Source: Porphyra umbilicalis (Eukaryota; Rhodophyta; Bangiophyceae; Bangiales; Bangiaceae). From it: a stretch of 64,000 nucleotides of DNA. Position 1 is the first letter of the stretch. Each line of letters starts with the position of its first letter. The stretch lies in assembly GCA_002049455.2 (NCBI GenBank), contig KV918961.1, positions 79,575 through 143,574 on the forward strand, written 5' to 3'. Made by a program: the position numbers and the translations under genes. This document shows positions 1-64,000 of this stretch, one piece after another. A model generated the notes under the pieces. That model was given only the letters and a program-made list of their open reading frames with translations, had not been told where the DNA came from and did not search any database.

Positions 1-2412
1 AGGTTGCATCCCAGAGACGTTGTCTGGCAGAGCAGCGGCGGGGACGCCGTGGTACCATGACACATTGTACAAGCTCTGACAGCTATACGAAAAGCATGAT
101 GGAAGGGCGCGCGCAGCGCCGCTGGGCTTGGTCGGCCTCGGTGCACCTGCCAGTTGGGAGAACCTCCGCAGGGGCCGAGGGTACGCCCAACCTGCGTTGC
201 GCGCGTGCCCACAACGGCGTCGTGCTGCGGTGCGAGAGACCACTTCAACAAACTGTAAGTTGATCCGCGCCCCCACCCCTTCACTCGCCCGCCGCAGCGA
301 GGATCCGTCGCCCTTGCCCACTGCAACGCCGCTGTCGTGCGAACACCCACGACAGGTGCTGAGCGGTGAGCTGGCTGAGCTCGGGTGTTCAGCGTGCTGT
401 GGCCGATAGATTAGACGAACAAAACATAAACAATTGAATGTATAGTCAGCCCCTTATAATTATTTTGTCATCTCTCATAAGAGAATGGTAGAGTACCCAT
501 ATCAGTGAGCAAAACTGTCCAAGGGTGCACAGGGCTGCCCTGCCTGGGGCTGCACTCCTTCCTTACCAAAGCGCTCATGGGCCAACCCGATCACTCCGCC
601 GCCGTGACTCCTCCGTCGACTGCCATCGCGACTGGTGGCTGAGTGCCCCTGGCCACCACCGCCGCCAAAGCCGCCACCACCCCCACCGCGCGTCCGCGAC
701 GGCGGCCGCCGGGCACACAGAGGGCGACGGCCACCCACAGGCCGCCGCCGGCCCCGCGGCAACCGTCGCGCCACGCTGCTGCCGCGCCACCGGCAGCCGC
801 GGGGGGCCACGGCCGCTACCGCGGACCGCCCTTGCCGCTACCGCAGAGAGCGCTCCCACCCACCACCCCGCTGCTGCCCACCGTTCCAGGGGCGGTGAGC
901 CGCGCGCCCCCTCACTGCCGGCCGTGCAGCGTTGGCCGCGGCCGCGGTCGGCGTGACCGGCGGCGGGCGGCACGGGATGGATTCAAGGCGCACGGAGCGG
1001 CGCAATCGAGTACCCTTGGGCGTCCTGCACTTGGTCCGTGGTCATATTATCTCGATCATGATCGAGTTCCCGTGTGACGCTAAGAACAGTATCTGTTCAA
1101 TGTTCAGATTGAGAACCCAGCTAGAGTTCACACAGATGCTGAAGAGATCCACTCGAAACAGCAACCACCTCACCAAAAGACTGCTGGTTAGCTCAACCTA
1201 CATACGGCTGAAAATGGGATCAAACCCGCAACGACGTGCGCCGGCGGGCCGACGAAACCACACCGCGACCGCCGCCACCGACCCCCGGCTCGCCGCGCCT
1301 GTCAGCCACCGCACCCGCGCGGCGGGCGCGCGGCGACCGCGCGGCCGCCCCGCTGCCGCCGCGGCTCGGCCCCCCGTTGGCACGCGCCCCCCCCCCCCCC
1401 CGCCCCCCCCAGGCCCGTGCACGCGCCTGCCGCGGCTCCCGCCGCGCCCGGCGGCCAACGCGCGACTTGCGGCCACCCCCCCCCCCCCCCCTTCCACCCC
1501 CACGGCCGCGGACGGCACCGCGTCGGTCCCCCCCCCCCCCCCTCCGGCGGCGCCCCCCCCCCCCGCGGGGCCCCCGCTCGTCTCTGCCCGCCCGTAGCGG
1601 GCGGGCGGGCGGGCAGAGACCGCTCGCGGCGCCAGCGGCACGCGCGCCAGGGGGGCACCCCCACCCCCCCCCCCCCCCCCCCCCCCTCCCCCGCGCCGCC
1701 CCGTCGTCAGTGGCAGGCGCCCCCACGGGGGCCCCGCTACCCGCCGCCTCGCGTCCGCCACCCCGTCGCGCCCCCCTCCCCCCCCCCCCCCCACACGCCG
1801 GCCGACGGGCACGCCGCGTCGGCGTGCTGGCCGCGGCTGGCGCGCCGGCGGGCCCCGCCGCGCCGACGCACCGGCAGGGGCGGGGTGGCACGCGTGCGCA
1901 CGGGGGGGGGAGGGGGGGGCCGACGCGCGCGTGGCACCGGCGCCCCCCTACGCTGGCGGCGGCGGGCAGGCGCGGCGGCCGCCGCGCGTGGCCACGCCCC
2001 CGCCCGGCGGCCGCGGCGGGCGGCGGGCGGTCGGGCGGGCGGCGGGGGCGGGGGGTGTCGGCCCCGCGGGGGGTGTGCGGGGGTGTCGGCCCCGCCGGCG
2101 GCGCGGCGGAGGGGGGGGTGCCGCCGCCCGCGAGCGGTTCAAGGGCGCCCCCGCCGCGACGTGCCGGCGCGCGCGCGCGGCGGCCGCGGCGCGACCGGCG
2201 GCCGTACCGGCACGCGCCGCGCCCTTCCCCGCCGCGCGACCGTTTTCCCCTCGCTCCACGTCCGCTCCGCTCGTCGGCCGAGGGCGGGCGTGCCGTCCGG
2301 CGGCCGACCCCCCCCCCCCTCGTCCGCCGGGACTCCCTCCCTCCCCCCCTCCCCCCCTCCTCCTCCTCCCCCCCTCCCCCCCACCCCCCCCCCCCCCCCC
2401 CCCCCCCCAACC
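1..2412. other. GC-rich intergenic region without a supported gene
   Basis: No open frame here shows a recognisable domain. The first 1.2 kb is mixed composition with a short AT-rich patch around 410-510. From about 1.2 kb on, the top strand is dominated by C runs, some longer than 20 bases (for example near 1663-1686 and 2385-2408), in which long frames are open on both strands only because stops are rare. The 3' part must contain the 5' flank of the kinase gene starting near 2413. Confidence 0.6.
1580..1620. repeat. Perfect 15-bp inverted repeat (hairpin)
   Basis: GTCTCTGCCCGCCCG at 1580-1594 is the exact reverse complement of 1606-1620, leaving an 11-nt G-rich loop. It lies in otherwise featureless C-rich DNA and could form a strong stem; no function can be assigned. 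Confidence 0.7.
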
Positions 2413-3584
2413 ATGGCGAGCGCGGCGCCGCTGCCGCCCGCGGCGGGGGTGCCCCGGCGGCGGCCCGGGGGCCGCCCCCCCCCCCCCCCCCCCCCGCGCC
2501 CCTCCCCCCCGCCTTTTGCGGGGACGCGTCCCCCCCCCCCCCCCCGCGGGCGCCGGCTCCGTCGTTGGCCCCTACACGCTCGGCCACACGCTCGGGACGG
2601 GGGGTTTTGGGGTTGTGCGGCACGGCACCCACAATGGCAGCGGCACCGCCGTTGCCGTCAAGGTGCTCGACATGGAGCGCGTCGTGCGCGACGGCCTCTC
2701 CCCGCAGGTGCGGCGGGAGGTTGCGGCCCTAACCGTGTTGCGCCACCGGCGGCTGGTGGAGGGCGTCGACTTTCGGGCGTCGGGGGACCAACTGTTTTTG
2801 GTGATGGAGCTCGTGTCGGGGGGGGACCTGTACGAGCTCCTCGTGCGCGAGCGGCGGCTGCCCGAGGCGCGCGCGCAGCGGCTCGGGTGGCAGATTTGTG
2901 AGGGGCTCACCTACTGCCACGGGCAGGGGGTGTACCACCGGGACCTAAAGGTACGGACGGGGGGGAGGGGGGGTGGGGTGGAGTGGGGGGGGTGGTTGGT
3001 GGTGGGGGGCGGGGGACGTTTGGGGTTGGAGGGGAGGGAGGTCGCGTCGTCGGCTGACGCTGCCAGGGCGGCGGCTGTCGACGCGCATTTGGAGGGGCGG
3101 ACGAGGGTCGGGGGTGTTGGCATTCCCGATTGGCAGGCGCACGTGGGCGTGACGCAGCACGCGGCTGCGGCAAAGGGGCGCCCCAACTGACCTGTGTGTT
3201 TTGCACCGCCACGATGCGCACCGCGCACCACGGCCGACGTTCCCTGTACGCTGTGTACGCTTGTGCTGCGCTCCCGTTTGCGCCGCGCGCCCGCGGGCGG
3301 CCCCCCCAGTTGGAAAACGTGCTCCTAACCGCCGCCGGCGACATCAAAATTGCCGACTGGGGCCTCTCGTACATCCGCGCCCTCGGCGCGACGGCGGAGC
3401 CGCCCGCGGCCCCCCCACGTCCCCCCCCCCCCTCTCCCCCGACCGGCGCTCCAACGGCGCCGTCAACCGCGCCGCCGACGCGGCCGCGTGGGCGTCCCCC
3501 CCCCCCCCCACCTACCGCAGCACGGTTGGGGTGCTCGGCCGCGGCGGCCGCGGCGTCGGCGGCGGCGGCCGCCGCGGTGGCGTC

Positions 3585-3662
<78 letters not shown>

Positions 3663-4025
3663 CGCCCCCGACCGCACGCGCTGCTAACGACGCTCGTCGG
3701 GACGGACGATTTCGCGCCGCCCGAGCTGCTCCGCCGCGTCCCCTACCGGGGCGACAAGATGGACGCGTGGGGCGTCGGCATCCTCCTCTACTTGATGCTC
3801 GCGGGCTACGCCCCCTTCCGCGGCGAAACGCCGACCGAGTTGGTCGACGCCATCCTCTCGGGCCGCGTCGTGTTTCCCGACTGGTTCTCCCGCGGCGCCC
3901 GCGAGGTCATTGCGGGGCTCCTGGGGGGGGGGGTCGACGAGCGGTGGGGCGTCGCCGACGCGGCCGCGCACTGGTGGTTTGATGGGGCGCGGGAGGAGGC
4001 GGCGGCGGAGGACGCGGCGGCGGCA

Positions 4026-4061
<36 letters not shown>

Positions 4062-5300
4062 GCGGCAGCGGCGGTGCCCGCCGCCGCGGTGGTGGCGGGG
4101 CCAGCGGCGGGCGGCAGCGTCGGCGCAGGCGGCCGCGCGCCCACAGTGGGCACTGGTGCCACCGCCGACGCGTGGCCGGTCGAGGCGGCGCTCGCCGCCG
4201 CCGAGGCAACGTCTGGCGGCGGCTCCCCGACGGCCGGTCGGGGCGGCGCCGACGGCACGCCCGCCGCGGCGGGGGCCACGCGGCGGAGCCGCAGCGCCGC
4301 CGCGACGAGCGTCGGGTGGCAACGACCCGCCCGCCCCGCCGCCACTGGTGACCGACTGCGCAGCGGCAGTGGCGGCGACGGTGGCGGCGGCGGCGGCAGC
4401 GACCGCACCCGCCGCGTCAGCCGCCCGTCGGCAGACCCGCTGCTGACACGCGCGGTGACCGCCGACGCGGCGACGCTGCCCCGCGTCGACGCTGCGGCGG
4501 TCGTGGGGTGGTCGACCGACGCCCCCGGCGGCGGCGGCGGCGTCGGCGTCGGCGGCGGCGCCGATGGCGACGCGCGCGACCGCCGGCGGCCGCCGTCGTG
4601 GGGGAGCCCCCCCGACGCGCGGGAGCGGCGGCTGGCGCGCCGCGCTGCCGACGGCGGCGGCGCGACGCGGACGGGCAGCGAGGGGGGGGGCGGTCGCCCC
4701 GGCGGCAGCGGCGCCGCGCACCGCTCGGGCAGTGACGGCGGCGGCGTCGGGCGGCGGACGGGCAGCGACGGCGGCGCGGCGCGGCGGACGGGCAGCGGCG
4801 GCGGGGCGGCGCGCCGGTCGGGCAGCGCCGGTGGCGGCGGGGGGACCCCCCCGACGGGCGCACCCGCCGCCGCCGTTGGGCGCCGCCGCTCCAGCGGCCG
4901 CTCCGCGGCGAGTGCGCCCGGCGGGGCGACGGGCCCCCCCCCCCTCCGCCCCGTTGCGCGGCTGGCCGTCTCCCACGGCGCGGCGGGCGCCTACCCGGCG
5001 TCGGACCGGTACGGCGCCGGCGGGTGGCCGCCGCCCGGCTACCCGTCCAAGGCCGCCGCGGGGGCGGTCGGCGCGCCGGCGGGGGCGGCGGCGCGGCGGA
5101 GCCGCGCCGCCGGCGGGCCCCTCGTCCCGTCGGGGCCCTCCTCGTACGCGCTCGCGCTGTCGGCGGCGGTGGAGGCGGGGGGGCGGGGGGGGGGGGGGGG
5201 GGGCCCTGGGGGGGGGGGGGGCCCAGCCACCACGGGCGCGGGGGGGGGGCGGGCACGGATGAGGAGGAGGGCCGGGGGGGGTCCCCGGCGCCGCGCTTGA
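2413..5300 (+). CDS. CAMK-group Ser/Thr kinase, SnRK/CIPK-like, with long low-complexity tail
   Basis: A protein kinase interrupted by one intron (2951-3309, donor GTACGG, acceptor CCCAG). The first exon carries the Gly loop GTGGFGVV, the ATP-binding Lys in VAVKVLD, and YHRDLK. The second resumes with LENVLL and IADWGLS, so the metal-binding motif is DWG rather than DFG. GTDDFAPPELL (APE-like) and the C-lobe DAWGVGILLYLMLAGYAPF follow. The first half resembles plant SnRK/CIPK kinases, but no NAF or regulatory domain is visible. The activation segment contains a Pro-rich stretch and a poly-Gly run of roughly 25 residues. After the domain comes a roughly 440-residue Ala/Gly/Ser/Arg tail with tandem R(T/S)GS(D/G)GG units. 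The frame changes at C runs near 2480-2545 and near 3421-3432, probably homopolymer errors. The start at 2413 (CCAACCATGG) is the only good ATG nearby but lies in a different frame from the domain, so the N-terminus is uncertain. Substrate unknown. Confidence 0.75.
3589..3660 (+). repeat. (GGC)n trinucleotide array inside kinase exon 2
   Basis: About 24 tandem GGC units read as poly-Gly in the kinase frame, between the DWG motif and the APE-like motif. It is prone to length change and expands the activation segment. Confidence 0.85.
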
Positions 5301-6001
5301 CGGGCGGGCGGCGGCGGAGCTGGCGCCGCTGGACGCCCGTGTGTTTGATGGGCGAGTGAGGGGGGGGGGGGGGTGGAGGCCGGGCGGGCGGGCGGCCCGC
5401 CCGGACGGGGTCGGCGGCTAGAGGGTGTGCCGGGGGGGTGGCGTTCCCCGCGTCTGCGCGCGTGGCGGGCGGGGGGGCGACGGGGCAACGGGGGGCGCCC
5501 GCGCGGACGGCGCGGCGCGTGGGAGTGGCGCAAGGGGTGGGAGGGAGGGGGGGGGGGGCGACGGGCGTGCGCGCACCCGCCGCGCAGGGCGGCGCCGCGG
5601 CGCGCCCGCCGCGACCGCCCGCGTCCGCGGGGGCGGGCCCGAGGCAGGCAGACAGACAAACGGGTCAAGAGAAACAGAATGCGGGCAACGGGGGGGCGCG
5701 AACCCTCGGCGCCGCCCGCCGCCACGCTCTGCTGTTTGCACCCCCACCCCCGCGCGGCTCCCACCCCCCCTCCACGCCCCAAAAAGACACAAAAAACAAA
5801 CACAAAAACGACTGTCCAGTGTCGGTCCCGGTCGCCCCCCCGCGCGCCCTCCCTGCCAGGCGGTCGTCCACACAACCCGTGCGGCCGCCCCCACCCGCCG
5901 CTGCCCGCACCGCACCGCTCGCCAAAAGGCCGCGTACGCACCGCGCCGCCCGCCCACCAGCGTCGTGCCACCACCCGCCACGCCCCCCCCACCTCCCCAG
6001 C
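5301..6001. other. Convergent 3' intergenic region
   Basis: Separates the ends of the kinase (+) and glycosyltransferase (-) genes and must hold both 3' UTRs. G-rich to about 5560, then mixed, with an A-rich stretch at about 5779-5812 that would be T-rich in the glycosyltransferase transcript. No further gene seen. Confidence 0.5.
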
Positions 6002-7786
6002 TCATGCGGCCGTGTCCAGCCGCCGCCCCGACGGCGGCACTTCTCCCGGCGCTCCCGACGACGGCGGCGCGTGCGCCAGCTCGTTGACCGTCTCGGCCAC
6101 CTCCACCGAGTGGGCGGCGTCGTCCGCTTGGGCCTCCTTGGCCGCCGCCGCTGCGTGCGCCGCGCTCACCCCCGCCACTGGCGGGGGTGGCGGTGGCGGC
6201 GCGCCGAGCAGCTCGTCATAGATGAGGTTGGTGTCGGCCGCGATCTTGTCCCACGAAAACTGGTACGCGGCCTTGACGCGGCCGCGCTCGCCCATGTACT
6301 GCGCGTGCGCAAAGTTGACAAAGCAGTTGGTGATGCCCCACGCCATCCCCGACGAGTTGGTGTCGACGAGGAAGCCGTCGTGGTCGTGCCAAACAAACTC
6401 GCGGGGGCCCCCAGACGTTGTCACGACGACCGGCTTGTTGGACGCCCACGCCTCGAGCGTCACAATGCCAAATGGTTCGTTGCGGCTGGGGATGGCGACC
6501 ACGTCGGTGGCTTTGAAGAGGTCGACGAGCGGCTGCCCAGACAGGGAGCCCGTAAAGAAGACGGCGCCCGACGCGCCCAGCTCCGCCACCCGCTGCTCGA
6601 GGCCGAGCTTCATGTACCCGTCGCCGACGAGAACAAACTTGGCGTCGGGGCGGGCGGCGAGCACCGCCGGGATGGCCTCGACGAGGATGTCGGGCCCCTT
6701 TTGGGTGGCCATCCGGCCAACAAAGAGCACCATCGGGTCCATCGGGCCGACGTTGTAGCGGGACCGCACCGCCGCCGGATCCCACAGCTTGCCATCATAG
6801 CGTAAGCAGTTGATGCCATTGTAGACGCAGCGGAGCTTGGCCCAATCAAACCCAATGTACTGTGCCTTGATCTCGTCGCAAAGCACCCCAGACACGCCGA
6901 CCGCCCGGTCCGCCAGCTGGATGGCCTCGAGCTCAATCGCCCGGATGCGCGCCGACTGCCCGCCATACGAGTTGTTGCCACAGCGGCCAAACTCGGTCGA
7001 GTGTACCGTAAAGACGCACTTGCGGTTCATGTTGCGCTTGATGTTGATCAGCGCTTGGGCGGCCAGCCAGTCGTGCGCGTGGCACACGTCAAAGCGGTCG
7101 TTCATGAACGACTCGGTTTCGTTGAGGAAGTGCACCATGGCGTTGCACATGTTGGCGCACTCCTGCACAAAATCCGTCGACAGCTCAAAGGCGACGCGGT
7201 GCACGTGCACCCCATCGATAACCTCGTACGGCTGCTGGTTGGCGCCCGTCCGCACATACACGTGCACCTCATGGCCGCGGCGCTCCAGCCCCGCCGCCAG
7301 CTCTGTCAGGTGCGGCGCCACCCCACCAACCGCAATGGCGTGCAGGGACTCCCAGGAGAACATGGCAATCTTGTACCGCCGGTGCGCCTTGACGACCGGC
7401 GCCGTCTCGTCCAAGCCGGGGAGGGCGGCGCTGAGGGCGGCGAGCGAATAGGGGCCCCCATCCGCATCCTCCTCGGCCGTCGCGTCTGCGGCGGGAGCGG
7501 CGGCTGCTGCCGCCGCGGCAGCGGCGGCCGCTGCCGCGGCGGGCGGCGCGCCAGCGGCGGTCGCGTCGGCCGTGACCGCCGCCGCCGCCGCCGCGGCGCT
7601 GCCGCCGCCGGTCGCGCCCACCCCGCCGTCGGCAGCGGCGGGCGCACCAGCCGTGGCCGTGGCCGGCGCGGGCGTCACCGCAGCCACCGCGGCGGTCGGC
7701 GTGCGCGTGCCCGCAGACAAGCCGGACTTCGTGCCGGCTGGCACGGCCGCCGGCGCAGTCGCCGCAGCGGCTGGAACGCCGGCCAT
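6002..7786 (-). CDS. GT-B glycosyltransferase, GT4/GT5-like (glycogen/starch synthase-like fold)
   Basis: A 594-residue intronless protein with a retaining GT-B fold. Residues 1-135 are Ala-rich and low complexity. The N-domain starts at about 140 (IAMFSWESLHAIAVGG), with the loop AVGGVAPHL where starch/glycogen synthases have KxGGL. VCHAHDWLAA and FTVHSTEFGR follow. The nucleotide-sugar domain has VLFVGRMATQKGPDILVEA and the E-x7-E pair in NEPFGIVTLEAW (about E437 and E445), the family's donor-binding/catalytic motif. A roughly 67-residue Pro/Ala tail follows. The start at 7786 (MAGVPAAAA) is preferred; an open frame continues upstream to 8245 but has no domain. The absence of the KxGG lysine motif suggests GT4 rather than a classical GT5 starch synthase. 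The acceptor is not determinable; a role in storage glucan or soluble glycoside synthesis is only a possibility. Confidence 0.85.
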   Translation of the reverse strand: MAGVPAAAATAPAAVPAGTKSGLSAGTRTPTAAVAAVTPAPATATAGAPAAADGGVGATGGGSAAAAAAAVTADATAAGAPPAAAAAAAAAAAAAAAPAADATAEEDADGGPYSLAALSAALPGLDETAPVVKAHRRYKIAMFSWESLHAIAVGGVAPHLTELAAGLERRGHEVHVYVRTGANQQPYEVIDGVHVHRVAFELSTDFVQECANMCNAMVHFLNETESFMNDRFDVCHAHDWLAAQALINIKRNMNRKCVFTVHSTEFGRCGNNSYGGQSARIRAIELEAIQLADRAVGVSGVLCDEIKAQYIGFDWAKLRCVYNGINCLRYDGKLWDPAAVRSRYNVGPMDPMVLFVGRMATQKGPDILVEAIPAVLAARPDAKFVLVGDGYMKLGLEQRVAELGASGAVFFTGSLSGQPLVDLFKATDVVAIPSRNEPFGIVTLEAWASNKPVVVTTSGGPREFVWHDHDGFLVDTNSSGMAWGITNCFVNFAHAQYMGERGRVKAAYQFSWDKIAADTNLIYDELLGAPPPPPPPVAGVSAAHAAAAAKEAQADDAAHSVEVAETVNELAHAPPSSGAPGEVPPSGRRLDTAA

Positions 7787-10149
7787 GGTGCTCCGCGGCG
7801 AAGCGCCTTTGGAAGCCAGATGAGGTGCCGCGAGTGCGCTCGGGGAGGAAACGGCGGGGGGGGGGTGGCGCGGATGGATATTGGGGAAAGGCAGAGACAA
7901 GACGCAGCAGAGAGTATCGTGGCAGCGATGCGAAACGCAACAAAAAGGCGGGCAACGGTCGAGGCCAGCGCGAACAGGAAGTGCCAAAGGGACACCCGCA
8001 TCCGCGGACGATCCACGCCGCACGCCTACGCAAATGTCGTCGGCGGGCTCGGAGAGCACGCACAGGGCGGGGCCAGGCGGGGGAGGGGCGGGAGATGACG
8101 AGATAAATGGGGATAGCAACGGGTCCGCGTCGACAATCGCACTGCAGACACGTCTGGCAAGGAGAGCGGTGACTGGGGATGAATACAGTAGTACGGCGGG
8201 TGGCCGGGGACCCCACCCAGGTGTCACGGAGAACTTTCCGCACACAGGGCAAAACAGACCCTCTGTGTGCTTCGCAATTCTCCGAGCGCCGCCTCAAAGC
8301 TGAGGATCCACTGGTCCCTCTTGGCTGTCGGCGGGTGGTCCCCGTTCATCGGCGTGTCCTGAGGTCGAGTCGTCTCGCCCCGCACGCCAAACACGCTCAG
8401 GCTCCTGCTGAGCGCCGGGAAGCAGTCCTATCGAAAGTCATGCGAGGATGGGCCGGATCCGAATCCGGAAGTGTGGGTGGGGGGGGTTGTGTCTTGTGCA
8501 GCCAATCCGCGCAGCGCTTGGTTGGCCCCGGCTAGAGCAGAGCCTGCCACGGTTGCACCGCGGGCGAAGGGTGACCTGGACCCTCATGACAGTCACTGGC
8601 TGCGACTGTGACAGCGCCCAAGCTAAGAGGCGAAGGTGCGCGCCTGTTGGGCCCGACGCGTGTGGGTGGCTGTGAGACGCTGCGGGGGCCGTGCAACTCT
8701 GGACTGCGACTGTTGGATCTCAGCCTCGAGCTGTCGAGATCGCAAATCACAGCCTCACGTTGCTCACTGGCACGCACGATTGACGTGACGTGTCGCGGAT
8801 CGGACAGCTGCGGTTGTCTCTCGGCTGAAACGCCAACACCGGTCAGCTGGCCGCTCGTGCACCCGCCCCCGCCGCGGGGGCGGCAAAGAGGTTGGGGAAG
8901 TCCTCTCCAGGGGGCCGGCAGCCTCGCGGTCGGAGCGCCACCACCTGCGTCAGCGCGCGGCTATGCTTGGCGCTTGGCGTCGCGCAGTTGGTCTGCGCGA
9001 AGAAAGAAACAGCCGTGTCTGTGGCGCGTCCCCCAACCCAGACCTTGTGCCACACGGCCAATACGGACCACCCTGCCGGCCCCCAGGCCGAGTCTGCGTT
9101 GTGTCATGCGTAGCCGTGACCGCTGTGGCAAGGCCGAGACACAGCGTGGGTGTCGCGAAATGCGACCATATGCAATGGCAACACGTAGGGTGGGTGTGCG
9201 GAACATCGACGATGTGTTGTGAGATGGAGCATAAGACTTTGGTTTCGTCATTACTCCAAACTTCAGCATCACCGACGTGTCTACGAGGGGCCGTTCCGGC
9301 CACCTTCTCTTCCCTCTCGCGCACCCTGCCAGACGCGGCTTGACCACTTCCGTAGCCCGCTTGTACGGTTATTTGAGATTTTATTTAGGCTGATCCGCAT
9401 CGTGCCGCCTGCTTGCGTCGTCTCTGCCTCCCCACCTTCCGTAGCTTGCCCCACGCTCGATCATGGTCTGTCTGTTTGCACTCTAGCCGACGGCACTCCT
9501 TCTTTTTCCACCGCAATTTTTTTGCACGGAGACTCCCACAAGCGTGCCTGCTCGGCTCCGCCGTCGAGCCACGCCCAGTCCGAGACTCGTTGTGAGATGG
9601 TGGCGCCACTTTCAAAAAGCGTGCCTCAGACTGGGGGTCACCGACGTCGCACCAACGCGGCAGCACCGTGGGGGTGTGAAAACTCGCTTGAAAAGAAAAA
9701 AAAGCAAGAGAAAAAAAAAAAGTGATGCGCACCCTCCTGGGCCCATTCTCCACCACCATTGACATGCACAAAGCAAAGAGCAACCCATCCAAAACACTCG
9801 TCGGAGCGAGCTGGGCCAGAACCGGATAACACGATCCTCGCCTCGGCCGCGGGCGCGCAGGGGAGCGGGCGCGGACTGCTGCCCACGGCTTCTGTGCTGC
9901 CGTCACGTAATACTCAAACAGCCCACACCACGGGAGCCAGCACAAAAAGAAAAACGAGAGAGAAAAGGGCAGAGGTTCTCGCGCTCCACCACGGTGCGAC
10001 GCACCGCACCAGGTCGACCGTGATACTTGTCTTGGGGGCAGCCGGGCACCGCAAATTTTGGCGCCAACACACGCGGGAGAATGATACAAGGTCATTCGTC
10101 CACTGGTCCACTCCCCCTTCCGAGGCAGCCGAGGGAAAGCAGAGCGCCC
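7787..10149. other. Intergenic region (5' of glycosyltransferase, 3' of ATAD2-like gene)
   Basis: Contains the glycosyltransferase upstream region and the 3' flank of the ATAD2-like gene. Composition is less extreme than its neighbours. An A-rich purine tract at 9689-9721 would be T-rich in the ATAD2-like transcript. Open frames here (for example 8608-9222 on +) have no recognisable similarity and overlap others; none is called. Confidence 0.5.
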
Positions 10150-13100
10150 CTATCCCACCACCGCAGGCTGTGACCCCCCTGGCGCCTTCGGAGCCGGCGG
10201 CGGTGGCGCCGCAGCGTGCTCGACCACAATCTTCTCGACGACCTCGGCCAGGCGTGCGACAACCGCCGCCCGGTGACGCTGGTGCCGCCGCCGTCGCAGG
10301 GTGGCCGCCAGCTGCACGTGCGCCGCCTCCAAGCCGTCGACACTGAAGTCGTTGGTGGCGACCAGGAGACGAGCACGGAGGTCCGCCACCGCAGCGGGGT
10401 CGGCGGGCACGCATGCGGGGGCGGGGGGAGGGGGGGCAACTCCGCGTTGCCCACCTGGTCGACGCTGGCATTGTTATCAGCACCACCACGGTTGCTCGCG
10501 GCCGCAGCGGCGTCGCCGTCACGAGCACGAGGCGACTCCAATCGAGCCGGGGCGGTCGCCTCCCCCTCGCAAGCATCACCGTCCGCTGCGGTCCGTGGCG
10601 GCGACGGCGTCGGGTCTACACCAGGACCGCCAACACCGGCAGCGGCAGATACCGTCGGCGGATCAACGTCCATGGCCGTCGGTCCATTTGGAGTCGCAGC
10701 GGCCGACGCAGGAGCGTCGGCCGACGCATTAACCGTGTGAGCAGCGGCCATAGGAGCGACGGCCGCCGCGCCGTCCGCCTCGGCCACGCTCCCGTTGTCG
10801 TTGGTTGCACCCGCTGGTGTCGTACCTCCTCCGCACTCTGCCACCGCCGCCGCAGACGGAGACGCGACCTCGAGGGCGGCGGCGGCCGCCGCCGAAGCGG
10901 CCGCCACTCGCGCCGCAACGATCGCGTTACACCTCTCGACGAGCGCTGGCGTGAGGCCGTCCGCCCATGCGTGCACGACGTCAACGATAGCATTGGCGCG
11001 GCGGATGAGCACCGCTCCTTCCTCTGTGTGGGGTGGGTTGTACTTGAGGGCGTTGCGGACCATCTGGTCAAAGTCGGCAATCATGGCCAAGACGGTCGGA
11101 TAGCGCCCGCGATCGACGTTAGCGGCGATGAGCGACAAGTCGACAGGGCGCTTGATGATCTCGTAGTAGTCGGGGGCCACCGCAGGATCGACTGGACGCC
11201 AGTATGGCTTTAGCTTCTTGTCCGACAGCAGGCGCTCAAGAAGAGCACGCATCTCCATGCGAAGGACGCGCAGCACAGCCTCATCATCGCGGCGGCGCGA
11301 CTCGACAGCGGCGGCGGCGGCTGCCGCGGACGCCGCGGCCGACAAGGCCGGCGGCGGCGGCGCCTCGACAGCAAGTGGCAGGGGCGGCGGCGGCGGCCGC
11401 GCACGACGGCGCCCGTCCACCCCTTCCCCACTTCGCCGCGCTGCCGACCGCGGCACCGCAGCGGCCGCAGCCAGCAGCGGCTCAAAGTGGGCGGCCCGTA
11501 ACTCCTCATCCGGTGACTCCAAGGTGATCTTGTCGGCAAAAATGCGCATGTACTCGAGCGGCACCTGCTCCAGCGGCACATCGCAAGTGCCGAGAACCAG
11601 TAAAGGCAGGGTGGTCGGGATGTCCCGCAACGCGAATTGCAGGGACGCCTCAAGGATGCCGGGAGAGCTGTCCCACCAGAGCTCCATGTGGGGGATGTAC
11701 AGGATCGCGGGCGCTGCGCGACATGCCTCCCGCACCGCCGACGCAAGAGCCTCGTCTCCGCCTTGTGTGCCGGGGTCAGCCAGCAGTGACGGCAAGTCAA
11801 TGGCGTGCACGGGGCACCCTTCGAGAGCGTGTAACAAGGCAGGGCCAAGCTCGGCTTGGCCGAGACCAGGTGAGCCGCACACCAGCAGTCGCGGGTGCAG
11901 CGTCGCCCGCTCGAGGACATTCAAGCCGGGCGCACCGACGATGGCCGCCACTACATCCTCGTCACCGCCGCCGCCGCCACCCGAATCTGAATCGGACTCC
12001 CAATAGCCGCCGTCAGCGTCGTCGTCGGACGTTGACTCGCTGCCGCTCGTGGCATGGCCATTGTCTCCATGACGGGCACTTTCATTGCCGCCGCCGTCCG
12101 CTCCTTGCGACGCTGGCGCCACCACCAGAGCCGACGAGGCCCTGCCGATGCCCTCGCCGCCTCCCAAAGCGATGGCATTAACCCCCTCCACCTCCGGCCC
12201 CGCTGGCCCAGCCGACAAAACGCCCGACGCGAGCCCCTGCGGAAAGATCCGACGGAGCACGGCCACAGCCTCCTCCAGTGGCCGCGCCAGCAGCGTTGCC
12301 AATCGCGAAGGCAGCGGTCGCGCGTACGTACGCGCCGCCCGGTGGCTGGCCGGCACAAGAGCCTTCATTGCCGCCGCAAAGTCCCGATCCCGCACCGTCA
12401 ACGAGCCCGCGTCAATAGCGAGCTTGGCGGACGAGTCGTAGATTTGTGGGTATCGCCGGCGGAGCGCGCGGAGAGCCGCCTCGGCACACAGGGCCCGAAG
12501 GTCAGCGCCGCAGTAGCCAACCGCCCGGGCAGCAACGGCGTCTAGCAGCGGTGCCGCGGGTGGGGGTGTCCACGCTCGCGTGTGGATGCCGAGAATGGAC
12601 CGACGGGCAGCCATGTTCGGCAAGTTGAAGACGAGCTCCCGGTCAAACCGCCCCGGTCGACGTAACGCGGGGTCGATAGCATCGACCCTATTGGTAGCGC
12701 CAATGACCACAATCTGCCCGCGCCCCTCCAGGCCGTCCATCAACCCAAGCAGCGTCGACACGATTGACGCGTGAATCTGGTCTTGGCGCGACGACCGCAC
12801 CGGCGCGAGGCCGTCGATCTCGTCAAAGAAGATGATTGCGGGTGAGTGGGCCTCCGCCGCGGCAAAAGTTGCACGCAGCGACCGCTCGGCCTCGCCGACC
12901 CACTTGGACAGACAATCAGCGCCGTTGCGCATGAAAAAGGCCACCCGCGGGCGTGTTGGCGAGGCGGGCGTGGCAGAACCAGGGGCGGGTGTCGCAGCCG
13001 CGCTGTTAGCGGGAGAAGAGGAAGGGGCACCAGCCGACCCTGCGGGGGCTCCTGGAGAGCCCGAGGCCGCCAGCGCTACTGAGGACGCAGCGGCGGCAGC

Positions 13101-15635
13101 AAGGCCCGCCGAATTCGCCAGCAAGTCCGAGCCCAGCACGTCGGGCAGCGTGCCGTTCAGGTAGCCATTCGGTACAAGGTGACCTGCGGCGTCAGCGGCG
13201 ACCGGCGCGGCAGACGCGGCCGGGGCAGCAGGAGTGCCGGGAGCGGCACCAGGGGCACGGGGAAGTGCGCCAACGGTTGAAGCGCCAGATGCTGCTGGTC
13301 CACCATTTGAGGTGTCCACGGCCATGGCATTGGCCGGTAGCGATGGTGCTGTCGTCGCTGCTGCCGGCCCATTATCTCGTGCACCCGGCACACCGGCGGG
13401 TGCTCCGCCAGCCATAATGACATCATCACCAGCCGCGCCCAATGCATCGGCAGCCGCTCCCGGCGACCCTGTTGCCGCCGCCGCCGCAGCAGCCCCCCCG
13501 CCAGGCACTGCCGTCGCAGGCGCGGCCGCGGCGCCAGCAGTGGCGCCCGTGACAGCCCCCCCCTTCGCCGATACCGCTGCACCCGCCGCCACATCCGCCG
13601 CCGCTCCCACTGCGGCGGCCGTCGCGGCTCGTGCCGTCCCCTCCACCCGCACGTTGCCGCAGCTGGCCGCTAGCGCACGCGCACACAGTGTCTTGCCTGT
13701 GCCCGGCGGCCCGTAAAACAGGACCCCTTTGGGCGGTGTCATGTGGAACTTGGCAAACACTTCGGGGTACAGCAGTGGTAGGAAGACCATCTCTTTCAGC
13801 GACCGGATGTGGTGCTCGAGGCCACCCACAGCGTTCCAGTTGAGCGATGGGTCGACGGCGACGGGCTCGATGGCAGGAAGCCGCTTACTACCGCCGGCCG
13901 AGCGGTCGGGGACACCACCAGCGGCAGCACCACCCGCCCGCCCATCAGCGCGCCCTTTGCGCCGCGCATAGCGAGAGCTCGACGGCCGCCTCGGCGTGCC
14001 GCCGCCGGTGATACCCATCGGACGAGACAGAAAGTCGAGTGCATCCGCACCGAGGCCCATGCCGGTGCCCGCGCCGCTGGCGGCGGCGGAGCGGCGGGCG
14101 CGACCGGCCGCTGCGGCTGCTGACCCGGGCCCGCGTCGGTCGGCAAGCACCGCTCCCGCAGACGACGAGTCGGATGACGGGTCGGGCGACGGAGACGAGG
14201 AGGACGACGAGGAGGCCAGGAACACGGGACCACCGCCGGCATCGTCGTCAGACGACGACGAGCTCGAAAAGCCCGCGGACAGGCCCGAGTCGGCCTCAAT
14301 CGGCGGCGGACGTCGCGGTGGGGACGTCCGCCGCCGGTCACCAGCCTTGCCGCTGCGACGCGCGTCAGACCGATTGCGACGGGTGCGTCGTGGCGGCGGT
14401 GGTGGCGGTGGCGGCGGAGACGGACGGCGGCGGTGGCGGCTCGGACGATCCCGTCTGGTGGCCGCCTTCGGCGCCGACGCGGGCGGCATCCGTTCAGGCC
14501 GCGAGCCGTCGCGAGAGCGCAGGCTGCGGCCAGCAACGGCGGCGGCGGCAGCCGACCCCCCTACGGAGGACGTCCGCACAGGCGCCTTCCTTCGTTGGCG
14601 CAACCGCCGTCGCACGTCCGGCGAAGCCTCGTCGCCAGCGCCATCCCCATCGTCATCCGCGTCGGCAGCGAGCTCCAGATTGATGGCCGCTTCAGGAGCG
14701 CGACGGCGGGGCCGCGTCACGGACGGGCCCGACCCGTCCGCGTCATCGTCAATCGCCAACTCGAACGGCGGATCGCGGTTGACGGTCGCCGGTGAATCGC
14801 CGTCATCGTTTGAGGCGCCCCCAGCGTCGCTGCCGTCGGGCTCGTCATCGGCAGGAATGCCACGCGAGGCCACTGCGTCGACCTCGCCGACGGAGCGCGT
14901 TCGCACGCCAGCACCTTCTGCAATCACAGCAGCCGCTGCGGCAGAGGCGGCCACCGCCGCATGCTCGTCATCGTAGCCACCGTTGCTGACGCCAGCAGCA
15001 GCAGCAGGGGTGGCGGCAGCCGCAGAGTCGGCGGCCGCCGCTGCACCAGCACCTGGCGCGTCGACCCACCCGTCTGGGCTCGGCTCCGACCCCCGGCTCC
15101 GCAGAGCCAAGCGTTGCGCCCGCTTCTCGGCGCTCGTCATCTGTGGGGGCGGAGGTGGAGGCGGTCGAGGCAGTCGCGATCGCGCCGGAGACGATGGCGA
15201 CTGCGTCAGTGGCAAGTCGTCACGCCGTGGGGGCGGTTTGACACGCCGCGAGGATCGCCGCACGCCACCACTGTCGTCGTCGCCTTCGTCGCCCCCGCCA
15301 TCGTCGCTGTGGTCAACATACGTCGTGGCGTGGCGGGGCCGCTTGCTGCGCCGCGATGAGCCGTCACGAGGCCGCTTCGACGACTTGCCGGTCCTCCTCG
15401 GTGTGGCCTCAACGCCACTATCTTCCTCCTCCTCCTCCAGCTCCACGTCATCATCGTCATCCATGCCGTAGCGGGCTACCGGTCGCGCCAACCGTTGCCG
15501 CTGGGAGTAGCGGCCTTGACTGGGAGGCGTTGCCATCCGCGCAGGCGAGCCGACGTCAGCCGCAGCACTCGTCCGCGGCCCGCCACCCCCATTGCGTGCG
15601 GGGGATGATGGATGGGCACCGCTTTGACGTGTCAT
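10150..15635 (-). CDS. ATAD2/Yta7-like AAA+ ATPase with bromodomain
   Basis: A nuclear chromatin ATPase of the ATAD2/ANCCA/Yta7 family, which acts on histone H3-H4 and binds acetylated tails. Seen in order, numbering from the ATG at 15635: acidic and Arg/Ser-rich N-region; NWNAVGGLEHHI and Walker A GPPGTGKTLCARA (about 640); RNGADCLSKWVGEAE; Walker B IIFFDEIDGLAPVRSSRQDQ (about 937); arginine-finger region ALRRPGRFDRE; a degenerate second AAA module (CGSPGLGQAELG, no Walker lysine); a bromodomain at about 1460-1570 (YWRPVDP, APDYYEIIKRPVDL, ALKYNPPH). A roughly 235-residue Ala/Pro-rich stretch splits the first AAA core. Near 10410-10440 the family C-terminal helical region (VPADPAAVADLRARLL) resumes in another frame across a C-rich tract and ends at 10150. 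An acidic in-frame extension runs upstream to 15875 without an ATG, so the true start is probably further 5', perhaps in another exon. Confidence 0.9.
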
Positions 15636-17726
15636 ACGCCGGCCGTGGATGGCCTGCAGCCCACGCGCAATAACCTCATCATTTTGCTCCTGCGCCCGGC
15701 GATGCTTGGAAGACGCCGGCTCATCGCCCGACGAAGCGTCTTGGTAATCCGAGCCCTCTTCGTCCTGGGACGCGTCGCTCGAGTCGCCCTCATCTTCCTC
15801 CTCGTCGTCGTCCGTCGCCCCGCCCCCCGACCAGCGCCATTGGCACCGTGGTTGCTCCCGCGGCGGCGTCCGGCGTCACGGCCACCCGCTTGCTTCAGCC
15901 CTTCCGCCGAGGCGGCGTTCGCCAACAGGTTGAGTTGACCGCCCGTACCGCCATGACGAGTAGCGTATGCACTATGCGTCGGGGGGACGGCGGGGGGGAC
16001 CACGTGCACCGTGAGGCGGCTGCCGCGACCAAAATAGCCGACACGACCACCCAAAGCGACGTCCGACACCGCGAACACCACACCACACCACATCGCGCGA
16101 CATAAAAATGCATGGAGAGCCAGGGGACGACACGTGCCGCCAACAAGCACATGCCAAGCACCAACAAAGCGAACACACCACACAGACGGCCGACAGCAAG
16201 AGCACAATGGTGAGCAATTGCTCCACACAGCCTACAACCAGGCACCCGGCAGGGAGCACAACGTAGACCGCCCCAGCGTAGAGGCAGGTAACGAACGCAA
16301 AACATACCCAACCCTTTCGACCGCTCACGCCATGCATCCCCCACACAACATCTGTCTCAAACGCACCTGGCACCCCGAGTGGGCGGCATTGGCCCCCGGT
16401 AACGAGATGAAAGCTCGGCCGATTCCCACAGAGGGCAGCTGTGTGCGGCGCCGCTACCACTGCGGCGAAGCACCCGCCCGACCGGCGGTGGCAGGCGCCT
16501 GCCGCGACCCGCAACCGAGCACCGCGCAAGCGGCCTGTCCGCCGGCACGCACCGTAAATGCAACCACGGTCAAACGCGTTGGCAACGGATGGGTGGGAGA
16601 GGGGAGGGGCGTAGGGAGGCGAGGAGGAAGGGGCATCCCCGTCGTGGGTGCCGAGCGTCCACGAGGCGGCGCGTCAGGTGCGCGACGAAGGCGCCGGGTG
16701 GTCGGCGGCACCCACAACGTGGCACCGAACCCGTCCCGGACTCCCGCCACCGACCCAAATTCGCGCGGTGTGGGCGGGCGGCCTGCTGCGGAGGTGGCTT
16801 GCTGGCGGTGTTGGTTCTTTTTGGCGGGCTCACGATGCTGGAGCTCCACGTGTCATACTTTGGGAAGCGATGCTTGTGAGCAAAATTGAGCTAGGCAAAA
16901 ATCAATGGAAGCCCCCCCACAGTGGTAGTGGGGGCTTATAGCGAAGCTCGTGCAAGTGCCTTTTGCAAAGAACTACACGCCAATGTGAACCGATACAGTC
17001 TTTCTCCAATGCTGTCCACCCTCTATGGCGATCGTACGACCAGAAAGTAGCCCACATTTTTCGTGCAGAAGACGATGATCGGGAGCCACGATCGCCGTTG
17101 ATTGTACGTACCTTAGAGGCCGGTCGACCGCGTTCGTTTCGACCGGACTGGGCGGTCACACGTCAGTCGACACGTAGACACGTCAGCACTCTCAAAGCCA
17201 CGTGGCGCACGGTGTATCGCTGTGCGATTGGCACCCCCGATTCAAGTGGCATTCGGGGTGGAAGCTGCGACCTCCTTCACCCGAGGGGATCGCGCGCCTC
17301 GACCGACACGCGGACCGCGCGTCGGCCATTGCCGTTGGGCGCACTGCCTTTCGTCCGACCCGTCGCCCCCGTCGCCGCTGGCGGCGCGGGTGCCACCCCG
17401 TCGCCCCATTTCACCCGCCCTGTCGTTGTGTCTGGCCAGCGCCGCCTGGACCAAGGGCGGCGCTCCGGGGCTGCCCCGCCGTGGACCCCGGTACGCCGGG
17501 GTGCTTCCGCCACATTGCCGGGCCCCATTGCTGCCGCCGGTCCGCCCTCCCCACCGTGGGTTCCCCTGACCCGCAGTGTCGCCCTGTGTCGCGTCATCTG
17601 CTACGCTTGGAAGGTGGCAGCCTCTGCTCTGGTGCAGCCACATCGTACTCATTGGGTCTTTCCCCGCTGCGACGCCCGTACCGTCGTCGCCCCGCTTCCC
17701 CCTCCCTGCCCCGCAGTCCTGCCACC
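15636..17726. other. Divergent intergenic region between ATAD2-like and Pta genes
   Basis: The first 240 bases (to 15875) are open in the ATAD2-like frame on the minus strand and encode an acidic stretch (DDDEEEDEGDSSDASQDEEG), likely its missing N-terminus. The rest shows no recognisable coding sequence. Both promoters should lie here. Confidence 0.5.
16909..16937. repeat. Short hairpin in the ATAD2-Pta intergenic region
   Basis: AAGCCCCCCCAC pairs with GTGGGGGCTT, with two extra C residues and a short loop. It lies in a locally AT-richer patch; no function assignable. Confidence 0.4.
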
Positions 17727-20700
17727 ATGCTCGCCGTCCTGGCTCGGGCCGGGCGGCACCCCACCTCTGTCTGGTGGGGTGGCACTGTGCCTCCCCGCCC
17801 CGCTCCTCGTGCCTTCCTGTCAACCACCGCCGCCCTCTTGCGCGCGCCCACGGCGGCCCCGCCCTCCTCGTCCACGGCTGCGCCCGCGCAGGCGGTGTAC
17901 ATCCACCCAACTTCCCGCACGGGTGCGACGGCGCCCATCCTCCTCGGCCTCCTTGGTGCCCTCGAGACGTCCCACCCCGACGTTGGCTTCTTCCGCCCCA
18001 TCGGGGGGCTGTCCAAGCTCGCGGGCTCCCCGGCGGCGGCGGCGGCGGCCGCCGCCGCCACCGCCGACGGTGCGGCCGCTACGGGCGCAGCGGCGGGGGA
18101 CTCTGCCGACCCCCACGTGCGCCTCCTCACGGCCGTTTGCCCGTCGCTCGTCGGGGAGGCCGACACGATGGTCGGCGTGTCGCACCAGGCGGCGGCGGCG
18201 GCGCTGGCGGGGGGCGTCAAGGGCCCCGACGCGGAGCGGCTGCTCGACACGGTGCTCGGCCGGTACGAGGAGTACCGCTCCTCCTGCGACAGCAGCGCGT
18301 CGCACGGGCTGGTCGTTGCCGAAGGTGGGCACCTGCGGTCGGTGGCCATCTCCGACGCGACCGCCTTCCACGCGCAAGTGGCGCGGACGATGGGCGCGCC
18401 GATGCTGCTCGTCGCCGACGGCGCGTCAGGGGACGTGGAGGATATTGTTGGCATGGCCGCGGGGGCGGTGCGGCACGTGCGGGCGGCGTCGGCCGACGTG
18501 CTGTCGGTCATTGTCAACCGGCTGCCCAACGGCGTCGGCCGTGGGGCGGGCGGGTGGGGGCTGGCCGACCGCCTCGCCGCCCGCTTTGCCGCCGCCGACA
18601 TCCCCTTTGCCGGCGCCCTGCCCTACGACCGCACGCTCGGCTCGTTGCGGATGAACGAGGTCGCCGCGTGGCTCGGCGCCGACGTCCTCGGCGGCGCCGA
18701 GGCGCTCGACGACTCGGCGGTGGACCCGGATGGCATGACGGTGGCGACGCTGCAGCTGCCGGCGCTGCTGGCGGTGCTCGGCTCCCAGCCGGGGGCGCTG
18801 CTGCGCCGCCGCCACGGGGCGGTGCTCGGGGCGTTGCGGGCGGCGGTCACCGCGTCGCCGGGCGGCCGCATGCCGCTCGCCGCCGCGGCCGCCGTCATTC
18901 GCGACGCGGATCCGTCGCTCGACGAGGCGGCCGTCGCGTCGCTGCTGCGCTTCCTCGGCGCCGGTGACGGGGGCGGCCGCGGCCGGGGTGGGGGCGGCGG
19001 CGGCCTCGCCGCCGCAGACGTGGAGGGGGAGGTCCGCCCTGGGGCGCTCTTGATCACCGCCGCGGACCGGCTGGACGTGCTCGCCGGCGCGCTGCTGTCG
19101 GGCCTCGACGTGCGGGCGCACGGGAGCGTGGCGGGGGTGCTGCTGACGGGGGCGAGCGACCGGCGGCCGGCGCTCGACCTCCTCGCGGCCATGGGCGACG
19201 CGACCGCCACCGCCGCAGCCGGTGCCGACGACGGGGCGGCGAGGACGGGTGGCGGCGGAGCAAAGGTGCCCGCCGGCGCGGCGCGCCCCCCCGTCCTGAC
19301 CGTGCCCCCGTCTTGTCCGTGCCGACCGAAACGTTTGCGACGGTCAAGTCCCTGACCGACGTGCAAACCGACATTTACCCATCGTCGGGGCGCAAAGTCG
19401 AGCGCTCCCGCCTCCTGTGGGAAACCCACATTGACACCCCGTCGCTGGTCGCGTCGCTCGCGGCGCCGCGCGAGCCGGTGCTCACGCCGCACATGTTCCA
19501 ACGCTCCTACTTTGCGGCCGCCGCCGCGTCGGGCGCCCACATTGTTTTGCCCGAAGGCACCGAGCCGCGCGTGCTGCGGGCGGCGGCGGAAATCCTCCGC
19601 CGCGGCGTCCTCGCGTCCACCCCCGCGGGGCAGCCGGTGCGGCGCGGGGCGGGCGGGGTGACCCTCCTCGGCAAACCGGCCGACGTGTACGCGGCGGCCG
19701 AGGCGGCGCGCGTGTCCCTCGACGGCGCCGCCGTCGTCGACCCGACCGACACGGACGCGCCCGCGTTTCGGCGCTACGCCGACCGCCTCGTGGCGCTGCG
19801 GTCGCACAAGGGCATGACGCCCGCGCAGGCGGTGGAGACGCTGCGCTTTGACGTCAACATGTACGGCACGGCCATGGTCGAAGCCGGCGACGCGTCGGGG
19901 ATGGTGTCGGGCGCGGCGCACACGACCGCGTCGACGGTGCGGCCGGCGCTGCAGTTGATCAAGGCGGCCAAGGCCGGCGGCGTCATCTCCTCTGTCTTCC
20001 TCATGCTCCTCCCCACGGGGGTGCTCGTCTATGGGGATTGTGCGATCATTGCAGAGCCGACGGCGGCGGAGCTGGCCGACATTGCCGTCACCTCGGCGGC
20101 GACCGCGCGCGCGTTTGGCCTCTCCCCCCGCGTCGCGTGCATCTCGTACGCGACGGGCGACTCGACGGCGGGGCGGGCGGTGGACAAGGTGCGCGACGCG
20201 GTCGCGGCGGCGCGCGCGGCGGCGCCGCACCTCCCCCTCCTCGGGCCCGTGCAGTACGACGCGGCGGTCGTGCCGTCGGTGGCGGCGACGGAAATCAAGG
20301 CCGGGGACGACCCCGACGGCGTCGGCGGCCGCGCCAACGTCATTGTGTTTCCGAGCTTGGAGACGGGCAACGCGCTGTACAAGGCGGTGCAGTGGAGCAG
20401 CGGCGCCATTGCCGTCGGGCCCATCCTGCAGGGCCTCCGCATCCCAGGCGCCGTCAATGACCTGAGCCGCGGCGCCAAAACCGACGATATCGTCAACACC
20501 ATTGCCGTCACGGCGGTCGTCGCGGCGAGTGGCAAGCGGGGGGGGGGGGGCGGGGGGGGGGGGCACCGGCGGGGGGGTAGGACCCGGGGGGGGGCCCCAC
20601 CGACCGCCAAATGTCCATGCGGCGCCGGCATCCGGCCCCCTCTGCTTGGCGGGGCGGGCACGCGCGCGCCGGCGGCGCGCCGCCCGCCCGCCCCCGATGC

Positions 20701-20752
20701 CGAGTGGGAGCGGCGGCCGCGCGGCTGCCGGCGGCGCCCGCGCGCCCTGTAA
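17727..20752 (+). CDS. Phosphate acetyltransferase (Pta), long form, likely mitochondrial
   Basis: Interconverts acetyl-CoA and acetyl phosphate. The start has a good context (GCCACCATGC). The first about 45 residues are Arg/Ser/Ala-rich without acids (LARAGRHPTSVWWGG, RAFLSTTAALLRAP), like a mitochondrial presequence. Next is the P-loop-like N-terminal domain of long Pta proteins (VYIHPTSRTGATAP, GFFRPIGG, LGRYEEYRSS, VIVNRLPNGV), then a DRTGG-type region (RPGALLITAADRLDVL) and the catalytic PTA_PTB domain (HIVLPEGTEPRVLRAA, MVSGAAHTTASTVRPALQ, VVYGDCAII-like LVYGDCAII, SLETGNALYKAVQ, GPILQGLRIPGAVNDLSRG). The domain is complete and ends near 20535 (DDIVNTIAVTAVVAAS); the frame then runs through G-runs to 20752, and a stop at 20578 in another frame is an alternative end. 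One frame break occurs at 19305-19309, where a sixth C would rejoin VPPVLSVPTETF. No acetate kinase gene is in the window. About 935 residues, against about 715 in bacteria. Confidence 0.92.
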
Positions 20753-21592
20753 ATATTTTCCGGCGGTCGTGGTGCGGCCCGCCGCGCGGACCGCGCGCGC
20801 CCCCCCCGTCCCGGTGGTGCCGTCCCCCGCGGGCCGTGCCGCCGCGGCGTGCCCCCGTCGCCCGTGCCGGCGGCAGCCGCGCCGCGGAACGCAAGACGGG
20901 CGACACGGGGGGGGACGGCGGGGCGGCGCCGCGCGTGGACGGCCGACCGCCGGCGGGCACGCCCGTCGCTACCGCCGTGGGGGGGGGGGGGCGCGCCTGA
21001 CCCCACCCGCGCCCGGCGGCGAGAGTCAATGGCGGGGGGGGGGGGGGGGGGGCCCACCGCCGGCGGGCGGGGCACGTGGCGGACGCGGGCGCCCGTCCTC
21101 CCCCCTTTTCCCCCCCCGCCCCGCCCCACGTCCGTGCACGGCGGCGCACGCGCGGGCGGGCGGGCGGGCGGGCGGGCGGGCGGGCGGGCGGGCGGGCGGG
21201 CGGCGCCGACGCGGACGCGCACCGCCCGCGGCGAGCGCCGACCGCTGGGCGCGGCGGCAAGGGGCGGCGGCCGCCGCTGCGGCTTTGCCCCCCCCGCCCG
21301 CGCGCGCCCGTGGGTCCGCCGCCCCCGTGCGCCGACCGACGCGCCGCCGCGAGCCGCCGGCGGGTGCGGGGCGCCCACGCTTTGCGCGGCCGCTCGTGTG
21401 GAGCGCCCTTGGCGGCCGACGCGGCCGGTCGACCGACGGTCTGGCGGGGTGGCGGCGGGACGGGGCGGCCGACGGTGGGGTGCCGGGGGACTGGGTGTGG
21501 GGGGTGAGGAGAGAGAGGGGGGGGGGGGGAGGGAGGGTTACTCGGCGCGACCGGGTGTGACCCACCGACGGTCGTGCCGGCGGGCGGCCCCC
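20753..21592. other. GC-rich intergenic region between Pta and ARL-like genes
   Basis: Very G-rich top strand with several runs of 10 or more G and a (CGGG)n array at 21153-21201. No domain in any frame. It must include the promoter of the ARL-like gene. Confidence 0.5.
21153..21201. repeat. (CGGG)n tetranucleotide array
   Basis: About twelve tandem CGGG units upstream of the ARL-like gene. Evenly spaced G triplets would favour G-quadruplex formation on the top strand. Confidence 0.85.
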
Positions 21593-22510
21593 ATGGGCTG
21601 CGCGACCAGCCGGGAGGCCAAGGGGCGGGCGCCGCAGGTGCTGCTCCTCGGCCTCGACGGCGCCGGCTCGACGACGGGGCTGTACCACTTGGCGCTCGGC
21701 AAGCCGTTTGAGACGGTGCCGACGCTCGGCTTTAACCACGAGGTGCGTGGGGCGGGGCGGGGGGGGGGGGGGGGGGGGGGGGGGGGGAGAGCCGGCGGCG
21801 GCAGGTGGGCGCCCCTGGTCATTGACCGGGGGCGGGGGGGTGGGGACGGCGTGGGGGGGGGGGGGGGCGACGGGAGACGGGCGCCCCTGCCGGTGCCGCG
21901 GTCAGAGCGGGCAACCGGCGCCGTCCCGCCGCCAGTGGCAGCCGGCGGTCTGGCCCCTTGCGGCTGCCACGGACGGCGGGCCGACGCGCGTCGCCCGGCG
22001 GCCACGGCGGGCGTCGGGGACGCTGCGGCACGGCACCGACGGTGCGGCCGTGCGCGCGGCGCGCACGGCGCCGCCGCCGCGCCGCCCCCCGCGCCCGTCG
22101 TGCGACGGCGGGTCTGGGCGGCGGGCGCGCCCGCGCGCCCGCCGCGCGCGTGTGGTCGGCGCGTTGCTCACGCGCGGAACGGCGCCGTTTGCCCCCCCCC
22201 CCCCCCCCCCCCGCGCCACGGCGCGCGCGTGCGCCGCCCTCGCTCCCCGTGGTTGTGTGGTTGTGTGTGTGTGTGTGTGTTGGACGCCCCACCGCGGCGG
22301 CGGCGCACCTTTCCCCCCCCCCCTCCCCCCCGCACAGGTCATTGAATACAATGGGGTGACCGTTGAGTTGTGGGACATTGGCGGCGCCGTCGGCGTGCGC
22401 CCGCTGTGGACGCAGTACGTCACCGCCGCGTCGGCCATCCTCTACTTTGTCGACGCGCACGACTCGGCGGAGCGCCTCGCCGCCGCGCGCGTGGCGCTCC
22501 TCTCCCTCCT

Positions 22511-22549
<39 letters not shown>

Positions 22550-23349
22550 CGGCGGGCCCGCCACGGACGCGCACGCGCCGGCGGGGGGGGCGGGGGGGGG
22601 GGGGAGCGCCGCCCCCGCCCCGCCGCCGCCGCCGCCGCCCCCGTCGTTGCGCGCGCACGGCTCGTCGGCGGGGCTCGACGGCTTTCCGGGCGCGCCGCCC
22701 GCGCGGCCGCCCGCCCGCGCCGACGCGGGCGCCCCCTCCCCCCGGCCGCGGCCCCGCAAGGCCCGCCGCGGCGCCCGCGGGGACGGCAGCAGCGGCGGCG
22801 GTGGCGGCGGCGGCGGTGGCGGTGGCGGCGGTGGCGGTGGCGGCGGTGGCGGTGGCGGCGGCGGGGCGCTCGGCGCCGCCGCCGCTGCGCGGGTGGCGGC
22901 GCTCCCGCTGGTCGTCCTTGCCAACAAGCTCGACGTGGGCGGGCGGGGCAGCCTCGCCGCCGTCGACGCGGCGATGCGCGTCGGGGCGCTCCCGTGGGCC
23001 CGCGCCATTGTGCTCCCGGCGTCGGCCAAGACGGGCGTCGGGTTGTGGGACGCCCTCGACTGGGTGTTGGCCGCGCCGTCGGGCGTGGGGGGGGAAGCGC
23101 CGCCGCCGCCGCCGGCGTCGCCGCCGCCTGCGTCGGCGCTGGCGCTGCCGCTGCCGCTGGTGCTGCCGCGGCCGCCGCCGCCGCGGGGCGCCGCCGAGGC
23201 GGCGGGCGGCGGGGGGCCGGTCGCCCGCGCCGTCGACGGGGGGGGGGGGGGGGAGGGGGAGGGAAGGGCCTGGGGGGGGGGTCCCGGGCTCGACCGCCGC
23301 CGCCGCGCTCGTCGGGTCGCCCACGTCGGTGCACGAGGCGGGCCACTGA
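21593..23349 (+). CDS. Divergent ARF/ARL-family GTPase lacking key catalytic residues
   Basis: Small-GTPase fold of the ARF/ARL type. It starts MGCATS, giving Gly2 for N-myristoylation and Cys3 for palmitoylation. Exon 1 (50 codons) ends in FETVPTLGFNHE; an intron spans 21743-22337 (donor GTGCGT, acceptor GCACAG); exon 2 resumes VIEYNGVTVELWDIGG. The P-loop reads GLDGAGSTT: the essential Lys is Ser26. The residue after DxGG is Ala (WDIGGAVGVRPLW) where ARFs have the catalytic Gln. G4 (VVLANKLD) and G5 (ASAKTGVGLWDALDW) are intact. A roughly 125-residue Gly/Pro/Arg insert sits between G3 and G4. Substrate-level GTP hydrolysis is therefore doubtful; it may be a membrane-bound scaffold. The C-terminus is unclear: the domain frame stays open to 23771, but a shift in the G run near 23240 gives a stop at 23347-23349, which I prefer. 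The specific ARL class is not identifiable. Confidence 0.75.
22261..22280. repeat. (TG)n microsatellite in the ARL-like intron
   Basis: A run of about ten TG dinucleotides within the single intron of the ARL-like gene, about 60 bases before its acceptor. Confidence 0.8.
22798..22866 (+). repeat. GGT/GGC-rich array coding poly-Gly in the ARL-like gene
   Basis: Alternating GGTGGC and GGCGGC units encode about 20 consecutive Gly between the G3 and G4 motifs. Confidence 0.8.
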
Positions 23350-23767
23350 GGGGGGGGGGGGGGGGGGGGGGGGACCCCGCGTGGGATCCACCGCCGGCGC
23401 GACGGCGCGCGTGGCGCCGGCCTTTTTTGGTGTGTTTTTTTTCGCCGATGCACGCGCCGACGGCGCGCCGCGCCGCGGGCGCCCGCCGGCCGCCCGTGCG
23501 GCGGGCGGCGGGGGCGCGGCGGCCGCGCGCGCGGCAGCGTCGCGCGCGCCGCCGCGCGCAGCGCCCCCCCCGGCTGGTGGGCGCTGCCGCCGGCGCGGCC
23601 GCCCCCCGCGGGGGCCCCGTCCAGAAAAACACAAAATGTACACGGGCGCGCCGGCGCATCCCGCCGGCGCGCCCGCGGGGCGCCCCTCTCCCCACACACA
23701 GCAGCGCCCAAACGCCCCCCCCCCCCCCAAACCCCCCCCCGACCCGCCGCGCCCGCCCCCCCCCCGC
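23350..23767. other. Convergent 3' intergenic region
   Basis: Lies between the ends of the ARL-like (+) and Sgf11-like (-) genes. Starts with a G run of about 23 bases and contains T-rich TTTTTTGGTGTGTTTTTTTT at about 23422-23441. No gene seen; if the longer ARL reading frame is real, part of this is coding. Confidence 0.45.
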
Positions 23768-24362
23768 CTAGCCGTGCGGCCGCGGCCGCCCCGTCGGCGG
23801 GAGCCCCTTGCGCGAGGACGGGGCCGGGGAGGGGGGTTTGCGGCGCTTGCCGAGGCCCCCCCCGCCCGCCTCCCCGCCCTCGGGGTGACGCTGCGGTTGG
23901 CGAGCCGCGCCGCCGCGGGGGGCGCCCCCCCCCCCCCCCCCCCGCCCCCACCCATCATGCCGCCGGCGGCGGGTCCCCCCCCGCCCTCCATGCCGGGATT
24001 GCCGGGGCCCCCCCACCCCATTCCCCCCCCCCCAACCCCCCCCCCGCCGCCGCCGCCGCCGCTGATGACGCCGCCGCCGCTGCCGTCGCCGCCGCCGCCG
24101 CCGCCGCCGCCGCTGCCTCGTCCGCCTCGGCCGACGCGCGGAGGCGCGCCGACGCGGCGCGGCTGCTGCTGCGCCCCCCCGCCCGAGACACTTTTCGAGG
24201 TGCGGCGCGTAGCGGGCGGCGGCGACCGCCGCCCCGCAATTGACGCAGCGGAGGGTGAGGCTCGACGGCGCCGACGGTGGCGCCGCCGCGGCGGGCACCG
24301 GGGGGGGGGGCGCCGCCGTTGCCGCCGCCACCGACGCGCCGCCGCCGCCGGCCCCTGCACCT

Positions 24363-24394
<32 letters not shown>

Positions 24395-24523
24395 GGCGTC
24401 GTTGCCGACGCGGCCGCCGGCGGCGGCGGGGCCACCCCGCCGGCCCCGCCGGGGTGGGGGACGCCGCCCCCGCCCCCCACCCGCCCGCCGCCGTACCCGA
24501 CGCTGGCGCCGCCGCCCGGCGGC

Positions 24524-24555
<32 letters not shown>

Positions 24556-25527
24556 CGCCCGCTCCGCCGCCATCTCCCGGTGCGCCTCCAACACCGCGTC
24601 TGCAATCGCCCAGTCGGCGAGGTGGTCGGCGAGCAGCAGCGCCACGCCCGCGTGGCTGTAGACGGCGGCGAGGCCACCCCGCGCCGCCGTCTCCCGCACC
24701 GCCCGGTGGAGGTCGGGGGGGACGCGCCGCCGCCGCCGCCGCCGCCACCGCTGCTGCCGCCGACGCCATTGCCAGCGGGGGGGGGGGGGGGGGGGGTTGG
24801 GCGCCGCCGCCCCGCCGGCGGCGGGGGGGGCGTGCACCACCGGCTTGCCCGACGGCGGGCGCCCGCCACCAGACAGGGGGGGGGGGGTCCCCGCCGGCCG
24901 TGACGGGGAAGAGGGGGAACCGCCGCCGCCGCCGCCGTCTCCACCGCCGCCGCCGCCGCCGCCGCCGCCGCGGCCACCGCCGCCGCCGCCGCCGCCCGCC
25001 AGCGCCGCGCCGTACGCGCCGTGGGGTGGCGATGGGGAGCGGCCCCCCCCCCCCCTCCCCCCCTCCCCCCCCCCACCACCCCCTCCATGCCGTCCTCCTC
25101 GTCGTCCTCAACCACCCCCACCTCGTCCTCCTCGTCCTCGTCCTCGGTGCCCGTCTCCCCCCCGCCCCGCCGCGGCCACTCCCCGCGCGGCTCCCCCCCC
25201 CGTCGACGGAGCCGCCCGTGTAGGCGCCGACGCTGACGCTGCCGCTGCCGCTCGCGTCGACCTCCACGTCTGGGCGCGCCAAGTCGACGAGGCCGTCGAG
25301 GCCGCCGAGGCCCCCGAGGTCGCCGCTGTCGTGGATGCCGGCGGCAGGCGCGCCCACGTCGTCGCCATCAACGTCCATGAGGGCGGCGCCGTCGACGCCG
25401 TCGGCGCTCGACGGCGCCAACTGGGCCATCGGGCTGCCGCTGCCGCCGCCCACAGCGGCGGCCGCCGCCGCCGCCATTGCCGCCGCGTGCCCAACGCCGC
25501 TGCCGCCGCGGCGAGGGCGGCCGCCGC

Positions 25528-25558
<31 letters not shown>

Positions 25559-25649
25559 TTCAGCGGCGGCTTCGGCGGCGGTCGCCGCCTCGGCCACCGC
25601 CGCCGCCGCCGCCACGCCGCCCTGGGTATCGACGTCATCGTCGTCGTCC

Positions 25650-25681
<32 letters not shown>

Positions 25682-25912
25682 ACCGCCCGACGCGGACGGG
25701 GACGGGGACGGGGACGGGGACGGGGAACGGCCGACGGCGGCGGCGGCGGCAGCGGCGGCGGCGGCGGCTTCCGCTTCCGCGGCGGCTTCCGCTTCGGCGG
25801 CGGCTTCCGCTTGGGCGGCGGCCGCCGCCGCCGCCGCGGCCGCCGCCTTTTTGGCCGCCGCGGGCGTCGGCGTGCCGCCGGCGCGGCCGCCACGGCGGCG
25901 GCGGGGCGGCAT
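23768..25912 (-). CDS. Sgf11/ATXN7L3-like SAGA-type zinc-finger protein
   Basis: The supporting motif is LRCVNCGAAVAAARYAPHLE followed by KCLGRGG (about 24180-24255), the Sgf11-type CxxC...HxxxC finger that anchors Sgf11 in the SAGA histone H2B deubiquitinase module. Upstream, in a different frame (about 24560-24660), DWAIADAVLEAHREMAAERA resembles the amphipathic helix by which Sgf11 contacts Sgf73/Ubp8; the two parts are separated by G/C runs, so a frame error between them is likely. N-terminal sequence from the ATG at 25912 begins MPPRRRRGG and carries poly-Ala, SPSPSPS repeats and a strongly acidic run (EDEDEDEDDEDDDDD). The C-terminus ends with a basic GKRRKPPSP, a possible nuclear signal. 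At over 700 codons it is far longer than yeast Sgf11 (about 100 residues). Whether the acidic N-region belongs to the same protein is uncertain. Confidence 0.55.
25694..25726. repeat. GACGGG hexanucleotide array
   Basis: Four to five GACGGG-type units; on the minus strand they encode alternating Ser-Pro in the Sgf11-like protein. Confidence 0.75.
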
Positions 25913-27881
25913 GGTGGCGCCCGGCCGGGGGGCGGGCGGGGGAGCAGCAACGGCGGGCGAGGGAGGGCCAGACGGGGGGGGGGAGACCCCAGCGGCGGGC
26001 AGGAGGGGGGGGGGGGGAGGGGGGGGCGCACCCCACGGTCACGCCCGCCACCCGCCGCCGCGCCCGCCGCCAGTGGGGCGCGCGGCGGGCGCGCCGGTGG
26101 CGGCACCCGGCGCGAGCAGTCGACGCGCACCGGGGGGGGTGGGGGCGGGCAGGGGGGGGGCGCCGCCCGCCGATGCGACCGCCGCAGTCGTCGGGGCGGC
26201 GGGGGGCGCGTTGGGGGGGGGGGGGGGGGGGGGGGAGCGGGCGGCGCGGCCAGCGACGCGGCGGCGGTTCGCGGCCACGCGGGCGCGCGGCGGCAGCGGC
26301 ACGCGCCGCCGGCCACGTGCGCGACGATGGGCGGGATTGACAGCGCGGGCGGGATTTCCGGCGCGGCGGTGTTGATCCACGCCACTGTAAGGTCAGGCGA
26401 AGCGCCCGCCGGGCAGGCGGCACGACTGGCGCGGGGCTGCGGGCCACCGCGGCCGCCGCGTCGTCGCGCAGCGGCGCACGGGGCAGCGGCGCCCCTTGCC
26501 TGTAGGGACCGCCTTGGTACGACGCCCCTAAGCCGGTCGGTGTGCGAGGCACTACGACGCTGTCTGAGTGGTGCTCCTCGTTCCATTTTACATAGCAGAG
26601 ACCCTTTCGGCGCCATCTCGTGGCAGCAAGAGGGCTTGCGGGGACAACACCAGTTTGACACCTGCTCGCCGCGGCGCAGATTGCTCGCATTCGTTATCTG
26701 TCTTGCATCGGGCGGTGTCAGATTGGGGTCGGACGGACGCTTTGGGGCTTGTACGCATCATCTGCGTTTGTTTTGGTGCGCACGGCTGGCATGCACTGTG
26801 GAGTACGCCGTTCTGCTGTGCTACATGGAAAACTCAAGGATGGTAAATTATCATGGATAAGGCGCCACGTACGCGCGCTCCTGAGCCGGGAGGTGCAGGC
26901 AGGGCGTGGCAGGCGTCTGTTGTCAAAACAGCTTCAGTCCCCCCTGATAGCCTGTTTCTGCGGTGAATAAGTAAGTGCGTCCTTCTGTGCACCCCCCGGG
27001 ATACTTCTTTGTTTCCAGTAGCACCATGATCTCCCCGTGTCGTCCTGAGGCTGATTCACGGTTACCTGTTGCTTAAGATCTGGCTCGGAAGCCGGCTCAG
27101 CCACGTGTACGGGATTTATGTAATTGTACATGAACTTTGTTTTCCCGGTTGCTTCGACTTGATTTTAGTCGGGATGGACTGAGAACAAGTCGAAGGCCCT
27201 CCACCAAACAAGCATCTCGACTGAGCTTCAGATGGCTGCAGCCAGCTTGGCATGTACGACAAGCTCAATAAATCCTAACAATATCTCCGTACGCTCAACC
27301 ACATATAGAATGGTATCCATTGAGTCCGTGACTGGGGCTCGAAACATAGTGGCTCGTATGGGGTTCTTGTGTAGTACGTGCCATGGTGCCGGTCTCTCGA
27401 GAAGGAAAGCCATCCGATTGTAAACATTCCAAAACAGAGCTACACGCCGACACCAGACACCCTATTGCGTTCCTGCGCATTGCTACAGATATCCTCCATG
27501 GAGATTGAAGTTGTAAAGTTGGGGGGGTGCCTCCCACTGTACCGGCGCGTACATGAGTGAGGCCCCGCGAGACAATCGGACATTTGCGTGTGAGCTGCTC
27601 CCAGAAGACCGTCCAGCCGTCTGATGGCGGCTCATAAATGTCACAGCAGGGGCGCTGTTTTGTGAATTGCGACCGAGCGACCAGAGTGAGACGTTCGAAC
27701 AGCACCACACTCTACTTGTGGTACCATCCGCTTGTACAACGCCTACTGGGCATTTCAGGACGGCTGTACAAAGAAACGTGTGTGCATAGTGGGTAGGGGT
27801 ACCTCGGGCTGACAGCTGGATGACCATCGGCTCCAGCCGTAGTCCTCTTCGAAAGACGTACAAGTTTTTGAAGCACATTCG
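25913..27881. other. Intergenic region, GC-rich then distinctly AT-richer
   Basis: To about 26,340 it is G-rich and must include the promoter of the Sgf11-like gene. From about 26,500 base composition drops to near-balanced for several kilobases, unlike the flanking genes. No frame has a recognisable product. Confidence 0.5.
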
Positions 27882-28017
27882 TACAGCCGTTCTCCCAAAA
27901 ATCCCGCACTCCAACAGTTGCAAATGAGTTCGAAATCGGCCTCTACGACCCCGCAGAGGCCGATTTGGAACTCTTTTGCAACAGTTGGAGTGCGGGATTT
28001 TCGGGAGAACGGCTGTA
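27882..28017. mobile_element. 136-bp palindromic MITE, copy 1 (TA-flanked)
   Basis: Fold-back element with arms of about 66 bp. The left arm starts TACAGCCGTTCTCCCAAAAA and the right arm, reversed, TACAGCCGTTCTCCCGAAAA, with about five mismatches over 66 positions and a tiny centre. Outer TA at both ends fits the TA target duplication of Tc1/mariner elements, with CAGCCGTTCTC as terminal repeat. No coding capacity. A second copy of identical length lies about 1 kb downstream (29013-29148). Confidence 0.85.
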
Positions 28018-29012
28018 GGCAGTTTGTTGTGCTGCGCTCGCGCGATCGCCGCTTGATGGCCACATGTGCTGCCGCTTGATGGTCACAGGTGCCGCATCTC
28101 TACCGCAAGAGCTGTAACGCTCGCTCCCTGTACATGTATTTTGCCGTCTTTCAGTGCCTGTTCCATGTTTTCATACGAGTCTACTGCAGGTTAGCAAATC
28201 GTTTTCCCGACCTACGGGCGGTCTCTCATACAATCACTCTCCGACTGTTGCACAACTACTGTTAAGCAAAGAGTGGAGAGCAGCGCATAGCATCGGAGGG
28301 TAAACCCCCAGAAAGATGGGCTTGCGAGTCTGCTGCGGCCGTCGCCGCCGATGGGGCGATGCGGGCGCAGGTCGTCCCCCACCGTAAATGGCCGGCCGTC
28401 GAAGACGCTTCTGTGGCACCACGCAAGAGCTCGGAATCGCTGGCGTCGCTGCTGCCAGAAGTGGCGGCCATGGCTGCGGCCGTGGGCGCTGGCGCCGCCG
28501 CGGCGCCAAGCGCCGGCCCCACCTGCCGACCAAGACGGTGAACGGCGGCCGCGCCCACTGCTGCGGTCGCCGCCGAGCAGGAACTCGCAAGCCGCGCCCG
28601 ACGCGCGGCGACTGCCAGCAGAAAGGGAGGAAGCACGCGCGGCGGCGACGGCGGCATCTCCACAGACGGATAGCGGCGGCGCGACAGCGCTCAATGGGAG
28701 TGCAATTGGTGAAGAAAGATCGGCAAAAATAGACTTGTTCATTCGCATTTACAGAAGCTGACAATGTAAGTGGGAGTCGCTGAGTCCGGTGTTGCGGATC
28801 TGACTCGGAATCTGGGAAGGGTCTTCGATGCGCTCCAATCCTTGAGCAGGCATCTGGGTCTCCTGGCTATTCTACTAAGTAAATCATCTTGAGTCAGAAG
28901 GTGAGTCGTGTGAACCGTGAATAGTCCTCTGGAGCCGCCTCAAGTGACTCTTCAGTGCCGTTGAAGAGCCTTTCCGGACCTCTGAGATTCCCGTCGCAGA
29001 GCCTCTGATACT
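28018..29012. other. Spacer between the two MITE copies
   Basis: A 23-bp unit GCCGCTTGATGGCCACATGT... is tandemly repeated with changes at 28048-28093. A GC-richer island at 28330-28710 has open frames on both strands (for example 28388-28732 on + and 28262-28663 on -) but no recognisable domain, so no gene is called. Confidence 0.45.
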
Positions 29013-29148
29013 TACAGCCGTTCTCTGAAAAATCCCGCACTGCAACTGTCCCAAAAGTGTTCCAAATCGGCCTCTGCGCCGTTGTAGAGGCCGATTTGGA
29101 ACTGTTTCGCACCTGTTGGAGTGCGGGATTCTTGGGAGAACGGCTGTA
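29013..29148. mobile_element. 136-bp palindromic MITE, copy 2 (TA-flanked)
   Basis: Same structure and length as copy 1: left TACAGCCGTTCTCTGAAAAA, right reversed TACAGCCGTTCTCCCAAGAA, both continuing ATCCCGCACT. The centre contains the same AATCGGCCTCT arms. The copies differ at scattered positions, so they are not a recent duplication. Confidence 0.85.
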
Positions 29149-29152
29149 CCAG

Positions 29153-29533
29153 TAGGGTTGCACACGGCGCCCCTGTTTCGGGGGCGTCAGGGGCGCGCGA
29201 CGGATAAGCCGCCTTACTGACGCCCCATTAGGCAGCCAAAATGCCCTGACAACGCGCCAAGTAGCACCCTCAATACTCGCAACATGAGGCAAGTGGCACC
29301 CATACTATGCTCTCATATGTCATGTTTGTATCAAGACTGGGTGCCTGTCCCCAACCAAGGTGCACAGCCGCCAACTGCTGAATCATGTAGGCCCCCTGAA
29401 CACTTTCTCTTTGCGACGCCTTGCTGACGCCCTTTTGAGTTGGGGCGTTAGGGGCGCACGACGCCCAAATGACGCCCTAGTGACGCCCTTAACGTTGCCC
29501 TTAACGACGCCCCGGGCGTTCTGAGCAACCCTA
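29153..29533. mobile_element. 381-bp non-autonomous hAT-like element
   Basis: Ends are TAGGGTTGC at 29153 and GCAACCCTA at 29533. Flanks TGTACCAG (29145-29152) and TTTACCAG (29534-29541) agree at 7 of 8 positions, as expected for an 8-bp hAT target duplication. The inside carries many GGGCGTCA/TGACGCCC repeats near both ends, typical of subterminal transposase-binding repeats. No transposase frame. It abuts MITE copy 2, whose outer TA lies inside the left target duplication. Confidence 0.75.
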
Positions 29534-29541
29534 TTTACCAG

Positions 29542-30119
29542 TGTAGGAGTAATGGAAGGGAACTTCATCAGTTGATAATTAACTACATGAGGGGCTCGGT
29601 GAGGGCTGGGTGTCAAGCAAAGTGCTGACAAACCTTCCCTTCGCTCCAGTGGGCTCACGTGATAGGTTCCTATTGAATACATGGGGTGCTACTTAATTTA
29701 TATCCAATTTCAACTCCGCGGTCAGTGCATTGGAAAAGGCTCGAGTGACCCACAAACGCGCGTTTGGGAGGTGCGCGCCTGCCAGATCGCGCCTTCCGGT
29801 CAAATCTGGGGTCGACTGCCCGGTGGCGGGCCCGGCCGTGACCCCCCTGAAACACCCCCCTGCGCACGCTGACCTCCGCTCCTCGATGCCCAGACCGCCC
29901 ACCCCCCTGCCTAAAGCGCCGCCGCCCACCCGCCCCACCCTGCGCATTGCTTTTGCCACCGCCGCGACCCGCCACCCACCGTCACCCACACGCGCCACGC
30001 ACACCTCGCACCCGCACTCGCCGCCGCTGTGATCTACCACTCGCCCCCCCGTGCATCACCTCCCCCACGCTTTCCCACGCTCGACACCGTTTCCTCCCTC
30101 CCCCCCCCCCACCGTCGCC
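29542..30119. other. Upstream region of the small thylakoid protein gene
   Basis: Moderate GC to about 29,740, then C-rich. Pyrimidine-rich sequence (CCTCCCTCCCCCCCCCC) leads directly to the ATG at 30120. No other gene seen; the promoter should be here. Confidence 0.45.
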
Positions 30120-30718
30120 ATGGCCTTTGTCGGCGCCGCCGCGGCCTTCCGTGCCTCTGCCCCCACGCGGCCAGCGACGTCTGCCTTCACGGGCACCCGC
30201 GTCTCTGCTGCCGTCTCCCGCCGCACGTCGGGACCGGTGATGAGCCTCGAGCCGGTCGTGACGTCGATCAGCAACTCGCTGGTGACGCTCGGTGCAGCAG
30301 ATGGCGTACGTTCGGTTGTGGGCTGCCCCGCTTGGGGTTTTTCTTTGTTAGCCTGCTATTTTGAGGCGAGAGTGCATAGTGAGATTGGCGCTTCTTTATC
30401 ATGGGGGCGCGGCGGTTGATTGCTGGTGGCAGCTAGCAGCCTCGTGGCAGAGCATGCCTCGAGGGATCAGCTCGTCGGCGACGAACGTGCTCAACGCTGT
30501 GCATTGGGAGCTTGTGCTGACGAGTCATGTGTTCTTGGCCATGACATCTGCTGCTTGTTGCCATGTTCGTATTCAACTGGTGGCGGTATTCATGCTCGTG
30601 GCGACTACTCTTGCCTCCTTGATGTACGCAGGACTTCGGTGGCTACACCGGTCCGGTCGCCGGCCTTGTCATCATCGGCGTCATTATTGCCCTGCTGACG
30701 CCGCCGGTCAAGGAGTAA
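30120..30718 (+). CDS. Small single-span thylakoid-type membrane protein precursor (90 aa)
   Basis: Two exons, 30120-30305 and 30632-30718, joined in phase 0 (donor GTACGT, acceptor ACGCAG; intron 326 bp). The precursor begins MAFVGAAAAFRASAPTRP, basic and hydroxylated, as in red-algal plastid transit peptides, to about residue 40. The mature part would start near MSLEPVVTSISNSL and contain one hydrophobic span, GPVAGLVIIGVIIALL, ending in a short tail TPPVKE. Size and layout match low-molecular-weight photosystem subunits, but I cannot match it to a named one (it does not look like PsbX, PsbW, PsbY or PetM as I know them). Good ATG context (GTCGCCATGG). Confidence is high for the gene, low for function. 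Confidence 0.75.
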
Positions 30719-31221
30719 ACTGCCGCACTGGTGGTTTTGATCGGGTTGTGCCTGCGCATGGTCCCACCGTGTGTTTGAGAAGCCGTGTGCCGTTCTTCCT
30801 TCCTCGCATCTGTGTGTCCGTTACGTGTTCCGAGTTTGTCCCTGCTCGAGTTGGTGGGCTTTGTGCCTATACGTCACGCGCCGAACGGCGTGCCCCATTC
30901 TGCTTGCCGCCTGGGCCGTTTTCTTTCCTCCCTCACATCCGAAAGTTTTGTCTGGATGGCGTCGATGATTGCAACGCAGCCAACGACATACCCAGAGGAG
31001 TCCCAGGTTTGTCGAGCGTCCGCCTGCCTCCAGCTTGCGGGTGCAGCCAGCCGCGGCCAAGAGATCGCTCCTCAGCGTCTCTTGAGTGCTGTGCTCGCGC
31101 AATACGCATCTGACCAAACTCATGCAGCCGCGGCTGGCGTGCCTGGTCCGCTGACGTACGGCCCTGCACGCTGTTGCTGCTTCTGGCGCGCAGCCACCCT
31201 GCCTGTCGATACGAGCTCCCT
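30719..31221. other. Convergent 3' intergenic region
   Basis: Between the ends of the thylakoid-protein gene (+) and the SDR gene (-). Balanced composition; both 3' UTRs expected. No further gene seen. Confidence 0.5.
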
Positions 31222-32457
31222 TCAGCCGAGCGCCGCCTCGAGCCAGCCCTCCCCAAACGGCCACGCTTCCCCCGCCGCGAGCGCGGACAACCCGTCCTCG
31301 TACCCGGCGTACACGCGGTCAACGCCGAGGGACGCGTACGACCAGTCTCCATCGACGGCCTTGCTCGCCCGGTCCCGCGCCCGACGGGTGCCGACGGGGC
31401 TCGACGCGGCCGACCGCCGTGGCGGGGCGCCGCCGGCTGCCGCCGAAGCGATTACGGCAGCGGCCACCCTCGGGCAGGAGAGTAGCGACCGGGCGGCGGC
31501 AAACACCTCGGCGCGCGGCGCGGGGTGGCGGTCGACGACATTGTAGACGACCGGAGGTGGGGGGGGTAGGCCAGCCGCGGGTGGTGGCGTCCCCGCCACA
31601 GCGGTGGCGGCAGCCAGAATCAGCGCTGCCGCGTCACCAACGTGCACCCGGTTGACCAGCAGCTGGTCTGCTGCGGGGTCCGTACCGCCGCCGCTCCGCG
31701 TGTTCTCTCCCCCCTCTCGGGCCGCGTTCTCACGCGCTGCCGACACGAGCGCGGAGCGGCCTGGCCCGTAGACCCCCCCAAGCCGAAAGACGTCTAACCG
31801 CACGCCGCGGGCCGCCGCCGCTGCTGCCCAGGCCTCCTCCCCCGCCAACCGCCGCGCGGCGGTCGGTGGCAGGGCGGTCCGGTCGAGGACCGTCGCCTCA
31901 CTGACCCGCCCGCCCCCTCGGTCGCCATACACGCTCGTCGACGAGGTAACGCCAGCCCAGAGCAGCGCCGGCGTTGGCAGTGGCGGCGCTGCGGTGGGAT
32001 GCCTCCCGAGCAGGCACGGCAGGAACGGGTCGGGCGGCGGCGCCGTCACCAGCACGTGCGTGGCCGTGGCGAGCGCGGCGGACAAAGCCGGCGGGCAGCT
32101 GTCACCGTGGCCATTCAGCAACAGGGGCACCACGCCCGCCGCCGCAAGCGTCGCCGCCCGCCGCGCGCTGCGGGTGGTCACGGTCAGACACGGCGGGGCG
32201 GCGCCGGGCGGTGTCGCCGCCACCGCCGCCGCTGCCACGGCGACGGCTGTGTAGCCGCCGCCGAGGAAGAGCAGGTGCGTGTCTGGGGCGAACGGCCGAC
32301 CGTTGCCGGCCCCGTCTCGCCCACGGTCACCAGAGGGGCGAACGGCGGGGCGACGTGGCAGCCCGGTTGGTGCCGCGACACACAGCGCCAGCGGGTGGCG
32401 GCGAAAGCGGCGACGGGGACAGGGCAACGCCCCACTCGCCGCAAAAGCCGACGGCAT
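31222..32457 (-). CDS. NAD(P)-dependent epimerase-type SDR (YeeZ-like Rossmann protein)
   Basis: A 411-residue intronless protein. HLLFLGGGYTAVAVAAAAVA is a Rossmann strand-loop-helix with a GGGYxxxxxA dinucleotide motif. SSTSVYGDRGGG resembles the Ser/Tyr-containing segment of extended SDRs and YeeZ-like proteins (usually SSTGVYGD). FRLGGVYGPGRSAL and VNRVHVGDAAALI are conserved epimerase C-domain motifs, followed by VVYNVVDRHPAPRAEVFAAA. The catalytic Tyr-x3-Lys of classical SDRs is not evident, as in other YeeZ relatives. The first about 60 residues (MPSAFAASGALPCPRRRFRR) are basic and acid-poor, possibly plastid or mitochondrial targeting. The start at 32457 is chosen; the frame is open further upstream without similarity. 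The substrate is unknown; sugar-nucleotide epimerase activity should not be assumed. Confidence 0.8.
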   Translation of the reverse strand: MPSAFAASGALPCPRRRFRRHPLALCVAAPTGLPRRPAVRPSGDRGRDGAGNGRPFAPDTHLLFLGGGYTAVAVAAAAVAATPPGAAPPCLTVTTRSARRAATLAAAGVVPLLLNGHGDSCPPALSAALATATHVLVTAPPPDPFLPCLLGRHPTAAPPLPTPALLWAGVTSSTSVYGDRGGGRVSEATVLDRTALPPTAARRLAGEEAWAAAAAARGVRLDVFRLGGVYGPGRSALVSAARENAAREGGENTRSGGGTDPAADQLLVNRVHVGDAAALILAAATAVAGTPPPAAGLPPPPPVVYNVVDRHPAPRAEVFAAARSLLSCPRVAAAVIASAAAGGAPPRRSAASSPVGTRRARDRASKAVDGDWSYASLGVDRVYAGYEDGLSALAAGEAWPFGEGWLEAALG

Positions 32458-35400
32458 CGTTGCACGTATCTCCATGACCACCCGAGAGCGGCAGGAGGGG
32501 ACGGGAACCGAGGACGGCCGCCACGAGCGTTCGTGGCGTGAACAGCCCGCTTGCACCAACCAGTTCCCGCGGCAACACCCCCCCTGTGCACATGTGGGAG
32601 CTGCGACCTGCCACCTGGTCGGCGCGAGCGCACGGGAGGGGCACTGCGCGCGGCCAATGGCAGTGAAAGTCCCTGTGAGGTGCGCGCCGAGGCTCGGGTC
32701 GCGGTGGGGTTGGGGCAACACAATGCACCAGCGGATGGAATGCAGCAGCCGTCTCCGTGTGGCTTGCGCCGCGTCGTACCGCGACAGCGAGCCACGAAGC
32801 CGTTCAACAGTGGGGCGAGCGGCGACCCCCCACGGGATGAGCCCGGGAGGACGCGCCCGCCGCTCGCCACAACGCGGGGAGGCCGACGCACGACAAGCGA
32901 GGTGCTGTTGGCAGGGTGAAAGTGGTCGCGGCGCTCTTGGTGGTGTAGTGGCGGTTGCTGTCATGCCATCTTCACCGGGCGCGCCACCCGTCAAACGACC
33001 ATTTGTGCCCGACTGTCGGGCCCGAGCTGGCCAGATCAGGACGGGGGGCCCGGGGGAACTCCAGCGTTTGGACGACGGACGACGGACGAGGTCGCACTGG
33101 CAGGCATCTGCAGTGCGCACACTCATCATTGAGAGGGCCCAACAGACGCCTCATCAGCAATTCTCCCATGGCCAATCGAGCCGTCGACCAATCGTAGTCG
33201 ACCTGTGATGGGGCTCCCACCCTCGCTCACTCCAGTTACGGACCGGAGTTGCCGACTGCCCAAATCACGGCCCGAAAGATCTGGGCCTCAACTTTCCCGC
33301 TGGCGTGTGGCCTGTGGCGCGAGCGAGGAGGCGCTCCACCGTGTCCCGCCACAAGCGTCCTGGCGCCACATAGCTTTGGGCCAAGCCATGGGGCGCCACA
33401 AACTCGGCGCCACAAACTCAGATTGTGTCCCGGACCGGGGGTCAGCCAAGGCAGGAGGGACCGCGATCGGAATAATCGTCACACTTTGAGGCCTCTGAGG
33501 CGACTCGCCATCTACAGGAATACTCCGCTTGACAGCACTTTATTGAGGTATTTGAACATTTCAATCAAAGTGGTGCCTTTTCGTACCTAGAGGTGTATTG
33601 TACACGAAGTTGGATGCGGCACTGAGCTCTCCTTAGTTTCTGCTGGAAAAAGCTCTCTTTTCTGCATCGTACGAACTCATGCTTTAGTTTGCGTTACTCA
33701 TTGTGGGACCTCATCACCTTGGTGAAGTCGTAAGTAGCCACATCGCAGAGCTTCTCTGCACTGGACCCCGCCTATGCGAGGTGTTCGACTCTGCACTCAG
33801 CCTAGCGATACTCATAGTGTTCAGCTGCAGGCTGCGCAAGCCTGCAGAACTCACGTACTTCAGCACCAAGTGGTTCGCTACCTCCTGATTCTCCGATAGC
33901 AGGAACCACCTGTCTCAAAGTCGCTTTGGACGTGTCCCTTCGATTGGACAGTCTAATGGAAATCGCCCTATGCATGTTCGTCACGGAGCACGCGTCCTTT
34001 GCTCAGTCAACCGTGCGATGTGCCCAGGCAGCCCACATCACATAAACAATTGCTCAAGACATCTGACCCTTCGTAAACCTGCTCTTCTCCTCTGTTGGCG
34101 ACTACGAAGATGTCGTCGGTTGTGTTGATCACGCCATGCTTTTGTACTGATCGCAAGCCATGGTGCACATGTTTGATTCAGAGATATATCCAGGCCTGAA
34201 TAATAATATAGATATGTAACATGTGTGCACTGAAATAGAATGTCAAGCTGTTGCTCAACAGTTGTCGAATGTGCAACCTAATTGCGACGATCGAGAATGG
34301 CGACTATGCTTGTTCTCTAAAACGTGTGGTTGGGAAAGCGAGACTGATGGCTCGGGCCCCCGGCCCCCACACTGTCCGCGACGGCTTTCAATCGAGCTTC
34401 CGAGGCAGCTGCGCAGGCGCGTTGCTGTACGCCGTGGCGGCCCGGCCATTTGCCGGGGAGGCGGCTGCTCCCAACAGTGGTCAGCGTGGCGGCGGCCGGA
34501 GTCGCCCCGCCGCACCTCAGCGGCCGCCAAACCAGTCGAGTGGGCCCCTCCGAGTCGGCCATCGCCACGACCCGGGTTTCTGCAAAGCTTGTGGTCCGTC
34601 TCGGTCCCAGCCACGGCGTCAAAAGCCGCCGAAACCCCCGCCGTTGCGGCCAGCAGGCTCACCCGGCCTGCAGAGGGCACTCGGCGACCCCGGGGGACGC
34701 GGGAGCCGCCCCTCGACCCAGCCAGCCAGCCTCCCCCCGCCTCACCGGCTGTCAGGTTGGAGGGTGAGGGCACAAGCCGACGGCGACGACGGCGGCGGCG
34801 GCGGCACACCGAGGGCCTCGTTTGACCCCCCCCAGGGAGGCCGCGACCACGGCACACGCGCTCAAAAAACCCAAATTGCTGAGGATGGCGTGTCCGTCCA
34901 GGGGGGCGCCAGTAGGGCGTCCGGCGGCCAGCCGCAGGCCCCCCCTCTGCATGCCCATTTCGCTGGCTGCGAGGGTTGAGGCCCCTGCGCCGACCCCGGG
35001 TCGCTGGGGCGGGGCACGTCCAGCAGCGGCGCCGCCGCCGGTTTGGCGCGACCGGCGCGGCGGGGCTGGAGGGCCTGGCGGGGCGTTGCGGGTGCCGCCA
35101 GGTGCCCGTGGCTCATCCCCCCCCCCCCCGCCCCCCCCCCCCGTCGTCACTTCGGTGACGCCGCCGCGCCGACGCGGCGTGCCGCCATCGCGGCGTGCCG
35201 CCGCCGACGCGGGCCTGCCCCGCGCCCCGAGTTGTGGGCGTTGACGCCCGCGCCGGGCGCGTGGGGTAGTGGTGGTGAACACGCCCGCCGTGTTCCGCCG
35301 ATTGCCCTTCTTTTCCAAACCCGCTTGGTTCCCGTTGGGAGTGCCGGCCTCTGTGCTCCCCTTCCCTGTCTTGCGTCGTTCGTCCTGCTCCCTTTCCTTT

Positions 35401-35781
35401 TGGGGTGGTCGCTGATTCCGTCCCCGATCACTGTTCCTGCGCGGTCACTTTGTTTAAGGGAGCGTGACGCCAGGCGCGGCTGCGCGGCGTCGGCGAGTCC
35501 TGGCGCGTCGCGGCGCTGGCACGCGTCGAAGGCACTGCATGCCTCCACGCGTGTGAGATCGTGCGCAGCGGCGGCGGGTCTCCGTCGCCGGCGGCTGGTA
35601 GGTACGCTTGGCCGGTCCGACCGCGAGCACCATCGCCATCGCCTTCACCGGCGTCGCCGCTTGCGCGAAGCTGTGACCGTCGCATAGGTCGTCACCGGTC
35701 TTGACCCCGCGCACGTACGTGCGTTTTGGCGCACGTGCGTGCGCCGATCGGGCGGTGGCGGTTTTGTTCGTGCCGGCACCC
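32458..35781. other. Long intergenic region upstream of SDR and cyclin genes
   Basis: Includes both divergent promoters. From 33,480 to 34,350 it is markedly AT-richer. Contains a 14-bp tandem duplication GGCGCCACAAACTC at 33392-33419 and a hairpin at 33824-33846. The 34.4-35.7 kb portion is GC-rich with overlapping open frames on both strands but no recognisable domain. No gene called. Confidence 0.5.
33824..33846. repeat. 9-bp stem hairpin
   Basis: CTGCAGGCT and AGCCTGCAG flank a five-base loop GCGCA in the AT-richer intergenic patch. No adjacent gene end, so a terminator-like role is not supported. Confidence 0.5.
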
Positions 35782-37185
35782 ATGGGGGCCCCCACCTTCT
35801 ACCTCGACTTCGACGGGGACGGTGGGCACCGGGGGTACGCCCCCCCCCCTACAATGACGCGCGGTGAGGGGCGCCGCCAGCGCCTGGGATCCCGTCGCTG
35901 GCCAGCGCCGCTCGCCGCCAGCGGTGCTGCGACCGCCGCGGCTGTGCACACTGCGTTTGCCGCGCGCGCAGCGGCGGGGGACCAGGCGGCCGCCGGATTT
36001 CCTCCGCCAGACCCTAGTTCTCTCGCGTCTATGTTCCACTCGTCGCGTTCGTCGTCGGCGGGCCTGTCGGATTACTTGGCCCAGGTGCTATCGGGCGTCG
36101 GCTGCTCGCCCGCCTCGCTCGTGCTGTCAGTCTTGCTGCTCGATCGGGCGGCGGATGCACTGCCGCCTTTAGCGTTGCGGATGGAGTCGTCATCTGCTTG
36201 TCTGCTCGCTCTCACCGCCGTCGTCTTGGCCTCCAAGGTGCACGATGATGTCTACTACTCCAATTCGTTCTACGCGTCGGTGGGGGGTGTGTCGACGGCG
36301 GAGTTGAAGCAGCTCGAGTTGGCGTTCCTCGCGTCGGTCCGCTTCTGTCTGCACGTGACGCCCGAGCAATACATGAAGATGGAGACGGATCTGCTGGTGG
36401 CGGCCGCTGCCAATCCAGTGGTTGCCGCCCTAGCGGCCGCCCACGGGTACGCGACGGGGCTTCGTGCGCAGCTGGAGCCCCCGCCGCTGGCGTTGCTGGA
36501 GGAAGCCGAGGCCGGCGGCGGTGCTCTTGGCGAGTACGTGTGCCAGGGCAGCTGCGGCGGGTGTGTCGACTGCAGTGACCTGAAGTTCTCCACTGTGCCG
36601 CCCGTGCAGCTGCTGCAGTCGTACCTGCTCGGTGATCTCGTCCCGCCGCCGCCACCCTTCGTCGAACGCCCGCCGTCGTACGAGCGGCATCCAGTAGGCG
36701 TCGGCATGCGCCCACCTCTGTCTGCCCCGACGCCTCCGCCCGCTGCCCCGTCTGTTGCTGTCGATCTTTGGTCCAGCGGTGGTAGTGTTGGCAAGTCAAT
36801 GGTCGATGGATCGGACGGCAGCTATGGCGCGCCCTACACGTCCTACTCGTCGTTTTCGTCGTCGGCGTTTGGGCCGCCCAGCTTAGTTGCTACGAGCGGC
36901 GGGGTCACCTCCGCGCCCTGCTGGGGACGTGCCCCGTACAGCCTTCCGGTGGGCTCTTATGCCGAGGTGGATGGCAGCCGTGGTCCGCCACCTGCCACCG
37001 TATACGGTCCCAGTTTTGGCCGGGACCTGGGTGGTGGGATGGAGGACAGCGGCGGCGCGCAGCGGGGTGCGATGGACGCGACGGATGCTGGCAGATCGAA
37101 CGGATCGCGCTTCACTTATGACGGTGTCCACATGATGCTGTCGGGCAACGAGTACGAGCAGCGGCTGCGCCGTGAGCAGGAGCAG

Positions 37186-37224
<39 letters not shown>

Positions 37225-37968
37225 GAGCAGCAGCATCAGCAGCTGCAACAGCAACATCAACAGCAGCAGCACCTGGATCACGCCCGTCACGTGCAGCAGG
37301 TGCAAGAGACGCAGCAGTATGAACAGCAGTTCCACCTGCAGCAGCAGCGGCAGCGGGAGCAAGAGAAGGAGGAGGAGATTTGCCGACTATCGCGCGATGT
37401 ACACCCTGCCGCGTTGCAGTACCCCGGCGGCGTTGGGTCACAGCGGCGTTTGTCGGGAGCCGATTCGAACCAGCGCTTCCATGCAGCGACGCAGGCGCGG
37501 CTGCTGGCCGACCAGCACCTGCTGTTTTGCGGACGCGATGGGGTGGTAGCCGATGCTGCACAGGCCCCGCACGCGCCTCGCGCGGGTGCGAAGGGTGGCG
37601 ATGCCGCTTGGTTCAGCCGGTACGGCGCGGAGGAGCCGCTTTTTTCGGGTGGCGTCGGCGCTCCGCATGGCGTCGCGGCCGCTCCCGGCTATGGTCGTGG
37701 GGGTGGTGACGCCGTCGGCACTTGGGGTGCGACGGACCGCCAATGTGCCCGATCCGTGGTGGGGGGTGCGCCGCCCGGAGGCGTTGAGCTGGGCGCCTCG
37801 ACCGCTCCTCTGCAGGAGCGGTCTTTTGACCTGTGGTCATACGGGGCGGACCGGGTCGGTGACGGATATGGGTACTCGGCCGGGCCCGCGACGGCGCCGC
37901 CGATGCGGTCGGGGGCGACGTTTTGGCCGAATGAGGCTATCAACTGTGGCCATGTGCTGTGCGGCTGA
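35782..37968 (+). CDS. PHO80/P-U-type cyclin with polyglutamine tract
   Basis: A 728-residue intronless protein. Residues about 84-205 form a PHO80-like cyclin box: MFHSSRSSSAGLSDYLAQVL, LVLSVLLLDRAADALPP, LLALTAVVLASKVHDDVYYS (the conserved xxASKxxDD turn), NSFYASVGGVSTAELKQLEL, FLASVRFCLHVTPEQY. These cyclins partner PHO85- or CDKA-type kinases in nutrient and cell-cycle signalling. After the box comes a long Ser/Gly/Pro-rich region, then at about 465-535 a Gln tract interrupted by His, Leu and Arg, ending in a Glu/Lys-rich segment. The C-terminal third is Gly/Ala-rich. The ATG at 35782 (CACCCATGGG) is the first in frame after the upstream TTG-initiated stretch; an ATG at 35854 or 36031 cannot be excluded. 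Partner kinase unknown. Confidence 0.85.
37192..37290 (+). repeat. Interrupted CAG array coding polyGln
   Basis: CAG codons with occasional CAA, CAT, GAG and CTG, in the cyclin gene. Mixed codons suggest an old, fairly stable tract rather than a recent expansion. Confidence 0.85.
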
Positions 37969-38875
37969 AGGTTCGAGGGCCCTGGTGGCAGTGCGAGACG
38001 CTGACGAGGACGGCTCTCGTCGGTCGTGCCGCACTGATGCTGCCGTTAGATGCTTGGGTGAGAGTTTTGGTTGTCGCCGGTTTGAGTTGTCCGGACCCTG
38101 ATCGTCCGTCCCGCATGCGGCCGTGTGCTGGTGGCGCTCGACCCTAGATATCCCGTCCTGTTCCGTGCTGTCCATGCCTGTGACCCATGTTTTTTTTTTT
38201 TTCACCTGCCCCCTCACGTTGGGGTCAGGGTTTCTTCCCCCCCCCTTTCCCCCCATCACGGGTTGTTCTGCGTTGTGGTCTATCCTTTGGGGGGCCTCCT
38301 GTGATAGCGCTCACTTTTCTCCGAGTCACTGGCGGCGGCGTCTGGAGGTGCGCGTGCACCGCTGCAGCGACTGCCCGCCGGCCCGCAGCGGCCTGACTCT
38401 GCCTGCAACGCTTGTTCTTTTTTTTTGATGGTCAGGAGCCAACGCCGCGCTGCGGCGCTGCGCCTCCTGCTAGTGTAAAAGTGTGTACTGAGGCCCGCTC
38501 TATTCAAGTCTGAGTCATGCTGGCATGTTTGAGCGATACGCTGTGAGACCGTTTGGGTGGTTCGGGTTTGGCGCCCACATTCCAGTCCTCAGATGGCCTC
38601 TATCCCCAGCAGGATGTGCACAGTTTGCCATGGTCGAGAAGATGCGGCCATCGATTGTCGTCGAGGCATGTGTACGCAATGACGTTGTGCTTTACTCTCC
38701 GTCGTGACACCAGCGCTCAATCAACAGCTTTTGCGTCGGATGGACGCGGCCATTGCCATCAGTGCGTAACGCCACAACATTCTGTGGTAACGGCCCTTAG
38801 TAGGAGGAGTCAGCACATAGTGTCTCCTTTTGCTCGTACGGTTTAAAAGATGGCGTCCGTCCTAAAGCAGCCTGT
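37969..38875. other. Convergent 3' intergenic region
   Basis: Between the cyclin (+) and HYOU1 (-) genes; near-balanced composition with T-runs at 38190-38201 and 38417-38426. No gene seen. Confidence 0.5.
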
Positions 38876-41772
38876 TCAAAGCTCGGTCTTCCCTTCCTCA
38901 GCCGCGTCAGCCGACGGAACCGTGTCTGCAGCCGGCTCGCCAGACGCAGACGAGTCACCGGCCACCGGCGCCTCTGTCATCGTCCGCACGGGCAGCGGCG
39001 GCGGCAACCTGCGCACCACCAATGCCAACCGCCGGACGGCGTCTGACCTCTCTTCGACCTGCTTGGCGGTGTAGCCCGGGTCGCCCGTCGCCGGCCGGTC
39101 CGCCGCGGCGGCCTCTACTTCCTCGAGCCATTTGGTCGCCTCTGCGGCGGCGGCCTCAGCATCCGCCATGGCCTTCTCAGCGGCGGCCTTGGCCTCGTTC
39201 GAGTCCCCACTGGGGCCGACCCGCGCCGTGCGGGCGACACCAACGATCGTGGCGGACTGAACCAGCGTCTCGCGGAGGCCGGCCACTGCCTTTGGCCGAA
39301 TCGAGTACTCGCGGGCGCGGTCAAAGATTGGCGCCACGGCTGCCTTGACCTCCTTCCTTTTGGCGGCGAGCGCGGCCGTGCTGCCCGCCGCGTCTGTGTA
39401 CATCCAATCCTCCGCCGCGTCCAACTGCTCAATGAGCGCATCCCGCTCGGCGTCCGTGGAGACGACTTCGAGGGCGTCCGAGTCGTCGCCGCCGAGGCGC
39501 AAGGACGACCGGGAGTGAAGGACCAGGCCCTCCAGGGCGTTGAGGGCGTCGGCGCGGGCAGTGCGGTCGCTGGCCGCCGCGTCCAAGTCAGCAAGCGTCT
39601 TGCGGGAGGCGGCCAGGGCCGGTGCGCTCAAACGCCACCCGCCAACATTGCCATCCGAGTCGCCCGCGATGGCGGCTACTTCCGTCACGTCCAGAGCCTG
39701 GCGGTGGATGAGCGTTTTGGCTACGGGCTTAGGAGGGCCGTCAGGGGCAGCCGACTCCTTGGCATCCTTCGTCTTGGATTTGGGGTCAGCCGACGGTGTC
39801 GGCGTCGGGGTTGGCGTCGACCAGATGGTTTCCTCCAGAGTAGCCTCGGCGGCCTCCACCCGCACGAGGCCCGAGTGGTCGAGCGAAAAAGAGAGGGCGA
39901 TCTTGGGCGACGCCTCGGTCTCCGAATCGGTCGACCGACGCTTAGCAAACACCTTGCTGACACCCGCCACGGTGTAGCGGCCGTACAGGGTGCGCTCAAA
40001 GTCGGCCGCGTCTGTGACGGCGCCAGCGCCCGCGCCCGCATCGACGGCCGCGTCCTCAGGCGTGCCCGGCAAGGGCTCTAAGAATAGGGAGAGCGTAAAG
40101 TCCTCCTTGCGACGAACGGTCAGCTTCTTAGTGGCCGGCCGCTTGGAGCCCGCCGCAAAGAGCGTCGCGTTTTGGTAATCGCCGGCGCCCGTCGAGAGGG
40201 CACCTGCCTCCCGACGCACGGCCACGGACACGGCGCGTGGGGAGACATCGGCCAGGTCCAGCGCCCGCACGCGAAAGGTCGGCGACAGGGAGGCGGCGAG
40301 AAAGGCGGCGCCCATCACCGCCGCCTCGTCTGCGTTGACGCTCTTGTTGAGGGACGGCCGGCCGAGCGCCTCGCACAGCAGCTGCTGGAGCTTAGGCGTG
40401 CGGGACGCGCCGCCGAGTGGCACGACGGCGTCCAGCTGGTCCGCGGTGATTCCCGCCGACGCGAGCGCGCGGGCCACGGGAGCAGTAACGCGGGCGAGCG
40501 TCGACGCCGCGTCCGACTCGAAGTCCGCCCGAGATACGACCGTGCTCGTCAAGTCGACGTCGCCAAAGAGCGACGGGACGGCCACGTGGGCCTCCACATT
40601 GGCACTGAGCATCTCCCGAACCTTTTGAGCTTCCTTGCGGAGGCGGGTGACGACCCGCGGGTTGCCCGCCGCCGACTCGTCCGAGCCGGGTGCCAGCCCG
40701 CGCTGCTTGTCAAACGCCGCGACCAGCCGCGCGACGATCACATTGTCGAGCGCGCGCCCGCCAAGCGTACGGTCCCACGCGTGCGACAATACAGTTACGG
40801 AGCTCGGCACCTTGGTCGCGAAGCGCCCAGACTTCTTGTTGTCAATCTGTACGACCGTCGCGACGGTGCTACCGGCGCCAACGTCGACAAAGAGCGCAAA
40901 GTGGGCGTCCTTGACCGCTCCGTCCTTGGCCGCCCCCGTCGACGGGGACGGTGACGCGTCGGCCGACGGCAACGCCGTCGGCGACACCGTCGCCTTATTG
41001 TCCAGCGCGTACTTGAGCGCGGCCGCCGCGTTGGAGTTGACCAGCGCGAGGACGTTGAGGCCCGCCACGGACGCCGCGTCGGCGAGCGCCGCCCGGTGCG
41101 GCGCAGAGTACCACGCGGGTACGGTCACGACCGTGTCGCGCACGGTCGATTCCGGGGCGCCCAGCGCTGCAGCTGCGTGCTGCCGCGCCAAGGAGAGGAT
41201 CATGGCGACGAGGTCGACGCCGGTGAGGCTCAGTGCCGGCGCCGACGGCGTCGTGCCGGCTGGGAGCTCCGCCTTGGCAGACGCGTTACCCAGGTAGCCC
41301 AGGGGGGCCAACACTGCGCGTGTAGGCGCTTTGGGCGCATATGCCAGGGCGGGGTCTCCGAACAGCCGCTCCCCATCGAGGGTGAAAGCGACGACCGTGG
41401 GGGTCTTGCGCTTGGACGCCTCATTGGTGACGAGCTCCAGGCCCTTGCCGGGACGTGCAACCGCAACCTTCAAAGCAAGAAATGAGCAGAATGGGGTGAG
41501 AGGTCAGGAGCAAGAAGCAAACGCAAAAGCCGTCGGTTAGTCAGCATCACTGCCGGGTTGCCCCCACTGACACCCTGTAACAGGTTCCAGGCGATGCGGA
41601 ACAAGTGACCAGAAGAAAAGTAGGCAGTAGAAAAACGCACCTTGAGGAACCCTGATCCCAAGTCCACCGCCAGAAGGTTGCCTGCCACCGAGGCCGCCGA
41701 CAGGGCGATCAGCGCCAGGCCGCACACTGCCGACGCCCACCGTCCGAGCCGCATCATGTCGCTTCTTGTCAT
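38876..41772 (-). CDS. ER-lumenal Hsp170 chaperone (HYOU1/GRP170/Lhs1)
   Basis: A 907-residue large Hsp70 family chaperone and nucleotide-exchange factor for BiP in the ER lumen. Exon 1 (41641-41772) encodes a signal peptide (MTRSDMMRLGRWASAVCGLA... to about residue 31) and the first ATPase strand AVDLGSGFLK. Intron 41468-41640 (donor GTGCGT, acceptor TTTGAAG). Exon 2 resumes VAVARPGKGLELVTNEASKR, with VTVPAWYS (VTVPA motif), FVDVGAGSTVATVVQ (phosphate 2 loop), AVVPLGGASRTPKLQQLL (adenosine site) and ADEAAVMGAAFLAA. A Pro/Lys/Ser-rich linker precedes the C-terminal helical part (DAAEDWMYTDAAG, EYSIRPKAVAGLRE). The protein ends KTEL, a KDEL-type retention signal. The start at 41772 is chosen; an internal Met at 41757 would also give a signal peptide. 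Divergent from GAR1 with a 488-bp shared upstream region. Confidence 0.93.
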
Positions 41773-42260
41773 CGTGACCAGCGTCGCAAGGAAGAGTGCT
41801 GGAGCAGACCAAGTGTGGGGCGATAGTAGAAGGGTGGACCCGATAGGCCGTAGGATGAAGACGTTGACCTTAGCCGTGGCACGACGATGGGGTCGTCCTG
41901 AAACGCCCGCCACCATTGTGTGTCATGAGCCACGAGCACCAATCAGCGGTGGTGTCAGCAGAAGGATCAGAGACAATCAATCAACAAGTTTATTAACCAA
42001 TCATAAAAGGCGAGATTCAAAGTCTTCTGCTCAGACCGACTGACGTCAAGAAAATATAGTAAATCGTGGGTATTTAACTTAGTAAATACCCATCACGCTG
42101 TATATTTGGCGACTGCCCTAAGTCTTCTGATCCGGTGTTCGGATCGCCGTCGTCGGTTCCCTCTGCGGCAGAATCGCCCCCTTCCCCGGTACGTCCGCCT
42201 TGCGGTCGCTTGACCCGCCGCCCCTCTCTGTTGTGCCGACCCTCTCCGCTTGCGCCCGCG
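41773..42260. promoter_or_regulatory. Shared divergent promoter region of HYOU1 and GAR1
   Basis: Visible elements are CCAATCA at 41938-41944 and again at 41997-42003 (followed by ATAAAAG), a palindromic TGACGTCA at 42041-42048 (CRE/bZIP core; contains TGACGT of unfolded-protein response elements), and a hairpin at 42067-42092. Assignment as a promoter rests on position; binding of any factor is inference. Confidence 0.45.
42067..42092. repeat. 10-bp perfect stem hairpin upstream of GAR1
   Basis: TGGGTATTTA, six-base loop ACTTAG, TAAATACCCA. It is AT-rich in a GC-rich setting, about 170 bases before the GAR1 ATG, so it may lie in the leader or promoter. Confidence 0.6.
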
Positions 42261-43462
42261 ATGAGTTTTCGTGGTGGAGGCTTCCGTGGCGGTGGCCGCG
42301 GCGGCGGCGGCAGCTTCCGTGGTGGCGGCCGCGGCGGCGGCGGCTTTGGCGGCGGCGGCTTTGGCGGCGGCGGCCGAGGCGGCTTTCGCGGCGGCGGCCG
42401 CGGCGGCGGCCGCGGCGGCTTTGGTGGCGGCGGCGGCGGGCGGTGGGACGACGGTTCCCCTCCCGCGTCGGTCACCGCCCTCGGCACCTTTTTACACCCG
42501 TGCGAGGGGGAGATGGTCTACCAATCTACCCAGACGATGGTGCCCTACTTCAACGCGCCCGTCTTTCTCGAATCCAAGGCGCTCGTCGGCAAGGTGGAGG
42601 AGATCCTCGGGCCCATCTCGTCATTGATGTTTACGGTCAAGCCCGTCGACGGCGTCGTGCCGTCCTCCTTTGTGTCGGGCGATAAGGTGTTTATCGCGCC
42701 GGAGAAGCTGCTCCCGCTGAGCCGCTTCCTCCCAAAACCGGCGGCGCCCAAAGCGCCCAAGAAGCGGGGGGCGGGCGGCGGGCGGGGGGGGGTGTCCAAG
42801 CCAGGCGGGTACGTTTTTTTGTCGTGCTGTTCGTCGTTGGGGGGGGGGGTGGGGGGGTTCTCGATGGCATGCAGATTCCTTGTGTGCATACTTGCCACTC
42901 CCGTCGGCCGGTCAATGTTGGTGGTCTACACCATGTTATCTGGGCTGCTGGTCTATGGAGAAGCGCCCGTGCGCAGGTGCGCCTGTGGATTCCGCGGCTT
43001 GACGTACGACCTGCGGCGCGCAGGTGGCGCTCCGCGCGACTGGCATTGTACTTGTGGTGCGCGACGGGGTGTGGAGAGCCGGGCATCGTCCGCCTCCCTG
43101 GACGGCCGGCCAGCGTGGCCCACTGACCAATGCGCCACCCCGCTCTGCTCTGACCTTACTCTGTATCTTATTGCTGGCCGCTTGCCTCTGCGTCGAACGG
43201 CTGTTGGTGCCGACGACGCGCCCGCCACAGCCGGGGAGGCCGCGGCGGTTTTGGTGGCGGCCGCGGCGGCTTTCGCGGCGGCGGGGGTGGGGGCTTTCGG
43301 GGCGGCGGTCGCGGCGGCTTTCGTGGCGGCGGGGGTGGCGGCTTTCGGGGCGGCAGTCGCGGCGGCTTCCGCGGCGGCGGCGGCGGCGGTGGCGGCTTTC
43401 GGGGCGGCGGCGGCGGCGGCGGCAGTGGCGGCTTCCGCGGGGGAGGGGGGTATGGCCGATAA
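42261..43462 (+). CDS. GAR1: GAR1, H/ACA snoRNP subunit
   Basis: A 259-residue core protein of H/ACA snoRNPs, which guide pseudouridylation of rRNA in the nucleolus. Exon 1 (42261-42808) begins MSFRGGGFRGGGRGGGG, an RGG domain, then the conserved core: ALGTFLHPCEGEMVYQS, VPYFNAPVFLESKALVGKVE, ILGPISSLMFTVKPVDGV, SGDKVFIAPEKLLPLSRFLP, then KPAAPKAPKKRG. Intron 42809-43230 (donor GTACGT, acceptor CCACAG, phase 2). Exon 2 is entirely RGGF-type repeats ending GGYGR and a TAA at 43460. The two RGG domains flanking the core are the normal GAR1 layout; the frame is intact throughout. Confidence 0.96.
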
Positions 43463-43868
43463 AAGAGGCGTACGGTCGCTTGCATTGTTTTTTCGTCTGT
43501 CTCTCTTTACTTGAAGCTGCTCCTGCTTGTCTTATTTGTCGGCTGCCGGGAGGCGCCGCCTCGTGCGGCGCAACGCGTTGCGGCAGCCCCTTGCCACAGA
43601 CGCGCCGCGACGGGAGCGGCGCCACCCAGACCCAGCGCACCCAGAATGACGAGATGAAAGTTATCAACGGGCGGCCCGCCGCCCGCTCGTCCGCACGCCC
43701 CCCCTGCTCCCACAGAGGCGGCCGGCGGGGGCACGCACGCCACCGGCGCGCGCACACCCCCCGCCCGTCGCACTCGACAGCGCTACATCACGCCCCCCCC
43801 CACCTTCCCCCCCCCCCCCCCCCTACGCTAAAACCCGTCCTCCGCCGCCGGCCGCGTCGACCGCCGCG
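43463..43868. other. Convergent 3' intergenic region
   Basis: Between GAR1 (+) and the PH-kinase (-). Starts with a T-rich stretch (TTGTTTTTTCGTCTGTCTCT) just after the GAR1 stop; ends in C-rich DNA. No gene seen. Confidence 0.5.
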
Positions 43869-46678
43869 TCACCCGCGGCGGCGACGCGTGCCCCCCCCCC
43901 CCTCCTCCAAGCCCATGGAGCGCAAGCGCGCTTCCGCTTCCGCCATGGACGACGGCGCGTGGGAGGGCGGTGTCGTCCCCCACACCGGCGACGAGACGGG
44001 CGGCAGCTGGGGTACCCGCGGATCCCCCCACCCCGCGGCGGAGAGGGACGCGCCGCCGCCGACGCCGCGGCTGCCAGACGCCCGCAGCGCGGCCGTCGCG
44101 GCGGGCGACAGCAGCCCCGAGGCGCTGCGAAACGGCTGCGCGGGCGGACCCTGCGCTCCCTGCGGCGAGTAGCCCCCGGGGGGGGGGCGCCCGTGCGCCT
44201 GCCCATACGCGTGCGCGGGCGGCGGCGCCCGCGGCTGCGGCGGGTAGGTGCGGGGCGGCGGCGACGAGTGCACGGGCGGCGGCGGGTAGGCGCGGGGCGG
44301 CGGCGGCGACGAGTGCACGGGCGGCGGCGGGTAGGCGCCCGGCGGCGCTTGCGCGTGCGCCGGCGGCGGTGGCCGGCGCGGGGGCTCAAACGGGGACCCG
44401 CCGTCGCCGCCGGGCGTCAGAGGCAATGCGAGCGCCGACGGCATGGACGGCCCGATCGAGGATAGGGACGACACCATCTGCAACGCCCGCGGCTGCGGCG
44501 GCGCCTTCTGCTGCGACGGCGGCGGCGCCAGCAGGTGCGGCGTGTACCGATCGTTGGCGGCCGACACTGGCGGCGTGTACTGGTCATCCGCGGCCGACAC
44601 TGGCGGCGTGTACCGGTCGTCGGCGGCCGACACTGGCGGCGGCGGCGGCAGCGGCGGCGGCGGCGGCGGCGGTACCCCCCCCCGGCCCCGTGCGGCGACG
44701 TCGGGTCGAGGCCGCCGGGCAGGCGCGGCGGCGGGTGCGGAGTGTGGCCGCCCGCCCCGCGCGGCGCCGTCGGCGGCGACGCCGCGTGCCCATCGAGGGC
44801 GGCGGCGGTAAGCGGCGCGCCCCGCCCATCTGGCGGCCGCGGGTGCGGCGGCCCGCCCCTGTCGGCCACGGGCCGCTGCTGCTGTGGCGGCGACGGCGGC
44901 GGCGGCGGCCGCGGCGGTGGCGGCCGCGGCGGCAGCGCGCCAGTGGCGGCTGGCGGCATCCCGCCGCCGCCGCGCGCGGCGGCGCCCCCTGCCGCAGCGC
45001 CGCGCGCGGCGCGGATGGCCGACTCGACCGCCACGTTGGCGCGCGCGACCGCCAGCACGCGCTTCGATACGCTCGACGCGAGGACCCCCCCCCCCCGGCG
45101 CCGCCGCCCCCCCCCCCCCCGCCATCAGCGCCCCCCGCATGCGGTGGACGGTGAGGGCGGCCATGACGGCGCGGCGGAACTTGCGGCGCGTCGAGTGGAG
45201 GCCCCGCAAGTTGTTGTCGAGCGGCTCGGTCGACAGCGCCGCCGGGTCGGCCAACCACGCGTGCTGCATCGCGGCCGCGGCGGTGAGGCGCTTGTCCGCG
45301 TTGAGCTGCAGGAGCCCCCGCAGGAGGGAGATGGCGTCGGGGCTGATGCGGCCCCACTCGCGGGCCGGCAGCGCGTACTTGGCGTTGGCGATGCGGCTCA
45401 TGCACTCGGCGTCGGTGCGGCCAAAAAAGGGCATTTTGCCGGACAGGATGATGTAGAGGACGACGCCGGCCGCCCACATGTCGACGGGCGGGCCGTAGGG
45501 GGTGCGCTTGATCACCTCGGGGGCGACGTAGCCGGGCGTGCCAATGACCGTGGCCATCGGTCGGATGGCCGCCGGGTCGACGGAGGCGGACGAGCTCGAG
45601 GAGCCGGGGGAGAGCGCCGTCTCTGCCTCGACAAAGTTGGCAAGCCCAAAGTCGGCGAGCTTGACCTCGAGCGGCCACGTCTTGGACTTGACGAGGATGT
45701 TCTCGGGCTGCAGGGGAGGAAAGTAAAGGGGGCCATAAGCGGCCGCAATCACACCCGGAGATGGAGGCAAGGCGGAGCCGACGAAACTCGAGAACACCAG
45801 TCAGCATGCTGCTTGCCGGGTGACCGATCGTCCGTTGGCGCACGGTACGCGGCGGGCTTGGACCAGCACGCACGGTTCACCCTGTAATCACGATGCGCGT
45901 GTAGAGGTCGACAGACATGCCAATCCACCACCCCGCGCGCGCGCACGGCACATTGTCTCTCCGGTGCACGCCCACCGCAACGTACCTTGATGTCTCGATG
46001 GCAAATCCCCTGCGAGTGGAGGTACTCAATCCCCGACACAATCGAGCGCATCACATGCGACGCGTTTCGCTCCGACAGGTGCCCGTGGTCGGCGACAATG
46101 TCAAAGAGCTCCCCCCCCTCACACAACTCAATGACCAAGTGCAGGTGGGTGACCGTCTCAAAGATGTCATACGTGGTGACGACATTTGGGTGGTCGAGTT
46201 CCCGCATGATCGCCACCTCCCGCACGACGTACTCGAGCTCCCTGGCGGTGTAGCCGGCCTTGGACACAATCTTGATGGCGACCTCCTCCCCCGTCTCCCG
46301 GTCGACGCCCCGGTGCACTTTGGCAAAGGAGCCCTCCCCGAGCACCTCCCCAACAATATAATAGTCCTCGAGGGACCGCGCCGACGCGGTGCGGAGGGCG
46401 TCGACCCACGCCGCAAAGTCGGTCGCCGTCTCCGCAAAAAACGACATTTGCCGGGTGGGCAGCGCCACGACCAGCTCATGCTCCCGCGCGCCGGCGGTGA
46501 CCGGACACGAAATGACCGACGCCTCCCACGAAGCCGGTGAACCGGGCGAGTGATGGTTGGACAAGACAGTGCCTTTGAGGCGGAAGTAGCGGCGCGTACG
46601 GGAGCGGAGGAATGATTTGCCCTCCTTGAACAGCCACCCGTCCATGAGCGTCGGCACGTCATGTCGGAGGGTGGCCAT
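43869..46678 (-). CDS. PH-domain CAMK-type Ser/Thr kinase
   Basis: The N-terminus is a PH domain (residues about 10-100: MDGWLFKEGKSFLRSRTRRY, ending FAAWVDALRTASA), predicted to bind phosphoinositides. The kinase follows directly: YYIVGEVLGEGSFAKVHRG, Lys136 in VAIKIV, ICHRDIK ending exon 1 at residue 231. Intron 45708-45985 (donor GTACGT, acceptor CTGCAG). Exon 2 continues PENILVKSKTWPLEVKLADF, D250-F-G, GTPGYVAPEVI, VDMWAAGVVLYIILSGKMPF, and a DKRLTAAAAMQHAW C-lobe end: a complete, catalytically normal CAMK-group kinase. After RRAVMAALTVHRMRGALM, G runs move the frame; VSKRVLAVARANVAVESAIR in another frame looks like real continuation. Later the original frame resumes with three 11-residue PPVSAADDRYT units and three YPPPPVHSSPP-type units, ending at 43869. 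The tail reading is approximate. Confidence 0.85.
44241..44345 (-). repeat. Tandem Pro-rich coding repeat in the PH-kinase tail
   Basis: About 2.5 units of 42-45 bp, encoding YPPPPVHSSPP(P)PRA on the minus strand. Confidence 0.7.
44538..44636 (-). repeat. Three 33-bp tandem repeats in the PH-kinase tail
   Basis: Units at 44538-44570, 44571-44603 and 44604-44636, each beginning CGGCGTGTAC on the plus strand and encoding 11 residues of the type PPVSAADDRYT on the minus strand. Confidence 0.85.
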
Positions 46679-47430
46679 AGTCGCAGGAAGTGGGGGCGGG
46701 GGGGGGGGAGGGTGGGGGGGGCGAGCAAACGACACGGGCGCGGGGGAGGAGCGCCAAAACGGCAGGCGCGCGCACCCCGCCCAGACGTCGGTCGGTATGG
46801 CGCGGCCGACGCGCCAGCAGACCGACGGGGTCGCGACACGACGCACGACGGCGGCGGAACACACCGCCGCGGCGTGCGCGCAAGCCCCGTCCCCTCACCG
46901 ACAGATCCGTCGCGCGGCGAGTCGTACCGGCCGGGCCTCCCAGACCCGCGTCTGACAGAGGCACGGTGCTGGCGTCGTCGTGCGCTCCCTCTGTGCCGCC
47001 GTGCCAACGCGGACGAAGCACGCGGCACTGCGCTGGCAGCCCCACCCGACCGTTCTGCGGGGGGGCGGCAGGGGTGGCTGTGCGCGCGTGCGAGGGGCCC
47101 GCCACAGGCGTGGCGCGGTTTTTCAGGAGCAACCCCGCGCGCGCCCGTCCCCTGTCTGACCCAGCGGTGCAGACCGAGCGCCGGATAGCCGAGCTAGGGA
47201 GGGTGCCGGCCCTCCGTTTTGCTCGCCTGCCGTACGTATGACTCGCGGGAGGCCCGCTCAGCAGCTCGTCACGCAGGTTAGAGTGCGCCGTCCTCGTGTC
47301 GCGTGCACCACGCAGCGGGGGTCCGTCCGGGCCAGCTCGCTGGCGCCGAGAGGCGGCACGCACGACCGCCGCCGCCGCCCTTTGGCGGGACCGTCGGCCG
47401 GATACGAACGGGTGGGCTTTGAGACCAATA
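46679..47430. other. 5' flank of the PH-kinase gene
   Basis: GC-rich to about 47,400, with a G-run just upstream of the kinase ATG (46698-46720). Open frames on both strands lack recognisable domains. Confidence 0.45.
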
Positions 47431-47438
47431 CACAGAGT

Positions 47439-48362
47439 TAGTTGGGGTTGCCAAACGCGCCCCGATGGCGGGGGCGAGGTGTCATCCATCTCCAATGGGC
47501 GCCCAACAGCGCCCTAAACGCACCAAAAAGGGCCCCAAAGCGCCTTATGCGCGAGCATAAGTTCAGAATGGTACTTCTCACACAAACTGGACCTCGGTGC
47601 ATCAGCTTCCGTTGCAAAATCACTATTTCATTGGCTCAGGGGGCGGTTCATGATTCTGAAGCGGATGTTGCGGATCCAGTTTTTTTTTGTGAGAAGCATA
47701 ATATGAAGCACCCACTAAAAAAGAGAAGTACAGAAGTGGTGACCGCAGCTGTTGTCTCAAGTATCAAGCAAAAGAGAGTTGTGTCCGGAACTACGTTTCA
47801 CGACCAATGGAGCACGCCAGGGCCGACGACATAAAACGACCATATGTTCATTCCCGAGGGAAGGAGCCTGCAGCCCAGGAGATCGTCATGCTCACACCGT
47901 TCTCAGTATTCTCTTTCGCTCAGCGATGCTGCGGTTGGGGATCGATCCATCATCCCTCCGATACATAATGTACAGCTCCGCTTTCTTTCGTACGGGCAGT
48001 CATGTGTGGCTCCCACGCTCAAAGCAACATCTGTGGGCGCGCCACCCATACGAAGGCAGTCGTCACAGGTTGGTGGAAAGGTTCATTTTGGCGTCTGCCA
48101 CCTGATGGTCAGGGCTTCGTTCCGCTGGGACAGCAGCAGTTCACAGCTGCTGGGTCAGCAGCTTGCTCGTTGTCGGAGGTTCTCGAGTCTTGACCGGTAC
48201 TTGACAGTGACCTATCTATACTCAGCTCAGCAGAAATTACTATTTGCGTCCCAAGATCGCTCCTTCCAATGTGGGGAGCGTGGCGCTTACGCACCGAAAT
48301 CTCAATTATAAGCGCCCTGAAAGTGCTACCAAGCACGCCCCGAGATGCGTTTAGCAACCCTA
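47439..48362. mobile_element. 924-bp non-autonomous hAT-like element
   Basis: Left end TAGTTGGGGTTGCCAAACGC; right end reversed TAGGGTTGCTAAACGC. The two match apart from a 4-base insertion and one substitution. Flanks CACAGAGT (47431-47438) and CACAGAAC (48363-48370) share the first 6 of 8 bases, compatible with an aged 8-bp target duplication. Short GCGCCC-type repeats occur inside both ends. No frame inside resembles a transposase. Ends resemble those of 29153-29533, so they may be one family. Confidence 0.65.
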
Positions 48363-48370
48363 CACAGAAC

Positions 48371-49026
48371 CAACGGTGGGCCCCAAAGAGCAACCGGATA
48401 GCAGTCGGGCGGGTCATCCGTCGCGCACGGTCGCGGGCAGTGTCTGGAGAGTCCAGAGGCAGGGCATGCCACCCCACCCCCGTGGTGTAGGATGGGTGCC
48501 GCTCTGATTCAGAGTGCTGTCATCCTGACTGGCGGTTGGGTGCGTCCGCGTCCGCCACCTGGACCTGACACCCGTGGGGCTCGTTGCGCAGAGAAACGGC
48601 GCACCGGCGGCGCGGCCTTGTATACAGCAATGGCGCAGTCCCACAACGGCGTTGCCGCCTCTGTGCACCAAGTGTCTGGTCCGTACCCCAAGTAGCCGAT
48701 GGTGCAGCGGCTGTGTTCATGAGGCAGAGAGCCGAGGGCGGGCGGATGCCGATGTTAGGGCGCCCGCGGCGAAAACAGAGTGGCCGCACCACACACGAAG
48801 AGGGCGACGCGTACGCACCGTGTCGACTATTACCGAGCAAACGACGGGTCTGGCCACTCCGAGCTGTACGGGACCCAAAAAAAATTTACAACGGACGCGC
48901 CGCACCGAGCACGCCACGCGGCAGCCCCGGGTCCTACATCGCTCCACGATGCTGCCCTTGTCCACCGCTCCCATCGGGTCTACCCACCCCACCCCGGCCC
49001 TCACCGCCACCCTCGCCACAGGGCGC
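48371..49026. other. Intergenic region 3' of the HAD phosphatase gene
   Basis: Mixed composition, an A-run at 48879-48887. It must include the 3' UTR of the HAD gene on the minus strand. No gene seen. Confidence 0.5.
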
Positions 49027-50038
49027 CTACACCGCCACAGTCTCCTTGGCCACCGGCGGCACGCCCGCCTGCAAAACCGCCCGCAGCTCCTCCACGGTCT
49101 CCACGACAGCCCCACCGCCGCCCGCCCGGAGGGCGTCCCCACCGCGGAAGCCCCACGCCACCCCCACCGCCGTCGCGCCCGCCGCGGCCGCCGCCGCCAT
49201 ATCCACCTCCGTGTCCCCGACGAGCACCGTGTCCGACGGCGCCACGCCCAACTCCCGACACACTGCCCCGAGGGCGCCCGCGTCGGGCTTGAGCGGGCGG
49301 CGCTCGGTGGCGCCCGCGACGACCCGAAAGGGTACGGCTGGGAACAGGCGGGCGGTGAGGGCCTTGACAAACGGCTCGGTTTTGTTGGAGAGGATGGCGA
49401 GCGCCGGAGGCGGGGCAGGAGCGCCCCCGCTGTCGCCCCCGCTGGCGAGGCCGTCGAGCAGGGTGGGGATGCCGGGGAAGGGCACAGACGCAGCGTGGTC
49501 CGATGCCGCATCCGCGGCGACTTTAAGGGCGACCGCCTTATCAAGCAGCGCGTCGTCGGTTGTATCGAGGGCGCCAGACATCAGCAGGCGGTTGCCGCCG
49601 CCGGCTCTGTAGGGGGGGGACAAGCAGCAGTCGGCGAGAAAAGGAATGAGAGCGAGGCAAATAGTAGCGTGGAGAGCGTCAGTGACGTGCGGCGCCGAGA
49701 AAAAAAAACAGGTCTGGCAGCTCCAATTGAAAAAGAGTAGAAGCTGCATCCAGTCGAGTGCGTTGAAGAGGGCCAGCAAGTCCCACCAGTCGCCCTGTGG
49801 GCACGGTCATCCACCCACCTCCAATGTACAAGGCACACTAATGGGATCATCGAAAAGAAGGAAGTGCTTCCGCGACCGGTACGTACAGCTTGTGATAGTC
49901 AGAGACGGGTCGAGGAGGGTGGCCGAGCTCCGCTAACGCCTTATTGGCCCCATCGGCAATATCACCAATGCTGTCGACAAGCGTGCCGTCCAAGTCAAAA
50001 ATGACAGCGGCAAACGGCCGCCGGGCGGGGGGTGCCAT
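49027..50038 (-). CDS. HAD-superfamily phosphatase, phosphoglycolate phosphatase-like (Gph)
   Basis: A 243-residue protein. Exon 1 (49887-50038) encodes motif I FDLDGTLVDS with nucleophile D15 and acid/base D17. Intron 49607-49886 (donor GTACGT after AAGCT, acceptor CCTACAG, phase 2). Exon 2 reads AGGGNRLLMSGALDTTDDAL (cap domain start), LAILSNKTEPFVKAL (motif II Ser/Thr and following Lys/Thr), RPLKPDAGAL (motif III Lys) and DTVLVGDTEVDMAAAAAAG (motif IV Asp pair). All four HAD motifs are present, with an alpha-helical C1 cap as in Gph/PGP. The likely reaction is dephosphorylation of a small phosphate ester, with 2-phosphoglycolate the best guess. No targeting peptide is visible from the ATG at 50038. 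In the family the cap sets specificity, so the substrate remains inference. Confidence 0.88.
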
Positions 50039-51558
50039 GAAAATGACGGGCACGGGTCAGCGGCACGTGATGGGCACGCAGAGAGACGGAAGCAAGGATG
50101 GCATCTCACAACGGGCTGTGGTCGTAGCAACGTTCGTCAAGAGAAGAGAGGACTGTGGACTTGAAGAGCGAAATCTGACGAGTCCCAGAAGAATTATTGG
50201 ATCTGAAAAGACTGCACAGCAGCAGTTGACGCACGGTACCCCACAACTGAGAATTTGAAATTTATGTGGTTACGCTTGCCTCCCACAGAGCCCTTCAGGA
50301 GCCTCAGTTGATTGAATTCATTCCACATCACGGTCACAGCAAGCTGTGCTTTACTGTGAGCTTTTCTCGCATCATCCTCTGTGACGTGCCATCCATTCTA
50401 GTCTGAAGAAACTCAGAAAGCTGTGGGCCCCCGCTGTCGTTCCACTGCCCGACTGACCCCCACTCGCTACAACAAGGGTGTGCAATGACGGAGCTCCTTT
50501 TCATCGAGAAATCACACGTATAGAAAACGTGACCCACGTGCTCTTCTGCTTGATATTTTGAAGTGTTCTACGCGGAGTTGGTGTCGGTGCAGGAAAAAGG
50601 GAACACGACGACCAGCTGAACTGATAGAGGCTGCAATGTTGCTTCTACAAGACTCTATTGGTTGTTCTCCGTGTCGTGACTCGATCGCGTGCCGTTGTGG
50701 AGATCGAGTCGTGGAAGGGACACCGACATAGCGCACAGTCCTCCGCGAGGGCTCGCGTGGTCGTCAGAGTGCCACTCCGGCTGCCGTCCGAGACACGCGG
50801 TAGCGGCACCTCCTCTTGTGATCAGGCATGTGCCGTCCGTGCGCCACTTGCAGGAGGCCAGGCGGGCAACGCTTCTAAAATTGAAATTGGTGGAGGAACA
50901 GGGCAGTGTGCTCGTGCCGCCGCGCATAGCTCGCGCCGCCATTGGTGGCGCCAGCCCTCTCTGTTGCCGCGACAGGGGCGCCGGCGGCGCGGAGGGGGTG
51001 TGTGACGTGTGTGGCGGCACCCGCGTCGCAGCGTCTGATATCCCGTCTGCGGCCACGTGCCGCTGCCATCTCGCTGCCGCCGGCGGACAGACGACGACTT
51101 TCTGGCCTTTGTGTCATTCCTGGGCACGGCCGTGGGTGGTCACGCCCCGGTCAAGGCCTCGGCGGCTGGCTAGTGAGAGGGGTCGGCGGCGGTGTCCTGA
51201 GCAGCCACTATTTTGAGAAGCGGCGTGTTCGGGGCGGGGGAGGGGTGCTCGCTGGCCATTCCAAAACCCCACAGGATGGGTGGTGGGGAGGGGGGTGCAG
51301 ATGAGGAGCGCCTGACGCGCACCAGAGACAGGAGGAGGGTGGCCTGGAAGGGTGCGTGAGCAGGGCTGCTGCTACTTTGGGAGGGCCGCTTCGCGGTTTG
51401 GGTGTCGCCCCGCCCGACTGGTTAAGAGTGACCGGCCGCTCGGTGCCGTGCGCCGCCACTCCCAGCCACACCGCGCCCCGCTGAGGAGCTCTCTTCACCC
51501 ACTTTCGTCCACTTCGCCTCCCTGCCCGCCCCCGTCCTTTCCTCGCACGCCGGCCACA
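50039..51558. other. Divergent intergenic region between HAD and DUF962 genes
   Basis: AT-richer at 50,160-50,660, then GC-rich. Both promoters should lie here. Open frames on both strands at 50.65-51.3 kb have no recognisable domain. Confidence 0.5.
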
Positions 51559-52470
51559 ATGACAACCATGGGCTGCGACGTTGTCACGGCCGCCTTGGAG
51601 TACGACGAGTTCGAGGGTGCCACCTTCTACTCGGCACCGCCGCCGCCCCCGCCCCCACCGTCTCTGAAGGAACTGGTGTCTAGCCTGGTCGACGCGCGGG
51701 ACCGCGCACGCGCCGCCCTGTTCATTGCTGGGGACTGGACGGACGAACTGAGCTTCTCCCACTACTATCATCAGCACTGGGCCAACCAGGTACGTTGGGG
51801 CCTTTGCTCTGGCGGCACGTGGGAGACGGATGGTCGACGCCTTGTAGTGGTACACCCTTTTCTGGTGTGAGCCGCGAGTCTGACTCTTGGCTGGACTGTC
51901 TTGTGCTGCTTTGGTTGCTTGCCGCTGTGTCCGCCTGGTATGTGTGTGTGCGTGATTGTTGTTTTTCTACATTTTCTTACTTAGATGCTGCACCTCACAT
52001 CTCTTGGTGCCCTGTACTTCGCCCTCTTGTGGGCAGCCGCTGAGCGCCATCCGGTCCTCCCAGCAGCCATCACCGTCGTCATCAGCACTGCATACACCGC
52101 GATTGACGTGTGGCTAGGTGGCGCCTTCTTCGTTGGCCTGGGCGTCCTGGCCGCCTCTTCTGTCGCCCTCGTCTCCATCATTGGCGCCGACGGCCACGCG
52201 ACCGCGCGCGCCGTCTGGACAGTCGTTTGGGCCTTCTCCCAGCTGGCTGGCCACGCGCTCTTTGAGGGCCGTCTGCCGGCCTTTCGCCCCGCCGAGGCGC
52301 TGGTCGTCACCCCCGCCCTAATGGTGCTGCTCGTGCTCTTCCGCACCGGCTGGGCGGGGGATTGGAATGGGCAAATCCGTCGGCGCACGATGCGCTGGGC
52401 GGGGACCGAAAAGTTCGTGTGGGCGGCCAAAACGGGCGGCATCACCGAAACCAAAGTGGCGACGGAGTAA
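51559..52470 (+). CDS. DUF962/Mpo1-like multi-pass membrane protein
   Basis: A 238-residue protein from two exons, 51559-51789 and 51985-52470 (donor GTACGT, acceptor CTTAG, phase 0). The family signature is visible across the junction: FSHYYHQHWANQ then MLHLTSLGA, i.e. the Hx3H...N...H motif of YGL010w/Mpo1, and SQLAGHALFEGRLPAF near the end. Yeast Mpo1 is an Fe(II)-dependent dioxygenase acting on 2-hydroxy fatty acids from phytosphingosine breakdown, at the ER. Four or five hydrophobic spans follow residue 78 (for example AAITVVISTAYTAIDVWL, FFVGLGVLAASSVALVSII). The N-terminal 70 residues contain a short Pro run and a charged helix. Assignment to the family is good; the biochemical activity is inferred from the yeast relative. 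Confidence 0.8.
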
Positions 52471-53233
52471 CATGCAAGGAAGCCCAAGAACAAGGACGGG
52501 ACGGTTCGTGTGGGAACGACCATGCGGTGGAGCGGACGTTGAATTGAGGAGCAGGACCGAGTAAGGATGCCGCAGTACCTATAGCGGCGCAACGGCAATA
52601 TGAGTACTGCGGTTGACAGTTCGGAACCAGGCGGTTCCCTGTAGCGGTCCAAGGTGGGGAGGAGGATGCCGGATCTGGCCACGAGGCCGCTCTCTCGGCG
52701 ATCAAAACCGACCGCGACGTGCCGCGGACGAGAGCGAACTCGTGGTGTTTATGTCATGCGAGATCGGAAGATAACTGCTGGCCCACTTGTCTCTTTGTGC
52801 AAAGCACAGCGCTCACCAGGAATAAACAAGTGCCCGCCTTGCGTTACCACACAGAGCCCGACCTGCGTTTGCCGCTGAAACCCATCTTCCCAAAAGGTGA
52901 AGGTTGAGAAGGGGTTGTCGCTGCGAGAGGAAGCGGGAGTGTTTACTTGACAGGCCTACCTGGGCCGCTAGGGTGCCCCTGCCTGCAGGCTGCTGCGGGC
53001 GCCTGCACCCCATGATCCGCATGGATACTCAAGCAAACACAAGAAACCCCGGTGACGGAGGCGTGACTGGTTTAACTGACTGTGCGGCGTGTGGGACATC
53101 AGAGCCGAAGGGAGATAGAATGGAACGAAGCATCTCGCTTGCTGTACACAAAGTGCACGGGACCAGGAAAAAGGACACCCCGCAACTGCACAGGCACGGA
53201 GCACCAGCTCTCCCCTCACGACTCTCCTCGCCC
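52471..53233. other. Convergent 3' intergenic region
   Basis: Between the DUF962-type gene (+) and SMC1 (-). Balanced composition, no gene seen. Confidence 0.5.
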
Positions 53234-56200
53234 TCACGACGTGGCGCTCCTGGCGCCCGCCGGCGCCTCCCCAAACTGCGTCAAGTCGAGGGTGGCGAGG
53301 CGGCTCGCGCCCACCTCCCGGTCGCGGTAGATGCCGACGAGTGCATCGGCGCGCTCGTAAAACGCGTCCTTGAGGCTAATCACAATCGTCTGCGTCGCCG
53401 GCGAGCGCCGCGCAAAGTAGGCGGCCACTTTGGCCACGTTGAGCCGGTCGAGCGCCGCGTCAACCTCGTCTAGGACGAAAAACGGGGCCGGCCGCACCGC
53501 GTGTACCGCAAACAGCAGCGCGAGGGCGGCGACGGACCGCTCGCCGCCCGACAGGGCGCCCATGTCGTACACCCGCTTGCCAGGCGGTTGCGCGTTAAAG
53601 ACCACCCCGCCCGTGTACGGCTCGTCGGGCGCCTCGAGGGACAGGTAGGCGGTGCCGCCCGCGGGAAAGCGCGGCGACCGCGTCAGGTCCGCGTACGTCG
53701 GGTGGATGGACGCTTCGACCACGTCGTAGCAGGCTTTGAAGGCGGCCGTGCGCGCGTCGCGCACCTCCTCAAACGCCGCCGCCGCGGCGCGGCCCGCCGC
53801 CACCGCCGCCGCCGCGTCCGCGTCGAGGGCGTCCAAGCGGGATTGGAGGCCCGCCAGGTGCGCGCCCGCGCGCATGTTGGGCGCGAGCGCCTCGAGTTTG
53901 GTCGTGAGCGCCCGCTCACTCGCCTCGTACGCCGCCTCTTTGGCCGCCCGCTCCGCGGGGGGGAGGTCCGCCGCCCGCAAGCCCCGCGGGAGGCCGCTAT
54001 AGCCAAAGGCCGTCGCCGCGTCGGCGGCGGCGGCCGTCGCCTCGTCCGCGTCGGCGGGCGGGGACGCGGCGGGGGCGCCCGCCGAGCGCCGCCCGCGGCG
54101 GGGCGTCGACGCGGCGCCGCTGTCCGAGCCGCCGTCGCTGCCGCTGCCGTCGCCGCCGTCGCTGCTGCCGCTGTCGTCGTCGTTGCCGTCAGCGGTGTCA
54201 CTGCTCGCCTCCTCCTCCTCCTCCTCGGCGCCCGATATGGCTTGTGCCGCCACGACGCCGCCCCGTCGCCGCGACAACCGGCGTGTCGGCGTCGCGCCCG
54301 CCGCGTCGGCGCCCTTGGGCTTGCGCTTCTTCGCACCCTTCTTGGCCGCACGCCGCCCCGGCCGGCGCTTGCGGCCAGCGCCTCGTCTCCCCCCCCCCCC
54401 CCCGGGACGACCGGCAGGGCCACCGCCGACACGCGGCAGTGGGCGACGAGCTCAGCCCGCGACGCCCGCGCGGCCGCCGCCCGCGCGGTCGCTGCCGCCA
54501 GGCGCTGGCGGAGACCCGCAACCTCTTCCCCCGCCGCTCGCGCGGCAGCGGCAGCGTCGGTCGCCGCCGCCTCGGCCGTCGCCACTGCCGCGTCGGCCGC
54601 CGTCGCCGCGTCAGACGCCGCCGCGACGCGGGCCATGAGCTCCTCCCGCCGCCGCGCCGCCGCCGCTGCGTCAGCGTCGAGCGCGTCGAGCGCCGACCGC
54701 TGTCGCGCGACGCGGGCGGTGAGCTTGGTGACCCGCCCCCGCACGCCCGACGCGCCCACGTACTGCGCGCGCGCGTCGGCGCGCGCAAGCCGCGTCTGCA
54801 CCCCGAGCCGCTTCTCCCGCACCGCCGCGGAGCGCTCCACGGCGGCGGCCTCGTACGCGGCCACGTCGGGGTAGCCGGTGCGCGCCGCAAAGTCCCCAAA
54901 CGTCGTGCCTTCGGCCGCCCCGAGGCGCGCCCGCACGTCGGCCACGGCGGCGGTGGCGGCTTGCACCGCCGCCGCCGCAGACGCGACGGGCGGCTGCAGG
55001 GACGGCAGTTGCGCCTCGGCGGCGGTGACGGCGGCGGCGGCCTCGTCGCGCGCGCGGGTGGCGGCCGCCACGTCGGCTTGCAGCAGCGATACGGACTGCT
55101 TGGCCGAAGCCAGCTTCTCATCCGCGTCGGCCCGCCGCTGCCGGTCGGTCGCGGCACTGCCGACGACGGCAAGCCGCGCGAGCGCCGCCGTCCGCCGCGT
55201 CGTCAACGCTTCGGTCGCGGCGCGGTCCCAGCGGTCCGCCCGGCGCGCACCCCCGTCTGCCCCGCCGCGGCCGCCGCCCGTACCGCCGCCAGTCATAAAG
55301 CCCGACTTGGCGAGCAGCGTCCCGTCGAGCGTCACCACCTTGATCCGCCGCCCGCGGCCGCCATAACGCAAAGCCCGCGCCTCGTCGAGTGTGTCAACGA
55401 CGAGCGCGTCAGCGGCGGCGTAGCGGACGGCGACGGCAACGTCGGGCTCCCGCGCGACCACGTCGACGACGAGCTTGGAGGTGCCGCCGAGGCGCCGCAA
55501 CGCCTCGTCAATGGGCGGCGGCCGCAAGTCGGCAAGCGGCAAAAAGGTGGCCGTCCCGACGCGCTGCTCCTTGAGGTAGGCGATGCACGACGTGGCGGTC
55601 GCAGCGCTGTCGACGACGACCGCCTCCATTTGGCGGCCGAGACACACGGCCACGGCGGTGCGGTAGCGGGGCTGCGCGGGGCGGCACAGGTCGGCGAGCC
55701 GCCCGCGGACGCCCGGGTACAGGCGCTTCATCGACGCGAGGGAGGCAGAGAGCCGCGCTTCCCGCGCCGACTCGCCCTCGTCCGCCTTGGCGGCGCCGAG
55801 CGCGTCCGATACGGTGCGCAACTCGGCTTCCAGCGCCGCGCGTTCCGCCTCGGACGCGGCCGACAGCTGCCGCACCTGATCCCGCTCCGCCCGCGCCCGG
55901 TCGGTGGCGGCCGTCGCGCGGGCGACCGACGCGGTCAGCCGTCCGAGCCGCGCCTCGTGGCCGTCCCGCTCCTCAGCGGCGACGCGCACGCGGTGGGCGC
56001 CGCGCTCCGCGGCGGCGACCGCCGCCTCGTGCTGCTTGGTCGCCACGTCGAGCGCGCGGTTGGCGCCGCTCAGCTGCTGCTGGAGGGCCGACGTGTGCGC
56101 CGCGGCTTCCGCCTTTAACCGCCGGTACTCGACGAGCGTCGCGTCCGACGCTTCCGCCGCCTCTGCGGCCGCCAGCTCCGCGTCGAGCGCGTCCCGCTCC

Positions 56201-57780
56201 GCCGCCAACTCGGTGCGCGTGGCGGTGAGCGACGCGAGCTCCGCGTCTGCCGCCGCCGCCTCGGCAGTCGCCTTGTCGAGCGCCGCCTGGTCGGATGCCA
56301 GCCGGGCAGCGAGCAACCGCCGCTCCGTCGCCGCACCCGCCGCCCGCGGGGCAGCGTCCCGCAGCTCGGCTTCCGTGCGGGCGGTGCGGCGGGCGAGCGC
56401 CGAGCGCTCCCGGCGGGCGACTTCCACCGCCCGCCGCAGGGCGGCCAGGCCGCCCGTGTCGGCGGCGGCGGTCGCCGCCGCGAGGCGGGTCGTCAAGTCG
56501 GCTGCCTCGGCGTCGGCCGACCGCACCTCGGCGTCGAGGTGGTAGAGGCGGAAGAGGGCGCCCTCGGTGCGCGTCGACGCCAGCTGCGCGCGGAGGGCTT
56601 CGTAGCGGGCTACCTCACGCTCCTGCTCCTTGTATTGGCGGCGTTCGGCGGCGAGCGCTTTGCGCTTGTTGTGGAGCTCCACGACCGCATCGTCGGCCGC
56701 GTCGCGCGCGTCGCGGGCGGCAATGTAGGCAGCTCGGTGGGTGGCGCTGCCCGACACGTCCTCAAAGAGGGTGGTGAGATCCTTGGGACTCTTGGAGGCA
56801 ATGCCCTCCACCTGTAAGGCGAGTTGTGCAACGCACCAACGGCCCAGTCGGAAGGTCAAGAGAGCAACCGAAAACAAGGCCAACCCGCCCCTCCACCTCC
56901 TGGTCCCACGCCCGTTAATGCCCAGTGCCGTTTGCAGTACACTGCTTCCCATCCGCCTCAGCGGGGAGCCCGCTGAGGCGGGGAGCCCCTCACGACACAC
57001 GGGCAATCCCCACTCTGCCCTGCCACCCTGGAACCTCCACCAAAGACCTCACCAAGCAGCACCCCCCCCCTTCCCCCCACCCGCGGACAGCCTCTTCCCG
57101 TCACCCCATCAGAAGCTCCCCCCGCCCAAACGCACCTCGTTTTGGAACACCAAAAAGTTGCGCGCGCGCACAATCACCCCAATAGCCGCGAGCGCCGCGT
57201 GGTAAGCGTCCACCCCCACCACCACGCCGTCCACGCGGTACGTTGAGGCGCCCTTGAGACCGACCGACCGCGAAAAAGCCGTCTCCTTGGCCGCATCGTC
57301 CACATAAACGAGCGTCACGACCGCCCGCCGGGCGGTCGGCGCGGGGGCCCTGGCCGCCGCCAACCGCCCGGCCGCCCGCCGCGACCGGCCGGCGGCGGTG
57401 CCACCACCCCCGCCGCCGCCGCCGCCGCCGCCGCCCGCGTCGCTGTCATCGTCGGCGTCACTGCCGTCCTCCTCGTCGTCCGTGTCTACCTCCGAGCCGT
57501 CTGCGGCGGCGGCGCCGCGGCGGCGCCCACGCCCACCCCCGCCCGCCGCCGCGGCGGCGCCCTCATCGTCGCCCGGCGGGCGGTAGATGAGGTCGCGGAG
57601 CGCGGCGCCGCGCAGGTGCGCCGTGCGGACGCCGAGGACAAAGGAGATGGCGTCCATGAGGTTGCTCTTGCCGCTCCCATTGCTGCCAATGATGGCGGTG
57701 AAGCCGGCAAACGGGCCGACCGTGACGGTGCCGCCAAAGGATTTGAAGTCGGTCAGCTCCAGGCGGGCCAAGCGGCCCAT
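53234..57780 (-). CDS. SMC1: SMC1, cohesin core ATPase subunit
   Basis: About 1,400 residues. Exon 1 (57136-57780) starts MGRLARLELTDFKSFGG, the typical SMC1 N-terminus, with Walker A IGSNGSGKSN at 32-39, and ends FLVFQNE. Intron 56812-57135 (donor GTGCGT, acceptor TTACAG). Exon 2 resumes VEGIASKSPKDLTTLFEDVS, then a long Ala/Arg/Glu coiled coil, the hinge (YPGVRGRLADLCRP, VCLGRQMEAVVVDS, KVVTLDGTLLAKSGFMTGGG), a second coiled coil, and the C-terminal head with signature LSGGERSVAALALL and Walker B FFVLDEVDAALD. Cohesin holds sister chromatids. Odd points: an acidic/Gly-rich insert at about residues 70-155 in the N-head; an acidic insert (AEEEEEEASSDTADGNDDD) before the C-head; and a frame change at a 15-C run (54389-54403), after which the family sequence continues, probably a homopolymer error. 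Confidence 0.93.
56953..56981. repeat. 13-bp perfect hairpin in the SMC1 intron
   Basis: CCGCCTCAGCGGG, loop GAG, CCCGCTGAGGCGG. It sits mid-intron on the minus-strand transcript and would bring splice sites closer if folded. Confidence 0.65.
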
Positions 57781-58366
57781 GGGGAGGTAGGGGGAAAGGG
57801 GGAAAGGGGGAAAGGGATTCGACCACGGCGGACCACCAGCACCAGTGCAATCAAGGGGACTACAGATGAACAAGTAGGAAAGGTATCAGGCAGAGGCGCG
57901 TCGCCGCCACGCTGGCGCCGTGCCACCGCGGCGCGGCCGCGCGGCCGACACCACCGACAATGGTCGACGCGCGCCAACGCCGTGCGGCGCGGTGCAGCGC
58001 GGCATCGGAGCTGAAACGGGCGGAGGACGATGCAACCTGATTTCGCGCCAGAATTAATTCCTTTCGCCCAACCTGCAAAGTTGCTTTCAGTGTAACTGCA
58101 TGGCTTGACGACTTGCTGTCCATTCAGCTGTCGCTCTCCGACCCAGGTCTGATCGTTTTGGACCCCTGTCTCGTGCAAGGCCGTGGCTGTCCAGCCTGCA
58201 TGCAACGAGCGTGCGACTGAGGTGGCGTTGGGCGTCGAGACCACAGTGTTTATAGCGCGCTCGCGTGCCGACGCCCTCTGGGCACGTTGCGGTTCCCGTC
58301 CCCCTACGTTCATACATTGTTCGTCTCTCTATCTCTTTTTTTATCTCCTTTGTCCCCCACGCCCGG
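57781..58366. other. Divergent intergenic region between SMC1 and TPM-RING genes
   Basis: A purine-rich GGGGGAAAGGGGGAAAGGGG tract just upstream of the SMC1 ATG and a pyrimidine-rich tract just upstream of the TPM-RING ATG. No gene seen; both promoters expected. Confidence 0.5.
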
Positions 58367-60046
58367 ATGGACGCCCGCCGCACGCGGCCGGCGGGCGGTT
58401 CCCCACGCCGCCCGTCCCCCACGACGGCGGCGCCCGTCGCCGCCGACACCGCCACCCCGCTCGCCCAGGGGCGCACCCTGCGGTGGTTGGCCGCCGCCAC
58501 CACCGCCGCCGCCGCGGCAGCGCTGCTGCTGCTCCCCCCGCCGCCGCCGCGGCGGTGCGCTCCGCGTCTGGTGGCACGCCCTCCGCGGCGGTCGCCAACC
58601 CCCTGACCGCCCCCACCGCGTGCGGGCGCCCCCACGCGTCGGTCTTGTGCGACCCCGACGGGCTCCTGCCGCCGTCTGCGGCGGCCATTGTCGATGGCCT
58701 CGCCATGCGCATCCGCCGCGCCGAGCCGCCCTACGGCGCGGCCGTGTGTGGGGACGGCCAGCCGGCGGTGCCGGCCGACGCGCCGCCAGACACGGCGCGG
58801 GGCTACCAGCTCGGCGTCGTTGTGGTGAACCGCGCCGACCTGTCGGCCGGGGCGCCACCGGGCGGTGACACGCTCGGCGCGTATGCGCGGCGGGTGTACG
58901 ACACGTGGGGCGTCGGTGACGCCGGCTGCGGCAATGGGGTGCTCCTGCTCCTCAGCCTCGGCGACCGCAAGCTGTTTCTTGTCACGGGCGCGGGCGCCAA
59001 GCTGGGGCTGACCGAACCCCGCATCGACGAGGTGTACGCGGTGATGCGGCCGGCGCTGCGCGCCGACGCGCCGGGCAAGGCCGTCGAGGCGGGCGTGGAC
59101 GCCATTGGGCGGTACCTCGCGTCGGCTGCTACCGCCGCCGCCGCCGCCGCCGACGACGAGGACGGTGACGGCGGCGGTGGTGGCGGCGGCTTTCTCTTTC
59201 CGCTGGGCCTCTTTGGCATCGCCGCGGGGGCCATTGCGCTTTCCGGCCGCCGCGCCGAGGCGCGCAAGCGCGCCCGCTACGCCGCCTTTCGGTCGGCGCT
59301 GCGGCGCACCGACGACGACCGGTCGGCGGCGCTCGCCAACCGGTACGAGGCCCGCTCCTGCGCGATTTGTTTGCAAGACTTTCCGCGCCCCGGTGGCGGG
59401 GGGCGGGGCGCGCCCCCGCCATCGCCGCCGGTGGCGGCGGCCCCTCGGCCGACGCGGCGGCGGCGCCGCTGACCGCCGCTGGTGCGTCGTCGGTGGCGGC
59501 GGCGGCGGCGGCCGGTGGCGGCAGCGGCGGCGGAGCGGCCGCCGCTGCCAGGGAGGAGGCGGCGCGGCAGCCGCGCACGCTCGGCTGCGGCCACGTCTTT
59601 TGCGACGGGTGCATCAGCGCCTGGGTCGCCGCCGACCACGGCACGTGCCCCATCTGCCGCGCGCCCGTCACGGACGCGCCCGCCGGCGGGGCGGGTGCCA
59701 CCGCCGGCGCGGGCGCGTCGTCCTCGTCGGCCGCGGGCGGCGCGGGTGCGGCGGCGGGGGCGGCGGGGGTGGCGGGCGGCCACGGCTGGGCCGCCTTCCG
59801 CCCCGAACTGTCCTTCCGCGCGCGCCGCCTGCGGACGCTCTACCCCGAGTACGTGCCGCCGGCGCTGTTTGACACGTGGGAGCGGGAGCAGTACCACCAG
59901 CCGCTGGGCGTCGCCGCCGCGGTCGTCGGGCTGTCGGCGGCGACGCGCGCGTCGGCGCTGGCAGAGGGGGGGGGGGGTGGGCGTCGGGCACCTCGTTTGG
60001 GGGGGGGTCCTCGGGGGGGGGGGGGGGGCACGGGGGGAGCTGGTAG
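58367..60046 (+). CDS. TPM-domain and RING-finger fusion protein
   Basis: Read in order across two frame changes at C/G-rich runs (near 58525-58560 and 59395-59420). An N-terminal hydrophobic segment (LRWLAAATTAAAAAALLLL) may be a signal anchor. A TPM (TLP18.3/Psb32/MOLO-1) domain follows: SVLCDPDGLLPPSAAAIVDG, YQLGVVVVNRADL, RVYDTWGVGDAGCGNGVLLL, LGDRKLFLVTGAGAKLGLTE, AVEAGVDAIGRYL. A hydrophobic segment GGGFLFPLGLFGIAAGAIAL, then a RING finger: CAIC, a roughly 60-residue Ala/Gly insert, then LGCGHVFCDGCISAWVA and CPICRAPV. C-terminus in a third frame: WASGTSFGGGSSGGGG...GGSW and stop at 60044, the Gly/Ser/Trp ending usual in TPM membrane proteins. Probably a membrane-anchored E3 ubiquitin ligase; substrate and compartment unknown. 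Confidence 0.78.
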
Positions 60047-60631
60047 CGCCACCCGCCTAGGGGGGTGTGGGGGACAGACGCGGGCGCAGGCTGCCGACCA
60101 CCGTCGTTGCACACTGAATCGTAGGGGGCTGGCCCGTCCAGCCCCTCGTGTTCCCTACAAACCCGCGACCCTGCGTGACCTGATGAGCGCCGCGCGTGCT
60201 TGCCCTGCAGGGCGGGGTCCTTTGTACACACGCGACGAGCGCGCCCCGCCTTGCCCCCGTACCCACACACCGTGCCACAGCAAAGCCCACCGCCGGCGGC
60301 CATCCCCGTGGGTCGGCGAGTCGGCACCGAGCAGGCCTGGTCGGCCGCCGCCGGCGTGGCGGGGCGACCGACCAGCGGCGGCCAGCAGCCAGCGGGTGGC
60401 CCCACAACCGCCCGCGCCAGGCCGACGCCCCCGCCGCACGGCGCGGCGGCACTCGCGCCGCGGGCGGCAAGCCCCCCGCCGGCCCCAGCCGCCACGCAAA
60501 CCGTCGGTCTGGCCGACACCTCGCCCACGCACACCAACGCCCCACTATGCCCGCGGGTGGCCCCGGCACAAGCCGTCACGGTCGCCCCCGCGCGCCGCCG
60601 CCAGCGGCGCCCCCGCCGTCCACCACCGACG
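60047..60631. other. Convergent 3' intergenic region
   Basis: Between TPM-RING (+) and the small membrane-protein gene (-). No recognisable gene; open frames are shadows of GC-rich sequence. Confidence 0.5.
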
Positions 60632-61404
60632 CTAGGCCCACGGCCGCGCGGCGGCCGCCGTCTGGCGCAGGCGCCGCACCCGGCCGCCGCCGTGCGTCTC
60701 GACCCGCCGCCGCTGCAGGCGCCGCCGCCGCCGCCGCCGCCGACGCCGACGCCGGCGCCGTCGTGCGGCCGCGCGGCGCGGCCGCCGCCAGGCCCGCCCC
60801 CCCCCCCCAGCCGCCGCACCGCCCGGCGGCGTCACGCGCACAGCCGCCGCCCCGTCAATGGCGGGTGGGGCGCCACGAGCCCCCCCCTCCACCGTCGGCG
60901 GCGGCAGCGCGCCCGCCGGCGACCGGGCGGCAAGGCGCTTGGCGCGCCGCTTGGCGGCCGCCGCCGCCTTGGCGCGCCCCGCGGCGGCGGCGGCGGCCGC
61001 GTCGGCGGCCGCCCGCTGCGCGCGCCACAGGCGGAGGTCCATGAGGCCCCCGCGGTAGGTTGTGTAGCCGGCAGTGACAAAGAGCCCAATCTGTCGCGCG
61101 GGGCAGGGGGGGGGGGGGGAGGGGGGTGGGGGGGGGGGGGGGACGGACGACGCCGCACCGGCCGGCGAGCCGCGCCCGCCCGCGGGGCACGCGCGTTTGC
61201 AAAGAGGGAGGACAGGGGGGCACCCGCGTCAGCAGTGTGTCGGGTGCCGTAAGCGGCGGTGGCGTGGCGGCGTGCGCGCGCGCGCGCGCGCGGGCGGGCG
61301 GCAGGCGGCGGGCGGCGGGCGGACCGGGGACCCCACCGCGGGGGACAACGTACGTAGAGGACGGCGGGGGATTGGAGGATGGAGGTGAGGAGGCCAATCG
61401 CCAT
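60632..61404 (-). CDS. Small hypothetical single-span membrane protein
   Basis: I do not recognise the family. Exon 1 (61354-61404) encodes MAIGLLTSILQSPAVLY; donor GTACGT matches the other introns here; acceptor GCGACAG at 61091; exon 2 (60632-61090) resumes IGLFVTAGYTTYRGGLMDLR in phase 0. The joined sequence gives one hydrophobic span of about 25 residues interrupted by the exon junction, followed by a basic Ala/Lys/Arg helix (GRAKAAAAAKRRAKRLAAR) and a Pro/Arg-rich tail whose frame is unreliable. Total about 169 residues as read. Divergent from the YqeY-type gene 410 bp away. The exon junction restoring a continuous hydrophobic helix is the main reason for calling it. Confidence 0.5.
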
Positions 61405-61813
61405 GGCGGGGGGGTGGGCCGGCGGATGGCACGGCGGGTCGTCCACAGCGGCGGCGGCGGCGGCGGCGCCGCCGCGCACGGGCGCACGAGCGCCGGTGGC
61501 GGGCGCGGGCGCGGCGCGGCGGGCCGCGGTCCCGACGGCGGCAGCGACGACGGGCGTGACGACGCGGCTTGGCGCACCGCACTTTAGCGGAAAAATGGCG
61601 GATCAAGGTTTCCAAATCTGGTGGTGGACGCGAAGAATCTCCGTGGCCGACCGCCACCCCCGCGCCTCGGTGTCCGCAGGCCGCCCGGTGCACGACGACC
61701 ACCCGCCGCTGCGCTTTGCCATTGCCTGGTGCTTCCACCCCCCCCCTGCCCCTCCTCCTTCCCATTTGTTTTCACGACCGTGCCGCACGGCGACCCCCCC
61801 CCCCCCCCCGACC
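61405..61813. promoter_or_regulatory. Divergent promoter region, small membrane-protein and YqeY genes
   Basis: A 409-bp region with an AT-richer centre (GCGGAAAAATGGCGGATCAA near 61589) and C-rich flank before the YqeY ATG. No specific element can be assigned. Confidence 0.35.
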
Positions 61814-62753
61814 ATGGCACGCGTCGCCTTCCTCACCGCCGCCTGGTCGTCGGCCGTCCGCGCCGGCAGCCGCCCCCCTGCGGGTGCGCTTGGCGCGTCG
61901 GCCTTTGTCGTCCGCACCCCCCCCCGGCGGCCGCCGCGGCGGCGGCGGCGGCGGCCGGCGGCCGGCGGCGGGTCGCCGCCACCACCCCCCCCCCGCGCAT
62001 GGGCATTGCCACGGACGTGACGGAGCGGATGAAGGTGGCGATGAAGGCCAAGGACGCGGACACGCTGCGGGTGCTCCGCAACATGCGCGCCGCGTTTTTG
62101 ACCGCCCAAAAGGAAACGGGGGCGGACACGCTCGACGACGCGGCGGCGGTGGCGTGCCTCAAGCGGCTCGTCAAGCAGCGGAATCAGAGCATTGAGATGT
62201 ACGAGACGGGGGGGCGCACGGATTTGGCAGAGGTACGTTGGGGGGGAAGGGCGGGGGGGGTGGTCGGGGGGCGGGGGGGGGGGGGCAGGCGATGAGGAAA
62301 GTGGCAATACGTGGCTGTCGTTGATGGGGCACCGTCAACGCGCACGGTGCGCTCTCCCGGCGCAATCTGGCGGAGTTGGTGTCGCCGTTGAGGCGGCCGG
62401 ATGCAGTCCGACTCACGCCTGCCCCTGTGATTGCCCCGACGCATGCTCCCCGTGAGTCTCGGTGTGCGGTCGCTGCCACTCGGCGCCTTGCGTTCGTGTC
62501 TTGCCACTGGTCCGGCCGCCCCTTGCTCCTCACCCAGGCGGAGAAGTTTGAGCTCTCCCTCATCCAAACCTACCTGCCGTCCACCGCCGACGAGGCGACG
62601 ACGCGCGGGTGGGTGGAGGAGGCGATTGCGGCCATTGGGGCGACCAAGCCGGGCGACGTTGGCAAAGTCATGGGCGCGGTCATGAAGGGCCACCGGTCCG
62701 AAGTCGACGGGGCGCTCGTCAAGAAGGTGGCGGCGGAGCTGCTGAGCGCCTAG
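61814..62753 (+). CDS. YqeY/GatB_Yqey-domain protein with organelle presequence
   Basis: The N-terminus MARVAFLTAAWSSAVRAGSR is basic, acid-free and amphipathic, like a mitochondrial presequence, then a poly-Arg/Pro linker. A C run just before 61997 changes frame into the domain: MGIATDVTERMKVAMKAKDA, TLRVLRNMRAAFLTAQKE, ACLKRLVKQRNQSIEMYETG. Intron 62233-62537 (donor GTACGT, acceptor CACCCAG). Exon 2: AEKFELSLIQTYLPSTADEA and GDVGKVMGAVMKGHRSEVDG, the conserved YqeY C-terminal half, stop at 62751. The same fold forms the tail of GatB in the tRNA-Gln amidotransferase; free YqeY proteins are thought to have tRNA-related roles that are not proven. An alternative is initiation at the in-frame ATG 61999, giving a cytosolic form without presequence. 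Confidence 0.85.
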
Positions 62754-64000
62754 GCCACACGGGGCTCGCGCGCGCGTCGTCGGCGGTCCGTGGGGTTGGG
62801 TGGCCCCCGTGGCACGCCGGCGGGGGTGGGGCGGCAGCCTCGAGGTCGCGACGTGAGGGGGTGTCGTGGACGGGACGGCGCGTGCGTGCTTGTTCCATGC
62901 GGCGTTGGGTCCACGTTGGGTGATGCGTGCTCGTTGCTCCCCGCACGGCGGGCAGACGACGCGCGTAAGGCAGCATTAGGCTGTAGATGTTTGCGACGCG
63001 CGCTCCACCGTGCTATTGTTCCCCGATGCTTGCCGTGCGGCAGCTCTCCAACGATGCGGGTCGTCCCAGGTGGCGACGTGCCGGCAGACCCAAAGGACGC
63101 GCTGCCACTCTACTTCTTCCGGCCACCTCTGTTCAGGATGACCTCCCGCTCTGCCAAACACTCACCGCCGCGGCAGCTGTGCAGTACTCATCGACGCGTG
63201 CAGACGCGCACAGTCGGGCAGCGGACGCGCGCCAGGTGGCGTTGCGCTGTTTCCTTACAACGAGCGTGTGACATGGCAGAACACCAGCCCTGTGGCAGCA
63301 CGACCGGACGTGTCTTGGTCAAGCACGTAGTCGAGCACGGATGACCCTCCGTCCGTGCCAGTGTGTGCTTTGATCAAATGATGATTTTTTTGTTTTCTTA
63401 ATTTCGGCACGGTGAAGTCACGATGCAGATAACATCCATTCCGTCGGCTTCTGCCGGTCGACCAATGGGAAGTTGACTGGTCTCTTCTCTTGAATTTGAG
63501 AATATCGGCCAAAGTTGACTCGATAGGTACACTTGCCCAATTTAGGATGCTTTCGCAAGCGTGCTTGCGGTCGTCGGAGCAGCTCCACCGTACGGTGGAG
63601 CGACGTCGCCGCGCGTCTCGGCACCCGCCCCCGCGCCGCCGCGCCGCCGGTGGCCGCCCGCGGCTGGCGGCGGGCGCGCCGCGCCCCGCCGCCGCACCAA
63701 ACCGCCGGCACCGCGACCGCCCCCCCCCCCTCTCCCCGTCTCCCTCCCCCGACGCGCCCGCCGTCGACCGCCGCCTCGGCGCGCGCGTGTCCCCCCCGCG
63801 GCGCCCGCCGCCCGCGGCGGGGGCGGCCCATGGCGGGGGCTCCCCCCCCCCGGCGGCGGCGGCGGCGGGGGCGGGGGTGCCCCCCTCCCCCCCTCTGCGC
63901 CCCCCCCGCCCCCCCCGGCTACTATGCGAGCCTGTCCCCCACATCCCCCCCCGTAACACTGACCACCACCGTCGGCCGGGGCGCGGCCGCCCCCCCCCCC
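62754..64000. other. Terminal region without a supported gene
   Basis: Mixed composition to 63,600, with T-rich TTTTTTTGTTTTCTTAATTT near 63385-63404, then extremely C-rich to the window edge. No domain recognised. A gene could begin or end beyond the edge. Confidence 0.5.
63582..63601. repeat. 20-bp perfect palindrome
   Basis: GCTCCACCGTACGGTGGAGC is its own reverse complement, at the boundary between balanced and C-rich sequence. A nearby CGCAAGC/GCTTGCG pair (63554-63569) forms another small stem. Confidence 0.6.

Follow-up and report, generated by a model that had tools for sequence, protein, structure and literature searches.

Donor sites in the GC-rich red alga Porphyra umbilicalis seem to have lost the A that usually stands at intron position +4, with the GC-rich context filling in so that introns usually start GTACGT, and this does not constitute proof of a changed U1 snRNA. 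The textbook donor is GTAAGT (GTRAGT), complementary to U1 snRNA. Among the 69 donors collected here, +4 was C in 50, T in 11, A in 7 and G in 1, while G at +5 and T at +6 were kept as in the canonical motif. Outside the window (the whole stretch of 64,000 nucleotides in which the pattern was first noticed) the count was C 39, T 11, A 7 and G 1 (n = 58). With C in 39/58 and A in 7/58 the preference for A is therefore gone, and C is common yet not fixed. The original prediction started from eleven introns of the window, all of them with C at +4. As a genome-wide rule this fails, since C was found in only 39/58 donors outside the window, and the eleven of eleven inside it, which have a chance of about 0.013 at the outside-window rate, are partly luck. 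Donors with A at +4, which had been set against the prediction from the start, do exist but are a minority (7/69).

The sequence of the window confirmed all eleven donor hexamers. Their placement by protein continuity held for nine of the eleven, where the flanking exons join plausibly at a GT-AG intron (joins were judged by eye and two kinases were additionally placed by alignment); the claimed GTACGT donors at 30306..30311 and 42809..42814, both read on the forward strand from sequence only, were not confirmed, and the downstream exon of the latter would be Gly/Arg-rich. On the forward strand, homology-guided spliced alignment without a donor motif placed a protein kinase intron at 2951..3309 (GTACGG), with LENVLL opening the downstream exon. 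On the same strand lie an intron of an ARF-like GTPase-type gene (21743..22337, GTGCGT; TLGFNHE-VIEYNGV join, family assigned by eye), one with a membrane-protein-like downstream exon (51790..51984, GTACGT; WANQ-MLHLTSLG join), and one placed by its exon join and by ab initio prediction (62233..62537, GTACGT), followed by an exon that reads AEKFELSLIQTYLP. Introns on the reverse strand belong to an HSP70-family gene, called HYOU1 in the original prediction (41468..41640, GTGCGT; FLK-VAVARPG join, PF00012 in the downstream frame, ab initio placement exact), a PH-domain protein kinase (45708..45985, GTACGT; HRDIK-PENILVK join, PF00069 on both sides), a HAD-hydrolase-like gene (49607..49886, GTACGT; exon join and ab initio prediction, family by eye), an SMC gene (56812..57135, GTGCGT; NFLVFQNE-VEGIASK join, SMC_N and SMC hinge, ab initio exact) and a gene with the join VLY-IGLFVTAGY (61091..61353, GTACGT). 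The acceptor of the HSP70-family intron is AAG, as had been noted; position -3 of the acceptor is C or T in 42/42 kinase introns with GTA donors. The ab initio finder worked from GT/AG, an acceptor profile and codon statistics, with no motif for the donor, and was exact at six window donors (2951, 41640, 45985, 49886, 57135 and 62233), the introns of two of these (2951 and 45985) having been used to train it. Its calls for 42809 and 51790 fell four bases downstream, and it missed 21743, 30306 and 61353; at 2951 and 51790 it picked a different acceptor. Its ten extra calls in the window included none with a GTRNG donor. At known kinase donors it was exact in 22/39, though trained on those introns.

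Genome searches covered an assembly of 83.8 Mb in 665 contigs; the GC content of the window is 70.7%, a high value in keeping with Bangiales. Ten light-harvesting-protein matches indicate a photosynthetic eukaryote, and the best of them resembles solved red-algal and cryptophyte chains, although its top match is a 1048-residue LHCI chain. By eye, frames in one contig of 185,000 bases read as plastid ftsH and ycf23. The genome gave only 16 Ras-family matches.

For a wider donor sample, a profile of 30 intact kinase domains of the same genome was spliced-aligned to 40 further kinase loci and the two window kinases with only GT and AG required. The alignment yielded 68 introns in 42 sequences, 49 of which were forced by a stop or frameshift inside them. 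Seven forced introns without a GTA start were dropped together with one second call in a window kinase (GTACAT), leaving 41; the 19 unforced introns were set aside and four of them, with GTANG donors, restored. The 69 donors comprise these 41 GTA kinase and four unforced kinase donors, seven from Ras-family genes (read by eye in five loci, from GTRNG sites), one from SNRNP27K, nine further ones from the window and seven ab initio calls, kept from 23 candidates; the 16 not kept duplicated known introns, were misplaced within them or had another form. The 58 donors outside the window represent 42 loci and were picked regardless of +4. Placement was by homology and ab initio prediction, and the set includes one identical pair of rows (L059/L060) and 15 rows at one homologous kinase position. 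The ab initio call L090 (GTAGG, G at +4) is counted in all totals of 69 and 58 and may be misplaced because GTACG sits a few bases downstream; at L073 an ab initio GTAGG was misplaced, homology there giving GTACGT. L090 was left out of the test of +6 against A at +4, the means of U1-pairing matches, the count by homologous position and the context expectations with G excluded. GT...AG ends were found at protein-coding joins in kinase, Ras-family and window genes, as for U2-type introns, such ends being imposed by the aligner and the U2-type assignment assumed.

C also predominated at +4 when every one of the 49 forced kinase introns was counted (C 33, T 7, G 5, A 4), where the five with G all lack GTA and look misplaced, and when each homologous position was given one vote (C 30.4, T 4.9 and A 3.7 of 39). 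At the other positions +6 was T in 60/69 donors and +5 was G in 68/69, many rows having been selected for that base; among the 49 forced kinase introns, which were not selected in this way, 43 have G at +5 and 35 have T at +6. A at +3 was present in 65/69, 41 of them retained for having GTA, and on the exon side -1 was G in 54/69 and -2 was A in 41/69. Position +7 was T in 38/69 donors (30/58 outside the window) against a background of 26-30% (p at most 3.2e-5), the excess being significant both against the base following GT inside introns (p = 3e-7) and against intron composition (p = 3e-5). No T excess was seen at +8 (21/69 donors).

How far C at +4 exceeds what the sequence supplies depends on the expectation chosen. 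Against single bases inside introns (26% C), 39 of the 58 donors outside the window stand against 15.2 expected. GTAN words inside introns are themselves rich in C (C 38, T 15, G 11, A 3; n = 67), GTAC being the commonest, and against this sense-intron context the same 39 compare with 32.9 (p = 0.11), a control that weakens the case for strong selection of C. Context on both strands of all loci gives 27.5 (p = 0.003), and with the window included C in 50/69 differs from the sense-intron context at p = 0.01, the window being where the pattern was first noticed. G at +4 is far below the GTAN context (1/58 against 9.5 expected, p = 6e-4); its rarity is not explained by context and needs selection. 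With G excluded, the expectation for C, T and A is 38.7, 15.3 and 3.1 from sense introns (p = 0.04), where the residual misfit is a surplus of A and not of C, and 37.8, 11.0 and 8.2 from both strands of the loci (p = 0.90). From these comparisons it is therefore firm that A is not preferred, that G is rare and that C is mostly what context offers. Two deviations from chance are firm: G hardly occurs at +4, and T is in surplus at +7.

We found a U6 gene, which reads ACAAACAGAGAAG and has an intact ACAGAGA. The base before ACAGA is A, where the Rfam consensus has U, and this A could pair with U at donor +7. The suggestion in the original prediction that U6 and U5 contacts dominate is partly supported by the normal ACAGA, the preceding A and the preference for T at +7 (38/69 donors), which could pair with that A. 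A METTL16 gene is encoded, with a PF05971 match, the motif NPPF and matches to U6 methyltransferase structures, although psilocybin synthases outscore those structures for this candidate. Its reading frame contains one shift in the assembly, within 53 bases, a span shorter than any of 42 kinase introns (152-450); it may be an assembly error because a Ras-family exon seems alike by eye. Having the gene need not mean that U6 is methylated, since a tunicate with METTL16 shows little U6 m6A (PMC13326754). SNRNP27K is encoded as well (PF08648 match), the Met of its RQYMNR aligning to human Met141. Judged from these genes, none of the losses of the yeast type (METTL16, SNRNP27K or its Met141) appears to have occurred, and since both proteins, with Met141, are encoded, the yeast rule for loss of A at +4 would not explain the present case.

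The original prediction had also called for the U1 and U6 snRNA genes to be found and their donor-pairing bases read. This succeeded for U6, whereas no U1 gene was found in the genome with the Rfam RF00003 model (41/1156 candidates scored). The U1 pattern ATACNTACCTG gave 18 matches against 31 in a reversed control, none of them U1 by Rfam, and at least one (L008) is a kinase donor read on the opposite strand. TACCTG with a U1-70K loop pattern gave four matches against three in the control, none U1 by eye; TACCT with an Sm-like site gave 96 against 118, which is chance level, and the 2/96 scanned were not U1; a pattern with two U1 loops gave 13 against four, and the 10/13 scanned were not U1. 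The Pfam N-terminal domain of U1-70K had no match in the genome, with zero first-look candidates, a null that is weak because the query matched no control genome either, the U1 RNA and U1-70K queries both being silent in all 14. The same search tool did find U6, METTL16 and SNRNP27K. The donors themselves provide an indirect test. Position +6 is not T in 5/7 donors with A at +4 compared to 2/50 with C (Fisher p = 1e-4), and when one homologous kinase position is removed the contrast is 2/4 against 0/42 (p = 0.006). Of the other U1-pairing positions, a mean of 3.71 are matched in the +4 A donors and 4.48 in the +4 C donors (p = 0.02). Weaker pairing elsewhere in the +4 A donors suggests that their A still pairs and hence that U1 has the ordinary U; these data, from seven +4 A donors of which three are homologous, hint at an ordinary U1.

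Our preferred explanation, for which we see roughly even prospects, is that this GC-rich red alga lost the preference for A at +4 and that local context fills the site, with a U1 that is ordinary and tolerant. Whatever the neighbouring sequence offers after GTA would occupy position +4, chiefly C, with T next and G mostly excluded, and donor recognition would rest on G at -1, GTA, G at +5, T at +6 and T at +7. The last three would pair with U6, through the C and A of the ACAGA box and the A before it, and U1, assumed to be ordinary, would tolerate the mismatch at +4. The donor statistics and the U6, METTL16 and SNRNP27K genes on which this account draws are observed directly; we infer the use of the U6 pairing, the ordinary U1 and, as the driver, AT-to-GC substitution. 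A paper on Pyropia yezoensis (PMC7423979) gives a GC content of 64-68% for Bangiales and describes a surplus of A/T-to-G/C change. Against a relaxed +4 stand the slight misfit to sense-intron context, the rarity of G, the apparently encoded METTL16 and the Met141 of SNRNP27K, which in yeasts go with a preference for A at +4, and the behaviour of +8, which could also pair with U6 yet has no surplus of T.

C at +4 might instead be positively selected through contact with U6 (for example an unmethylated A43) or with a protein, Prp8 or SNRNP27K for instance. The surplus of C over both-strand context and its recurrence in unrelated green picoalgae speak for such selection, but over sense-intron context the surplus is weak, and no pairing is known to favour C opposite A43; we find this reading rather doubtful. 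A U1 with G instead of U opposite +4, as the original prediction proposed, would pair fully with C and wobble with U while disfavouring A and G. The order C, T, A, G seen in the 69 donors is the one expected from it, and no ordinary U1 emerged from the Rfam model or the four patterns. Yet the +4 A donors tolerate non-T at +6 and match fewer U1 positions, which suggests that A adds pairing and C does not, and ACUUACC is described as invariant in the U1 candidates of surveyed yeasts (PMC10581693). A G-bearing U1 strikes us as quite improbable.

It is also unlikely that U1 is absent or unimportant and that U6 and U5 recognise the donor by themselves. In the red alga Cyanidioschyzon U1 is reported to be lost (PMC11732430), neither U1 RNA nor U1-70K was matched here while U6, METTL16 and SNRNP27K were, and T at +7 fits U6. 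Only a small part of the U1 RNA candidates was scored, however, with queries that stayed silent in the control genomes as well, what look like losses in red algae may reflect divergence, and G at -1 and A at -2 are retained as pairing with U1 or U5 would require. A broader rewiring of donor recognition would combine a U1 with G opposite +4, or a dispensable U1, with a U6 whose A before ACAGA pairs the new T at +7; METTL16 and SNRNP27K being kept, the yeast +4 rule would then not be eukaryote-wide. We give this combination little credence.

In Saccharomycotina yeasts +4 has gone from A to U, a change associated with the loss of METTL16 and SNRNP27K (PMC10581693). There, as here, the same donor position changes with no known alteration of U1 or of the U6 ACAGA box, but the new base is U there and C here, where METTL16 and SNRNP27K with its Met141 are encoded. 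In yeasts, +4 varies more than any other donor base and is connected with U6 methylation; an alga with a METTL16 gene and SNRNP27K but without A at +4 would be an exception to the yeast rule and a natural test of the demands of U1 and U6 at this position. Cyanidioschyzon merolae is likewise a red alga, with U1 reported lost there and none found here, but the middle A of its U6 ACAGA is U (PMC10581693) whereas the box is normal in the present genome. Literature searches on red algae, with most subscription journals outside their reach, found no report of a +4 C consensus. As such, a lineage consensus with C at +4 is already published for green picoalgae, the donor being GTGCGTG in Ostreococcus (PMC2483917) and AG|GTGCGT in Micromonas (PMC3879977), and Irimia and Roy asked about a complementary snRNA change in these Mamiellophyceae (PMC2483917; PMC3879977). 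The likeness is that most introns of an algal lineage share C as the consensus at +4, C being the commonest base here too (50/69; 39/58 outside the window). Those species are green algae with G at +3, whereas the present one is a red alga with A at +3 in 65/69 donors (41 of them GTA-selected). Taken together, C at +4 is a real lineage trait that parallels the green picoalgae, most simply read as a relaxed +4 into which the GC-rich context has moved, with a matching change in U6 and +7 as a possibility.

Alignment of the kinases to a profile built from 30 intact kinase domains of the genome placed a homologous intron at profile position 125 in 15 sequences: loci L053, L054, L055, L057, L059-L062, L064, L065, L067, L086 and L087 of the same assembly, together with the two kinase introns of the window whose donors lie at 2951 and 45985. 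The donors of these introns vary at +4. Two paralogous Rho/Rac-like genes, L101 and L102 (the latter at contig C71:20300-21300), also have one intron position in common as judged by eye, and there the donor reads GTAAGT in one paralogue and GTACGT in the other.

Within an exon of L102 we observed an apparent frame change at a place that holds no intron, suggesting that the assembly contains indel errors. The METTL16-like gene (L020-L022; contig C275:98797-99653) carries GC-rich inserts and a single apparent frame change, in a space too small for an intron of the usual size; this frame change is possibly an assembly error.

One of the pattern searches aimed at U1 genes returned seven near-identical repeats spanning about 5 kb (contig C1:323244-328362) as well as a 124-base match on six contigs (C22, C40, C94, C126, C201 and C451), whose copies were judged identical or close on their first 80 letters. 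One copy lies on the window's own contig, beyond the window limits, and the match could represent a transposable element.

The U6 snRNA gene (L001:1501-1600; contig C343:7707-7806) has an A immediately 5' of ACAGA where the consensus has U, a substitution that matches the excess of T at donor position +7.
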